Source: Mesodorylaimus sp. YZB2_4
Lineage: Eukaryota; Nematoda; Enoplea; Dorylaimida; Dorylaimidae
Length of the DNA: 64,000 nt
NCBI GenBank assembly: GCA_030248295.1
Contig: JASANH010000647.1
Span: 62,001-126,000, forward strand
Reading direction: 5' to 3'
Shown here: in pieces, positions 1 through 64,000 of the stretch
How the letters are laid out: each line of letters starts with the position of its first letter
Numbering within the stretch: the stretch's first letter is position 1
Translations under genes and position numbers: made by a program
Notes under the pieces: model-generated
What the model saw: only the letters and a program-made list of their open reading frames with translations
Told to the model about the DNA's origin: nothing
Database searches by the model: none

Positions 1-3000
1 CAGTCTCGGCTATTGATAAACTCGCCGTCCCCACAGGCGAGTAAAGTCTCCATGCAGGCAGCTGCAAAGCAATGTCATACCCTATAAAACTTTCCCTTCA
101 CCGAATGCATACTATACCGTCGTCCAAATCGCAGTATCTGCTGCCGTTTGGCTTTGCGAATCTGGGGTCAGCACAGCCGCACATATCCAAGGCGACGGAT
201 TGATAGCATGATCTTAAGCAGCCCTAATCGAACATTGGCTCAGGAAAAAATCATGCCTGCATTAATGTAAGTGTCAAACCTCGTATTTGTAGTTGCCAGG
301 ATAGTAGTAGCGAGTTCTGTCTGGCTTGCTGATACAGTCTCCTATTTTTGTGATCACTTTCTACAAAGGTGGTGCAAGGCCAGATTTCAAGGACCGCGAC
401 CTTTCTCAGAAACACTGTTTTACCCTGGATATCACAACCGATGTCACAACACCCGGCATGACATAGAAGCCATAGGTGGTTGGAAAAGGGTCGTCAATTT
501 GCTGTTGCAGACTGAATCGGAAGCCGACCGAGGCCGACGTGCACAGGTACTCGTCCTGAGTCGCCTGCAGAATCAATTTGAGACCTGGAAGGGAGAAAAC
601 TGAAGTAGGAGGACCTCGTGAGCGGTATACTTAAGTGCTACCGTATCGAGGGCCAACAGCATACGCGGAACGCATAGTTGCAAGGTCGAAGTTGAAGGTA
701 AAACAATTGCCATAAGATGCCGTGAAATCGGTTTTAAAATTGCTGAAAACCAGCAGATTAGTGCAAAATTGGCTGACCTGGCAACCTACAGTATGCTTAC
801 CTCGGGTCCAGGCAAGAGATTTCGTCATAATAACACTTGACGAATATACTCTCCCACTGCATTCCTATTTTGGCCCGTGTGTCCTCCGGAAGTCGAAAAA
901 GTGAATAGGGCAAAGCGGCATTGGCTAATGCTAAGTTTGATATGTAATCTTTGTTCAACTGAAAGGATTTCTGATGGATAAAGGCAGCATCTAGTTAAGT
1001 ACCACGGTTTTCCTTACGTGCAAACCCGCGCGTTCGAAGAACCTTTGTACAAGCTCCACTTCTGATGATGTTTCGACATTCGGATATGGCGGTTTCCATG
1101 CTAAAGCATAAAACTGTTTTCAAAACAGATCCCTCTTCAGGAAATGCATTGACAACAGAAGCTCTGCTGCTGACGAGAATCTTATCGGCAGCCAAGTTCT
1201 CATAAACCTTCAGTATCAATTTATGAAACACGATGTCGTCGTCAGAAAACTGTACCTGCGCTCGTCGTTTGGGCGGTGCTCGATTTAGTTGACACTGCCA
1301 GTTTATGAGTTTTCGAAAATTTTTGCGTGGTGGCTAAGGTGGTACTTGTCATCGTACTGGTGACTTGCTTGAGTGGGGTTGTAGTCTCATCGTCAGTTGT
1401 CACAGCAGGATCGAATGCAGACGAAGTGGGAATAAGAGCAGTCGCAGTAGTGCTCGCTACTTTCGTCCCTTGCTTCACTTCATCTGTAACAGCTTGTGCA
1501 TCTGTGCTCCTGCTACTCGTAATTAACGTTGTTAAAGGAGAAGACATGGCTTCAGTGGTCAATATCTTGGTGCTTGATTGCAATGAAGTGATCGCCGTTT
1601 TTAGACTGGTTGTGGTCGCGGGCATGTTTGAGGGAGTGATAGTTCTGCCTGTGCTGGTCGAAGCAATGTTAGAGGATGAGGTAATTTCCCAGCATCCAGT
1701 TGGGTCACAATCAACTGTGGGAGTGCTCACAAGGGCAGTTGCATAGGTATCCACGTTATTTTTAGTTCCAGGTTTGACTTCAGTTGTAAAAGCAGGCATT
1801 GAGCTTGGGATGGTTGGAATGAGAGTGGATGAAGGTGTGGTGGCGAATGTCGTAATGATCGCAGTTGCAGGCATAACCTTTGGCGTGGCGATGGTCATGG
1901 TGGTCAGTGGGCTGTTGACATGCGTCGTCTTGATCATAGATGCTGGGATAGTTGTGGTGAAAGGAACCATCATGGTTGCGAATTTAGCTGTGGTTCTACT
2001 CGATAGGGCTCTTTGTGTAGTTATGGCAGTGGATGTTGTCATTGTGGCTGCTGGCGTTGACGCGGTTGTGGTGCTGCTGTCTGTTATTGTGCTACTCATA
2101 GGTTGGTCATCTGCGGTCGTCGCAGTGGTTTGTAATGCTATCATCATGGTTGTTGGCGTGGTTGGGAGTGCAAGTTCGATTGAAGTTGTCAGTGTAGTTG
2201 AGGTAGTTCTGCTGGTGGGTGCCCTTGTGGTCGCAGATGCGTAAGCAGGTGCGGTTGCTATGGTGGTGGATGTTGCTAGTGTATTTGTGGTGTTAGTGTT
2301 AGATGTTATAACTTTTGTGGTTGCGAGCAAAGATGAGGTCGAGGCGGGAGTGACTGTTGCTGTTGAAAAAATTGAAGTGGTTGACGGCATCGTGGTCGTG
2401 GCTGCAGGAACAGACGTAGCTGCTGTTTTAGATGAGCTTGTTTGTGTGGCTGTGGAACTGAGTTTTGCCTCTGTCGTGGTTGTAGAGGCGATTGTTGTGG
2501 TAGGTATCACAGTCGGATTTGATTTAATCATAGTTGGGAGCTCATATGTTGCTGTGGTCGTGTCAGTGGTTAGTAATGTTTTTGTCAAGGTTGTCGACGT
2601 AGATGGAGGTGCAGGCTCAGTTGAGGTCGTCAGCATTATTGAGGTAGTCCTGCTGGTGGGTGGCCTCGTGGTCGCAGCTATGGGAGCAGGGGTAGTTGTC
2701 AAGGTGGTGGCTATTGTAGCTGGGATGTTCTTGGTGTTATGCGTTGTTGCGGGCATAGATGTAGTCGAGCTGTGTGTGACTGCTGCTGTTATTGTGGAAG
2801 TTGAGGCTGTTAAAGTCGTTCTACTGGTTGACGACATTGTAGTCGTGCCTTCCGGAACATATGTAGATGTTGTTCTGGACGAGCTTGTTGGGATGCTTAT
2901 GGCAGTGGGTACCACCGCTGTCGTGGTTGTGGTGTGTGGCATGATCGGGTTTGTTTTGATCGTAGTTGGTAGCCTATAAGTTGTTGTAGACATACTCGTA

Positions 3001-6000
3001 TCTATAGTTGTTATAGCTTTAATTGTGAGCATAGTGTTGATGGTTGCCATAGGGGTTGTTGATGTAATTCTGGTTGTGGTGTTAGCGGCTGCTGGTGTGG
3101 ATGCTGTTATGGTCGTGGTAACAGTGGACGCTGTAGTAGGGATTGGGGTCGTAGAGGTAGTGGTAAGTGGTCGTTTTGTTGTGGTTTTGGTTGGGAATGT
3201 TATGGGCTGAGTAGATGCAGCTGTGGTGGTGGCTAACAATAAGATCGATGATGCGATATTAATCGTTGTTGTTGTTGTTGTCTCTTCTCTGGTGCTGGCG
3301 GACGAAGGTGTGGTTCTTGTTGTTTCAGTAGTAGTAGTAGTACTGCTCAGTGTAGTTGTTTTATTTTCTATAGGTTAAAGAAATGAGCGATCGCTGATCT
3401 CAAGCCGTAAACGTGCTTACCTGGTACAAATGAGCAGTATCCATATCCAAGATATTGTATGGGCAAATACGCTATATTTATTCCTGGAAAGTACCCGCTA
3501 GATGAGGTGTTGTACGTATTAAAGCATTTTTTCATAGTCGGGACGATATTACTGCTAGAGATGTACGCCTCGAAAGTGAAGGCATTTGGACTGGAATCTG
3601 CCACCAGCCAGCCGTAAAAAGGTTGTGCATTTGGCATCGCAGTTTTAAATGAATATCCAATCATTCCAATCAACTTTCTTTGTGCCGGCCACAAGTCTGA
3701 ATATTTTTTGGTGCCAATTACCGCCATGTCCATCCCACGACTCCATTTGATGTGCCGTATGTGATAAATTGGCTGAGTCACGGTTTCTACGCCGACAGTG
3801 TAGACATAGGCATCTTGGAGGGCATCCCATAGGAATGTGTAGCCATAAGCTTGGAACTCCTTGTTGTTAGTCGAGGAGAATCGGTGACTGCAGAAGTAAG
3901 ACTTGGTTCCATCTTTGTACTATAAGTAATAAATTATAGAGCGTGCGTAGGGGATTCGAAGGTTAGAAAGGGGTAATACCTAGTCTCCACATCGTCAGGC
4001 AAAATCACACAAGCATGTACACAGTACTCGCATTCACAAGTTTTTCACACCCGCGTACACGAGAATATACGAAGCATGTCTATGTGCAGTACTGGAAAAA
4101 AGGTGCGAACAGTTATTACACTGTGCATAGCAGCAACTGGACCACAGGCACTAAATTTACCATGTGCTACGTGCAAAATAAGACTCAACTTACAGTATTG
4201 TTTCCCCAATTTGTTGTTAATTTCGCGCATGGAAGTTTTGTCGCTGAAAAAACGCAGTATTTATTATTAGGTCATGTCTTTTTCTTGTCACTTAAACAGA
4301 CAGGTGAGCGCTCAAAAGGCGAGAGATATATCGATGTCCCATAATTTTTTTCAGGGAAAGGGGGCGGGTAGAAAAACATTGGCAGTTATTTATTGTGCCG
4401 ATAGGTACACCATCAGAGCCCATGAAAAACACGGTCGAATGGCTTGCTAAATAGCAATTTTCCTCACTCAGACTTTATGCCTACTAGGCTCAACTGATCA
4501 CTGAGCGGATCATGTTTGTGCAACGCATTTCGACTTAGATTGGGGGGCGTGGCGGGAGATGTTTTTTTTTATCCCACGCCCGCCTACGCCCGCCTGAGCG
4601 TGGTATGCTCCCGCCAAATCCCGCCCGCGGCTCACCAAAATCACTCCCGCTTCCCGCCCGCGGTTTTCCTGCAAGGCATTCCGTCCACTCCCGCCCGCAC
4701 TTTAAAAAAACATGCCCACTCACGCCCATGAGACGAAAAGTCGCTCCCACTCCCGCCCGTCCGCAGAGCAAAAGCTACACAGGTCCTCAATCACAGGTTC
4801 TCTCTCTGCGCAATACCAGCCGAGTACATACAAACTCACAAGAAATGCAAGGCATAAAAACCAACCTGCCACAAAATCAAGACATTTCAAAGCAAATCGG
4901 CATTACTTCTCAAAAAAAGATCAACATTTTGCAGATTTATTTGAGACTGCACCTTGCATTGTCAAACAGCACTGTGGAAAAAGTAAAAATGTGGCGGGAG
5001 ATTAACTTTTTGAATGGGACCCACACCGCTTCCGCACCCTTGTTGCTTCATTCCCTCTCCCGCCCGCCAGTTTTGGTGCCCGCCCCTTCACGCCCACTCC
5101 CGCCCGCCGCACAAAAAACACTCCCGTCCCGCAAAACTCCCGCGGGTCCCATGGACACTCCCGCATTTGCGGGAACGGCGCACGCCTCTAACTTATATTC
5201 ATGACACCAAATCGGTTTGAGATGCTTGAGAGATTTCTCACTGGAGCAAGACGCAATAAAAGTGCGTTACAATTCAGTGTCAACCATTTAATGGTTTGAT
5301 CGAGAAATCATGACATTGGCAGTAATAAGCAATTATTTGACAACTGCTTACCAGTTAGAGACTCACAATCAGCTCCCTGCGTGGGTCTGGTAAGATAACA
5401 GTCTAACGCTGCCGACTCAAGGAGGGCCTCAAACCATTGCCCGCGATCCCTTGTCTGCCCCGAAAGGATGAAATGTGCCCCTGAAGTGCCCCAGAAGTGT
5501 TAGAAAAACCTGGAAACGCGCACCTTCAGTTAACTGAGGATTTGTTGTACATCCACCCCTCACGCTTGTCGGCAGTGTTTGAAGCTCGCGGTCAGCCTAC
5601 AGTAGGGCTACTGACGATGGGATGGCTCGATACATAAATTGGTTTTGAAATGGCATTGATCGCCATACTATGTAATGGCATCTGTGATTCCCGTTAAAAA
5701 CTTATGAGACATAGACGACCGCAACCGCCAGGAGCAGTCTCTTTTCATCACCACCTGCTTACCATTTGCCGAGCCCAGAACGCAAACTGTTGTCTGCTGA
5801 GTCGTGACCAGTGCATGATCGCAACTTCCAGGACTGCCTTTCTTAAACTTGCAGGCGGACACGCCGTTGACCTTGCTCGTATCAGTTACTTCGCTGCACT
5901 GCCCTCTCAGCAAGTTGCAATCGGAAGTTTCGCCATTGTCTACATTGTACCACGGGTCGCCTATCGTCGGGAAGTTGGTTATCCCCGTCCAAATATCGTC

Positions 6001-6337
6001 AATGTTTTTTTGATTCCTGTCAAAACTTGAAGATATTCAAGGAACAAAAATGTTTTTAACACAGCTCACGCAAAGTAACTGAGCGCATCAAGTTGTGCTT
6101 GGTCTCGAATCATGGGCAGTGTGGCACTGATGTTCGCGCATTGAGTTCGAGCAGTTGCCCAATCGTTCTTCGAAGACAAGGCATAAAAACAATAGTCTCC
6201 GCTTTGACTATAACCGTTCGGACAATTGGACTGAGCGGTCGAAAATTCTAGAAATATCTCTTGACGCGAAGGTCATTGTCTTTTTAAAATAGCATGGACT
6301 TACCCACTATCAGATATATAAGCCAGATAACCGCCAT
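1..6337 (-). CDS. Copy 1: secreted-lectin / mucin / DEG-ENaC chimera, 3' end outside window
   Basis: A multi-exon gene read from 6337 down. Exons I can place are 6304-6337 (signal peptide MAVIWLIYLIVG), 6070-6247 and 5763-6016 (C-type lectin halves, with Cys pairs, WTGIT and a WYN motif), 4194-4243 (lectin end, LPCAK and TNWGN), 3421-3919 (DUF5648-like domain), 1256-3367 (Thr/Ser-rich stalk, about 700 residues in one exon), 1018-1061 (FERAGL linker), 801-958, 642-742 and 424-584 (DEG/ENaC ectodomain with the IGMQW, YGNCFTFNF and YGFYVMPG motifs), then further channel exons near 285-366, 97-210 and 1-63. Each exon length keeps the reading frame of the next, which supports a single transcript. 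The family is normally a sodium channel subunit with two membrane helices; here helix 1 is replaced by the lectin and stalk part. The last exons, including M2, lie beyond base 1. The function is inferred to be a cell-surface lectin receptor; channel activity is doubtful. Confidence 0.82.
4546..5180. repeat. C-rich interspersed element with two CCCGCCC-rich ends
   Basis: Two segments (about 4549-4790 and 4990-5175) each start with the same GTGGCGGGAGAT motif and run into dense CTCCCGCCCG-type units, separated by about 200 bp of ordinary sequence. It sits inside the intron between the short lectin exon and lectin exon 2 of copy 1. The open frames here are a by-product of base composition. I do not recognise the family. 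Confidence 0.5.
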
Positions 6338-8545
6338 TACTGTACGCTTCTGTCATAACATATGTTCACAGCTCACAAAAGCAAAATAGGAATGGGACTG
6401 CTGGTCCCAGAGAGAAGGTACCCTGAGTACCAGTGCGTAATTGCCTCGCATTCGCGCTCGGCTTTTGTGGACAAAATTACTTCTAACTTCGAGTGATTAC
6501 CAAGTAATGGAAGGTGGAAGATGCTAATCATTCACAGTTGAAACTGAACAATGAAGCCAAAAGAGGTTTTCTAGTCTTGTGGAAATTTGTTTTGTAGGGG
6601 AATGAATTTGGACCAAAATCAAAGGACGCTCGGTCCATTATTTTTGAGAATCAGAAAGAGCCTTTCTCTTTGACCTTTTTGCCATTTCCTTTTGCTTCGA
6701 AGCTAGAAATTTACTTCGGAGGAACAGGGCAGAGAAAGTGGCTCCTATGGTACTTGTATCGGTTTGACTGGTTTCAATGCTCTGCTTCTGGAAGATCAAT
6801 TGGATGAAGGAAAAGAGGAATCACAATTCAAGCCAGTTTTATTTTGCACCAAAGTAATGTAACTCCTCACCAGTAGTTACGCCGGAGCTTTCTGGTAAAT
6901 CTTTTAAAAGAGATCCGAGGAAAACTTTAGAAGGTGACTATGATCGTGGGACAGGGTTGGAAGGATTCACAGAGTAATTTTGACGCCTTGGGCTGGTATG
7001 TGTGACTCACCAATGACGGAGTGTGATTTATTAGTTACTCACGTGTCATGCAAGTGCTCCCAGTTTAAAATATTTTGAAAAATATACGATGAACTACAAG
7101 TATAGTATTGATCCGTCCGTCTTTGTTAAAATACTAAAAAGCTCATTTGCTAAACTGCTTTACAGACTGGGTAGAATGTTCTGACCAACAATTTTGAAAA
7201 ATCTCTCAAATATGCTACCATGTTGATTTCCTCATGCTATCTCTTCTGAGTTAAAGCTTCATAGCATTCTGGCCGCTGCTTCCTAGTGTCTGCTCACTTC
7301 TGATTCTCATATGACTTGGTTAGCCGGTATCCTACAGATCTTACCACACCGTCTCGTCAGTGCTGACCCAAGTACGCCATGCTGCTGGCTTGCAATCGAT
7401 AAGACAATGCAGTCGAGCAATGATCACTTCTTTCTTGATAAATAGTCGCAATCAGCACTGACGATGAGTCATATCGGCAAACTTCAGACGCCCTACAGTC
7501 GAACTCGGTTATCTGCACGTCAGTTCGCTGCAGCACTGATTCCCTTTTCTTTGGCTTACATGTACAATAGGAATCTCGGCTAATTGCAACGATTTTTCAA
7601 GCCTAATTTCACTCAGGCAGTGGCATCACGGGGTTGCAGTTGGGTGGAAAACTTGAATTTGCCCGCGATGTCCAAGGCATCATCAAGGCTGCCCCCTTAC
7701 TTGCAACTACAAAGTACCAGTCAGGCTCTGTTGGCACAGCTAGGTAGGTCATTTGGATTGCGCCTGTGAATCACGCAGCGGTTGAAACATCAACTCGAGG
7801 GTTTGACGTATCCGAGTCATGGGAGATCAATTCTCTCAACCTCTTCTAGCGTTTCGCCGTAATGTGTCTGACACAAGGGTTACAATGCCCACTTACACCA
7901 TTTGCCCAGGTAAGGCAAGAACGGGTCCTTCGCAGCGATAAAAGGGGGAATTCAACCATGCTAACTTTCTGAATAAAGGGCCTCGGAGCGGGCCTATATG
8001 TCAGCTTGTGCGAATCTATATCCGTGTTCGATCAATTGCAATAAGTCAGACGATTAACCATTAAAAAAACACAATTACTATAGCTTTCGATAGAACTGCT
8101 TCTTGGTGCTGATGATTCGTTTCTTTGTTTTCCTTTATTATGAGCACCAATAATTCAATGGCGAACCTTGCTTTACTCAGGAACGGGGAGACTGTTCTAT
8201 TGCTCGCATATATCGACAGTATCTTTATACTGAGGCTCAAACTTTTAAACGTGCAGTGTATCACTTCCGCTTATTATGAACTGAGGCGCCTTTCAACTAC
8301 TGTATACAGCATGATATAGATAAACACTCTAATCCTCCAACGATTTTTAAAATCAGAAATGTTTCTCCCACACCTAACGGCCTAACGGCAAAACATCAGG
8401 TGACTGCAACTTCGCTTATCCGGGCCTTTTTGGCGTCTACTGCACTTGTGCACTTGGTCTCACCTGCCATGGTGGAACTGCTCAGTTCCACCGTGGTATT
8501 GACAAGCTGACAAGCTCGACAAGTGCTGGTCTGACTAGTAAATGA
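6338..8545. other. Intergenic stretch upstream of copy 1
   Basis: I see no coding signature, RNA gene or recognisable repeat here. It should hold the promoter of copy 1 just above 6337, but no clear TATA or initiator stands out. Confidence 0.4.
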
Positions 8546-9320
8546 GTTCCACCAAAACTTTTAAATCGACAAGCTTGTCACTGGTCGTGACAAGCAATTG
8601 CAACTTGTCGGACAAGTGCATTTTCAGCGGTTTACAAGTGACCAGTTCCACCACTTGTCAGTAAAAGCGGGTTACTTGTCAGAACATTAAAAAATTTTGA
8701 CAACCCTAACTCAGCCTTGTCAGAGCGTAGAATAGTCGTCAAATCGCTTGACAATGATCGGTTTTCTTTAAAAAATTGTGTGCAATTATTATGAGTAGTA
8801 GTAGCGAAAGCGATGATGGTGAGGAAAATATTATTCCTGTTCGGAGAAGGAAAGTTTACCGTCCAAGAATCAATTTTGAAATCGACGACTTTATTGCCAG
8901 TTTTCGGCTTAGTCGAGGAACCTTGCAACGGATTTTGACGGACAGCGTATTCGTAAATTTCTTCGCACTTGCCTTGCCTCGCTTCCTTCGCATGAATATT
9001 GTCCAATGATCCAAAAAGATAATCCTTCGCATTCCTGATTTTATTTATAATCAATACTTTTATCGCATTTGCATCGGTTTTCTTTTTCTTTGTCGTAGCC
9101 AGAGCCGTTTTCTTCGAAGTACTCATGTTTAAAGCAAACTTTGCAAAACGATTTACCCAGCACACAACTGATTGCAGCTTTTTTGACAAGTACTGTTCTG
9201 ACAAGTGATTCACTGACAAGTACTTTACGTTTTTTGTGGAACTCAGTTTGAAAAGACTTGTCACGACAAGACTGGTCACTTGTCACTTGTCACTTGTCAA
9301 TTTGCAGCTTTTGGTGGAAC
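8546..9320. mobile_element. Deleted PIF/Harbinger-type DNA transposon
   Basis: The two ends carry inverted GTTCCACCAAAA termini, followed inward by many GACAAGT/ACTTGTC subterminal repeats on both sides. Inside, the plus strand at 8791-9008 encodes the start of a Harbinger-like transposase (YRPRINFEIDDFIASFRLSR, a basic N-terminus and helix typical of the family), cut off before the catalytic domain. The minus strand at about 8800-9123 reads a Lys-rich protein start (MSTSKKTALATTKKKKTD...) that could be the second, Myb/MADF-like ORF of such elements. About 2 kb of a normal element is missing, so it is non-autonomous. No clean 3-bp target duplication was identified. Confidence 0.6.
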
Positions 9321-10380
9321 AAGGCCAGTGATCAGTTCAGCAGGTATGGACGTATGACAGTTGACAATTATCGTCCACACAAAAAGAAAACTACGCTTCG
9401 TTCAAAAAGCCCTGCATCACCTGTGCGTGATCCACATTCATGATTTTTCAAGCGGCCTCCCTTCGCGTGGTTTATGCCTGCGCATGTGTATATTTCCCGT
9501 TTAAAAATTGTTCTCTTTTTTGTGATGTAAGAAAAATAGTTCAATCTAGTTAGTTCGTTTACTTGTCAAACCTTTCACGTGCCTGCCATTATTCGATCAA
9601 TTTTTTGATATTCATCAAGCATTCATTGCCACTCATAAACCTCAATGTAAGTTGATTTTCGGGCAAGATTTTTAAATTTCAAGACATACTGTAGCTTAAA
9701 ATATTCCCCAACTTGTTTTTTTCAAATTTGACCAGTTTCATGCTGATCACTGGGTAATCGATTTTTGCTAAAATCAATTTTTTTGAATGATTTTTGGTGA
9801 TAAATTCAGCAGTTTTGGACGTATGAGGATTGACTATTATCGTTCTTACTTCTTCTAGGGCACCAGTGCGAAAGCTGGAGAAAATAAACACTTTCGCCTG
9901 AAAAGCGGCAAAAATTATTGCTTACGCAAAGTTGGGTTTGAGTAATCGTGAGATTTTCGATCGAATGAGCAAGAATCATCGCACCGGAATAGCGTTCGTT
10001 CGGGATCCCGAACCCGATCCCGTTCCCGGTCGGGATAGCCCTTCCAAACCCAATCCCGATCCCGAAAAAAAATGGTCGGGGTTGAATGTTGTGGAGATGT
10101 GTGAAGAAGGGGAGAGAAGGGATTGGGGAGTGTTCCAGAAGGGTGGGCTGGAAAAATTTCGGCGGATGATTGAGCCGGTAAAGAGGAAGAAAAGGATTTG
10201 TTTGCTAGTTGGTGACGGATTCTCCCCTTTTTTGCTTGCCTGATTTCGAATGCAACTATAAATACTGCGCAAAAAAGATTTTGCCTCTACATTTGCTGTT
10301 TACTTGGGGTGGGTTCTAGGTTACCTACAGCGAATTAAAAGTTGAAAAAACCACTCTAAAAATCCCGATCCCGGCCGGGA
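9321..10380. other. Intergenic stretch with short GATCCCG-rich repeat
   Basis: Two short related blocks (GGACGTATGA followed by ATTATCGT) occur near 9345 and 9818. A GC-rich patch of tandem CCCGATCCCG-like words lies at 9990-10070, with a smaller match at 10363-10385. No gene is recognised. Confidence 0.35.
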
Positions 10381-10790
10381 TTGAACGAGTTCCGAAATGG
10401 AAGAATCAACGGGAGTTTGAGTGTCCAAGCAGACAGTCATGAGGCGGCCTCATGAAGGTGGCATCGGCAGCTACGTTTGCGAACGGAAACCTCTTTTATC
10501 GAAGGCAAATCGACGAAAACGGAGGAAGTGGGGCAGCGACGTATTCTGGGAAGGACTCTGATTTTTGGAAGAAAGTCCTGTGGTCGGATGAAAGCCAGTT
10601 TAATTTGGTTTCAGACAAGCCACAGCGGTGTCTCAAGACGCCCCATGAAAGACTGAACAAGGATTGTCTTCAAACGGCGTGTCAAATTTGATGGTGGAAG
10701 CGTAATGGTCTGGGGTACCTTCAGCCACCATGGTTACACTGGTGTACAAAATATCAGGGTTACAGCTTCTGAAATATAAGCCATAGATAG
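10381..10790 (+). mobile_element. Tc1-type transposase fragment, frameshifted
   Basis: Translation in shifting frames gives pieces typical of Tc1 transposase: VSKQTV (helix-turn-helix end), RKPLLSKANRRKR, then FWKKVLWSDESQFNL with the catalytic Asp context, and GGSVMVWGTFSHHGYTGV. At least two frame changes and a stop separate these pieces, and the N- and C-terminal parts are missing. This is a dead fragment lying just downstream of the copy 2 stop codon. Confidence 0.75.
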
Positions 10791-11019
10791 GCAATGCAGA
10801 GACTTTATACATATACGTATTTACACGGCTGCACGCACACCACACTAACTGTACGCATGAGACTAACGCGACCTATTACCACAAGATCACTAGTCAGATT
10901 CAAGCCAGCCGTTACCCTTGCAAACGTACCTCTACCGTATATACCATTTTATATAAGGTCTGGACTATCATTTGCAAGAACCTGTTTACCATACTCACTC
11001 ATCCCACCCGTCAGAAATA

Positions 11020-14000
11020 TTCTCAAGTTATCGTGCGGATTTGAATCCTTTGATTCAGTGCATGAACCCGAGGGACTATTATGGCCAGAATCACAATGAT
11101 CACTTCAAACAGCGCAGCGGGTCCGACATTGCAGCTGGCGTTCAGTATATTTATTATTTGCGCTACCAAGTCTGGAAACTGTAATGCAATTCGGTAAGTG
11201 ACGAAGAACATATACTGTATATGCAGGTGCTCGGAACTTACTGGGAAAGCTTCTGTCTCGTAGTAGTGAAATTCAACCAGATGGTTGTAGTAAATATTTA
11301 CTATTGCAATGTTTTTCCTAAAAGTCACAGAATATTTTCGCACAGAAAATTCGTTTTAGGTTGAGACTAACTTCAGGTACGCCATGCAAGAGATTATCTC
11401 GGTCACGTTGGCATTCATGACCAATTGGCAAGTCTCAGCCTAAAAAGAGTGAAATTGCAGTTCACAAGACTGCACAGTCTCATACTGTACCTCAATATAA
11501 GGGTAAGACGACTATAGCTCAACACCGCAGGGGCTTTCAACTAACAAACTTACGATGTATCTGTTTTCAATACTGATTTCGGAAAACGTGATGACGGTGC
11601 TGTAAATAACTTCACTGAAAAGATCAAGAACGATCGATTGTGATGTTTCAACTTCTCCTGGACTAACTCGAGACCTAGCTACCTGCATGCCTCCAAGCAG
11701 TCACAGTCTCGTAAATTGATGAACTCGCCGTCCCCACAGGCGAGTAAGGTCTCGAGGCAGGCGGCTGAAAACTGGGCCTGCTCAAAATACACATACTGTA
11801 CTCTACAGAGATACTGAAGACTCCATACCGTCGTCCAAATCACAATGTCTGCTGCCGTTTGGCTTTGCGAATCTGGGATCAGCACAGCCGCACATATCCA
11901 AGGCGACGGATTGATAGCATGATCTTAAGCAGCCCTAATCGAACATTGGCTCAGGAAAAATCATGCCTGCATCAAGTGTAACTGTCAAACCTCGTATCTG
12001 TAGTTACCAGGATAGTAGTAGCGAGTTTTGTCTGGCTCGCTGATACAGTCTCCTATTTTTGTGATCACTTTCTACAAAGGTAATGTGCAAGGCCAGATTT
12101 CAAGCACCGCGGCCTTTCTCAGAAACACTGTTTTACCCTGGAAATCACAACCGAAGTCACCACGCCTGGCATGACGTAGAAGCCATAGGTGGTCGGAAAA
12201 GGGTCGTCAATTTGCTGTTGCAGACTGAATCGGAAGCCGACTGAGGTTGACGTGCACAGGTACTCGTCTTGCGTCGCCCGCAGAATTAACTTGAGACCTG
12301 AGAAAGAAGACTGAAATATATGACAGCTGTTGTGCAGAACGCGAACGCTACCGTATCGAGGGCCAGCAGCATAAGCGGAACGCAGAGTCGTAAGGTTGTA
12401 GTTGAAGGTGAAACAGTTGCCGTAAGATGCTGTGAAGTCGGTCTTAAAATTTCTGAAAACCAGCAGATTAAAGCAAAATTTGCTGACTTTGCAACCTACG
12501 GTATGCTTACCCCGGGTCCAGGCAAGAGATTTCGTCGTAATAACATCTGATAAATATGCTCTCCCACTGCATTCCTATTTTGGCCCATGTGCTTTCTGGA
12601 AGTCGAGAAAGCAAATAGGGCATAGCAGAATTAATCTGTGCTATATTTGACACGTGGTCAGCATTTAACTAAAAGACAACAGATGCCTGTTGTAGTCGAC
12701 AGTCCTTAGTCTTTTCCTTACTTGGAAACCCGCGCGTTCGAAGAGTCTTTGCAGAAGCTCCACTTCTGATGGTACTACGAGGCTTGGAACGAGTGATTGC
12801 AAGACTGAAGCAGGAGTCTGACATACACATCGTTATCATACGGGTCTTCTGCCTGACGTTTGCCCCTCTTGGTCGTTCATTTTCATGGCTCACCACCCCA
12901 CCAAACACTTATGCGCACTCTAGGGTTAAGGCACACATTACACAAGAAATAATTTATCTGCCCGAGTCGAACACTTTCCTGCAACTGAGTGCCTGGCGTG
13001 AGAAGCAGACGCGTAACCCATCACAAAGCCGGTCGGTTCCCTCACTGCGACGAGTCCCCTTCCCCGCCGTCCTCGTTGAGAAACTGAGGCTTCCCAATTT
13101 TTGAACTTCATAAAAGCAGCCTTTGTTTGCGAACAAATACACATACTCTACTGTACACATAAAGTCACAGCTTGCCCAAACGGTATGAAGCGTGCTCCAC
13201 AATTCCTTGAATTATCATTAGATTTATGTAGAAGCCATGAAAAAGCAGCTACTGTGCCGGGCTCGTGGCCTGGTGGGTTAGGCGTCTGCCTCTCACGCCA
13301 GGTGCGCAGTTACGGGCGAGTGTTCGACTCGCGGCTGGGTAAATAAATGCTTGTATAATGTGTCCCTTCGCCCTTAAGTGCGCTGTTAAGTGATTGGTGA
13401 TGTGATAAAAACAACAGCAACAACAACGAATTTCAGGTGGTAGTGATGCCATGATTTCACCAACCTAAGGCATTCATGGACGCCGCCGAGAATCGTATAG
13501 AAAGGGAGAAAGTGTTTGACCATCCTACAAGCTGCACAGCTCGTACGGGCAGTGTGTCAAGTAGGTACCCGTTTTGACCCCCGCGCGATATTAGCCCTGC
13601 GCATCAGCCGGAAATTACAGGAAGGAAATAGGCTCATCGTCAGTGGGGGGAAAGGACTAATTTAAGAAACGCCCCACAACCCAACATGGGACATAGTAAA
13701 AAGCTTGCACCCAAATCAGTTGTTATAGTTATACCTCCAGGTGCGTTCGCCTGTTGGTTGGCTGCTGGAAGGATAGGCCCAGTAGTTGAGATGGTGCTTG
13801 TGGATTGCACAGACGTCGCTCTTGTCTTTTTACTTGATAGAAGATACGTCGACAACGAAGCAGGACTAGTAATTAACCAAAGTGCAGCAGTAGTGGTAGT
13901 TTCAGCCCCTTGGTTTGGTCGTGATGTATTCGTTTTTGACGTGGTAAGTATTGTCATTTCGGCAACCTTTGTCTCACTCTTCATTGAGGAGGGGATGATC

Positions 14001-16766
14001 GCCTCTGTTAGGCTGATTGTAGCTATAGTTGAGGGCATGCCTGAGGATAAGCTATCAGTTCTCTCTCTTGTGCTAGTGGAAGCAGTAGCAGTATGTAAGG
14101 GGTTTGTAGTTGTGTAACACCCAGTCAGGCCACATCCCTGCGCGCGTGCAGTCGTACCCTCAACGCTAGTGGCGCGTGTAGGCGGTGTAAGCGTGAGTTG
14201 CTTAGTTGTAGTTACTGTCAGGGTAGTCTCTGGAGTAACTTGAGTCAAAAACTTTGTCGTGATCGTGGGAGTCGTCGTGATGGGCATGTGTGTTTTTCTC
14301 GGTGCCATTGTCGTCGCAGCTGTGGCTGGTGATACAGATGTACTCACAGCTGTTGGGATAGGGCTGCTTTTGGGAACGACTGTTGTAGGCGTGGTTACAG
14401 TCGTTGAGACTGCCTTGCTGGGTGCTGTATTTGTCTTTGTTGCTGGCATGAATGTACTTGATCCAGTGGTTGTTTCAGTTGTGGAAGGTGGGGCCGTTAG
14501 TGTCGTCGTAGCTGTGAGTAGTGGTGTGGTTGGGGGTACAGGTTTGGTTGTAGTCGCCAATGTTGTGAAGGTATACCTCATGGTGGGTGGCCTCATGACC
14601 ATAGTTGTTATGGCGGTGGCTGATGGAGTTTTTGTGCCAGGTGTAAACGTGGTTGAGCTTGTAGTGACTGTTGCTGTTGTGAAAAATAAAGTGGTTGAGG
14701 CCGTTCTACTAGTTGGTGACATCGTGGTTGTGGGTGCCAGTTTCATCGCCGTCGTTTGGGTTGTCAGGGTAGTCCTGCTGGTGGGCCCCCTCGTGGTCGT
14801 GGCTGGTGGAATAGATGCTGTTGTTGTCCCAGCTGAGGTTGTTGGGGTGGCTCTAATTGTAGACTCTGCCAATAGAGTGGGAGTAATCACTGTGGTCGTG
14901 GTCTTTTTTGTCGAGCTGGCAGTCGTGGATGTTGATGCTGACCTCGTGGTAGTAGTCGCAGTAGTTGTAGTTATATTTTCTAAATGTCGAATCAATACGC
15001 TAATCCTGCGTACAAGTTACCAGACTTGAGCTTACTAGGCAAAAATGAACAATAGCCATTTCCCAGGTACTGCACTGGTAAATAAGTTGTGCTGACGTCT
15101 GCCTTCATGAAATCAGTGCTCGAGTATTCAGTGCCGCATTTTTTAATGGTGGGGATTGCGTCACTGCTTGAAACATAAGCTTCAAAGGCGTAAGATTTTT
15201 GATCACCTGCCATCCACCCGTAAGAAAGCTTAGCATTCAACGTTTTAGTTGCGAATGCGTATCCAATAATTCCGATCAATCGTCTGATGGTCGAAGACGT
15301 GTGATATTTTTTGGTTCCGATCACCGCCATATCCAACCCTGGGCTCCATTTTATGTAGCGTATGTAATAAATTGGCTGGGTCATTGTTTGTACGCCAACG
15401 GTGTACACGTAGGCATCTGGAAGGGAGTCCCATTGGAAGCTATATCCATTCGCTTGAAAATCCTTGTTGTTGGCTGAGGAAAATCGGTGACTGCAGAAAT
15501 AAGAGTTGCTTCCGTCCGTATACTATGAAAAAGTAATGAGCACAGCTAGCATTGTTCCTTACGGAGCTTTTGCTAAGGTTCTCAAACAGTAAAATTGAAG
15601 AAACATAGTCAATCATTATATATTATATTGCTCTTTGGATGGATCTACGAGTAACATTTCTTATTTCCCGCAAAATCGCATGGGGGCAATCTTGTGTTCA
15701 TGCACATGTCTTTCAGCCACCAGATTCAGCGAAAAGGTACCCTTGCGATTCACTGATAGCATGCATTCCCCCTCATAAACGCAAATACTTACAGTGTTGT
15801 TTCCCCAATTCGTTGAGAGCTTCGCACACGGCAGTTTCGTCGCTGAAAACGCAAAGTCAATGTTTAGGCTTGAACATCTACTGTAAGCCTACCTTGCACA
15901 TATTGATTACAGGTTACCAAAAAATTACCGCAAACGGAAGGATGGAGAAGCAGTGATATTTATTCTATGTAAATTAAACTATTTAGGGGGAATTAAAGAG
16001 CGTGCCTGTTTTGCTGGTCCCGGTTAAAGACAGCATGCCGTTTTTCGTATTGCCGCGCGATGAGAGGGAAGAAGTTCAATACAGAACCGCAGAATGACTC
16101 CCCCCAAACTCTTAGCCAGCCGTACCCTCAGACCCGCATGCTGCTTTTGATGTACCTCCTTCCTCGTTAGCTGCTTACCATTTGCCGAGCCCAGAACGCA
16201 AACTGTTGTCTGCTGAGTCGTGACCAGTGCATGATCGCAACTTCCAGGACTGCCTTTCTTGAACTTGCAGGCGGACACGCCCTTGACCTTGCCCGTATCA
16301 GTTACTTCGCTGCACTGCCCTCTCAGCAAGTTGCAATCGGCAGTTTCGCCATTGTCTATATTGTACCACGGGTCGCCTATCGTCGGGAAGTTGGTTATCC
16401 CCGTCCAAATATCGTCAATGTTTTTTTGATTCCTGTCAAAACTTGAAGATATTCAAGGAACAAAAATGTTTTAAAAACAGCTCACGCAAAATAACTGAGC
16501 GCATCAAGTTGCGCTTGGTCTCGAATCATGGGCAGAGTGGCATCGATTCTCGCGCATTGCATGCGAGCATCTTCCCATGTGAATTTCGAAACCAAGGCGA
16601 AAAAACAATAGTCTCCGCTTTGGCTATAACCACTCGGACAATTGGACTGCACCGTCGAAAATCCTAGAAAACAAAGACATCAAATCGGTTTTTGGTAAAC
16701 AAATGACGAAGATTTTAAGGTGGACTTTACCTAATATCAGATATAATAGAAGCCATATAAACTCCA
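11020..16766 (-). CDS. Copy 2: complete lectin / mucin / DEG-ENaC chimera
   Basis: This is the best complete member of the array. The signal peptide exon is 16730-16766 (MEFIWLLLYLILG). Lectin exons lie at about 16487-16664, 16187-16440 and 15796-15845, and the DUF5648-like exon at about 15043-15522. The Thr-rich stalk (about 415 residues) spans about 13738-14986 and the FERAGF linker 12731-12774. DEG/ENaC ectodomain exons then run down from about 12674. The last two coding exons are 11242-11318 (NIYYNHLVEF, the segment before M2) and 11020-11178, which carries the hydrophobic M2 helix (ALFEVIIVILAIIV) and the TGA at 11020-11022. Splice phases at the stalk-linker-channel joins match copy 1. 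A tRNA-derived SINE sits in the roughly 960-bp intron between stalk and linker. The predicted protein is a type I surface protein: secreted N-terminus, one C-terminal helix. Confidence 0.8.
13262..13410 (+). repeat. tRNA-derived SINE (family 1), copy a
   Basis: About 150 bp. It starts with a Pol III box-A-like TGGCCTGGTGGGTTAGGCG, has a tRNA-like anticodon loop CTCTCAC (as in tRNA-Glu CTC) and a box B GTTCGACTC, followed by a family tail (GTGTCCCTTCGCCC, GTGATGTGAT). It lies in the intron between stalk and linker of copy 2. Confidence 0.7.
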
Positions 16767-18859
16767 TAGCGCTTCCGTCGTAACGTAACATGTTCAGCAC
16801 TGCTGTAGACATCCACCTCACGAAATCAGGGACTCCACGGAAAAAGGGACTGCTGCCTCCGAATAGTGTGCACCATTCATGAATATGCTCTACGTCATTG
16901 CTTCGCTCTTATTCACTTTCGACTTTTCACGAATAGGATTAAACCTAACGGCTGATTACCTTGCCATGGAGAGTAAAAGTGCGAAACCTTTCCCTTTCCA
17001 CGTCGAAATATAAAAATTGAAGAGCTTTTGTAGGCCCGTTCTAAATTGTTAGGTACCATGGGTGATCTAAAGCAAAACGTCGCCACGGCAGCTTTTGCCC
17101 ATCAGAAAGAGGCTAATGCTGTGCAATCATAACTAATTGGCGTTGATCAGTGTTGAAATTAGTCAGAGAAAGTGATGGTACATTGGATGGTGTCCTTGAT
17201 ATCCATTGACGCAGGGTAGCATGAGAGTGCAAATAGAAAAGGCTCGTTGATTTTTACTGGAATCGGGTTTTCTGATCTATGTATACTATACAACTTGATC
17301 AGACCAAGCCTGGCTAGGAATGTTTCATTTTGGCCAGGGTTTACGAAATTTGCCACCTGCTTCACTTCAGGTCTGGTTCTCTCTGGCGTGGTTTTATACT
17401 CCGATATAAAAAATCTTAAAAGCGTCCACTTTGCTATTGGTGTGTGCATATACTGTATGTAGACTTTTCTTAACAAGAAACTTGTGCTGCTTGGGGGATT
17501 CAGTACTCGCTCGCGAATGTCAACTGAATTTTCCTCTGCATACATGCGTTTGATTGCATGTTCTGGCACTGCAGCAAATGGCATGACTGACAGTGAGAGA
17601 GTGGTTTGAGGGCGTGTACGTCGTACCTATCTAACCGATGGGATGAGACGATGGCATAGAGAAGGTGCACCTATAGTTTGTTCCACTCTACAGATACGCA
17701 ATGTCCAAGTACAGTAAGTGTGGCTGCACTCTGCAGTGAAAAAGACGACATGGGACGTCTAGAGTTCCAAGAAACTGCGGCGTTTGGCTAGTTTTACCCG
17801 CTATCGGAAAACAAGGGCAAAGAACACTAAAACATTCTGGCGGTGAGTGCACCCACGTATACCATACTTGATTACTCTGGTCCAAATACGTATAGCTCAA
17901 TGTTCATGTCGAACATCGATTTTTAAACGAAAAGGAGAGGGCACAGCCGCCGGAGAAGCCTTGTGAGTTGGACAAGGGACACGGATTTTTTAACTGATCA
18001 GGGCGGGCGATCGGAGATATGCAAAAACTTGATGCACTGCTTTCAACTCCATCAGACTGCTTCCGAGCAATACTTTTTTCTTGCTGGGCTTAAAGAACAT
18101 GCGTCGGGGAATTTCTGGTGCCAGAAATTACCTCAGGCAGGGTCGTTTTTAGCCACTTATCACAAATAGCGTAAGATTCAAACAGTGAACAGGGAGGGTG
18201 CGGGCTGGGGTTACTGTAAGCGCTCACCTGACCAATGCCAAAAGTCGGAAAACTGTCTCACTCGGGACGATTGCCAGTTTCTTTCATAATAATGCTGTTT
18301 TTATTTAATTCCTGTAATTTGTTGCTGAGATTTTTCTGGTTTCAAACTGTATGCACGAATATGGACTGCACGTCTTCATGTCTATATGACGAGGAGCTCA
18401 GCGCAAAAAGTAGAAGTTTCAACTATTAGAGGAAAAATATAACAGAATATATCAATAATCATTGATGGGGAGTTCATGCTTGTGGAACAAAAAAAGAATT
18501 ATTTCAGAAGTCAAAAAGAACTGAGCTTGGTGGGCTTCGAACCGACGTGCACAGCGGCTGCATTGCCGACATTGTGCGTCAAGAGTCCTCCTCCTGCGCC
18601 ACAGAGACCTTACACTTCGGGTACAAGTCAGAAGACAAGCGGTTTGTTAATGTTAGACGAAGTACAAGATTCGGGCAGGCATTCATAAGGCTGGCATCAA
18701 ATCACGCCCGCTGCGCCTTATTGATTATTGACACGCAGAGGCAGAGAACAGAAGGGTTTAGCCGTGAAAACAATGGGAAGGTTCACTAACTTATCAACCT
18801 TGGCGGCCACATAACTTGTTCAAACAGCCCGACTTATGTCCTTTAAACCCGTTTTGCCT

Positions 18860-19078
18860 ATAGCATGGCCCACCTTATACCAGGCAAACCTTGTAAGCAA
18901 GGCTGGGTGGGGGCACAACACACAGCAGCGCGCGCCCCTTTGAGCGTCTCCTCGAAGCATCCATGCTACAGTAGGGTGTCCTGGACTGGATATCAGTTTC
19001 CTCAGACAAGGGCGGGTGAACTGTAAGCCCTGTTGGTGTTTGACAGCCCAGACTGCCTACTCGTTTGGCTTCTGGTGT
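18860..19078 (-). repeat. SINE family 2, partial copy
   Basis: This matches in order the 25925 and 56800 copies: the CCAGGCAAACCTT start, ACACAGCAGC, a GGACTGGATATCAGTTTCCT block and GACAGCCCAGACTGCCTACTCG. The tRNA-like end is missing. Confidence 0.55.
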
Positions 19079-20169
19079 GCAAAGTTTTATGCAGAAAAAG
19101 TTAGTAGAAAGTAATAGAGACCATACAGAAAAAATAGTTAGTAGAAACCATAAAGAAAAATCTTTCTCTTCGCCGCTATAAAAGGGGTGTGCAACACCCT
19201 GTAAAAGAAATACATGATCAAACCGTTGCAGTAAGCATTAGAGAAGAACGCACTGTATATGAGTAAGGGATATACATACAAGCAAACGCACATACACATT
19301 TTAAATATAGCATTGTGGTGGTGGTCGACCACAGATACGACGACAACCTGATCTCTTTCACAAGGTGAAATCAAGCTGCCTGTATAAGCTCAATCAGATC
19401 TTCGAATGGCTGCTGCTTATGCGCCTCTAATGCTCAGGTTCAATATGCGGAGTCGCGGTATTATAACGCCAAACATTGCGATGAGTATTTCGATGGTAGA
19501 AATAGGGCTGAGATTGTAGCTGGCACTCATCAAGTTTGTAGCTTGCGCTACGAAGTCCATCAACTAGAAATGTCGGTGTGCTTATTAGCTTGGCGGCTTC
19601 CAGGAGTTTGGCTGCTATAAACACTTCAAGGATAACAGTAGGGCATGTTGCAACAGTGAAGGCAAGATTTGATTTTGGCGGCAGATAAAAAAGACTGTTG
19701 TGCGCGGGGGGTGCATGATTGACCGCAGATTTCCTTGTATAAAGAGCTCTTTTGAATAAAAAGGAAAAGATATTTTTGCCGGCAGAATGTCAAATCTTCG
19801 GAGACCACGACGACGAGAAGAAAGTCAAGTAGGTGATAAAGTCATTTTTTAATGGTAGAAAAAATTAGAGCTGATAATTTTCTCGTTCAAAATGGCGTTT
19901 TGGAACTTCCTGGCTCTGCTTCCAATGCTGACTGTTTTCCTGTCAGCGGGTCAAGTTTTCCAGCGAGGTTAAAGGGTTTACACAAAATGCTATTTCAGAA
20001 ACTTTCCTCGGAGAAAAGTTCCTGCGAGTTCGACTGCCTCGCAGAAAAAAACGTTTAGGTGGTCGAGAGCACCTAAATTCGGGTTTCCTGCGAGGTCTGT
20101 CTATGGTTTAACATAGTCGTGCTGCTAAAATGGATCTCGTTGAACTCGATGAGAACAAATATTTGTCGA

Positions 20170-20370
20170 ACTTAACGTCTGTAACCAAGCCTGGTAGGCG
20201 TAGGAGGGAGGCGGCCAACCGAAGTCGGCGGGACAAAAACCCCGACTGGAGCAGGATAGTCTTCCGACTATACCTACGGCTGAAACATCAACCCGAGAGT
20301 ATCGATTACTCTCTCCCACTCGCCATGGCCTACCAGGCACGAGGGTTACACGTCCAGCAATTTTTTATTG
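20170..20370. repeat. Hairpin-ended interspersed repeat (family 3), copy a
   Basis: The shared core starts GTAACCAAGCCTGGTAGGCG and ends GGCCTACCAGGC, giving a perfect 11-bp inverted repeat (GCCTGGTAGGC / GCCTACCAGGC) at the edges. A second copy lies at 46858-47035 inside copy 7. Confidence 0.55.
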
Positions 20371-21897
20371 TCGTATCGATCCGCACAATGGGTACGATGA
20401 CCAAAAACGTATTACTCGCTATCGTTTACCAAGGATGGAGGCAGTCCCTTGTCATTATTGCTTTGCCACGACCTAAGGCGAAATACTCGTCGTCATAATG
20501 CTTTGATGCAGAGTTGAGCAGCAGCTGCTTACTGCGCTTTGATTTTATGCAAGCAATAAGCCATATCAATTGCTCGATGGTGATTAGCCTAGCATTTCAC
20601 AGCTACTGTAGCTCTATCGAAAATGATTACAGCTGTCTCTGAAGCATTGCGCAAAATAGTCAGGTACAGTAAAATTCCTGAAGGCGCTTATGCTCAAGAA
20701 GCGAGCCTAGCGAGCGAGAAGCAATATCGAAATCAAAAGAGTGTACATCTGTCAACGTGAAAGTAGCTTACGACCATCGTTGTGAATTCCGTAATATACT
20801 GTACATATATACTTGGAGTCATCCCACAACTCGCACATTTTTCGACAAAGCTGCCTGTGGGATATCGTGGAGGTATTACCAGCGAGGGATTTCAGTCGAC
20901 TCGGCCTATCCATGCCGAAAATAACTTCCAGTATGACACCATCAAAGAGCCTCTTTGAAATGAGAGTCAACGGAAGTATATTAAGTCTCACAAGAAAACG
21001 AGGGTGAGAATCGAGAACACAATCGACAAGTGGGAGCGGCATATTTGATCACTTCATTCTGAGTCTCGTTGGGCACAAAACTGGTTTTATGGATATGGTT
21101 GGCAGCTCAGTGCTTCGACTGGCACATGCCCGACTTTTTTGGAGAAAACAACATAGATGAAGGACATCGTGATCGCCGATGGCAACAAAAATGATCAACT
21201 GACTTTTTCTGGGCTTAGGCGACGAGACTGACGCAGTTACATTCCATCCCATATCATGTGTGAGTGCCTGAACATTTAGTCACTTGGTTGAAACCGTAAC
21301 ATCCACTGAGCTAATTCCTTCCAGCTCACTGGAAGTTTCCTTTGAGGTCACTGTGCTTCTGGAACAGGGTCACCTCATCGGGCGATTTTCTTAAGCTCAC
21401 AGAAAAGTTCCATCGAGCTCCAAGAGATTTACCTGCGAGCTTGGAGGAAAGTTCCAGTGACCTTGAAGGAAAATTTTCCTTTCACCTCGCGGTTTCCATC
21501 GAGTTTCTGGAATACGGCCTCAGAAAAAAGCCCACCACCTTTAGGCCACAAAATGGGACTGACGACTTGCTCGACTCGAATGTAAGTGGCCTTTGACAGG
21601 CTGGGCGAGCGAACGAGAGGCGTGGCCTCGGATACTTTGCAGCGCGAGCTGTAATGAGCCGCAAAAATCATGGGCGCTGTTCAAAACTTGAGCTAAAGTT
21701 TATAGCGATACAAGGTTACGCACAGATCGTTTTGAACCTGAACATCCTATAAACACCAGTGTTTTTACGCCATGCCAAGCATGCCCTATTGTTGTCCTTC
21801 AATTAGTCCGTATCCTAAGTCCCGTCCTTGGACCCAGTGATTGTAAAATATTTCCTTTTCTCTGGGAGTAGCCACCTAAACTGTATGTAGCAAAAGT

Positions 21898-22041
21898 TGG
21901 TAAGCGTCAGGCTCTCACGCTGGGTGCGCACTTACAGGGAAGGGTTCGACTCCCGCCTGTGTAAAAAAATGATTGTCAAATATGTGCTCCCTAGCCCTCG
22001 AGTGCGCTGCTTGGCTATGGATAATGTATGACACGATAAGG
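21898..22041 (+). repeat. tRNA-derived SINE (family 1), copy b
   Basis: It shares the GCGTC...CTCTCACGC arm, a better box B (GGTTCGACTCCCG), the CTCCCTAGCCCTCGAGTGCGC tail and a terminal ATGACACGAT with the other copies. It sits directly at the damaged 3' end of copy 3. Confidence 0.65.
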
Positions 22042-25000
22042 ATGTCCGCTCCGATTCGGGCAATAAGGAACACCATTGCCACAGATGCAAACATGATATT
22101 TTAATCACCTCGAATAGGTGACCCAGCTTGGAGCCAATTGAAATTCCAATAAATTTTGAGTATAGTTCTTACCGAAAAGGCATCAGCCTCGAAATAATTA
22201 AATTCGACGAGCCGATTGTAAAATATACTGACCATTGCAACATTTTTCCTAAAAAAAGGACATTCAAAATGAGGAGCAGATGTGTTCACTACAGCTGCTC
22301 TGAGTACTAACTTGACATATTCTCTGCAAGACGCATCATCTGTCGCATTCACATTTCTCTTGCATACTTCATTCTAAAAAGCAATTTCGTTTCCCGGATT
22401 AATTGAAAAAATGGAGCAACGCAAAAAAATGTTGAATTCACCGTGTATCTGTTGGCTGCACTGATGTCAGAAATAGTGATGGTCTCGCTGTACACTACTT
22501 CGCTGAAATGAGAGAGCAGTACATACAACTGGAACCGCTATGAGAAATGTCCGCAGTACCTGCATGCCTGCATGCAATTGCAACCACGCTCCTTTATAAG
22601 GTTGTTATCTCCGCACGCCAATAATGTTTCTAAGCATGCAGCTATAGACAGGAGTGAGAGCACCCTATAGAGTTGCTAAAACAACCCAGTTATACTGGTG
22701 CATACCTTCATTCAAGCTGCAGTAATTGCCATAAGTTGGCTTAGCAAACCTCGGATCAGCGCATCCGCATCTGTCAAGCGCCGCTGCTTGATAGCACGAT
22801 CTCATGCAGCCCTATATGGGCAGGCAACTATCACTTGACAGGTTGACGCAGGTTAGAGCACCGTAGGGCCCACCTACTTCAAATCTATAATTTCCAGAAT
22901 AATAATACTGTTCTCTGTCGGGCTCCTTGGTGCATTTGTAAAGTTTAGAATAGGTTTGCTAGAAAAGCACCTTATTCCCGTTACAGCCGATATTGTAGCT
23001 GCGATTTACCCTGGTTATCACAACCGATGTCGCAACACCCGGCATGACATAGAAGCCGTATGTTGTCGGGAACGGATCATCAACTTGCTGCTGAAGGCTA
23101 AAACGAAAGCCCGCCGATTCTGAGGTACACATGTATTCCTCTTGTACTGTCTCCATAATCAGTTGCAAGCCTAAATTGAACATACAGAACCCTTTGATTA
23201 TGAATGGGCTGGCAGATATTTACCATGTCTTGGACCGAGGGCGTATACTGTTCGGGGATTAGCGGCGTCATAGTTGAAAGTAAAGCAGTTGCCATACTCG
23301 GCAGTAAAATCAATACGAAAATTGCTATCGCAGGAAAACACCTTTCACTTTACTGTTTTGAGGGATAAAAGATGTTTACCGTTCATCAAGACAGGCCACA
23401 TCGTCGTAGTAGCACTTTATGAATGTGCTGTTCCATTGCACTCCTATTTGCCTCATCAATTCTCCGCTTAGCCCAGCAAGGATGTAAGGTAGGCCTGCAT
23501 TGGCCAGAGCCAAATTCGACGTATAATCCGTGCCAAGCTGAAAGTGCAGTAAGTACTCAATGCATTTTCTGCACATTCCTGCACCTAAGCTCATTGCACT
23601 TTGTTAGATCGATTTTCATATCTGCTGCGCATTTCACGCACACCCGATTTTCTGCCAAAGTTCACCAAAGAAGAGCAAAGACTGCGAACTGCACGTCCAG
23701 CAGACCCCACAAAAGCCTGATCGAAATGGGCTCTAGCTAATAATTTTTGGTTACCTCTAAACCGCTGCGTTCAAAGATGCCTTGTGTGGTTTCAGGCAAA
23801 GCTCTTTGACTAGAAGTAGGTGTTGCCGAAGTTGTTTTACTAGTGGTGCTCCATTGTGTAGGTGTTGTGGCGGTTGGGGACGTTTCAGCGGAAGGAACGA
23901 TGCTACTAGTTGCAGTTCTGCTGCTGGATCCTGCTTCGATAAACGTTTCTGACGATGAAAGCTTGGCTCTTACAGTAGTCCCAGTTGTGACGTCAAGGGC
24001 CGTTGTAGCTTTTGTGCTCGTAGTTCCCGATAATGGGATGGTTTGAGTGGCTCGAGTGGTTGAGGATATTTCTGTTGTAGTTGTAGTCATAGAGGAGGTC
24101 GAGGTCGTAGTCGCCAGTGTTGTGGTAGTTGCCACAGTCGTGGTGAGTGGGGTTGTGGTAACCTCAGTCCAGTTAACTGAAACAGGGCTTTTCCTGTGCA
24201 GTAGAACAAGGTAAGGGACTAGGGAGCTTACAAACGACATACTGACGCTAGTAGCTTAACATAACCAGTAACATATGTGCATAACTTCTTACCAGGTCCG
24301 AATGAGCAGTAACCATTGCCAAGATAGTTAGAGGGCAAGTAGACTTTCCAATACGGTTGGCGCTCGTAACCCCTGATCCTATCCGTATCCAAGCACTTCC
24401 TAATGCCAGGAAGCGTATTGTTACTTGAAATATAGCCTTCACAAATCAGTGGTTCGTCGCTGTTGTCCGAGGCGAACCAAGCGTAAAATGGTTTTGTATT
24501 TGGCATGGCATTTATGTAACCGTATCCGATAGTTCCCACCAAACTTCGGACGGATGGGTGATTATACACATAACTTCTTCTTCCAACTACTGCCATGTCC
24601 ATTCCGGGTGTCCAGACCGTATGGTTAACGTGGTAGATTGGCAATGTAACGTCCAATACGCCAACTGTAAACAAGTAGGCATCTGGTAGGGATTCCCAGA
24701 GATAAGTATATTTATAAATTTGGAAGTCTCGTTTGTTGGCTGATGAAAATCGGTGGCTGCAGGTCATTGGTTCATCTTCGTCAAAGTACTAAAAATCTCG
24801 TCAACTAAGAACTCGTTCTAAGTATTGTACAAAGACTGCTTACGGTTTTATTCCCCCAATAGGTCCACAGTTTGGCACACGGCAATCGGGTAGCTGAAAC
24901 ATGTCCCATTTAACTGATAGCTTCGGAGAACATTAATTATCTCACCATTTCGGGCGCCTCTTACGCATACGGTCTTCTGTAATGTATTGGCCAACTTAGC

Positions 25001-25541
25001 CTCGCAGTGTCCCGGCTTGCCCCTTTTGAATATGCATGCGGAAACATCCTTCACTTTCTCGCTGTCCCTGGCATCTAAGCATTGTGATCCTAGCAGGGTG
25101 CAGTCGGCTTCATCTCCAGTGTCGCTGTAATACCAAGGGCTGCCAATTGCTGGAAAGTTTGTAATTGCCAGCCAGAATAAATCTATGTTGGCTGCATGTC
25201 TGCGAGATGAACAGATTTTGGTAGCCTGGATAAAAATGCAAGTTTCATGAAAGCAACCTACGCAAAGAAGTCAAGAGCGTCCAATTGTTGACGATCTTTG
25301 ACTATTGGCACTGTTGCACTGATATTCGCGCACCGGGTTCGAGCTTGAGCCCATGAAAAAGAAGATGGCAAGGCAATAAAGCAGTAATCCCCGCTGTGGA
25401 AATAACCATTTGGACACGATGACTGAGATGCCACGAAACTGACGCCAACTGCTAAAAACCAGGAGCTCGTGGACCTACCTATTATTTAAACTTACTCTTC
25501 GTCTTACCAAGAACTTTAAAGTAAATCCAGGCCAGACACAT
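22040..25541 (-). CDS. Copy 3: lectin / short-stalk / DEG-ENaC chimera, last exon disturbed
   Basis: The start is at 25541 with a signal peptide split by a short intron (MCLAWIYFKVL then AVGVSFVASQ). Lectin exons are about 25255-25455, 24946-25210 and 24850-24900; the DUF5648-like exon is about 24290-24786. The stalk is short (about 135 residues) and lies at about 23753-24176. In this copy the Thr-rich stalk and the FERSGL linker are in one uninterrupted open frame, which is direct evidence that the mucin part and the channel part belong to the same protein. Channel exons follow at about 23370-23560, 23210-23330, 22970-23180 and on to 22190-22260 (IFYNRLVEF). The expected M2 exon near 22050-22150 shows a hydrophobic stretch (MFASVAMVFLIARIGAD) but a TAA directly ahead of it in that frame, and a SINE lies immediately downstream. 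The 3' end may therefore be broken, or spliced in a way I did not resolve. Confidence 0.68.
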
Positions 25542-25924
25542 TCCCTCTTACTGTATATCCCGCAATAGGGTGACAGGCTGACCGTGAGTTTCGTTCGTCC
25601 AGCTGCAGTCAATATGAACGGATGGCTTGAGTTGGTCAAGAATAAATACATAAGCAGTTAGTTGCTAAGTAATGTGTGTGAGTGAGCCCAGCCTCACGAA
25701 CACCGCTGATAGATAAATGCCACCTCTCGCTTGTTCGATGAAGCAACGCGACTCCATTTAGAGTTCACGATTTGGAAAAGAAATTTTCAGTGGTTGCTAG
25801 GCGCATGTATTCTGAAGAGAGCACATTCATGCCATGTACTGTAGATAATTCGATAGAGGAAAAGGAATATGCGATTGGCACAGGTTTGACGCATATTTGC
25901 TTCTTTTTTTAAAAATTTTTGTGG

Positions 25925-26320
25925 GCTGAAGCCTGTTTTTGCCTCTAGCCGGCCAGCAGTCAAACCTTACTTACAAGCAGGGCTGTGCGGGGATCGGCAC
26001 ACACAGCAGCGTCCCTCTGCGTGTCTCCACTAGGAGCACCTCCGCGGACAGGACACCGACTTCCTCGGACGATGGCGGGCGGGCTTTCCGCCATGTCGGT
26101 GTTCGACAGCCGAGACTGTCTACTCGATTGGCTTCCGTCTCTTCACTCGGAGCACCTCGGCGGTACCGGGTGAGTCACACACGGGCTGGTGTGCAGTCAG
26201 CGAGAATTTATGGTTCGCAAACCGACCTCCCTCACCGGGGATCAAACCCGGGACGAGTCGAGCCGCTCGCTCTCAAGCAATGCGGAGAGAAGAATGCCGA
26301 GCCGCTGCACCACCGCGACA
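25925..26320 (-). repeat. SINE family 2, full copy a
   Basis: A repeat of about 390 bp whose reverse complement starts with a tRNA-like head: box A TGGTAGCGAGTGG-like and box B GGTTTGATCCCCGG (plus strand CCGGGGATCAAACCCGGG). The body carries ACACACAGCAGC, GACACCGACTTCCT and the end GCCTCTAGCCGGCCAGCAGT. It is nearly co-linear with 56800-57190. It lies where the channel half of copy 4 would be expected. Confidence 0.7.
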
Positions 26321-26709
26321 TATTTGCTGGCGCACTACAAACAGCAAACGTTTATCCATACATGAACCAACACAAAAATTGTGAAAACATTTTTCACATG
26401 AATTGGAGTGGAAACATCACTCTAAAACTGATGATAGACATACAGTAGCGGTTCCTAAAAGTCTTTTCACAAAATTTTTCTTTTTTATCAGTCGATTCCA
26501 TGCTCGTTGTCGATCTTGGTATCAGCCTCACCACAAAGCGTTGACGACTCTACGCTTTCGCTATCAGCATGGCGTCGGCGATCGCTTCCGGGCGATTCGT
26601 GGGCAGACTGAACGGGCAAGATCCATGCTTGAGTTGGGTGTCACTTGTTCGGCGAAAATGCAGTTGTGATCACGAATCCAAAATTTCCAAGACCCGGTGC
26701 ATACTTGGA

Positions 26710-29700
26710 TCATTGCGGCGAAGACTGGGCCGATATGCTGATCGGATTTTTGACACGGCATACGGTGCTTGTGGGCTTCGTTTTGATGGTCTGTGAAGTC
26801 GCGGTCTTGGATGCGGCAGCAAACATAGTTGTTGTTGGGGTTGGGCTTGTAGTTATTGTGCTTGGGGCTGCTGCGCTGGAACTGGTGGTGAGTTTTGTTG
26901 TGGTCATGGATGTGGGGGTAGTGGTAGTTGCCGTTGTTGGATTCATTGTGGTGGTTTGCGCCGACACAGTCGCGGTTGTAGTCGTAGTCGTCAGTGTATC
27001 AGTGGGGTTTGGCGTGATTGTTGTTGGAGTTTTAATTGTGGCTGCTGTGGTTATTTGGTCCATACCAGTTGCAATGTTTGATATCGTCGTTGCTGTGTCG
27101 TTGATCGAAGTGCTCTCAGCAAAGTTTGTGGCTAGTAATGTTGGGATGCTCGTTTGTATCTTCGGATCAGTTCCGATCGTGATCATTGGCAGGGATTTAG
27201 TAGTCGTACTCGTTGTACTTGTTTTTGTTGTCAGATTGTCTATGTATCAGAATGATATCGTTACTACATACTAGGTAGCAAGATGATGGGTGGAGTAAGA
27301 AAGCACTTATCGATAACTTACTTTGTCCAAACGAGCAGTAGCCATCACTAAAATAAACAGTGGGTAAATAGGTTGTATTAACATTTTTCCCTCTGTAATA
27401 GCCAATTTCATAAGAGTTTCCGCATTTCTTGATGTTGGGGAGCGTGCTTTTCGTTGATATGTAAGCTTCAAACAAGTAGGTTTCAGCATCAAAAGCGAAC
27501 CAAGCGCTGAAAGGACGCGTATTTATTGTTTTATCCAATGATTCCAACTAGTCTTCTGTATGATGGATGCACAAATGATTTCGAACCAACAACAGCTAGG
27601 TCCATGCTGTGCAGCGCCTGAGTATGATTGAGATGATGCATCGGGTGTGTGACGTTTTTCACTGCAGCCGTGTATACGTAAGCGTCTTGAAGAATCTCCC
27701 AAGGATATGTATACCCATAAATCTCTAGGTCGAGCTTGTTGGTTGTAGAGAACCGGGGGCTGTACATACGAGGTCTGCCGTTATCGAAATACTGAAATTG
27801 ACGTGTCATAAATAATCCTGTATCATTCCTGTGCTCGAGCATATACACACTACTATTGGGTGTTCCATAAAGAATGACCCGTCTTCTACCAGCCTTACTA
27901 TAAAAGTTATCGCAGTGTTTTGCATGGTCTATGCAGTCTATGCAAGCAATACCAGAGTGTTCAGTATTAAATCCTGAGTCAGCTTGACCCTTTTTACTTG
28001 CCAATATATTCACCATTCGCCAGTACTTGCCAATATACGCTTAGGTCCAAATTTCTTAGGTCTTGACTTTTTCAATTTCTTTGTGCAAGTAACTGTACAA
28101 TGTGATACACTAATTGAAAGTGGACTGCCTTACGCAGAATTGAATGCTCTAGCTGCCTGTAATAAAGTAAAGTTTTAACGCGACTGCTTCTGAAGAAAAC
28201 TAGCCATTTCTGTGAGGGTCATTCTTTATGGCGCACCCAATATATGTAGTAGAAAGAGCTAAACGAAATCGCTGGCTAGACTCATCCTCACGCGTTTTAG
28301 TGAGTTGATAAGCTTTTCGACAAAATAAATATAACCCGCACTGAAGCAAAGCATATTAATATTCTTAGTAAGAATAATAAACTATGTACAACAAGTGAAG
28401 TTCTCGGAAGCCCGTTTCGGTCACTGAAATCTGTGCCCGTATTACACGAATGTGGTGCACTGGCCCATCAACCTAAGGCATTCTAGGAACTTTATAAGCC
28501 TAAGGCACGTGGATTCATGGCCTGAAAAATCTCTTTTATATCTCACCCACACACAGTATGCGATCATATGTACAGTAGTACATCAGGGCCCTGTTTCACC
28601 AGTCTTCCGCCCTCGGATGTTCTGGGAAGGACAGAGGTAGGAGCTTCACCAAAAACGGACGGAGGAACAAAACGCAGCTTACTTATACCCGCAGAGCAGG
28701 AATTCAAGAGCAGCACAATGCTAGGAGCAGGTGCTAAAAAAATTTTCGTCCTTCGTTTCGTGGTACATTCTGCCAACACGGTTTTTGCAGTGCCCCCTCC
28801 CCTTGTGCCTGTCGTGTCGCTGCTCTTGAAGGTTTGGTGCTTGTCCTCACACTGCTCCCTAGCGAGCGGCTAGGTTCGGTCTACGCTCAAATTCCCAGCG
28901 ATCGAGAAAAAAGGTTTCCAAAAACTATAAATATAATTGCACCTTTCGCGCCAGGTGGGTGGCTCTCACGTAACGTCGAGGTGCCCCGAGTGGCCAAACA
29001 AAGTCCCGGCTGCCAAACATTAAGAGGGTTCAAAGCTGACCAGCCTGAGTAAGCTGGCATCTGATCCAAGATGACCTGGCCAAGCTGCTAGTGGCAAGCT
29101 CTTATGTTTTCACCCTCACGGCCTTGCTAACGCGGCAGGTGACGACAATAAGCAGATGGATTTTGTTACTACAACACGAATATTCTACTACCGTACTTAC
29201 AGTTTTATTGCCCCAGTTTGTCAGAAGTTTTGCGCATGGCAATTGGTTACTGCAATTATTGACTGTGTCGGCATATAATTTACAGTACAGTACCTACCTG
29301 TTTTATGGTCTTACCATTTTGGGCTCCTAAAATACAAACTGTGTTTTGCGTGGTCGTGATCGGTTGCTGTTGGCGTTGTCCAGGGTTGCCTACTTTGAAT
29401 GAGCATGCTGACACAACAGTTATTTACTGCTGCTATTGATCTTATCGCACTGTGGTCCAAGCACATTGCATGAGGCCGTTTCACCAGTGTCGATGCATTG
29501 CTACGAACTGCCAGCTGTCGGAAAATTCGTTATTCCAATCCAAAAGTTGCTTTTTCCTGTGACGTTCCTGAAGTTTTTAAAATATGTTCAGGTCGACTTA
29601 TTTTACACGATATTCGGGTAGCTGTCGCACCCGTAATAATCTAGTGCGCTACGTCACTGTTGGTCACGAATGATTGGAATCGTGGCATCTATATTCGCGC

Positions 29701-29830
29701 ACGCAGATCGGGCATCCATCCAAGTGTTAGTGGAGGACTTGGAGAGAAAGCAGTAGTCTCCACTTTGAACATAATTAACAGGGCAGTCTGTTTGCGCAGC
29801 CATAATATCAGCTTAAAAGTGTATCAGATC
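26710..29830 (-). pseudogene. Copy 4: broken lectin / DUF5648-like / stalk gene without a channel half
   Basis: Remnants in order from high to low are lectin exon 1 (about 29650-29830, CPVNYVQSGDYCF), lectin exon 2 (about 29305-29560), the short lectin exon (about 29205-29260, NQLPCAK), the DUF5648-like exon (about 27310-27795) and a Thr-rich exon (about 26710-27240). Several lesions are visible. Lectin exon 1 has an in-frame TGA after RDQQ. Exon 2 has TAG at the position of the conserved Trp plus a frameshift. The DUF-like exon has a frameshift near 27540, just after LVGIIG. No FER linker or DEG/ENaC exon lies between 26,700 and the start of copy 3 at 25541; a SINE occupies part of that space. 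A mariner-type MITE is inserted in the intron upstream of the DUF-like exon. The copy is dead as a full-length protein. Confidence 0.75.
27856..28240. mobile_element. Mariner-type MITE
   Basis: A 385-bp element with 26-bp terminal inverted repeats, TTGGGTGTTCCATAAAGAAT at the left matching the right end with two mismatches, flanked on both sides by TA (27854-27855 and 28241-28242). The TA duplication and the CCATAAAGAATGACCC-like ends are typical of Tc1/mariner. It holds no transposase, so it is non-autonomous. It is inserted in an intron of pseudogene copy 4. Confidence 0.75.
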
Positions 29831-29949
29831 GCTCGAGGAGTAGTGATACAAGAAGATAGTACTATCAAGACTTACTGTGCATATAATATAATATCAAAAT
29901 TTCCAATACTCTTACCATATTTCTATCCATGACGAGAGACAGGTTATTC

Positions 29950-30600
29950 TATCAGGTGACTAGGCTTGACGAACAGATGCAAAATCACTGAAATCAATAA
30001 CTACAGTACTGATCGTGGGTGTCAGTGGGAGCTAGCAACATAAGTGTTCCATTTTGTTCTGATAGAGTTTGAGCAAATTAAGAGCAACGCTTTACAAAGA
30101 GAGCAATTTCGTAATTTCTTTTTGATTGTATCGTCGCTAAGAAGCATTTTATTTGTCGCCACGCGACTGTCAGCTGTTACAAAATTGAAGATGGGAGGCT
30201 GTTAATGGTCCTTGAAAAAAGGAGATGCATCGCTTCTAGCACTACTGCACGTGTGTGCAGCGAAATTTTTCTATACATAGTCACATTAGGCGCCTACCAT
30301 GCCGAATGCAAAGCATCGTTAGTACTTTCTTATTTTTACTTTTTCCTACTCACACAACGTGACAAAACTCTGCAAAACGACGACTTGATAAAATGCTCCT
30401 TATACTCAAGCTGGGAATACACCACGCTCTTTCTGTCAAAGTTTCAAGCCGTCTCAGTAATGATTTGCACAGGTCAGCTGTCTCATTTTTCTCTTAATCT
30501 GCCCTCGCAAACCACACGCACATCTGTGCCGATTGCAAAACTAACGATAAGTTTGCAATTAAGGTGATAAACTGGCTGGACGAGCCATCCCGAAAACCCT
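29950..30600. other. Intergenic stretch upstream of copy 4
   Basis: I see no gene or repeat that I can name. It ends in a run of about 20 C at 30609-30628. Confidence 0.35.
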
Positions 30601-30604
30601 ATTC

Positions 30605-32360
30605 TCAGCCCCCCCCCCCCCCCCCCCCCAAAGTAATGGCCAGATCCAGTTTCTTAAGCAAACTCTCTACTTTTACCCAGAATACTTCTGCCCTTGGACA
30701 TGAGACGAAAACGTGGTGAACATCCTCGGTTTTTTCACATGCATAGTGCTTTGTACGGTATTTACAATTCGCTTTAACCTCGGCGAATTTAGAAACCCTA
30801 CTTCTTGTGTATAAAGCCTTATACAGCAAGCCATACCGCAGATTACGAGTCAGTCCGTCAACAGTCTTATTCCTGGTTAACTTCCAACAAGCCCCAAAAT
30901 CAATTTAGCCGTTTTTTTTGTTAGCTTTGCATGAGTGAGGTGGTCTCGCCCACTTTACCGTGTACCATATTAGTTTTGACGTGTTTTAGTGGATATTTCC
31001 TGGTGTCTAATCTCACACTACCCTGGTCCCTTAGACAAAACTTGGCAGCTACCGTATAACAGCCCTGCAGATATCTTTATACAGTCGAGGTACTGTAATG
31101 TTAGTCACCTGATTTAGTTTTGCGTATTTTATTTTCTCAAAGAAACAAAATCAAAAACCCTGTAACAGATGCTTTATGGTTGGCTACCAATCTACGCAAC
31201 ATATACACTAGGCGGAATGCTAATACTTTTCTGCCTACATCGGATAAGCCACTCCGCCTTGGTCTTTACTCCTTTTCAATACGTACTTGTTCTCCATATT
31301 GGCTTTGGATGGATACCAGAAATATTTATCGATATTTTTCAAGATATCGTTAGAGATCAACCCAGGTGCGATTATTAATGCTAAATACCAGATTTCGAGA
31401 GAGTAAGTGTGTATTTTTACTGCGTGAATTCTGCCAAAAAAGAAATACCACCATGTCTTGCTACTTTTAAAATGTAAAATACCCCTATACAGCATGTTCT
31501 ACAGAGCCCTTCAGACCAATTTGCTGATATTTCCATACTCGCCCTGGAAATCAAAAAGCCATAATCTTTTATTGCAAGTCTTGTCCCGCATCAGCCAGAT
31601 TCATTGAACCAAGTAACAAAATTTCGGATTTTTTCGTATTTCAGTGTTGTGCAATGTGCTTTCCTAAATTTCTCATATACTCCAAAAATGCGTTTTACAC
31701 ACACTCAGTCACCAAAGACTTCGTGGCCTACGTAATTGCTAATTTCTAGTTCCTGCCTAAGTAAGTCTATTCCTTTTATGTTTGGTTCTCTCCTGATATA
31801 ATTAGTCACAGTCTCTGACATAAGCACATACAATGAAGCCGATAATGCCCAACCTGCCTTATCCCTCTGCTAGGATGAAAGGGCGGCGACACATACCGGT
31901 TCACTTGTACCGACGCACTGTACTTACCATCCCTGCTTTGTAAATGGCCTTGATCCAATTTTTAAGATCTTTGCCAAGCGTTAAGACACCTGATGAGGTT
32001 ACTAGCCTAATAGAAACCACTACTTAGAATGCTAACCTACAGCACACTGTTAGTTTCTATAGGCCTTTGAACTCGAACTCATCGTCAGTAAAAGTCCTGT
32101 TTTTGCATACAGTAAGATATCATCGAGAAATGTGCTGGACTCATTCATAATATGTTTCAAGCATTTCAGAGTCGGGTATGGGATAGGATGGGGCCACCTG
32201 GTCACTGCTTCTCGAAAAGTTATCATGTGCGATAAGTGGGTAAAACTGGAACATGAAGGCAGGATCAATGAGTAATAAGACTGGAATAGGTACCCTGTCA
32301 GTGCACACACCACAAGCACAAAGATGCAATTAAGTGCAGATAAGATATCCACGCCTATTA
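30605..32360 (-). mobile_element. Decayed non-LTR retrotransposon (LINE), 5'-truncated
   Basis: On the minus strand, pieces of a LINE reverse transcriptase ORF appear in the right order. An FLDDILLYAK segment near 32100 stands where the FADD catalytic motif is expected. A segment at 31235-31495 (DKYFWYPSKANMENKY then KRSKDQGGVAYP) matches the thumb-side pattern before the C-terminus. A zinc-finger zf-RVT end lies at 30605-30830 (YACEKTEDVHHVFVSCPRAE). Stops and frame changes break it. Its minus-strand 3' end is a G run (C run on plus) rather than poly(A). It abuts the stop codon of copy 5. Confidence 0.6.
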
Positions 32361-32373
32361 TCCACAGTTGCGC

Positions 32374-35300
32374 TCACGCAGTTCTAATCCTACGGTGCAG
32401 TCCAAAAATTCCAGGCATCACTGCTTCGAATATAAATACCAAAATTTCCACAATCACCAAAGCGTTGAAACTGTAGCCGATATTCATATAGTTTACCACT
32501 TGTGATATGAACTCTTGGAGCTAAAAACAGTGCGTAAGAAATTCTGATTTTGCAAAGGAAGGCCATTGAAAATGTTTACCGGAATCGCTTCAGCCTCGAC
32601 GAAGTGAAATTCAACCAGCTCGTTGTAGTATATGTTGACTATGGCCATATTCTTCCTGAAACATGGACTTGCAACATTCCCATGTTATCTTTTCTGATAA
32701 TCATGCTCGTAGCTGGACTGACCTCACATACTCTTTGCAAGAGGCCTTGTCATGAATGCCGTGGCGCTGGCATGCTTCTGCCTACAGAGAAAAACCGCAA
32801 TAGCCTTGGCGCGTGATAGGGCTACAAAGGGCTTCTTACAATGAAGCCATTCACAACATTGATTTCAGAATTGGTAATGGAATTGTGATAAATAACTTCC
32901 CTAAAAACTCTCGGTGAGAACAGCTTTACAGAAACAACTCTGCTGTAACCTTACTTGCAAGCTTGCAAGCAGTGACAGTTGTGTTGCTTCAGCAGATCTC
33001 CATCGCTGCAAGCCATCAGAGATTCCAAACATTCCGCTACAAAAAGATATTTTTTATACGTGACACTTCTGGTTTAAACTATTCACGCCGTACACTCGTT
33101 TACGCCGCAATAATCTCTATTTTCAGGTTTTGCAAATCGTGGGTCCGCGCAACCGCATATTTCAAGCGCAGCTGTTTGGTAACAGCTTCTCATACAACCC
33201 TGTAAGAATCGATGATGTTGGTATTGTATCGATAAACGTGTTAGCCATCCCTTATTGCGTACTGTCACCTACAGTAGCAAGCATTAGCTTACTTCGTATC
33301 TGTAATTACCAGTGTAATAGTACTGGCTTCTGTTAGGCTCGGTTATACAATTATCAATCCTCGAGAAGACTTGCTAGAAAAGCAATTAATCAGGGTTACA
33401 AGTTTTTTAACTGGGCAGATACAATGTATATTTAACTGTACCTTAGATACCTCGACCGAAGTCAACACGCCTGGCATAACATAAAAACCATATGTGGTCG
33501 GGAATGGGTCGTCTATTTGCTGCTGAAGACTGAGCCGGAAACCAGCCGAGACGGAAGTGCATAAGTAGTCTTCTTGCATTGTTTCCAAAACGAGTTTTAG
33601 ACCTAGAATCGGATGTGATAGTCCTCTTTGTCGGAATTAGACATGAGGAACATGTACCGTGTCGCGGGCCTACAGCATACGCAGTTTGCGGATTTTTGCT
33701 GTCGAAGTTAAATGTGAAGCAATTCCCATACAAGGCGGTGAAATCGGTTTTGAAATCTCTGCATTGAAGTGAGACTTTTATCAATTTATCGTCTCCTATT
33801 AATCATCTTACTTCTGATCGAGACAAGGCTCGTTATCATAGTAACATCTGAGAAATGTAGCGTTCCATTGCATGCCGACCAGTGACTTAGTTTCTTCCGT
33901 CAAATTAGAAAACATGTAGGGCATGGCAGCATTGGCTACGGCCATATTAGATGTGTGATCGGTTCCTAGCTGAAAAGCACGAACGTCTGTCATGGATGGG
34001 TGCTGCTGCTAATGTGTCGTTGTTACCTGTGCCCCCATTCGCTCAAAAATAGTTTTGACAGCCGCGGTTGCAGTTGTTGAGACGTCAGTGGATGATGCTA
34101 GCAAAGAAGAATTTAGTTGAAAGTGCAGCTACTGTGAATCTTGCCAAGTCGGAAACTGAGCGCAATGAGGCTGGCACGAAATTCAGATTCTACACAAGGC
34201 AGACGCACACTGTGAGTCAGGCGTTACCTTTCGGTGAAGAAGTTGCCAGAAGCGCGTCTGTTCCAGATGTGGATGTAGTTGTACTGGTACCGGTTACTGC
34301 GAGGGTGGTGATTTGGTTGGTGAGAGTGACAGTGTGTATTAAACTGCTGTGCAAGGTTGTAGTGGTGGTGGCAGCAGTGGTTGATGATGGTCTTGTCGAT
34401 ACTTGCGCTTTCTTTGCAGTTAGAATAGGTGTCGCAGCTGGAGGTGTCGCTGTTGATGTTGTTGTTGTGGTCGATGTGGTCGCATTGATTACTGTTGTAG
34501 TGGCCAACGACTCAGGTGGTGTAAGGAATTTTGTAGTCACTGAAGCCGCAGGAGTGGGCGCCATGGTTATTATTGAGGTCGCCGGTTTAGTCGTAATCTT
34601 GACTGTGGTTGGATGCGCAGTCGTCTTCTTTGTGGTAGTCAAGCTAGTTATTGTAGGTGTCATGGTTGTTAAAGGTTTCATCGAGCTGGTGGTTAGGGAT
34701 GCGGCTGCTGTCGTAGTCTTTGGCTTCACACTTGCTGAAGTCATTGCTGGAGATGTTGTGGTCGTAGACGTTGAAGCTGTGGTCCAGTATGTTATCAGCG
34801 AGTTGGAACTCATAGACACCATTGCTGCCGATGTCCTAGATTTCTCCATGCTACTATTGCTGGGCGCTGGTGTAGTTGACTTTGTGGTCACAGTGACAGA
34901 CGTATTAGGCGCTGGTGTACTGGCCGTCGTGGTCGTTTTTTTCATTGTTTTCGCGGCTGTGGCGGTCGAGGTTTTCACTGTAGCGGTAGAAGTTGATGTA
35001 GTCATCACAGATGTCGTTGGTATCGTGGTTGTGGCTATTTCACTTGTTGTTGCTGCTGTTGTAGTCGAAGTGGTCGAAGTGGTTGAAGTTGTTGTGGTCC
35101 CATTGATGGCTATAAACGGAATCAGCACTCGATTTATTTTGATTTCCTGACAAGAGTGACTGTAAATGAACGTACCAGTTATGTTGCAGTATCCATCTGT
35201 ATAATCTGTGGGCAAATAGATCATGCCGTTGTTCTGAAGCCAAAATATGCCTGGGAAGTTGCTACAAGTATTGGCTTCGACAGTGCTATTGGTAGACAAA

Positions 35301-37480
35301 AATCCTTCACGAATGTTGCTCGATTTATTGTCGATGCCTCCCCAAAAGGCAAATATCTGCTTCGACGTAAAAGTTGGATTCCGTAGGCCATACCCGATCA
35401 CTCCCACCAGTTCATAGACGCCGGGTGACTGTAGGAGCAGATCTCGATTTGCCTCACCAACTACAGTCAGATCATGCATGGGATTGCACGACTTGTCTTG
35501 GAAGCGATAGATTGGTACAGTCACATTCGGCACAGGTACACCATACGCATATACGCCCAGATTGTCCCAGATTATTGGGTAAGTCTGATTATCTTGAACG
35601 TTTCTGGTAGAAAATCGCTGGTCACAAAGCACCTTGCGGCGATTACATGAGTACTAAAGAGAGATTACTTATTGATTGTTCATGGCATTTCAGCCTACTG
35701 ATTGTCGCGACTCTCACGATAGTGACCTTCAATTCTTCTCATCGAATCATCATATCGCATCATATCATCACCTTTCAGCTCATTACCCTTTCTCACGGTT
35801 CTTCCTGAGCCTATCCAGTTTCCTGAGTAGCGCACTCTCCGCTTCTAACCCAAACAGATTTCTTTTGCCATCCACATTCCACTCCTCAGCTATTCTGCGC
35901 CTATTAACTGCAGGGATATATTTTAGTGTGTCATTAAATGACTGGCAGAAATCAGGTGTGCTCTCTTCCGAAGGGAACATCGCTTCGCTGCTTGTGTAAC
36001 CAGCGCACCCAGGCGGCGGGAGATAGTCGAGACCGAAGTCTCTTAGCAAAAAACTCCAAGTCTCGCACGTTTCGCAAGGCAAGCTCCAAACCAAAAAACA
36101 ACCCGATTACTCCCACCGCAGCGCTGGTCACACTTGTGAGCTGCCCCGCTACCAACGCTAACTAACAGACTGGTGATTTTGGGGCCCTTTACAGAATAAC
36201 CAAGCAGCGACTTACCTCTCTGTTAGATACCTGTCGGGTCCATATTTTGCTGCAAGGTAGCTTCGGGGCTAAAACCAGAAAGAATTTGATCGTGTGAGCT
36301 GCACCTAGACGCGCTGATACAATGCTAGACAGGTTTTACCTGTTAAAGCTCCCTGTTCACAAACGGCATGTTTCTTGTTTCCGATCGGCTCATGGTCGCA
36401 GCCCTTGGGCAAGTCCAGCTTGTCTTTCTTGAACTTGCAGCTAACTAGATCTTTGACTGATGATCCAAGGTCACTACATTTTCCACCAATAACGGTACAG
36501 TCAACCTCCTCGCCAGTGTCAATGTAGTACCAAAGTCCTCTGGCGTTGGGCATGTTTGTGATACCAGCCCATATATCATTGTTAATTGTCGTATTTTTGA
36601 AAATTCTGAAATACAGTAAACGTCGATGATTCTTCTATTTACCAGGCATGTGTTTTGGGAAGGGTATAAATAGGAGCGTCTAGTCATGCATCAGTCAGAG
36701 CGTATTTTCGTGCTAGTCAGCGAACGTCGTCTTTCGATCGCTCGTCTTGGTTTTCGTTGTCGTTATTCCCCACGAATTGGATTCGGCAAGTCGATGGCAC
36801 GCTTGGTCGGCGCCTGTGGCAGCAAACGATATGATTCGCACCGCCAGCGTGCGTAAGCCATAATCGAGTGTGGTCGAGTGCAGTTGAGTCGCTAGGGTCA
36901 GCTAGGTCAAAGTCCCTCTCCCTCGCCCAACTTCATCACAATATCATGATTGCTGGCCAGTTTTTGGCAATGGGTTCGAAAGTCCCATAGGTACATTGAG
37001 ACAACATGAGGCCACCCTATAAAACGTTTTAAAAAAGAAGAAAAACCTGCACTCAAGCACTACTTGTATCGGGTTGTTACTTCTATGTTCTTCCCAAAAA
37101 CCCAGAAAGATCACTGAGAACCTTGACCCTAAAGTGATATTATGGTCTATACCCCTTCAAATTCTTAGTTCATGCCTTCGAGTGCAAGGGGAAAAATTTT
37201 TTTCTGGAAGTACTTACGCGTAATTGTTCAAGGCGATCATCTCTTCTCGGTCATGTAGCATGGGCATGGTGGCATTTATATCCTCGCAAGCTTTTTGAAC
37301 GGTTAACCAGGCCTGATCTGAAATTCGTGTAAAACAAAAATTGTTGACTTGGTCGTAGCCCGGCGAGCAGTACTGGGCATGTGACCACTGAAATAATACA
37401 CAGAGAGCTGAAAAGAAATAGCATACAATATACTGAACGATATTAAGTAGTAGCAGAGATTGAACATTTTCTTACTAAAG
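32374..37480 (-). CDS. Copy 5: complete lectin / mucin / DEG-ENaC chimera
   Basis: Lectin exon 1 lies at about 37220-37400 (CSPGYDQVNNFCF), lectin exon 2 at about 36330-36610 (DIWAGITN, WYYIDTGE), and the DUF5648-like exon at about 35180-35650. The stalk exon spans about 34222-35113 (about 295 residues). The next exon, about 34026-34100, starts Ser/Thr-rich and ends KTIFERMGAQ, so stalk and linker are again physically joined. Channel exons run from about 33980 (LGTDHTSNMA, IxxMQWNATFLRCYYD) down to the pre-M2 exon near 32580-32670 (NIYYNELVEF) and the M2 exon, which ends with TGA at 32374-32376. The first exon is not fully resolved: an ATG near 37461 opens a hydrophobic leader, but it needs a small splice or frame change to reach the lectin exon. 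Junction phases otherwise match copies 1-3. A decayed LINE abuts the 3' end. Confidence 0.75.
36640..36960 (+). promoter_or_regulatory. Possible Pol II promoter or solo LTR inside a copy 5 intron
   Basis: GGGTATAAATAGGAG at about 36662 is followed about 30 bp later by a TCAGTC initiator-like word, in an otherwise unexplained intron and on the strand opposite to the host gene. It could be a solo LTR or a cryptic promoter; no flanking duplication was found. Confidence 0.25.
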
Positions 37481-38469
37481 GCTTGATAAAACTGATGCTG
37501 AAAATTTTGAACCATTTTACACTTAACTCTGACTTCGTAGTCGCAACCGGTCTCAGGTCAACCAACCGATCGTGTCTGCCCCCCAAGTCCAACTCAAAGG
37601 TAATCTACTGTACCTGGCATTTGCTGCTAGGTGCTACCACGCTACGACAAATTTTAATTGCTGCTTTGCTTTGCACTGGAGGCCTTGTCATTCCAGAGAC
37701 CTATTCTTCTGTAATCATCTGGCGCATAAAAGTGCCACACTAGGCGCCTGGACACTTTGGTTCCTAAGCCACCCGGACCCTTCGGTTCCTAAACTGATGC
37801 AGCTTGCGCGTGAATCTCATTGTGTCGCATCCATGCTGCTTTCGATTTGTATTGTATGACGCAGAAAACCTACCCAACCCTAACGAAACTCCTTTGAATA
37901 ACTTTCCCTATCACGACAGTCACTCGAAATCCTCTCCTTTTCCCTTGCTTTATTTGAAACATAATGTCAGTGGACATCTGCGGCATCCGTACAGTGTCCG
38001 ACTGCGGTACGCTGCTGTATGGAGTAGGTAGTGCTACGAGTATATTGGATGACTTATACCGGCAGCTGTATGGAACATTCTGCACGGCACGCTCGGTACA
38101 GCGCGCCCATGCCGAGTATATTGACATTTTGACGAAATGTTGGTTGCATAGTGAGCTGTACAAACAGTAGGTAAGTGAGTGTGAATATCTCAGGGTAGAT
38201 TGGGCAAAACTGGGCTGTCAGTTTCAAAAGAAGAAGCTGAACCGAGCGCATGTGTCGGAACTTGTACGCACTCGAGCCAAAGACATTTGTACGAACTGTC
38301 CAAATTTCTGTCACTTGAGGACAGCTGTGCAGTGTCTAATTGACAAGGCATTGCAGTTCAAAAAACTCACATACTGAAACCCTTACTACGAAACATACAC
38401 ATAAAATTACTGTACTGTGCCCATTTCTGAATTTCATATTTGGATTACACTGAAGAATTCTCATTCTGA

Positions 38470-41400
38470 TCAGGCTAAAAGTACTTGGCATGGCGGAATT
38501 AACATGACCACCATAAAGACTAGTTCAATTATCGAAATAACGCTAATGTTGAGAATGACGTTCATCAGATTCATTGATTGTGACGCGAAATTTAACAACT
38601 GAAAAGGCAACATATTTATTTATCTGCATATTGCTCACGATTGCCTGCCGCAATTTAGCGACTCCAGTAGGAGTGCTTTGTGTAGGTGCAGTGTATTCTC
38701 TCACAAGCAGTGCATGTGGAGATGGGAAGAATCTTTCAGTCGTAAAACGACTGGGTCTGTATTACTGGAGGGAGTGACGCACCACACCAAAAACCGCAGG
38801 CAGCCAAGTCTTCCGGCCTAGTACATGGCTGAAACGTCACCCTGACGGGTGACGCTCACAGCTGCAGGCTCCGTGTAGAGTATCGACTGCCAGTCGAGCC
38901 TCTACACAATCACATCTTGACTTACTGAAAATTCTTCACCCTCACAGAATTGAAACTCAACCAGCTGGTTATAAAAGATGTCAAATATGGCGATATTCTT
39001 CCTAAAACACACGCTATGAAATATATATTTTTCTGCTCTGTCTTGCAAGTGACCATACTTGACATAATCTCGACAGGCCTGATCATGCGTGTCATTAATA
39101 TTTCGTTGGCACGCGTCTTTCTAAAACAAAATGGTGGCATGTAAAGTGGTAACTATACCATCCATTAGGCTTAAGCGATTTTTAAAAGCCTGCCAGCGAA
39201 CTTAAATAGCTCGAAAGGCACGGACGTCACAGAAGAACGCACGAACAATCATTAACAACGGGCACTCTGATTTCCATAGGCGCCTCAGTGACACTGATCG
39301 ATTATCCCAGCCCCAATGGCGCCAAGCTGTTATCGCTTTAATTATAGCTACTACATTGCGCAAGACTCCAACCCAGTTTCAAGTGCAAATTATTATTCCA
39401 GATTAAATCCAGCGTAGTAAGAAAACCCAGATCCCCTGAAGGAAGAAAACAGGATTATGCAGCACCCTAATTTCAGGAAACACTGGATAGGTATCAATTA
39501 CTAGCTTTATTATTTCATCACATAAGTAAATGTCCAGTGAAGGAATGTGTGTCGGAATAAGGCTTCACTTTTGGTGCCAGACAGTCAAGAAATGTAAACG
39601 TCGCTAGACCAACTGAGCGCAGTAGGCGGGCTAACCATGTGAGCTAACTGTGCGCACGAAGTGTAAAGTGCTCATTAAGTGCTATAAACTACTGGCTCAA
39701 ATTTCGTTGCATTCACATCACAAGCACTGTAAAAGTACCACATATTTATTGGCCATATTGAATTCGGATACTGTTATTACGGTGTAGTAAATGACTTCGC
39801 TAGAAATAAGTCACAAAATACACCAAGATAATCGAAACTGCCAGATAAAGCTTACAAGCATCCTTGCACGCAATGGCAATCCTGCGAAATCTGCAGTTCA
39901 GCTTCTCCGCAAACTAGTAGGGATTCCAAACAGGAAGCTGCAAGGAACAGGTATGAGTCGGACAGGAAAGTCAATCTTCAAACTGCATACCGTCGTCGAG
40001 AGTGCAGTATGTGCTGTTGCCAGGTTTTGCAAATCTGGGGTCCGCGCAGCCGCAGTTCTTCAAAGCAGTTGTCTGGTAACAGCACTTCATGCAACCCTAA
40101 AGCACAAACTGCCCTGAGTGACCCTTTATGCATAGCATAGCGCTTGAGACTCGATTCGTCAGAGGGATCACCGATTCAGTGGAGCACTTGCCTCGTATCT
40201 GTATGTGCCAGGATAATAGTGCTTCTTTCGAAGGTTCCTTGACAAATTTACCGAGTCTCGAAAATACTTTCTACAAAAGGTCATCCTGCCCACTGAGATA
40301 CTATAGGGATAAAGATACTACTACCGTGGACACCAGGCATGACGTAGAAACCATAGGTTGCTGGAAAAGGATCATCAGATTGCCGCTGAAGACTGAATCG
40401 GAAACCGACTGAGGCTGATGTGCACAGATAATCCTCCTGCCTTGTCTCTAGGATCAGTTTGAGGCTAGTGAAAGATGGTATATTAGACAGTGGGTTATGA
40501 TTGGGCCTCCGATACCATGTTTGATCCAACGCCATAGGCCGTATGTGGGTTTTCAGTTTCAAAATTGAAAGTGAAGCAGTTCCCATAAAAGGCTGTAAAG
40601 TCAGTCCGGAAATTCCTGAAACATTTATTTTCTTCTAATCGATCCTTTCAGCACAAGTGTTCGCTCCCCAGTCACCTTTTGTCGAGTCAAGAGACCTCGT
40701 CGTAGTAGCATCTGATAAATATATTCTCCCAGGTCATTCCTATTTCGGCCATCATGTCAGGCTTCAGGCTTGAGAGTAAGTAAGGTAGGGCGGCATTGAT
40801 CAATGCCATATTCGAAATATGGTCGGTGCTGCCTTGAATCTGCATCCAGTAACACCTGCGTAAATATAAGCGCTACAATGCCTAACACCTGGCATATTGC
40901 CGCAAGGAAATTTAAGGGTAGAACAGTTAGGCTGCTCTCCAGTGTCGAAATAATACCAGGGAGAATTGGCATTACGGCTGTTCGTGATGCTTGCCCGAAT
41001 GTTGTCTTTAGCAGTCGTCTTTGCCACATACCTGAAGAACAAGGATTCTTGAATAAGGAACCCAAATAGAGTCACTGATCACTGTATATGCTCTTGCCAC
41101 CCCAAGGGTTATGGGATTTCAAAAAGATCCGATCCCGGGGATACAAGTGAGCATATTTTGTTATTTTCAATTATGACTTTTGTACGTATTATGGCTCCAA
41201 AGGCCATGGCGTCCAAAGTCAGATGGCAGATACTGTAAAGTTCAAAGACCATGCCTAGCCTGCACCTTATTCTAAAAAAATACAGATTGAGCTTACGCAA
41301 AATGATTCAGAGCCATCACTTCCTCTTGACCATGAAGCAAAGGCATTGTAGCGCTTATATTTACGCAGGCTCTTCGAGCTGTGTCCCAATTCGCTTTGTC

Positions 41401-41508
41401 CGGTGGCACTTGAAGATAGCAGTAATCATTGATTTGAGTGTAACCTGGCGAACAATACTGACCGCAAGAAACCGTCATAACCCAAAGAAACCCTAAAAAT
41501 AACAGCAT
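38470..41508 (-). CDS. Copy 6: internally deleted lectin / DEG-ENaC member
   Basis: It starts at 41508 with a clear signal peptide (MLLFLGFLWVMTVSCGQ) running straight into the first lectin exon. The second lectin exon (about 40885-41040) keeps WYYFDTGE but has lost the conserved Trp of the WxGIT motif, and it breaks off after about 50 residues. The rest of the lectin, the DUF5648-like domain, the mucin stalk and the FER linker are missing. The channel part follows at once: exon 40693-40850 (IGMTW), then about 40540-40610 (YGNCFTFNFE), 40320-40470 (YGFYVMPG), and on to 38936-39010 (FYNQLVEFQF). The M2 exon has its stop at 38470-38472. Channel exons look open and conserved. Whether the lectin fragment is still spliced to the channel is unclear, so this may be a pseudogene or a shortened receptor. 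Confidence 0.55.
38735..38925. repeat. Interspersed repeat (family 6), copy a
   Basis: The shared blocks are ACGACTGGGTC, ATTACTGGAGGGAGTGA, CCAAGTCTTCCG, CTAGTACATGGCTGAAA and a CACCCTGACGGGTG hairpin. They recur at 59340-59525 together with the adjoining channel exon. Confidence 0.6.
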
Positions 41509-41511
41509 GCA

Positions 41512-42187
41512 TGCATTTTTTGCGTAGTATCACTTTACAATTACCAAATAGTCGGAATTTTAGGCGAAAAATGCTGATTTCCATTGATCCAAGCAGATTT
41601 TATCATCCAGCTTCGGAGTGAGCTTGAACTCGTCCACACCAAAGAATCAAGCGCGAATCCATCCGTTCCCTGCGAAAATTGGCTTTTAGCTAGCTAGTTA
41701 CAAATGAGGTAATGAGAACTCGAAGGTGACATTTGCTGCCCCGAGTTGTCTGTCCGATAATACGCCAGCGTGTAGGGTGAACTGTACCGTGTACTGTAGT
41801 ACCGTGCTTTTGATATTCTGTAGTATCTTACACGATCCTAAATTCTTCCTTATGTATGTTTGCAACTTTTCTTTATCAAGCTTGGTGCGAAGGACAGGGG
41901 AGCCCGCTCTTGCGTCTGCCTTTCGCAATGGCTTGGAATTTTTGCGACCAAGAACAGGAGAATAAACATTTTATTGCCAACAATAAGGATAAGGCCAGCA
42001 AGACAGAACACAGTGCAAGGAAAACTACTGCGTCATTCTCAATTTGCACACTGGTGACTCAGACACTGGTCAGACAAAGAAACATAGCAAGCCCGCGGTC
42101 CTTGCCTATACTCGTATATACAGTATATTAGACAGTGCGAGTACATACTGCCAAATCGATTATATCACTGTCAGGATCATATTTCCC
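41512..42187. other. Intergenic stretch between copies 6 and 7
   Basis: No gene seen. It contains several TACTGTA words but no assignable feature. Confidence 0.3.
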
Positions 42188-42713
42188 TCAGCGACTGCAT
42201 GGAAGTGAGGAGCAGCTGGTTATCATCATAATCACTTCGACGAAGGTTACAACGCTAAAGTTAAAGCCAACATTCAGCAGGCTCATTGTTTGCGACACGA
42301 ACTCCAGCAATTGAAAACAAAATAGGGTTACAATGCACAGTAAATAGCGAGTTTTCTTCCGCAGGGGTGACTATCGATGCCTAACCAGCATCAAGCAGTC
42401 GCTCGTCGCATATGCGCTAGCAGAGGCGCTCATATCACTAAAATGGGCGCACTAATCATCTAAGCTTATGGCACTTGTAAGCTTCTTCAAACTTATTCGC
42501 AATTGTTTGTAGGCTACATTGTATGCTATCACAGCTGTGATCAAGGCCTTTCTACACCAGGCAGAGAGCATTCGCGAGCAGCAGAAGAATAGAGCTGCTT
42601 ACTGGAACGCTTGCAGTCTCGAAATAATGAAATTCGACCAGCTGGCTGTTAAAAATGTCAACCATTGCAATATTTTTCCTAAAATATTATAAATTGCATA
42701 GAAACACAACAAC

Positions 42714-42862
42714 TCGTGGCCTGGTGGGTTAGGCGTCTGCCTCTCACGCCAGGTGCGCAGTTACGGGAGAGTGTTCGACTCGCGGTCCGGTAAATCATTT
42801 CGTGTAAAATGTGTCCCTTCACCCTCGAGTGCGCATAAGCGTTTGGTGATGTGTTAAAACAT
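42714..42862 (+). repeat. tRNA-derived SINE (family 1), copy c
   Basis: Almost identical in its first 90 bp to the 13262 copy (CTCGTGGCCTGGTGGGTTAG, then the CTCTCAC loop and GTTCGACTCG). It lies in an intron of copy 7. Confidence 0.7.
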
Positions 42863-43867
42863 GATCATGAACAGCTTTGCTTTTCCAAAAGCAAAACCAG
42901 AAGTTTTCGCGTTTTTCTTACGATACATATTGCCGCATAAGAAAATTAAAAGCGTTGTTACACGCTTATTTCAGCAACGTTTTTCATGCCTGCTAGCAGC
43001 CACGTCGTATGGGTTAAAACCCCAGCTATAAGTGCAGCTAAATCAGCTGAAGCTCAAATAACGAGGCTCTCATAACCATAGTCGAGGAAGTTTTAGAGCC
43101 ACTATATACATATATGTGCACGCAGTTTCAGTCGTAAACTCTTGTGCGAACTTACTTCACGTAGTCCTCAGACGATTCTCTATCCGCCACATCGGCACGA
43201 TCAGCGCAAGTGTCGACCTACAGTAAACAGTACGAACGTGTATTACCACTCCATAAGAAACATCAGCAAAGAGAGGACTTACTATGTACGTATTGGCCAT
43301 ATTTATATCGTAAACAGTAATCCCTGCGAAATATACGACTTCACTAAAAATTAGAGCATCTAAGCGGAAAAAAAGCAAAAATTGGAAAACAATTTACAAG
43401 CATCCTTTCTCGCAGTGGCAGTCGAGGTCCTTCAGAAGGTCTTTGCAAAACAGTATGGTTTCCAGACAAGAAGCTATACGAAAATTTATAAACATGATGA
43501 CGTATAACCATTAATAGCATACCGTCATCGATCTTGCAGTATCTGCTGCTGTTGGTCTTTGCAAATCTGGGGTCCGCGCATCAGCAGTATTTCATGGCCG
43601 TGGTTTGATGGCGCGATCGCGTGCACCACTGAAAAGTTCCTCGGCACCGTAAGTAGCCGATGGGTGGGGCCCCTAAGTTTTAGGTTCAGATTTTCCTGTG
43701 GTCGTGCTTGCACATTGACACCGCTTCTTTCTCTGGACGAAGCTAAGCAGCAACAACTGCCCAGTTCTTCATATCATGTTATATCCACGCGAAGTACCTT
43801 TTGACAGGCATCGATTGAATTTTTATGAAAAAATCAGATTAGGTATATTTGACTGTCCCGCGACGTT

Positions 43868-45436
43868 TCCCCCACTTGGTCGATTCCCCCACTTGGTCGA
43901 TTCCCCACTTGGTCGATTCCCCCACTTGGTCGATTCCCCCACTTGGTCGATTCCCCCACTTGGTCGATTCCCCCACTTGGTCGATTCCCCCACTTGGTCG
44001 ATTCCCGGACTTGGTCGATTCCCCCACTTGGTCTATTCCCCCACTTGGTCGATTCCCCCACTTGTTCGATTCCCCCACTTGGTCGATTCCCCACTTGGTC
44101 GATTCCCCCACTTGGTCGATTCCCCCACTTGGTCGATTCCCCCACTTGGTCGATTCCCCCACTTGGTCGATTCCCCCACTTGGTCGATTCCCCCACTTGG
44201 TCGATTCCCCCACTTTCCCCCACTTGGTCGATTCCCCACTTGGTCACCCCCACTTGGTCGATTCCCCCACTTGGTCGATTCCCCCACTTGGTCGATTCCC
44301 CACCGATTCCCCCACTTGGTCGATTCCCCCACTTCGATTCCCCCTCTTGGTCGAGTCCCCCACTTGGTCGATTCCCCCACTTGGTCGATTCCCCCACTTG
44401 GTCGATTCCCCCACTTGGTCGATTCCCCCACTTGGTCGATTCCCCCACTTGGTCGATTCCCCCACTTGGTCGATTCCCCCACTTGGTCGATTCCCCACTT
44501 GGTCGATTCCCCCACTTGGTCGATTCCCCCACTTGGTCGATTCCCCCACTTGGTCGATTCCCCCACTTGGTCGATTCCCCCACTTGGTCCCCCCACTTGG
44601 TCGATTCCCCCACTTGGTCGATTCCCCCACTTGGTCGATTCCCCCACTTGGTCGATTCCCCCACTTGGTCGTTTCCCCACTTGGTCGATTCCCCACTTGG
44701 TCGATTCCCCCACTTTGGTCGATTCCCCACTTGGTCACCCCACTTGGTCGATTCCCCCACTTGGTCGATTCCCCCACTTGGTCGATTCCCCCCCCACTTG
44801 GTCGATTCCCCCACTGTGTCGTTTCCCCCACTTGGTCGTTTCCCCCACTTGGTCGTTTCCCCCACTTGGTCGTTTCCCCCACTTGGTCGTTTCCCCCACT
44901 GTGTCGTTTCCCCCACTTGGTCGATTCCCCCACTTGGTCGATTCCCCCACTTGGTCGATTCCCCCACTTGGTCGATTCCCCCACTTGGTCGATTTTCCCA
45001 CTTGGTCGATTCCCCACTTGGTCGATTCCCCACTTGGTCGATTCCCCCACTTGGTCGATTCCCCCACTTGGTCGATTTTCCCACTTGGTCGATTCCCCAC
45101 TTGGTCGATTCCCCCACTTGGTCGATTCCCCCACTTGGTCGATTCCCCCACTTGGTCGATTCCCCCACTTGGTCGATTTTCCCACTTGGTCGATTCCCCA
45201 CTTGGTCGATTCCCCCACTTGGTCGATTCCCCACTTGGTCGATTCCCCCACTTGGTCGATTCCCCCACTTGGTCGATTCCCCCACTTGGTCGATTCCCCC
45301 ACTTGGTCGATTCCCCCACTTGGTCGATTCCCCCACTTGGTCGATTCCCCCACTTGGTCGATTCCCCCACTTGGTCGATTCCCCCACTTGGTCGATTCCC
45401 CACTTGGTCGATTCCCCCACTTGGTCGATTCCCCCA
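43868..45436. repeat. Minisatellite, 17-bp unit, about 90 copies
   Basis: The unit is CCCCCACTTGGTCGATT, tandemly repeated for about 1.57 kb. Units of 16 bp (one C fewer) are scattered through it. A block with GTTT in place of GATT lies at about 44815-44920. A higher-order pattern containing GATTTTCCCACTT recurs near 44990, 45070 and 45170. Because 17 is not a multiple of 3 and the unit has no stop in most frames, both strands show open frames of about 600 codons; these are not evidence of genes. The array lies in an intron of copy 7. Confidence 0.95.
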
Positions 45437-45879
45437 CCTGTGTCGTTTCGCCATCGTGCCTGGTGGGGTAATCGACTCACTGGGACATGTGACGTTTCCC
45501 CCACTGCGCTGGTTGCACGACACGACTTGGGTTGCAACAGGCAATACAAGTGTGAAAGGCTTGTAGAATGTGGGCAGTGTAAAGTAAAATTTCGGTGGTG
45601 CAGCTCATGTGCAAAGTACTCAGGCAACGAACTTTTTGAACTCCTTCGATTATTTCTGGAAGAATGTTTGACACGCTGCCAAGGCGAGTGAATGTAAGAC
45701 CAGGCCAGTTTTCTCTGCTAATCAAGACAGGGTTCAAATTGAGAATGTAAAACTGCCTAGCACCGAAAATCAATAAAAAAGAAGATGCAGGCAGGGGAAC
45801 TTTAGTGAATTCACCAGCAAGGCAGCTGCAGATTTTGCCAAAGCAGTTTTCTCACTAACGAAGCATTGGGCTCATCTTC

Positions 45880-46110
45880 TTTGTCATCGGACTAGTACTA
45901 GCTTGGATCTAGCACCGGCCGATCTACAAATCCGGCCGAATCGATCCGAGGGGTGATCAGTTCCCGATCCGATCTGACTGCTGGATCGGCAGGAATGGTA
46001 ACTGAAATTTTTCGCGCCGTATCTGCTGAAGAATGATAGGGTGTTGCATACTATGCTGAGAAAATCTCGTTTTTTCTCTCAAATCAGCATTCAATCCCAC
46101 TTTAGGCCCT
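45880..46110 (+). repeat. GATCGG-rich interspersed repeat (family 4), copy a
   Basis: It contains CCGATCCGATC-type words, then a block around 46040-46105 that matches the reverse complement of 54670-54735 (tail words TCAAATCAGCATTCAATCCC against GGGATTAAATGTTGATTTGA). Confidence 0.55.
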
Positions 46111-46137
46111 GCTTCACTCTCCTGTGTCCTTTGGACC

Positions 46138-46206
46138 AGACAAGGTGGGGGGAAACGACACAGCGGGGGGGGGGGGGGGGGGGGAATCGACCAAGCGGGG
46201 CAAACG
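46138..46206 (-). repeat. Short inverted remnant of the minisatellite with a G run
   Basis: GGTGGGGGGAAACGACACAG and GGAATCGACCAAGCGGGG are reverse-complement versions of minisatellite units, joined through a run of about 19 G. Confidence 0.7.
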
Positions 46207-46857
46207 TCTCACAATCATATGCGACACATGGCTGGGAACTGGAAAACATAAACCTGATCAAAATGATTTGCTGTTACACTGATACGATGCTTCAGCGAAT
46301 GTCTATATGCATAGAATAAAATGTTGTCGACAGGAACTTGCCTCGTATCTGTAGGTGCCTGTGTAATAATACTGCTCTCGATCAGGCTCTTTGACGCAAT
46401 CGCCCAGTCTCGAAAATACTTTCTGCAACCAAAACTCGCATAAGCACCTTCTGCTTACCACACGTCAAACTGCAACCTACCCTGGATACCATGATGGATG
46501 TTGCAACGCCTGGCATGACATAGAACCCGCAGGTGGATGGAAAAGGGTCATCAGACTGCTGCTGAAGGCTTAGTCGTAGATCCACAGTGGCCGACGTGCA
46601 CAGATATTCGTCCTGTGTAGCCTGTAGGATCAATTTGAGACCTGCGGGTGGGACAAGTACGCGGGTGGGACGCGGGTGGGACCTGCGGGTGTTTGTTCTG
46701 TATTTCCCATTTCGCCCCATGCTTGTCTGTAGAATGTATCTAGGATTATGAGAGTCAACATCAATCTACCATCAGACTACTCAGCGCTGAAGTAGCGCAG
46801 GTCGAAGCCAGTGTTACGTGATCACTAGCCGGCAGTATGTTTCACTGGTCCTTGACT

Positions 46858-47035
46858 ACTTCTACCAATGTAACCAAGCCTGGCAGGCGTAGGAGGGAGG
46901 TTGCGACCGAAGTCTCTGGGACAAAAACCGACTGGAGCAGCCAAGTCTTGCGACTGTACCTACGGCTGAAACGACGCCTCCTAGCCCTCGCCACGGCCTA
47001 CCGGGCGAGGGTTAAACCAGCGACAACTTCTAGCC
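46858..47035. repeat. Hairpin-ended interspersed repeat (family 3), copy b
   Basis: Starts TGTAACCAAGCCTGGCAGGC and ends GGCCTACCGGGCGAGG; co-linear with the 20170 copy. Confidence 0.55.
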
Positions 47036-47759
47036 GTCTTGCCTACCACCAGTCATTCTCTGACTCATGAAGACGCCACCATGGACTGAGGTAGTGTTAT
47101 ACTCATATTCCCAAGTGATAATTGGGTAGCATCCACAGTGTAGGCTGTGCGTAGGCTTGATGCATAAAAATTGAATGCGTTTCCATAGATGGCAGTGAAA
47201 TCAGTTCGGCAATTGCTGCAAAGAAAATTTGTATAGCTGCCTTCACTTTAACTTCGGACAAGTTTTCCGTGGGTCCAGGCACGAGCTTGAATCATAATCG
47301 GACGGACGGAAGCATCGGACGAATATACCGTTCCAGGTCATTCAAATGCGGCCCAACATTTCAGGTGACATGTCGGAGAGCAAGTACGGCAAGCCGGAGT
47401 TAATCATTGCCATATTCGACGTGTGGTCTATGCCAAGCTGAAATACGCGACCTTTATACATGGTGTCCCAAAAGTTTTCGCCATTTTTTGACAATTGTAG
47501 CTGGCACAATGGGACATCGTAGCAGGTAAAACTAAAAAAATTGAGCAAAGCTTTTTAAGGCGCAAGTGCAGTCTTTGCATGCCTCTGCGCCAAAAGGAAG
47601 GTCCTGTACACTGGCTCGCTCAAAAATACCTTTAGATGAAACAGCAGGAGTGGGTGTTGCAATGCGTTAGGGGCTAAAAGTAGCGTTAGGAGTTAGGAGT
47701 GCAGTAAAAGTAGAGGTTGAGTTGATAGGGTTTGAGACTATCCTTCACAGGAGTAGTCG

Positions 47760-48700
47760 TGCACGCAGCCTACTGTGCAGTGCCTACCCGTATTTATGCT
47801 GGACGTCTTTGAGGACGCGGCTGGGTTCATTATTTTTGTGGTCTGTTCGTGCTTCCCTTTAGTTCATGGTGGAAGTATCCAGGAGTTGACTACAGGGCGT
47901 ACTTGGTTTGTGTGTGGGTAAGATCTAAGACCGTTGGGACATCGTCGCACATTGCGTAAAGGATCCTCTGGTGTTGGCCTTGGTCTTTACTGCGCCATCG
48001 ACGAACCGTTCTTTGGCATCTTAGGACTGGCTGCATTCGGCCAGCAGCCGGGCTAACTAGCGCACCATTGCACGGAGCAGTTGCAGGCACCCCAGGCCCT
48101 GAGTGGTTTTCGGAATCCGGCTCTTAGCGATCGATACTGTACAGGAAGCCTTCCTACCAGGTTGAGGGCAATACAAGACCTTGGACCGCTCGCTAAAAGA
48201 TCAGCCGAAACCTCTGATTGTTCGGGATCCTGGTGCGCAAGCAGGGCACGTTAAGTTTGGCAGTGTCAGCTTTTCTGCATGCAGCTGTCTTGATTCTGCT
48301 TACTGCATCAAGGGACAAAACAGCAAGCCCAGGAGAAACGGCTGAACAGAACACTTGGGAAAATCATTTTCTTAAAAAACTGTGGCAGCGACCACCCAGG
48401 TCTGACGAAGGTCATAGCGCTGGTACTTTTTCGGCAAAGCATACTGTAAGGAACGAGAATTGCGCAGTTGCTCCCTAATTTCGACTCATTTGGAGTACAC
48501 TGCACAGAATTCCCAAAGCACTGCTCCATACAGTTAATGCTGCGCAACAAAACCAGGCCGACACCACGGGTGATCACAAAAGGCGTGGCTGAGTCGAAGT
48601 GTGAAGTCGCTTTCGTAGTGTACAATGAGCCATCTTGCTCTTTGTTGGTAGTCACTCACGGTCAGCCGAGTGCCTTATCACTGTGTAATGTATGGGTTTT
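47760..48700. other. Boundary between array and conserved gene block
   Basis: I see no lectin exon, repeat or RNA gene here. It marks the switch from the repeat-rich array to compact single-copy genes. Confidence 0.35.
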
Positions 48701-48710
48701 CACTTCTCAA

Positions 48711-50129
48711 ATGATTCGCTCTTCTGCACTTTGCTCCTGTTTCTATTGGCTTTTCTATTTTGGCCTTCGCTACGTGTTTATCGATTTGTTGTCTCATTCC
48801 TTCGGAAATTCCCTGATATGCAATGGCACAAAAGTTTTATTATCGACGGCCGCAAAGCAAATGGCGATCAATGCTGCAATTTACATTGCGTCGTGTCCAG
48901 TCATTTGGATATTGGCTACGCTGACGTACGCCTTGGTCAAATACGGCAATGAGCAACAATGGATGAAGCTGAATGGTCAAGACCTGCACGACGACCAGTG
49001 GACGTGGCTTCAGCAATTACGAATCTGGCGCAAGAGGGCTCGTCACGCGCACTTTCCCATGGACGTGCTGAGTATTGGTTATCACTGGCTGATCACCCTT
49101 AATCGAGCTACTCACTTCCGAATGGCTTACATTCCTGTCATTGTTCAAGATTTCGACCAAATGGACCAATCGGCAACATGGCCTCATTGCTCGCTAGTCT
49201 ATACATTGGTACTGAACTCGTGCAAACTTTGTCACGATGGTAATCGTATCACACTTCTGCAAACTTCATTGATTCGTCGATTAACTCGGAAAATTAAATC
49301 GTGGCCACTCCATCCTCGATTGATCGCGAGTGGCGTCGACTTCTTCAGTTTTCATGGAATTCAAAGCGGTGGAATCATTTTCATTTATGTCAAACCTCAT
49401 GCATCGAACGAGACGGATAGACTAATGACATTGGACATGTACAATACGAGGACCAAGAAGGCCATTGCCTTCGACATGTCTCTGCTGCCAACCAATTGGA
49501 CTCCTTTCTATTTCTTCCGCGAGCGTCGTCGAGTCGAAACACCGAGGAGCATTTACGTGCGAATATTGTACTGGGTTCGCAATCCTGGCTGGTCGTTCGG
49601 AGTTGGCCAGTCTCTCGTCGAAATCCCGATCGATTACTCGAATCGAATGCCAGCCATCCTCTCCAGTCAACAGATTAATTTCCCGATCACTTGGTTTAAA
49701 GTCGGGGTTCCACGCTTCCATCGATCCCTCCATCGTGTCGGTCTGACTATCATGCTGGAGAATACTCAGTACGACGGCATCACTTGGCGATGTCATTGCG
49801 TCTACGATTTTATCGACCAGACTTTAAAACGTGTTGCCGATTATCGTATTTTTATGGAAAATGATCCAGCCTGGTCTCTATGCGCTTCGCGGTATCTCAG
49901 CCAACATCCAGATCGAACTACACCCCCGTTCGCGTGCGTGCTAACACCAGCCGAAGCTCTAGTCGTCATGCCGCATGTACCTCTATGGCGCACCACCTTT
50001 CAACCGATGTCGCTGAAATACACATCGCTACAAGTTTTCTTCGGAGTCCATGGTGAGAAAATGAAGGATCTGACTGGTCGACAGTGGCGACGTCTGTCAG
50101 GGGTGGTTCTCGATCAACATTTCACATGA
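48711..50129 (+). CDS. Unassigned 472-residue membrane protein
   Basis: A single long open frame that I do not recognise. Taking the ATG at 48711 (MIRSSALCSCFYWLF), there are two N-terminal hydrophobic segments, at about residues 6-30 and 60-85 (NAAIYIASCPVIWILATLTY). They are followed by about 380 residues without obvious helices, rich in Trp, Arg and aromatic residues and containing DFFSFHGIQSGGIIF and LYWVRNPGWSFGVGQS. The open frame extends upstream to 48468, but that part is poor in coding features; another ATG-led frame at 48692 also starts hydrophobically, so exon 1 could be spliced differently. The codon pattern and lack of repeats resemble the neighbouring housekeeping genes. It lies tail-to-tail with the Apollo gene, 208 bp apart. 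Confidence 0.65.
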   Translation: MIRSSALCSCFYWLFYFGLRYVFIDLLSHSFGNSLICNGTKVLLSTAAKQMAINAAIYIASCPVIWILATLTYALVKYGNEQQWMKLNGQDLHDDQWTWLQQLRIWRKRARHAHFPMDVLSIGYHWLITLNRATHFRMAYIPVIVQDFDQMDQSATWPHCSLVYTLVLNSCKLCHDGNRITLLQTSLIRRLTRKIKSWPLHPRLIASGVDFFSFHGIQSGGIIFIYVKPHASNETDRLMTLDMYNTRTKKAIAFDMSLLPTNWTPFYFFRERRRVETPRSIYVRILYWVRNPGWSFGVGQSLVEIPIDYSNRMPAILSSQQINFPITWFKVGVPRFHRSLHRVGLTIMLENTQYDGITWRCHCVYDFIDQTLKRVADYRIFMENDPAWSLCASRYLSQHPDRTTPPFACVLTPAEALVVMPHVPLWRTTFQPMSLKYTSLQVFFGVHGEKMKDLTGRQWRRLSGVVLDQHFT

Positions 50130-50337
50130 GCTTTTTAGACGTGATTGTCGGTTTATAGTCTTCTGTGCTGGTGAGCCATGTTTTATATTGCTGTACTAAA
50201 ACTTCAACCAACGATAATTAAAGGTGCCGTAGGGCGTTTCAAGAAATAAGATTAGGATCTTAGAAGAAACCCACAGTAAACTATGAAAAAAATGGATGGG
50301 CACATACCGCCTTTATAAAATCGACAATTACCCAAGA

Positions 50338-51916
50338 CTAACGATTCACTGAGTAGGAGGTACCCAGTGTGGAGAAGTCCATGCCTAAAATAGCATCGAT
50401 TTCCTTATCAGTGAATACAAAATTGTCTTCAAATCGAATCAAAAACCCATGATCGTCGTTCGCACGTGCCCCGCCGGGTGATCGATGGGGCGAGAGATCT
50501 TGGAATGATTGCGGCTGATGTGGCTCAATCCCTGAGCAGGGAGCAGATTCCTCAGTCTTGCATGTCCCTCCATGGTCCACCTCAAAGTCGCAGTGGACAG
50601 CAGACGCCGCATTCATTCCGAGTGTCCCATCGAGCAAGACTTGGACGCCTGTTTCAGAAGAGCTATTCCCTTCAATCACTTCGAAGCTAACAACACTTTC
50701 ACGACTTTGAACAGTTTCCCTGACGATGAGAGCATCTTCCTTTTCCAGGGCATCAGTTATCGTGTCCAAGCGATCGCTTATTTTGTCCTGGTTATTCCAG
50801 CTAGGAATGGATCCCAGCAATGGTCTGTTGTCCTCTTCCTGCTCCTCAAACCGATGTTTCTCTTTGATCGAAAGAGCTATTTGTCCTTTGCAACCAATCA
50901 ATGTAACTTTCTTGACTCGTAAACAATCCAGAAACGCTTCCAATTCTTCACGCGACGAATGATCGCTGTACGGAATTACAGTGCAGCTGTTGCCATTGAA
51001 TGAATATCGCTGATTTACTTCGTGACATTCGACAGCCGATTTCCAGTCGGGCAACGAAGTTAGGGCGAGAACAAACGGACGTCGACCCCAAGATTCCCAG
51101 ACATCGAACGCGCGTGAAACTTTCCACGGCGAACCACTAACCAGATGAAATCGCGTTTCTGAGCGATTTTTTGTGAAATACTGATCGAGCTGAAAAGGAA
51201 ACAGGAAATACGCATACTACAATCAGACACCAGCTTGAACTTACCCTCAAAACTTTTAAAGTTTCTAATCGATACGAATCGACATGAATAGGCTGTTTAA
51301 ACCGACGAGATATGGCAACAAGCAATTCCTCTTTTCCGAGCCTAGACTGCGGCATTGCTAATAAAATCATTTCGTCTTTTGGTCGCTGCGATATCAGCTG
51401 TAGAATCTGTTCGAGCGCCTGAGCTCGAGTCGGCAACTGAACCGCAGTGTTTCTCCAGTTTGTCCCATCCAAATATAGGTGATCGATACGATGGAATCGC
51501 ACTCGATCGATATCAATAACATCGGAGGACGACTCGTACCGAAAATCGCCTGTACATAGAATCCTACCGAACCAACCATCGAATAAGAACATGGCAGCGC
51601 CGGGGCAATGGTTGGCGTTTAATGCAGTTACATGAAATGATCTTTTTTCGGGTGTTTGATAATCATCGTAATCAATCGTTATTGTTTCATCGATTTCGAT
51701 TGGTCGGAGAAAGACTGGGCTTATCTCGAAGAAATGCTGTGCTAATTTCGCAGTTATCGGGGAACAATAAATTGGACGATGCCATTTGCTCGAAAGACCC
51801 TGCGTGTGATCTGAATGACAATGAGTCAAGAAGAAGAATCGAACGTTCGGCTTCTGCTTTGTGTGCCAATAATCAACGGCGATCGGAGTGTGAGGAATAA
51901 TGTAACCGTTCGGCAT
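50338..51916 (-). CDS. DCLRE1B: SNM1B/Apollo-type 5' exonuclease (metallo-beta-lactamase, beta-CASP)
   Basis: Two exons, 51245-51916 and 50338-51189, split by a 55-bp GT...TTTTCAG intron, give 507 residues, close to the 532 of human Apollo. The start is the ATG at 51916: MPNGYIIPHTPIAVDYW lines up with the start of vertebrate Apollo. The metal-binding motif THCHSDHTQGL is complete (HxHxDH), followed by ANHCPGAAMFLF and TGDFRY, and a YLDGTN block. Exon 2 carries VIPYSDHSSREELEAFL, the beta-CASP C motif region. The last 200 residues are acidic, polar and unalignable by eye; I see no obvious shelterin-binding motif. Apollo trims the 5' strand at telomeres after replication and helps in interstrand crosslink repair, in the nucleus. 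Its promoter faces that of INCENP. Confidence 0.9.
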
Positions 51917-52522
51917 TTTACCCAATTTAGAACATTCCTGACAAAAAATAACATAACTTGTACCATATGGATAGGAGAAACTCCATTTTCTCGTCTCCCG
52001 CGCTAGAGATTATCCCGCTTCTAGCAGCCTTCTCTGATTGTCATAAGCAGCAGAAGCGCGCGAGTTTCAAATTTGTGACGCTCTTCAAAGTTGAACTGGA
52101 CCTCATGGGCGGTGTTTGATTACCCAACTTTTTCTCTTGCTTTCGTATCCAATGGAAATGTCCTCGATCTGTAAATGCAGCAAAGCGTCATGGTCACTGA
52201 TGATCTGTAAATTTCATATTTCCCGCTAACTGCCTGATAAGCAGGTAGTATGGCGGTTTACATGGTAATTAGGCCCGTGCATGTCTTTGAACAGGTTTTT
52301 CTTGTTTTTCTTGTTTCTTTTGTTTCCTTTCTGTTTTGTTTTTATTTCTTTTCTAGTTCCTAGTCACCCCATGTCTGGTTCTATTTATGTGCTCATTCCT
52401 CCGTTCATGCTTCGCCTGGTCAGGTTGTGCCTTTCGTCTGTGATCTCGTTCGTCGGTAATTCGATTCTCTTTTTTTTCTGTGCATTATCCTCTTGTTTCT
52501 TGCCACAACTTCTAGTCTAGTC
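51917..52522. promoter_or_regulatory. Shared divergent promoter of Apollo and INCENP
   Basis: A 606-bp gap between two head-to-head start codons. It contains a perfect E2F consensus TTTCCCGC at 52218-52225 and a CHR-like TTTCAAA (TTTGAAA on the minus strand) at 52065-52071, the latter next to AGCGCGCGAG. E2F and CHR sites are typical of genes controlled by the cell cycle through DREAM/LIN-54. The sites are short and could be chance matches. Confidence 0.45.
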
Positions 52523-55500
52523 ATGGCTGAGATATCTATCGAACACGTCGAACCAGTAGCGACTATAAGAAAGACGGTCGGCGTAATGTACAACGGATAT
52601 TTGGAATTCGTGCAAGGACAGTTCGACTGGTTATACGAACGGCGGCAAACAGCCGAGCGAATGTTCCAAGAGGCGTAAGTACCATAAATTTTTTTATTCA
52701 TCCAATAGACATGGATAACTGCCAATTCCTTCTACGCTGTTAGCTTTTTGTGAGTGTGAGATATGCCATGGATATGCCGATAGTGACTACCAAACCACTC
52801 CTACTGAAGGTAGATAGGCCTGAGTAGGTACGCATTTATAAGAGGGATAGAAAATGTTTCAAGCCCAATAAGTGAAAGTGAACAAAATTTAGGGATGGTG
52901 GGGACCTGTGCGACTAATCGTGGTTCCATTTTTAGCCCCGGCAAGAAAGATTCGTCGCGCTCTGAAAAATCTGCCTCTGCCAGCGGAAAACGAATAAGCA
53001 TTCGTAAGCGTAAAGACGGTGGGTCCAAACAACGCTCCCGTAAAAGTGCAACACGCGCAGAAGTTAAGGCTTTTCTTCATGACTTGGCTGAGGACAATGA
53101 GTTAAGGTTCGTTGTCTTTTTTTTGATTTTGAAGCAGGATTTGAAGGCCCTTTCTTTTAGCGCTAAGAAATCCTGTGCGGGTAAAGAGCTGCTGCTCCAG
53201 GAGCAAGAAGTCAAGACCGAAACACGTGGTTCGCCCGGTGCAGGTGATACCGTTTCGCAGACTGTCACAGAAACGGCTCCTGCCAGTAAGACACCACTCT
53301 GTACTCCAATCGCGTCTCGTACTTTCTCGTCAATGGTAACGTTACAATCCGCTTTTATTCGCATCGTTCTTGAAGGTCAAAGAAATCGTTTTAGGAATCT
53401 GTCGGAGAAATGGACGATCGCTTGTTTGAGCAGCGACTACAGGCTTCTAGAAAGAGGGCGGTGACGTTAAAACAAAAGGCCGAAGAAAGTATAAGGTAAC
53501 TTCGTTGTGTAGTAGGTCTGAAATTCAAAATGTGGTCTGAAAGTCAGAATTTAATCGTGGGGGTAATTGTGTTTCAGGAAACGGGAACAATTATTATTAG
53601 ACATAGCAAAACGAAAATTAGCGGGAATGAATAAGGACGAAGAAACTGGTCGTCAAGCAATGGAGACACATCAGTGTGTGTTCGCTTCTGCCGCCGTGGG
53701 TGGAGTCAGAAAGTTCCAGTGAGTATAATACCCGTGGTATCTTACTTCTTTAAAATTATTGCCCTGTGTTTCAGGTACCTTCAAAGCCCTTCGAATGTGA
53801 CGCGTATTGTGTCGAATAAAGGGCCAAGAAAGACGAAGGTAGTTGACAGGAGTTTAACTATGTAACGATTTATCGTGAGAAGGACCTCTTATTTGTTGTT
53901 GCAGGAAAACGATGGCACACAACGAGAAAAGGACGAAATGGCTCGTCTGAGAGGCGCGGAAAAGAAAGGACTTCAAGGCCAAGGAGGCCAAAAGGCGGGT
54001 GCTCCGATGTTATCTGTGGTAAGTCATTGAAAATGGAAAAGTGCGCACAATTTCTATTCAGACTTACTGACTTACTGATAGGATGATCGCATGAGTAACA
54101 ATCAATTGTACGAGCCGTCGACAAAACCGGTAGGCGAGCGTAGAATTGTAGGTTCAGGCAAATAAAATATGTGGTTTTTTGCGCAAGCTTGCTCGCTAAG
54201 CATCCATTTTAAGTGATTGTGCTGCATTTATTTAAAGTAGATGTGGAAATTGGCACCACTATACCCAAAAAAACCTGGCGTTTCGAGCTGTACTCTGGCG
54301 GCCATCTGTTGACCTGCTAGGTATTGTAGGCAAGTCATGTCATACTTTATCCATAGCCAAGCACCATAAGGCGCACTCGAGGGCTAAGGAAGTGGATGGA
54401 AGTGTTTGATTTACAGCTTGAGCCTGTTAGATTAGATATATAGCGTATAGCATAAAAAGGGATGTCAGAGATAGGTCCTCTGCATGGTTCCCTGCATCGA
54501 CCGATCCAACCCCAGGCCTGGATCCTGATCCAATCTAGCCGATCCGCTTCAGAAAATACAAGATTGGTGGGAATGACGTGTTTGGCACTGAGTTCACACC
54601 AAGCTGCCCTGTTTCTTCGCTGTAACTCTCTATCAGACCACTACAGAGACACGGGAGACATGACCATCGCCTAAAGTGGGATTAAATGTTGATTTGAGAG
54701 AAAGAAACGGGACTTTCTCATCATAGTATGCAACGCTTTATAATTTTCCAGCAGTAAAAGCGCGAAAAAGTGTCGTTGCTTATAGAGCAGTCGGATCGGA
54801 TCGGATCGGGAACCGATGCACCCTTTGATCGGCGAATCGGTTCGGCCGGATCGGCGGATCGGTCGATGCTGGCATGGTTCCTCACATAAGATGCATGCAC
54901 TAATGCGAGAAACCAGCTGACGGTTTGACAGTTTAAACTGGTAATGAACATCGGCAAGAGGGAATGTCAAGTATACCTGACAACTTGTCACTTCCCCAAG
55001 CCTCCCCCAGCGCCTTGTCGAAGCCATTTTGGGCATTCAATATAAACAAGCCCCCTTCTCCAAAATTTTGTTTCAGTCTTAAATTGGCGCAGTGGCGTAA
55101 TTATGAGATGAGCGATCCTTTCTTGGAAACACCGCCCCCTCCCCTTCGCCGATGTTGCCTGTAATGTTTCTGCTGCACAATGGCATGCGCCTGGATGGAC
55201 GCGCATGTTCTGCTACTATGTCTAATCTACAGTGTGACCTTGAAATCTTGGGCTGTCATCGAATTCTCATTCTTTAAACTAGTTCATTTTGCATTTGTTT
55301 AGAAAAAGGTTTTCCCCGACCACAATTTGAACGAGACGTTTTCTGTGTTTAAAATATCAGAAACTGGCGACGATGATACAGAATCGAGTGATGCTGAGGT
55401 AAGCGTGGGCATGGACGGCTCGGAGCAGGGACTTATAATAGGCTCTTGATGCACGATTTCGTTGTGGGACACCAGAGTATAGCTGGAGAAGTAGAGTAGG

Positions 55501-57971
55501 CCGCGCACTACTATTTCTCACAATCAGAAGATAAGCACGGAAAATGTAATTGTCGATTTTACTGATCCAGCAGTCAGATCATATCAGGAACCGATCAACA
55601 CCTCTGATTGGATCACGAGATCTCCAACTTGCTGCTCTGAAGGATCCAGGTTTCTGGGCAGGATTAGGAATTTACAAACTGTTTTGTATGTAACCTGAAT
55701 TTTCCTCCAAAACTACAGTGCAGCTATCTTGGTCCTCGTCGGGCGTGTTTCACATTTCCAACACTAAGCGTCGAAGTGTCGATGTAAAGTGTTAAACTTA
55801 TGATCCTGCCTTTTCCTCCTGCGAAAAAATCCTGGTCGCAAGTATTTATTCCATCTAACGCGTTTTTTCAAAATGTCAGAAAGTACAGTATGTGGGGAAA
55901 CCTATCAGTCAGCACTGGCTGAACAGTTCCCCTGATCCGGTCCGACGGGTGGATCGTGATCTGATCTGAATCGTCCAAATGGGCAATTAAATCCTCGCTT
56001 TATCTGCTAGGAAATGATAGTGTATGGGCTAGTTTGCTTGTCCAGTTGTACCCGCTATCAAACCCCACAACGCAGTCCCTGTCCTGACTCGAATGGATGG
56101 AGCAGAGAACAGTTAGATTTCCTGAACCGCTGTTTCGGACTCTGGTGTATCTTTGTTTTTCGTCGATACGTCTTTGGTGCGTCGTGCATCTTTTTTGTAT
56201 AGCATTGTAGTATATCGATCGGTTTTCAGGAGGATGACTCGGAATCTCGCAGGCCGTTCGACAAGACGTTCGTCAAAGCAGTTGGTCATTATCAGGCGAA
56301 CCGGGATACTATGGTGGTGCGGAAAGAAAAGGTGGCCATGACGGCAGGTGCCAGTGCCTCGTAAGTATAGTGCTTGTCAGTTTCTCGTAAGTAGTTTGTT
56401 AGGATGGGGTTGGAGCAGGGATCGGACACAGTTTTTATGGTACCATGATCCGAGTCCCGGATGGAGTATGGATCGAGATCCTGATCCCGATGTTTGAAAG
56501 CATTGAGATTCTGTGAAACAAGGAAAAAGCGCGCTAGGCTGGGAGGCGCTGTCTGATTTTTTATCCTACCTTTACTTTCATTCCAAATGAATAAGATTTT
56601 GGAGACTGGTAGCATCTCTCAGCGCAATTCAGGGGTGGGAGGAAAGTCTATGTTCGCAGGTTTTTACATAGAGCTGTCATTCTTTTAAAAAGTGGGCTAT
56701 CAGTGAGGAAAATGGACTTACACGCCAAAACCAGAAAAATTCAAAAATTCTTTATCCCGACCTACCGCTAACCCGGAGTGGTTTTTGTTTTAAATAAAAT
56801 TTGTGGACCCAGGCCCTTTTTGCCTCTAGCCGGCCAGCAGTCAAACCTAAGCAAAGCTGTGCGGGGACCAGCACACACAGCAGCTTCCCTCTGCGTGTCT
56901 CCACCAGGAGCGCCTCCACGCGGGGGCATCCTGGGCTGGACACCGACTTCCTAGGACGATGGCGGGCGGGCTTTTCACCATGTCGGTGTTCGACTGCCGA
57001 GACAGTCTACTCGATTAGCTTCCATCTCTCCACTCGGAGCACCTCGAAGGTACCGGCTGAGTCACCCACGGCCTGGAGTGCTAAGTCAGCGAGGGTTTAT
57101 GGTTCGCAAACCGACCTCCATCACCGGGGATCGAACCCGGGACGAGTCCACCCACTCGCTACCAGGCAATACGGAGAGACGAATGCCTAACTCGGAATGG
57201 TGATGCACAGGAAAATAGTGAATCTAACTCTGCTGCCTTTTATAGAGCTATTGATTTTTCCATAAGTTCGCAATTTTAGTCCTATCTTTCGCTGAAGTTT
57301 CAGTACATTTTTGCGTTCCACAAGAAAGGCGCTGAATTTAATGGAAATTCGACATTCTTTTTCTAACTCCTATTTTTTAGGCCGCAGCTTCTTGTAAATT
57401 TCGAGAACATCTTTTAATCTTCGCACCTTTTCCCGAGGTTATGTGCACGAAACTTTGGCGTGCCAACGTTAAAGTCGGTTAGAGAAGAAAAATTTGTCCA
57501 ACCAATACTATCTAAATATTCGTGCACTATATATTTCAGGCAGAACAAAGTCCGTGCCACGAAGCCGAAAGTAGAAGAGTTTGTGAATTACGATATTTCG
57601 GATTTGACCTCATCCGATGAAACAGACGAGGAAGAAGAGCCGCGTAAACCGATTCCAGATTGGGCCACTGGTAAGTGGGGCATGCTCTTTTTGGGGTCAT
57701 TGCGTTGTGAAATTCAAAAATTTGTAGGACTACTTTTCTTGTTCGTGCCTCTTTTTGATGAAGCCCATCTTGTATAGGATACCAGTTAACAGCAAAACTA
57801 ACGCAGCAGTTTAACAATCCGCCCGATTTGGACGAACTTTTCGGAACAATTCAAATGCCTGACTTGTCGAGCATATTTGATTACGACCGCGAAGACTTCC
57901 GAAAACGTACCTCGTCCGCCAATTGGGATTCGCCGACTCGCCCCCACGCTTCGAAATTGGAAGAACACTAA
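52523..57971 (+). CDS. INCENP: INCENP, inner centromere protein of the chromosomal passenger complex
   Basis: Twelve exons with fully consistent phases: 52523-52674, 52936-53106, 53161-53335, 53395-53495, 53578-53718, 53775-53838, 53905-54018, 54082-54129, 55303-55398, 56230-56360, 57540-57670 and 57778-57971. They give 505 residues, short for the family. The C-terminus is a clear IN-box: IPDWATGYQL at the exon 11/12 join, then NNPPDLDELFGTIQMPDL, DYDREDFRKRTSSANWDSP, including the TSS site that Aurora B phosphorylates. The N-terminal helix (residues 1-50, FDWLYERRQTAERMF) fits the part that binds survivin and borealin. The middle is basic, then a short coiled coil (LFEQRLQASRKRAVTLKQKA) and acidic runs. 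INCENP anchors and activates Aurora B at centromeres and the spindle midzone. Introns 8-10 are swollen by repeats. Confidence 0.92.
54334..54412 (-). repeat. tRNA-derived SINE (family 1), 3' tail fragment
   Basis: The reverse complement of ATCCATAGCCAAGCACCATA...GCGCACTCGAGGGCTAAGG equals the tail of the 21898 copy. It sits in INCENP intron 8. Confidence 0.55.
54490..54900 (-). repeat. GATCGG-rich interspersed repeat (family 4), copy b
   Basis: Carries GGATCGGATCGGATCGGG and GGCCGGATCGGCGGATCGG words, plus the block at 54670-54735 shared in inverse with 46040-46105. It is in INCENP intron 8. Shorter GATC-rich relatives occur at about 55560-55655 and 55915-55985 in the next intron. Confidence 0.5.
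56795..57195 (-). repeat. SINE family 2, full copy b
   Basis: Co-linear with the 25925 copy over about 390 bp, from CCTCTAGCCGGCCAGCAGTC to a tRNA-like end read on the minus strand (box B GGTTCGATCCCCGG, box A TGGTAGCGAGTGG). It lies in INCENP intron 10. Confidence 0.75.
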
Positions 57972-58157
57972 CAAGATTTATAACTTACAGATTTCTAATT
58001 TTTCAAAGTTTTTAAAATTTATGTAACAGTTGTTGGGTAAATTAAAAATGATTTCGGGGATATATCGATTATATTGATTAGATCTTGCGCAAATCGCTTT
58101 GAATTCTGATCGTCAATGTGTCTGAAAATCCTCACTGTGCTTTGGTTTTAGCTCAAA

Positions 58158-59072
58158 ATGACGAAAAGAGTATCGATTAGTGAACGTTGGCCAGCCTTCA
58201 GTGATTTTGCCGTAAATAAAGAGGATATCGATGTTCAAATTGATGGATTTGATAGTCCGGAACCAAAACCGAGGAAACGTCGGAGTTGTCCAGTGGAAAG
58301 ACGCGAATACGTTCATATTAGTCAGTCGGAACCATCGCAGCCGTTAATGTTCAATAGACTCGATGATGTGGAAACTGTGCATATCAGTCAGCCAGAATCG
58401 CCGCAATCGATCAGAAATCGATCGATCGATAACGGTTTGTCCTTCCACATCAGTCAATCTGAGTCATCACAATCGGCTCCAAAGCAATCGATCGATAATT
58501 CGTTAATCCATGTAAGTCAGTCGGAATTACCGCAATCACTTCCTGATCGATCGATCGATAATTTTCCGTTGATCCGTATCAGTCAATCAGAATCGATGAA
58601 TGGTAAATCGAAGAGTCCTTCGATAGTAAAATCGGATATAAATCGTTCACGACCCGTTCCTAAGTATCGATCAGAACCAATAGTTCAAACGAAAATGATA
58701 TTTCCAAAGAATGGATTGGCTGATCGATTATCGATTTTGATTCGGAAACAGCGATCGGAATCGGCTGTTTGGCGACATCGAATCAAATTCGGGACGAGTC
58801 AAGGGGCTGGTCCCGCCATCGAGGTGGTGGTGAGGAGGAAGATGTGCGAGAATGGCATATGCGTTGTGTGCGAGTGCGAGAAGACGCAGGTTGAAAAAGA
58901 TGGCGGGCCAAAGTCGAAGGTTGTGATCATGTTTAAGTTATCGACTTGGCAGGATTATGGACTGAATGAAGGCAAGCCGGTCACGATATTTGCCCCTTAC
59001 TTGCAATTATTGACTGACAAGCTGCCCGTGCCAGTTATTGTGGGGCCAATATTCTTAGATGTGCGAGCGTGA
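58158..59072 (+). CDS. Unassigned SQ-repeat protein, 304 residues
   Basis: A single-exon open frame with ATG at 58158 (MTKRVSISERWPAFSDF), 186 bp behind the INCENP stop on the same strand. GGTTTTAG ends 7 bp before the ATG and could be a trans-splice or intron acceptor. Residues about 50-155 hold five imperfect repeats of about 22 residues built on HISQSE (HISQSEPSQP, HISQPESPQS, HISQSESSQS, HVSQSELPQS, RISQSES), so Ser-Gln dipeptides are clustered, a typical target of ATM/ATR-type kinases. Residues about 215-304 look like a folded domain (KMCENGICVVCECE, KVVIMFKLSTWQDYGL, VTIFAPYLQLL) with beta strands that might form an OB fold; this is a guess. Function unknown; a role in DNA damage signalling is only suggested by the SQ cluster and the neighbours. 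Confidence 0.7.
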   Translation: MTKRVSISERWPAFSDFAVNKEDIDVQIDGFDSPEPKPRKRRSCPVERREYVHISQSEPSQPLMFNRLDDVETVHISQPESPQSIRNRSIDNGLSFHISQSESSQSAPKQSIDNSLIHVSQSELPQSLPDRSIDNFPLIRISQSESMNGKSKSPSIVKSDINRSRPVPKYRSEPIVQTKMIFPKNGLADRLSILIRKQRSESAVWRHRIKFGTSQGAGPAIEVVVRRKMCENGICVVCECEKTQVEKDGGPKSKVVIMFKLSTWQDYGLNEGKPVTIFAPYLQLLTDKLPVPVIVGPIFLDVRA

Positions 59073-59339
59073 TGCGTGGATGCGGATTCCTTATTCGGAT
59101 TCACTGAACTGTTAGTGCAAATGCTTTTGAGAAGATGGCTTTGTAATATTGCCTGAAGCAGTTTGTAAGAGTTGCTGGAATGGTTTCTAGAAAACGCTTG
59201 AAGGCTGGAAAAGTCAGGGAATCTGATCGTGGGAAGTGGCCGGAAAACACGCTTGCGTCAGCCAGACTCCTTTCGTCATCGGGGAAAACAATTCTGTTTG
59301 TGACGACAGGTGTTCCTCGCAGGTGAGAGAGCAGGACGG

Positions 59340-59580
59340 TGTAATACGACTGGGTCCATATTACTGGAGGGAGTGACCGGTGGAGCATTTGCACCACCGG
59401 GCAGCGTACCAAGTCTTCCGACCTAGTACATGGCTGAAATATCACCCTAACGGGTGACGCCCCCAGGTGCCGGCTCCGTGCAGAGTATCCATTGCCAGTC
59501 GAGTGCACAGTCACATCTTGACTTACTGAAAATTCTTCGGTCTCAGAGAATTGAAACTCAACCAGCTGGTTATAAAAGCC
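59340..59580 (-). pseudogene. Stray DEG/ENaC exon fragment with adjoining family 6 repeat
   Basis: Bases 59526-59580 read FYNQLVEFQFSETEEFS on the minus strand followed by a GTAAGT donor, the pre-M2 exon of the array genes, cut at 59580. The 59340-59525 part is a second copy of the repeat that sits beside the same exon in copy 6 (38735-38925). No other channel exon lies nearby. Confidence 0.7.
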
Positions 59581-62436
59581 TCGCAACCGGCAGTTGAGCC
59601 TCTACAACGGCAAAATATAGAGAGAATAGGCCCAGCCCTGCCAGTGAAAGCGACACTGCATTGCCAGTATATACACTGGCCAGCGTGGCGCTGCATACAT
59701 TCTACTTACTGGCCTTGGGTACAAAACAAGCTGGCCGAACATGTGTTCCCGTACGATGGGTGTCTGACGGGAATGTAAGGCCTACCCCATGATCCGACAC
59801 AAACCTTCAAGGGCCCCGGGTGCACCTTCGAATCTGCGCATGGGAGACCATGCCTGATAAGTCTGATAAGAATGACAAAATACGCGAATATGCTAGCACA
59901 GGGAACTTACTGTTAGTCAATGTGTATAGCATAGCGGGGTTTTGATCTGGACTAAAACGTGTGTGTTGGACTACCCACACCGGCTATCCTGTACAGTACA
60001 CCAATCATAGCCAGAGGTTGGTAACAGTTTTTCTAGTAACGAAAAACTGCCCACAGGTTTTTCTATTGCATTTTCGTTGGGGAGCAGGTTATCTTGGCTC
60101 ATGGTGCGGGCAGTGCAAAAACTCGGATACATCACTGTAGTGCCTAACACCCTCATTCTTCTACTATATGGACCTGCAGGCCACTTGATTACCCTCCCTC
60201 CGTCCCAATGACTTTTCTGTATCCCCTCTATCGTTTTACTCGAATGTCATGCGTGACCCCTGGAATATTCCCCCCGTCTGAAATGTGGGACACCCTTATG
60301 GTAAGTCCTCCCTCGCAACCTCACAGTAGCGGCTTATACGCTCACCGTTATCGCGTATTGGTCACTGAATTAGTTCAATTTGGTCTACGACTTTTTTGGA
60401 AATAAGTCGAACATATTTTTGCAGCTCTGCTTATCGGTTTTAAAAATTTGCTAAATAGTGTACAAATTGGCCTTTATCTTGCAAATTTAATCCGCTTCGA
60501 AGGTGTTCCGCGTATGACGTCCCAACGGACGGAGTCCACCCGGTATCTACTGTACAGTGCTGTATCGAATTAACGAGCTGATGTTGCGTCAACTCACGTC
60601 GGAGACACCTTCCCGCAAAAAGGGGAAAAATACTCGCAAGAAGTGGCTCCAGAGTCCGGTGGCCTGCCACGCCACCAGTGCGGCTGCCCTCGATGCAATC
60701 AAGTCAATACTCGATGGGTCCTAATTGTTTATTAGCTTGTATTAGATTTTGCAAGGAGTAATTTCATTGCTGGCAATAACGCCTTTTCACAAAGCAAATG
60801 GATCGATAGTGGTCGACCCGTGGTCCAGTTCTGTTGGTCATTTAGTCCTCGATTATGTCCTTCCTATCTTATCTGCCTGCCAAAGCATAAAAAAAAGGGG
60901 GAGGGGGTTTCGGCTCGTCTGCGTCGTTTGTGTTTTTAGAAAGGCGCCGACGGATGGGCCAATTTATATTTCGCTCGTCTTCATCTGCGAATGACCAATG
61001 GCCAGTGGACGTCATTGCGCCATGCCTCGGCCCTCGTCTCCTTCATTTCCCGTTTGACTCGATCGTAAGAGGCCCAACTTATAGCAGACCCGAAATTTAT
61101 ACCCCCAGTACGAGCGGTAAGGCCGAGAGGGTTACATAGGCTGGCCAATGGTCAAGGCGCAGGCGCGCTGTTGTTGAGGCATATTTGACTGACGCGAGCC
61201 ATTGCATATCGAACAGGCACGCAGACTCGACGCTATTCGTCTTCTTATTTTCCGCCTTTTCGAACAGTTATTTTGTGGCTGAAACATATGGCCAGCGATG
61301 ATGACCATCGTCCATCTTGTTTATTCATTCGAGCGAAAGACTCGTCGGCCTTTTCAGTTTGAGCTCCTCTTTCTCTTCGTTCCCGAGAAATCTTTCGAAA
61401 ATACAATTTCTTATTTTTTTGTGGCAAATAGGCCGGAAATTGTTGGAGTGTCTTTTTTTAACACGGCGAAGGCCATTTCTTTGTGAGCCTGCTCTTTTGT
61501 GGAGCAGATGTGTTGGGGATGAGAGTGGGGGCATAATTTGATCGGTCCCGATGCTGCATTTGAGTTTGCGTAAAGTTTGGTCACAGTTAGAAGGGACCCC
61601 GATCGGAGCACCTGCCCGTTTGCGCAACAGGATTCGTATCCATGTTGGGATTGGACGGGTTTGACCAAATTAGGAATCGGGCCACATCGGCGAATTGACG
61701 TAAGCGAGCAGGTGCAGGCTGTACTGTAACCGCTCTTCGCAAGCTTTAATGGCCGAGGTGTGGGAACAGGATTGTGTATTTTGGTCAGCGACCTTTCGGG
61801 TGTTACGTGAATGGAGGGATGGCGTGGGAAAAGTATGCGGGAGTGCAGGTAATATATGCAAGAGGGCTACCTGCAGCGACCGCCTTTCCCATCACTGTTT
61901 TTCGGGTGGGTAGAGAAGAGAAAAATGGGGTCACTTGCGTCACCTCGGTCTCGGTCCGTATTTGGCCAGGAGATTTCTGGCTCGTCTTTCGTCTGGGCGA
62001 CAACGGAGGTCACCGAGCTGTCGCTGTTTTGTGTCCATGGGTGGTGGCTTTTTGAGAATCGCATTTACATTCCCAGCCGAGCCCGATATTTGCTTATGTA
62101 AGAACTGGCCCAGTAACGCTACTTAGGATCGGCTCGTCACGTTGACCAATGCATTTATGGAGAGCTCGAGGTCGAAAGTTCAGGGCCTCGCGACGCCTAC
62201 CCTCGCTCATGCTCGCCACGACCACGTCAGTGTTGCGTCGGTCAACGGAGTCGGACGGTCGGGCCTGGGGTCGGTGTTGCGAAGTTGTTGCCTAGCGTGG
62301 CGCAAAGTCGTTCCATCAGGCCCCCATCGTTATGCTTCGTAGACTTGCACCATCGCGACCTGGCTTACCTAAGTGGCCATCACCTTGCCACCAAGTTGCT
62401 CGCTCTTTCTCATCTCATTCAACTTTTCCTTTGCAG
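59581..62436. other. Upstream region of the bZIP gene
   Basis: About 2.9 kb without an assignable coding exon, although 5' non-coding exons of the bZIP gene probably lie here. Two PAR/NFIL3-like bZIP sites are visible: TTACGTGA at 61803-61810 and TTATGTAAG at 62094-62102. A CRE-like GGACGTCAT lies near 61005. Confidence 0.35.
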
Positions 62437-62446
62437 ACCTGATAAA

Positions 62447-63223
62447 ATGGCCGCCAGCGAAGCCGCAGCATCTTCCTTGACCCAACACCATTTGATGTCT
62501 TCTCAATGCCACGGTGGCAATGGCACAAATTCGGCCAGCGATCGCACCAGTTCCAATGCAGTCAACTCGACCGCCTTCGATCCGACCAAGGCTTTGAAAA
62601 ATTACGCCAATATGGCCATGTCGGCTGGCCTGTACTGGCCAGGAGCTGCCGCTGGATTCGCGGATTCCAGCGCCTATGCGGCCGCCGCTTATTCTCAAGC
62701 CAGTGCTTTGGCAGCCGCGGCTTCGAACATGCAAAACCTAAGTTCGACCACTTCGTCGAATGGTACGTCGAGCATCTCTTATCACGCTCACCAAACCCCG
62801 TCCGCCGCCACGCTCATCGCTGCTTCCAGTCAATTGCCCCTCAACTTCGCCAACACCTCGTCCAATGGCATGACCGGCTCGACATCTTCTGGTCCTGCGT
62901 CTGGTACTTCCAGCTGCTCGGCTTCTTCAACCATGGCCGCCGTGGCCGCTGCTGTCCATTCCACCACACCGTCCACTCCGAAAAAGCGTCCGCAGCCAGT
63001 GCCCACTCACATGAAAGACGACGGCTACTGGGAGCGTCGAAAACGTAACAACGAGTCTGCCCGACGTTCGCGCGAAGCCAGACGCGTCAAGGAGGAACAG
63101 ATCGCCATGCGGGTCGTCTACTTGGAACAAGAGAATCTGCAACTTCGCACGGAATTGGCCATGTTGAGGACGGAGCTGGACAAGCTGCGTATGATCCTCT
63201 ACAACACGCCCCATCATCATTGA
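62447..63223 (+). CDS. CES-2 / PAR-type bZIP transcription factor
   Basis: An exon entered by the acceptor CCTTTGCAG at 62436, with ATG at 62447, gives 258 residues; upstream coding exons are possible since the frame stays open to the left. The N-terminal 170 residues are Ser/Ala/Thr-rich with alanine runs (low complexity, possible activation or repression region). Residues about 180-250 form the bZIP: RPQPVPTHMKDDGYWERR, the basic region KRNNESARRSREARR with the invariant Asn and Arg, then EEQIAMRVVYLEQENLQL and a leucine zipper to LDKLRMILYN. The YWERRxxNN and KEEQIA signatures place it with CES-2, Giant, NFIL3 and PAR proteins. These bind TTACGTAA-like sites as dimers and control cell fate, cell death or metabolism. 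It acts in the nucleus. Confidence 0.88.
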   Translation: MAASEAAASSLTQHHLMSSQCHGGNGTNSASDRTSSNAVNSTAFDPTKALKNYANMAMSAGLYWPGAAAGFADSSAYAAAAYSQASALAAAASNMQNLSSTTSSNGTSSISYHAHQTPSAATLIAASSQLPLNFANTSSNGMTGSTSSGPASGTSSCSASSTMAAVAAAVHSTTPSTPKKRPQPVPTHMKDDGYWERRKRNNESARRSREARRVKEEQIAMRVVYLEQENLQLRTELAMLRTELDKLRMILYNTPHHH

Positions 63224-63812
63224 TCGCGCCGACTGATTCGTCATTTTAGAAAGGTACTTCCCATGTCATTATCAGATTATGAGTAGAGCGGGTTTGTTTC
63301 AGGGAAACGAGTTTGTACAGGTCCTATTCACGGGTGTCACTATTTGCTTTTTTATCTTTTTTGAGCATTTATGATATTTTAGACCACTTCGACTCATAGC
63401 TGACCACGTTCAGAGTACCTCGGGATTGATAATCGTATGTGCGGGTTGACTAACAGGTACTTTATATTGTGTCTGTATGGCGGGTTACTGTTGTAGTCTC
63501 TAGTCTTTGAACATGTTTATGACATTTAGAAACTGGTTGTCTTCTAGAAAAAGTTACAAAACCCAATCGAACAAGCAATAGGTGGCTATAGCCAGACCCC
63601 AGCGCAAGTGAAAAGAATTTACCAGAATCACGCACAGAAATTTGACCTAAGCTCTTCACCTCGGGCTTTGTCTTAACCAGAAAGTTGGTCATTCTGGAAG
63701 ATTGTACTCCGCACGCGCGTATACTTTCTGCATGTCCATACTTTCTAGAAGCCTATACTTTCTGTAGAATAGCTTGCTCAGTGTGCAAATCCATCGACAG
63801 AGCCAACCACAA

Positions 63813-64000
63813 AATGAGTGACGACTTTTATCTCACTCTGCCAAGCAACTCTGGGCAGAACAAACATCTGCCAGTTTTGGAATCACATTGCCAAAGCGTA
63901 TTAGCTGACATGAGTAGAGAGCGGAGAGTTAGAACTTGCCTTGTATGAGCTCATTTATCTAAATTCGTGCTTCAATGTTAGGGCAACGCATATTTTTCAT
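63813..64000 (+). pseudogene. Decayed Maverick/Polinton-type ORF, cut by window end
   Basis: MSDDFYLTLPSNS opens like the conserved protein found in Maverick/Polinton elements and in F54H12.2-like nematode transposon proteins; a later frame gives ELALYELIYLNSCFNV, the next conserved block. At least two frame changes and stops lie between, so it is inactive. Identification is from pattern memory only. Confidence 0.5.

Follow-up and report, generated by a model that had tools for sequence, protein, structure and literature searches.

What kind of protein arises when a C-type lectin domain (CTLD), a mucin-type stalk and a DEG/ENaC ectodomain are combined in a single gene? The question is raised by a minus-strand gene cluster in the window, a 64,000-nucleotide stretch (positions 62,001 to 126,000 of contig JASANH010000647.1, assembly GCA_030248295.1) from the nematode Mesodorylaimus sp. 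YZB2_4. Gene modelling confirmed, at the level of models, that a chimeric lectin/stalk/channel family exists. The predicted products look likelier to be type I single-pass receptors or regulatory subunits than glycan-gated channels.

Gene models of a tandem family

Four copies (1, 2, 3 and 5) could be spliced in silico into proteins of 1404, 1122, 825 and 1023 aa. Each model runs from a signal peptide through a CTLD, a second domain of ~165 aa (D2), a Thr/Ser-rich stalk, a linker bearing the motif FERxG and a DEG/ENaC ectodomain to one C-terminal membrane helix (M2). A first-pass annotation had proposed this order for the same copies, and the models uphold it: copies 2, 3 and 5 follow copy 1 throughout, with no internal stops.

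Copy 1 (1..6337; all copies lie on the minus strand) begins with a signal peptide of modest hydropathy (1.23) in exon 1 (6304..6337). The two halves of the CTLD occupy exons 2 (6070..6247) and 3 (5763..6016), followed by the 50-nt exon 4 (4194..4243), D2 in exon 5 (3421..3919), the stalk in the 2112-nt exon 6 (1256..3367), the linker VELVQRFFERAGLH in exon 7 (1018..1061) and the ectodomain from exon 8 into part of exon 13 (1..958). Exon 13 spans the window edge at position 1, and exons 14-17 continue at -95..-2185 (L009), with the stop at -2185 (G000:C17:59815). The exon lengths first reported as frame-keeping (34, 178, 254, 50, 499, 2112, 44 and 158 nt) do keep frame, and the frame holds through all 17 exons to that stop. 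An alternative acceptor would lengthen exon 8 to 170 nt, also in frame; 158 nt matches the other copies.

Copy 2 (11023..16767; 17 exons) places its CTLD in exons 2 and 3 (16179..16663), D2 at 15036..15522, the stalk at 13711..14979, with a donor that is one of several in-phase sites, and the linker, ectodomain and M2 exons at 11023..12765. Copy 3 (19417..25541; 16 exons) has D2 at 24293..24788, stalk and FER linker in a single exon (23755..24176) and a 2.6-kb intron before its M2 exon. Copy 5 (32374..37467; 16 exons) has an uncertain first intron of only 26 nt; its D2 and stalk were modelled as one exon (34228..35653), again with the stalk donor chosen among several in-phase sites. Stalk and FER linker had been described as sharing an exon in copies 3 and 5. 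This was borne out for copy 3 but not for copy 5, where FER lies past a 130-nt intron in a separate 71-nt exon (34027..34097).

The remaining copies are broken or truncated. Copy 4 (26564..29811) retains the first half of a CTLD, a D2 in two frames and a Thr-rich open reading frame, and the exon scan by homology to copy 1 found no channel exon there. Copy 6 (38470..41492) runs from its CTLD into channel exon 8, which contains a stop, without D2 or stalk. Of copy 7 (c7; 42190..47650) a FER remnant survives together with channel exons that contain stops; a lectin part was not found. The family had been placed at 1..41508, and its extent requires revision: the array continues to the right into copy 7, at about 47.7 to 42.2 kb, and to the left of the window into an extra copy, c0 (about -3100 to -7900), a partial model in which the linker was not located.

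Exon lengths and phases recur among copies 1, 2, 3 and 5, and eight of the ten exons after the linker are of equal length in all of them (158, 101, 161, 81, 106, 82, 61 and 76 nt). The exon scans required AG/GT borders, absence of stops and homology to copy 1; models were then fitted by hand, and two sites at which frames failed to meet, copy 1's 68-nt exon and copy 3's stalk acceptor, were changed. Because of this fitting, the open frames are open partly by construction, which applies less to the shared exon lengths.

We considered whether two adjacent genes, one for a secreted lectin-mucin and one for a separate channel, might only appear to be joined. As modelled, copy 1 has an intron of 194 nt between stalk and linker, copy 2 one of 945 nt and copy 5 one of 130 nt. 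However, stalk and linker form one exon in copy 3, phases agree across the four copies, M1 was not found ahead of the channel, and the same order is repeated on contig C215, making this reading very unlikely. The C215 locus (L042, unspliced) contains the first half of a CTLD (E 2e-8), D2 (3e-18), a 566-aa stalk frame and a channel part (2e-32), and an unspliced locus on contig C441 (L044) has a CTLD (3.4e-12) followed by channel exons up to M2. These two loci also bear on a concern voiced in the first-pass annotation, that an assembly error had joined unrelated genes, which we judge unlikely. The assembly is a draft of 1067 contigs and the open frames were hand-fitted; nevertheless, the architecture recurs with diverged sequences on the window's contig, C17 (the four modelled copies plus c0), and again on C215 and C441, which leaves an assembly or annotation artefact with almost no probability.

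The exact SL1 leader has 0 occurrences in the genome. TTAGGC, a telomere repeat of the nematode type, is present as 24-mers 972 and 921 times, overlapping matches included. Arrays of it also occur in contig interiors (C15, at about 246 and 507 kb), so a subtelomeric reading of the start of C17 is weak.

Lectin-like head and mucin-type stalk

Searching the spliced proteins of copies 1, 3 and 5 against Pfam, a check suggested with the first-pass annotation, identified the channel family ASC in all three; Lectin_C exceeded its cut-off in copy 1 (E = 1.6e-5; 26 bits against 22.6) and fell under it in copies 3 and 5 (E 0.011 and 0.14). A profile of the four CTLDs matched 34 PDB sequences at E <= 0.01, all C-type-lectin-fold by name, and most of the matched length falls in the first half of the CTLD. 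The single-pass CTLD receptors LY75, CD69 and KLRB1 share this sequence match but lack any DEG/ENaC portion, and two of them, CD69 and KLRB1, are of type II. By motif, the four CTLDs are without the classical signatures of calcium-dependent sugar binding: neither an EPN/QPD-type motif ([EQ]P[NDS]) nor WND was found in any of them, and the single WxD (WED) is in copy 2. To the eye, the N-terminal domains at three further loci (L045, L046 and L047) resemble CTLDs; Pfam lent this no support, nor did the PDB for L046, and profile comparison of L046 and L047 with the window CTLDs gave a probability of 2, so we assign these domains to no family.

D2 matched no Pfam family, whether in copies 1, 3 and 5 or at L016 and L019, and no PDB hit reached an E value below 0.36. 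A suspected likeness to the DUF5648 repeat was dropped when no scan backed it.

The stalks are mucin-type in being long and rich in Thr (33-37%) and Thr plus Ser (44-53%). For copies 1, 2 and 5, 0 of 1000 mononucleotide shuffles each produced an open frame as long as the stalk's. Tandem Repeats Finder reported none in the window stalks, yet two stretches of the copy 1 stalk are 53% alike over 32 aa. Repeats are visible by eye in the stalks of c0 and L043.

Such stalks raise the possibility that the proteins are membrane-anchored mucins or adhesins for which the DEG/ENaC part is a mere structural anchor. Their composition agrees with this, as does their freely varying length: the four models have stalks of 129 to 707 aa, and at four further loci the stalk frame stays open for 839-1000 aa. 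Against it, the 17 cysteine columns invariant in the four models and the slow evolution of the ectodomain between copies 1 and 2 exceed an anchor's needs, and we consider this explanation unlikely.

A DEG/ENaC ectodomain and a single membrane helix

The channel part matches Pfam ASC strongly (E = 1.9e-44, 2e-43 and 2.9e-45; 152.9, 149.5 and 155.6 bits for copies 1, 3 and 5 against a cut-off of 23.6), and its best PDB match is ENaC beta (2.2e-20). It shares the ASC ectodomain, the YGxCxTFN motif, the cysteine-rich region and M2 with canonical DEG/ENaC proteins (ENaC, ASIC and degenerins). In contrast to these, the family has no M1 or cytosolic N-terminus, its GxS filter is altered, and a lectin head and stalk are added in front. 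The ASC match of copies 1, 3 and 5 begins only at profile position 133-146 of 455. M2 lies near the C-terminus of all four models (19-mer hydropathy 2.58, 2.53, 1.89 and 2.39 in copies 1, 2, 3 and 5) and, the N-terminal signal aside, is the sole 19-mer above 1.3 in each; an ectodomain stretch reaches 1.29 in copies 1 and 2. By hydropathy, M1 is absent from all four.

A scan of the introns that lie after the D2/stalk exon and before channel exon 8 in the four copies revealed no in-phase hydrophobic cassette exon (54-260 nt, GT-AG); such a scan is blind to an M1 created by alternative splice sites or a phase-changing exon. A missed M1 exon was rejected: all six hydrophobic candidates sit in the copy 5 intron before D2, upstream of the stalk. 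At the unspliced loci L042, L045 and L047, other frames contain hydrophobic 19-mers (1.62-1.70) within 400 nt past the stalk frame, which either overlap channel exon 8 or come after it.

Within M2, the glycine of the GxS filter is lost in nine of nine segments (c0, copies 1, 2, 3 and 5, broken copies 6 and 7, L043 and L044), with N or S in first position. This alignment was made by eye with two anchorings. We rejected SAS/NAS as a retained GAS filter, given that the triplet reads SAS, NAS, NIG and the like when the alignment is anchored at the start of M2, NIG, NVG, NLS and the like when it is anchored at the helix's acidic residue, and keeps the glycine in neither case. As a control, we inspected the eight best ASC loci of the genome, which are skewed towards complete genes because they were chosen as best matches. 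Inspection by eye shows M1 within the matched frame at six of them, and at the remaining two a separate exon further upstream covers profile positions 1-88. The filter's first glycine is retained in both loci with the M2 filter in view (GAS in L007, GAG in L008).

For copies 1 and 2, dN/dS is 0.32 in the CTLD, 0.12 in D2 and 0.19 in the channel part, values by which their folded domains are under purifying selection. This conclusion rests on few comparisons, since dS was computable for few pairs only and, at 2.2 in the D2 of copies 1 and 2, is near saturation. Purifying selection on the channel part would be equally expected of a conducting channel.

These data bear on whether the proteins are true ion channels, with a pore lined by M2 alone and the lectin head and mucin stalk forming a tether that gates on glycan, mucus or mechanical load. 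Touch-gated members exist among DEG/ENaC channels, long stalks would suit a tether, and the strongly conserved ASC ectodomain, under purifying selection in copies 1 and 2, is compatible with conduction. Weighing against this are the missing M1 and cytosolic N-terminus, the sugar motif missing from the head, and the loss of the filter glycine, set against a GAS belt whose high conservation and importance for a working pore are described in PMC10424705. True channels therefore seem improbable. The first-pass annotation had suggested a receptor that senses carbohydrates, or else a channel whose gating depends on binding glycan or mucus; with EPN/QPD and WND lacking in four of four CTLDs, M1 absent from four of four models and the glycine lost in nine of nine M2 segments, that suggestion is unsupported.

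Candidate roles and nearest relatives

We propose, as a judgement evenly balanced between right and wrong, that these are type I surface proteins that carry a lectin head, D2 and stalk on a DEG/ENaC ectodomain and M2, and that act as a receptor or adhesin or as a regulatory subunit. In the models, the secretion signal would lead the head, D2, stalk and ectodomain outside the cell, with M2 as the single C-terminal anchor. The junction with the stalk lies near the point at which the ectodomain would emerge from M1, so that loss of this helix and of the cytosolic N-terminus leaves every domain on the correct side of the membrane. The ectodomain may then serve as an oligomerisation base, probably trimeric, either homomeric or with ordinary DEG/ENaC subunits, while the glycosylated stalk would raise the head above the glycocalyx to bind a protein or other ligand without a classical calcium-sugar site. 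The product would thus be either a receptor/adhesin or a ligand-bearing regulatory subunit of canonical DEG/ENaC channels, by analogy with the lectin domain of polycystin-1 (PC-1).

EGAS and PC-1 are the nearest relatives that we can name, PC-1 by analogy of mechanism only. EGAS proteins of C. elegans are likewise nematode DEG/ENaC relatives with an extra domain beside ASC; theirs is EGF, whereas the window family has CTLD, D2 and mucin stalk, and no EGF family appeared in Pfam scans of copies 1, 3 and 5 (stalks of 1 and 5 excluded) or six other loci. Expressed alone in oocytes, EGAS gave currents no different from controls, for which trafficking or missing partners may account according to the authors (PMC10424705). 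PC-1 likewise bears a CTLD in its extracellular N-terminus, there as a channel-complex subunit, and PMC7728438 states that this CTLD is required for activation of the PC-1/PC-2 complex. The PC-1 core is multi-pass and unrelated, making the likeness one of function and not of membership.

More broadly, and with slightly less than even confidence, we envisage a dispersed family in which the cytosolic N-terminus and M1 gave way to a secretion signal and a mucin stalk, along with a head that is lectin-like or of another cysteine-containing type. Its members could trimerise with themselves or poison or gate canonical DEG/ENaC trimers, a lectin head thereby sensing the environment on behalf of an ion channel or of the animal's immune surface. 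Our search of open-licence PMC full text found no description of a lectin or mucin DEG/ENaC protein, and we know of no DEG/ENaC ectodomain described so far without M1 and with a lectin head. If the models are right, they raise the question of whether an ectodomain with M2 as its only helix suffices for assembly, for conduction or for the regulation of other subunits. One protein would then join two large nematode families, the C-type lectins and the degenerins, and make a route from recognition to channel on the worm surface directly testable.

Exon 3 of copy 1 is identical to copy 2 at 249 of 254 positions and the preceding intron at 51 of 53, which by sequence identity is a gene-conversion tract. 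Such tracts are in keeping with a fast-changing repertoire that faces the environment, as are the tandem arrangement, the divergence among stalks and the decay of some copies.

The lectin-stalk-channel array

Self-comparison of open frames across the window revealed, among the matches listed, a recurring minus-strand exon set. Copy 1 splices from 17 exons with GT-AG introns into a 1404-aa protein with no internal stops, confirming the first-pass annotation's claim that its exons keep frame. The window edge cuts exon 13; the rest of that exon and exons 14-17 fall within the left flank (L009), among them a 68-nt exon placed where the phases otherwise failed to join. Scanning with copy 1 exons, requiring AG/GT borders and absence of stops, recovered the same exons and phases in copies 2, 3 and 5, whose final models (1122, 825 and 1023 aa) are likewise free of internal stops. 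Exon lengths after the linker are identical across the four copies in 8 of 10 cases (158, 101, 161, 81, 106, 82, 61 and 76 nt), with an uncertain acceptor for copy 1 exon 8 (158 or 170 nt). Less certain sites include the first intron of copy 5 (26 nt) and, in both copies 2 and 5, the donor of the stalk exon. Copy 3 carries stalk and linker in a single exon, and its stalk acceptor was selected to avoid stops given by an alternative site. The proposed tandem chimeric family is supported: at the gene-model level, we consider the chimera very probably real, and repeated.

The remaining copies are less complete. Copy 4 retains lectin, D2 (second globular domain) and Thr-rich pieces, with D2 split over two frames; the scans gave no channel exon for it. 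The lectin part of copy 6 runs straight into channel exon 8, which bears a stop, and the channel exons of copy 7 also contain stops. Left of copy 1, a further copy (c0) has CTLD, D2, stalk and channel exons through M2; exon scans did not find its linker.

Between copies 1 and 2, NG86 dN/dS is 0.32 for the CTLD (154 codons), 0.12 for D2 (162 codons, dS 2.2) and 0.19 for the channel (359 codons). The only further pair giving a computable dS was D2 of copies 2 and 3 (dN/dS 0.12, dS 3.9). CTLD exon 3 is identical between copies 1 and 2 at 249/254 positions and the intron before it at 51/53; exons 11 and 12 match at 77/81 and 102/106, their preceding introns at 60/63 and 53/55, and exon 10 at 146/161. 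Many neighbouring introns reach 58-73%, below all of these exons and introns. We read these high-identity stretches as probable gene conversion, with rough tract borders because the introns after exon 8 and after the signal peptide stand at 90% and 73%.

Domain assignments

Pfam scanning covered copies 1, 3 and 5, without the stalks of copies 1 and 5. The expected channel profile (ASC) was recovered in all three (1.9e-44, 2e-43 and 2.9e-45, respectively); the expected lectin profile (Lectin_C) was recovered in copy 1 (1.6e-5) and fell below cut-off in copies 3 and 5. A four-copy CTLD profile matched 34 PDB sequences, all of them CTLD molecules by name (LY75 best, 1e-7); the matches lie largely in the domain's first half. 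For the channel part, the top PDB match was ENaC beta (2.2e-20). The stalks are 33-37% Thr and 44-53% Thr plus Ser.

D2 had no Pfam match, and its best PDB match reached only E 0.36. Genome-wide, the copy 1 D2 query (E <= 0.1, 11 of 11 candidates scored) gave 11 matches: seven on C17, the contig of the window, three on C215 and one on C2. In a long open frame at the C2 locus (L019:1363-3255), Ser/Thr- and Pro-rich repeats come after a D2-like domain (E 2.5e-4), so D2 is present beyond C17 and C215.

Apparent loss of M1 and predicted topology

Leaving aside the N-terminal signal, M2 is the sole 19-mer above 1.3 hydropathy in each of the four models; copies 1 and 2 each have an ectodomain stretch that comes close, at 1.29, and the copy 1 signal itself reaches only 1.23. 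In all four copies, we scanned the introns from the D2/stalk exon to channel exon 8 for in-phase AG-exon-GT cassettes (54-260 nt) encoding a hydrophobic 19-mer and found none; such a scan would miss an M1 that comes from alternative splice sites or from an exon that changes the phase. In the chimeras, the ASC match begins at position 133-146 of the 455-position profile. For the eight ASC loci that score best in the genome, a control set tilted toward complete genes, M1 lies in the matched frame in six (by eye) and an upstream exon at profile 1-88 in the other two. Under either of two anchorings, all nine M2 segments, including two from broken copies, have N or S where GxS has its glycine; the glycine is kept at both canonical loci whose filter could be read (GAS in L007, GAG in L008). 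None of the four modelled CTLDs contains an [EQ]P[NDS] motif. With M1 missing, the filter glycine replaced and the motif lacking, the earlier proposal of a glycan-gated channel is not supported.

Our strongest argument on how the product may work is topology. The signal peptide would place the lectin head outside the cell, so that M1, if kept, would have left the ectodomain on the inner side; losing M1 removes this conflict, and signal peptide and M1 loss together predict a type I protein. The DEG/ENaC base may form trimers, either by itself or together with canonical subunits, and the head may recognise a ligand by means other than a classical sugar site. We prefer a single-pass receptor or regulatory subunit, a reading to which we give an even chance. 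Polycystin-1 offers a working precedent for a CTLD in a channel-complex subunit: one report describes this domain as required for activation of the PC-1/PC-2 complex (PMC7728438). By design, the nearest nematode relatives are the EGAS proteins, whose name denotes EGF plus ASC and which on their own are reported to give no current above control (PMC10424705). A CTLD or lectin/mucin region joined to DEG/ENaC was not found described in the open-licence PMC literature, a weak sign of novelty.

Related loci and genomic setting

The copy 5 channel query gave at least 145 matches (E <= 1e-3) on many contigs among the best 150 of 198 candidates scored, a figure that includes canonical genes and is not a count of chimeras. 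Six further loci were read unspliced. L042 (C215) has the first half of a CTLD, D2, a 566-aa stalk frame and the channel. L044 (C441) has a CTLD (3.4e-12), a retroelement and the channel to M2, with no stalk seen; the retroelement, a weak reverse-transcriptase match under cut-off, sits between lectin and channel exons (L044:2372-4767). L043 (C1) has an 839-aa stalk frame and then the channel to M2, its N-terminus lying beyond the stretch read; by eye, the stalk frame (L043:5882-8398) contains many near-identical copies of the short repeat SPTLSPSASTGTLLSST. Stalk frames of 936, 936 and 1000 aa precede the channel in L045 (C76), L046 (C206) and L047 (C108); database comparisons gave no assignment for the N-terminal domain of these three. 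Ahead of the channel, a CTLD was thus recognised in two of the six loci and a Thr/Ser-rich stalk in five. No hydrophobic 19-mer above 1.6 occurs inside the five stalk frames; at L042, L045 and L047, such 19-mers (1.62-1.70) in other frames, within 400 nt past the stalk, overlap or follow channel exon 8.

The genome (145 Mb, 1067 contigs) is rich in TTAGGC repeats, which occur on C17 at 466-682, near the contig start, and at 9032-9073, and also internally on other contigs such as C15. The window covers C17:62001-126000. Lying ~54-110 kb from the C17 start, the array may be subtelomeric. A genome search for the exact rhabditid SL1 leader gave no match; the telomere repeats and the gene content suggest a nematode. 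Adjoining the array on the minus strand of the window (50338-52009) are open frames with DNA-repair metallo-beta-lactamase domains (Pfam DRMBL, Lactamase_B_2), which we take to be of SNM1/DCLRE1 type. The plus strand carries a 559-aa open frame at 48450-50129, with no Pfam match at E <= 0.001, and a bZIP transcription factor open frame at 62117-63223. A minisatellite at 43867-45449 consists of ~95 copies of the 17-bp unit TTCCCCCACTTGGTCGA, with several frames open on both strands. Elsewhere in the genome, C-type lectin domain matches form a big tandem cluster (G000:C21:899552-951506).
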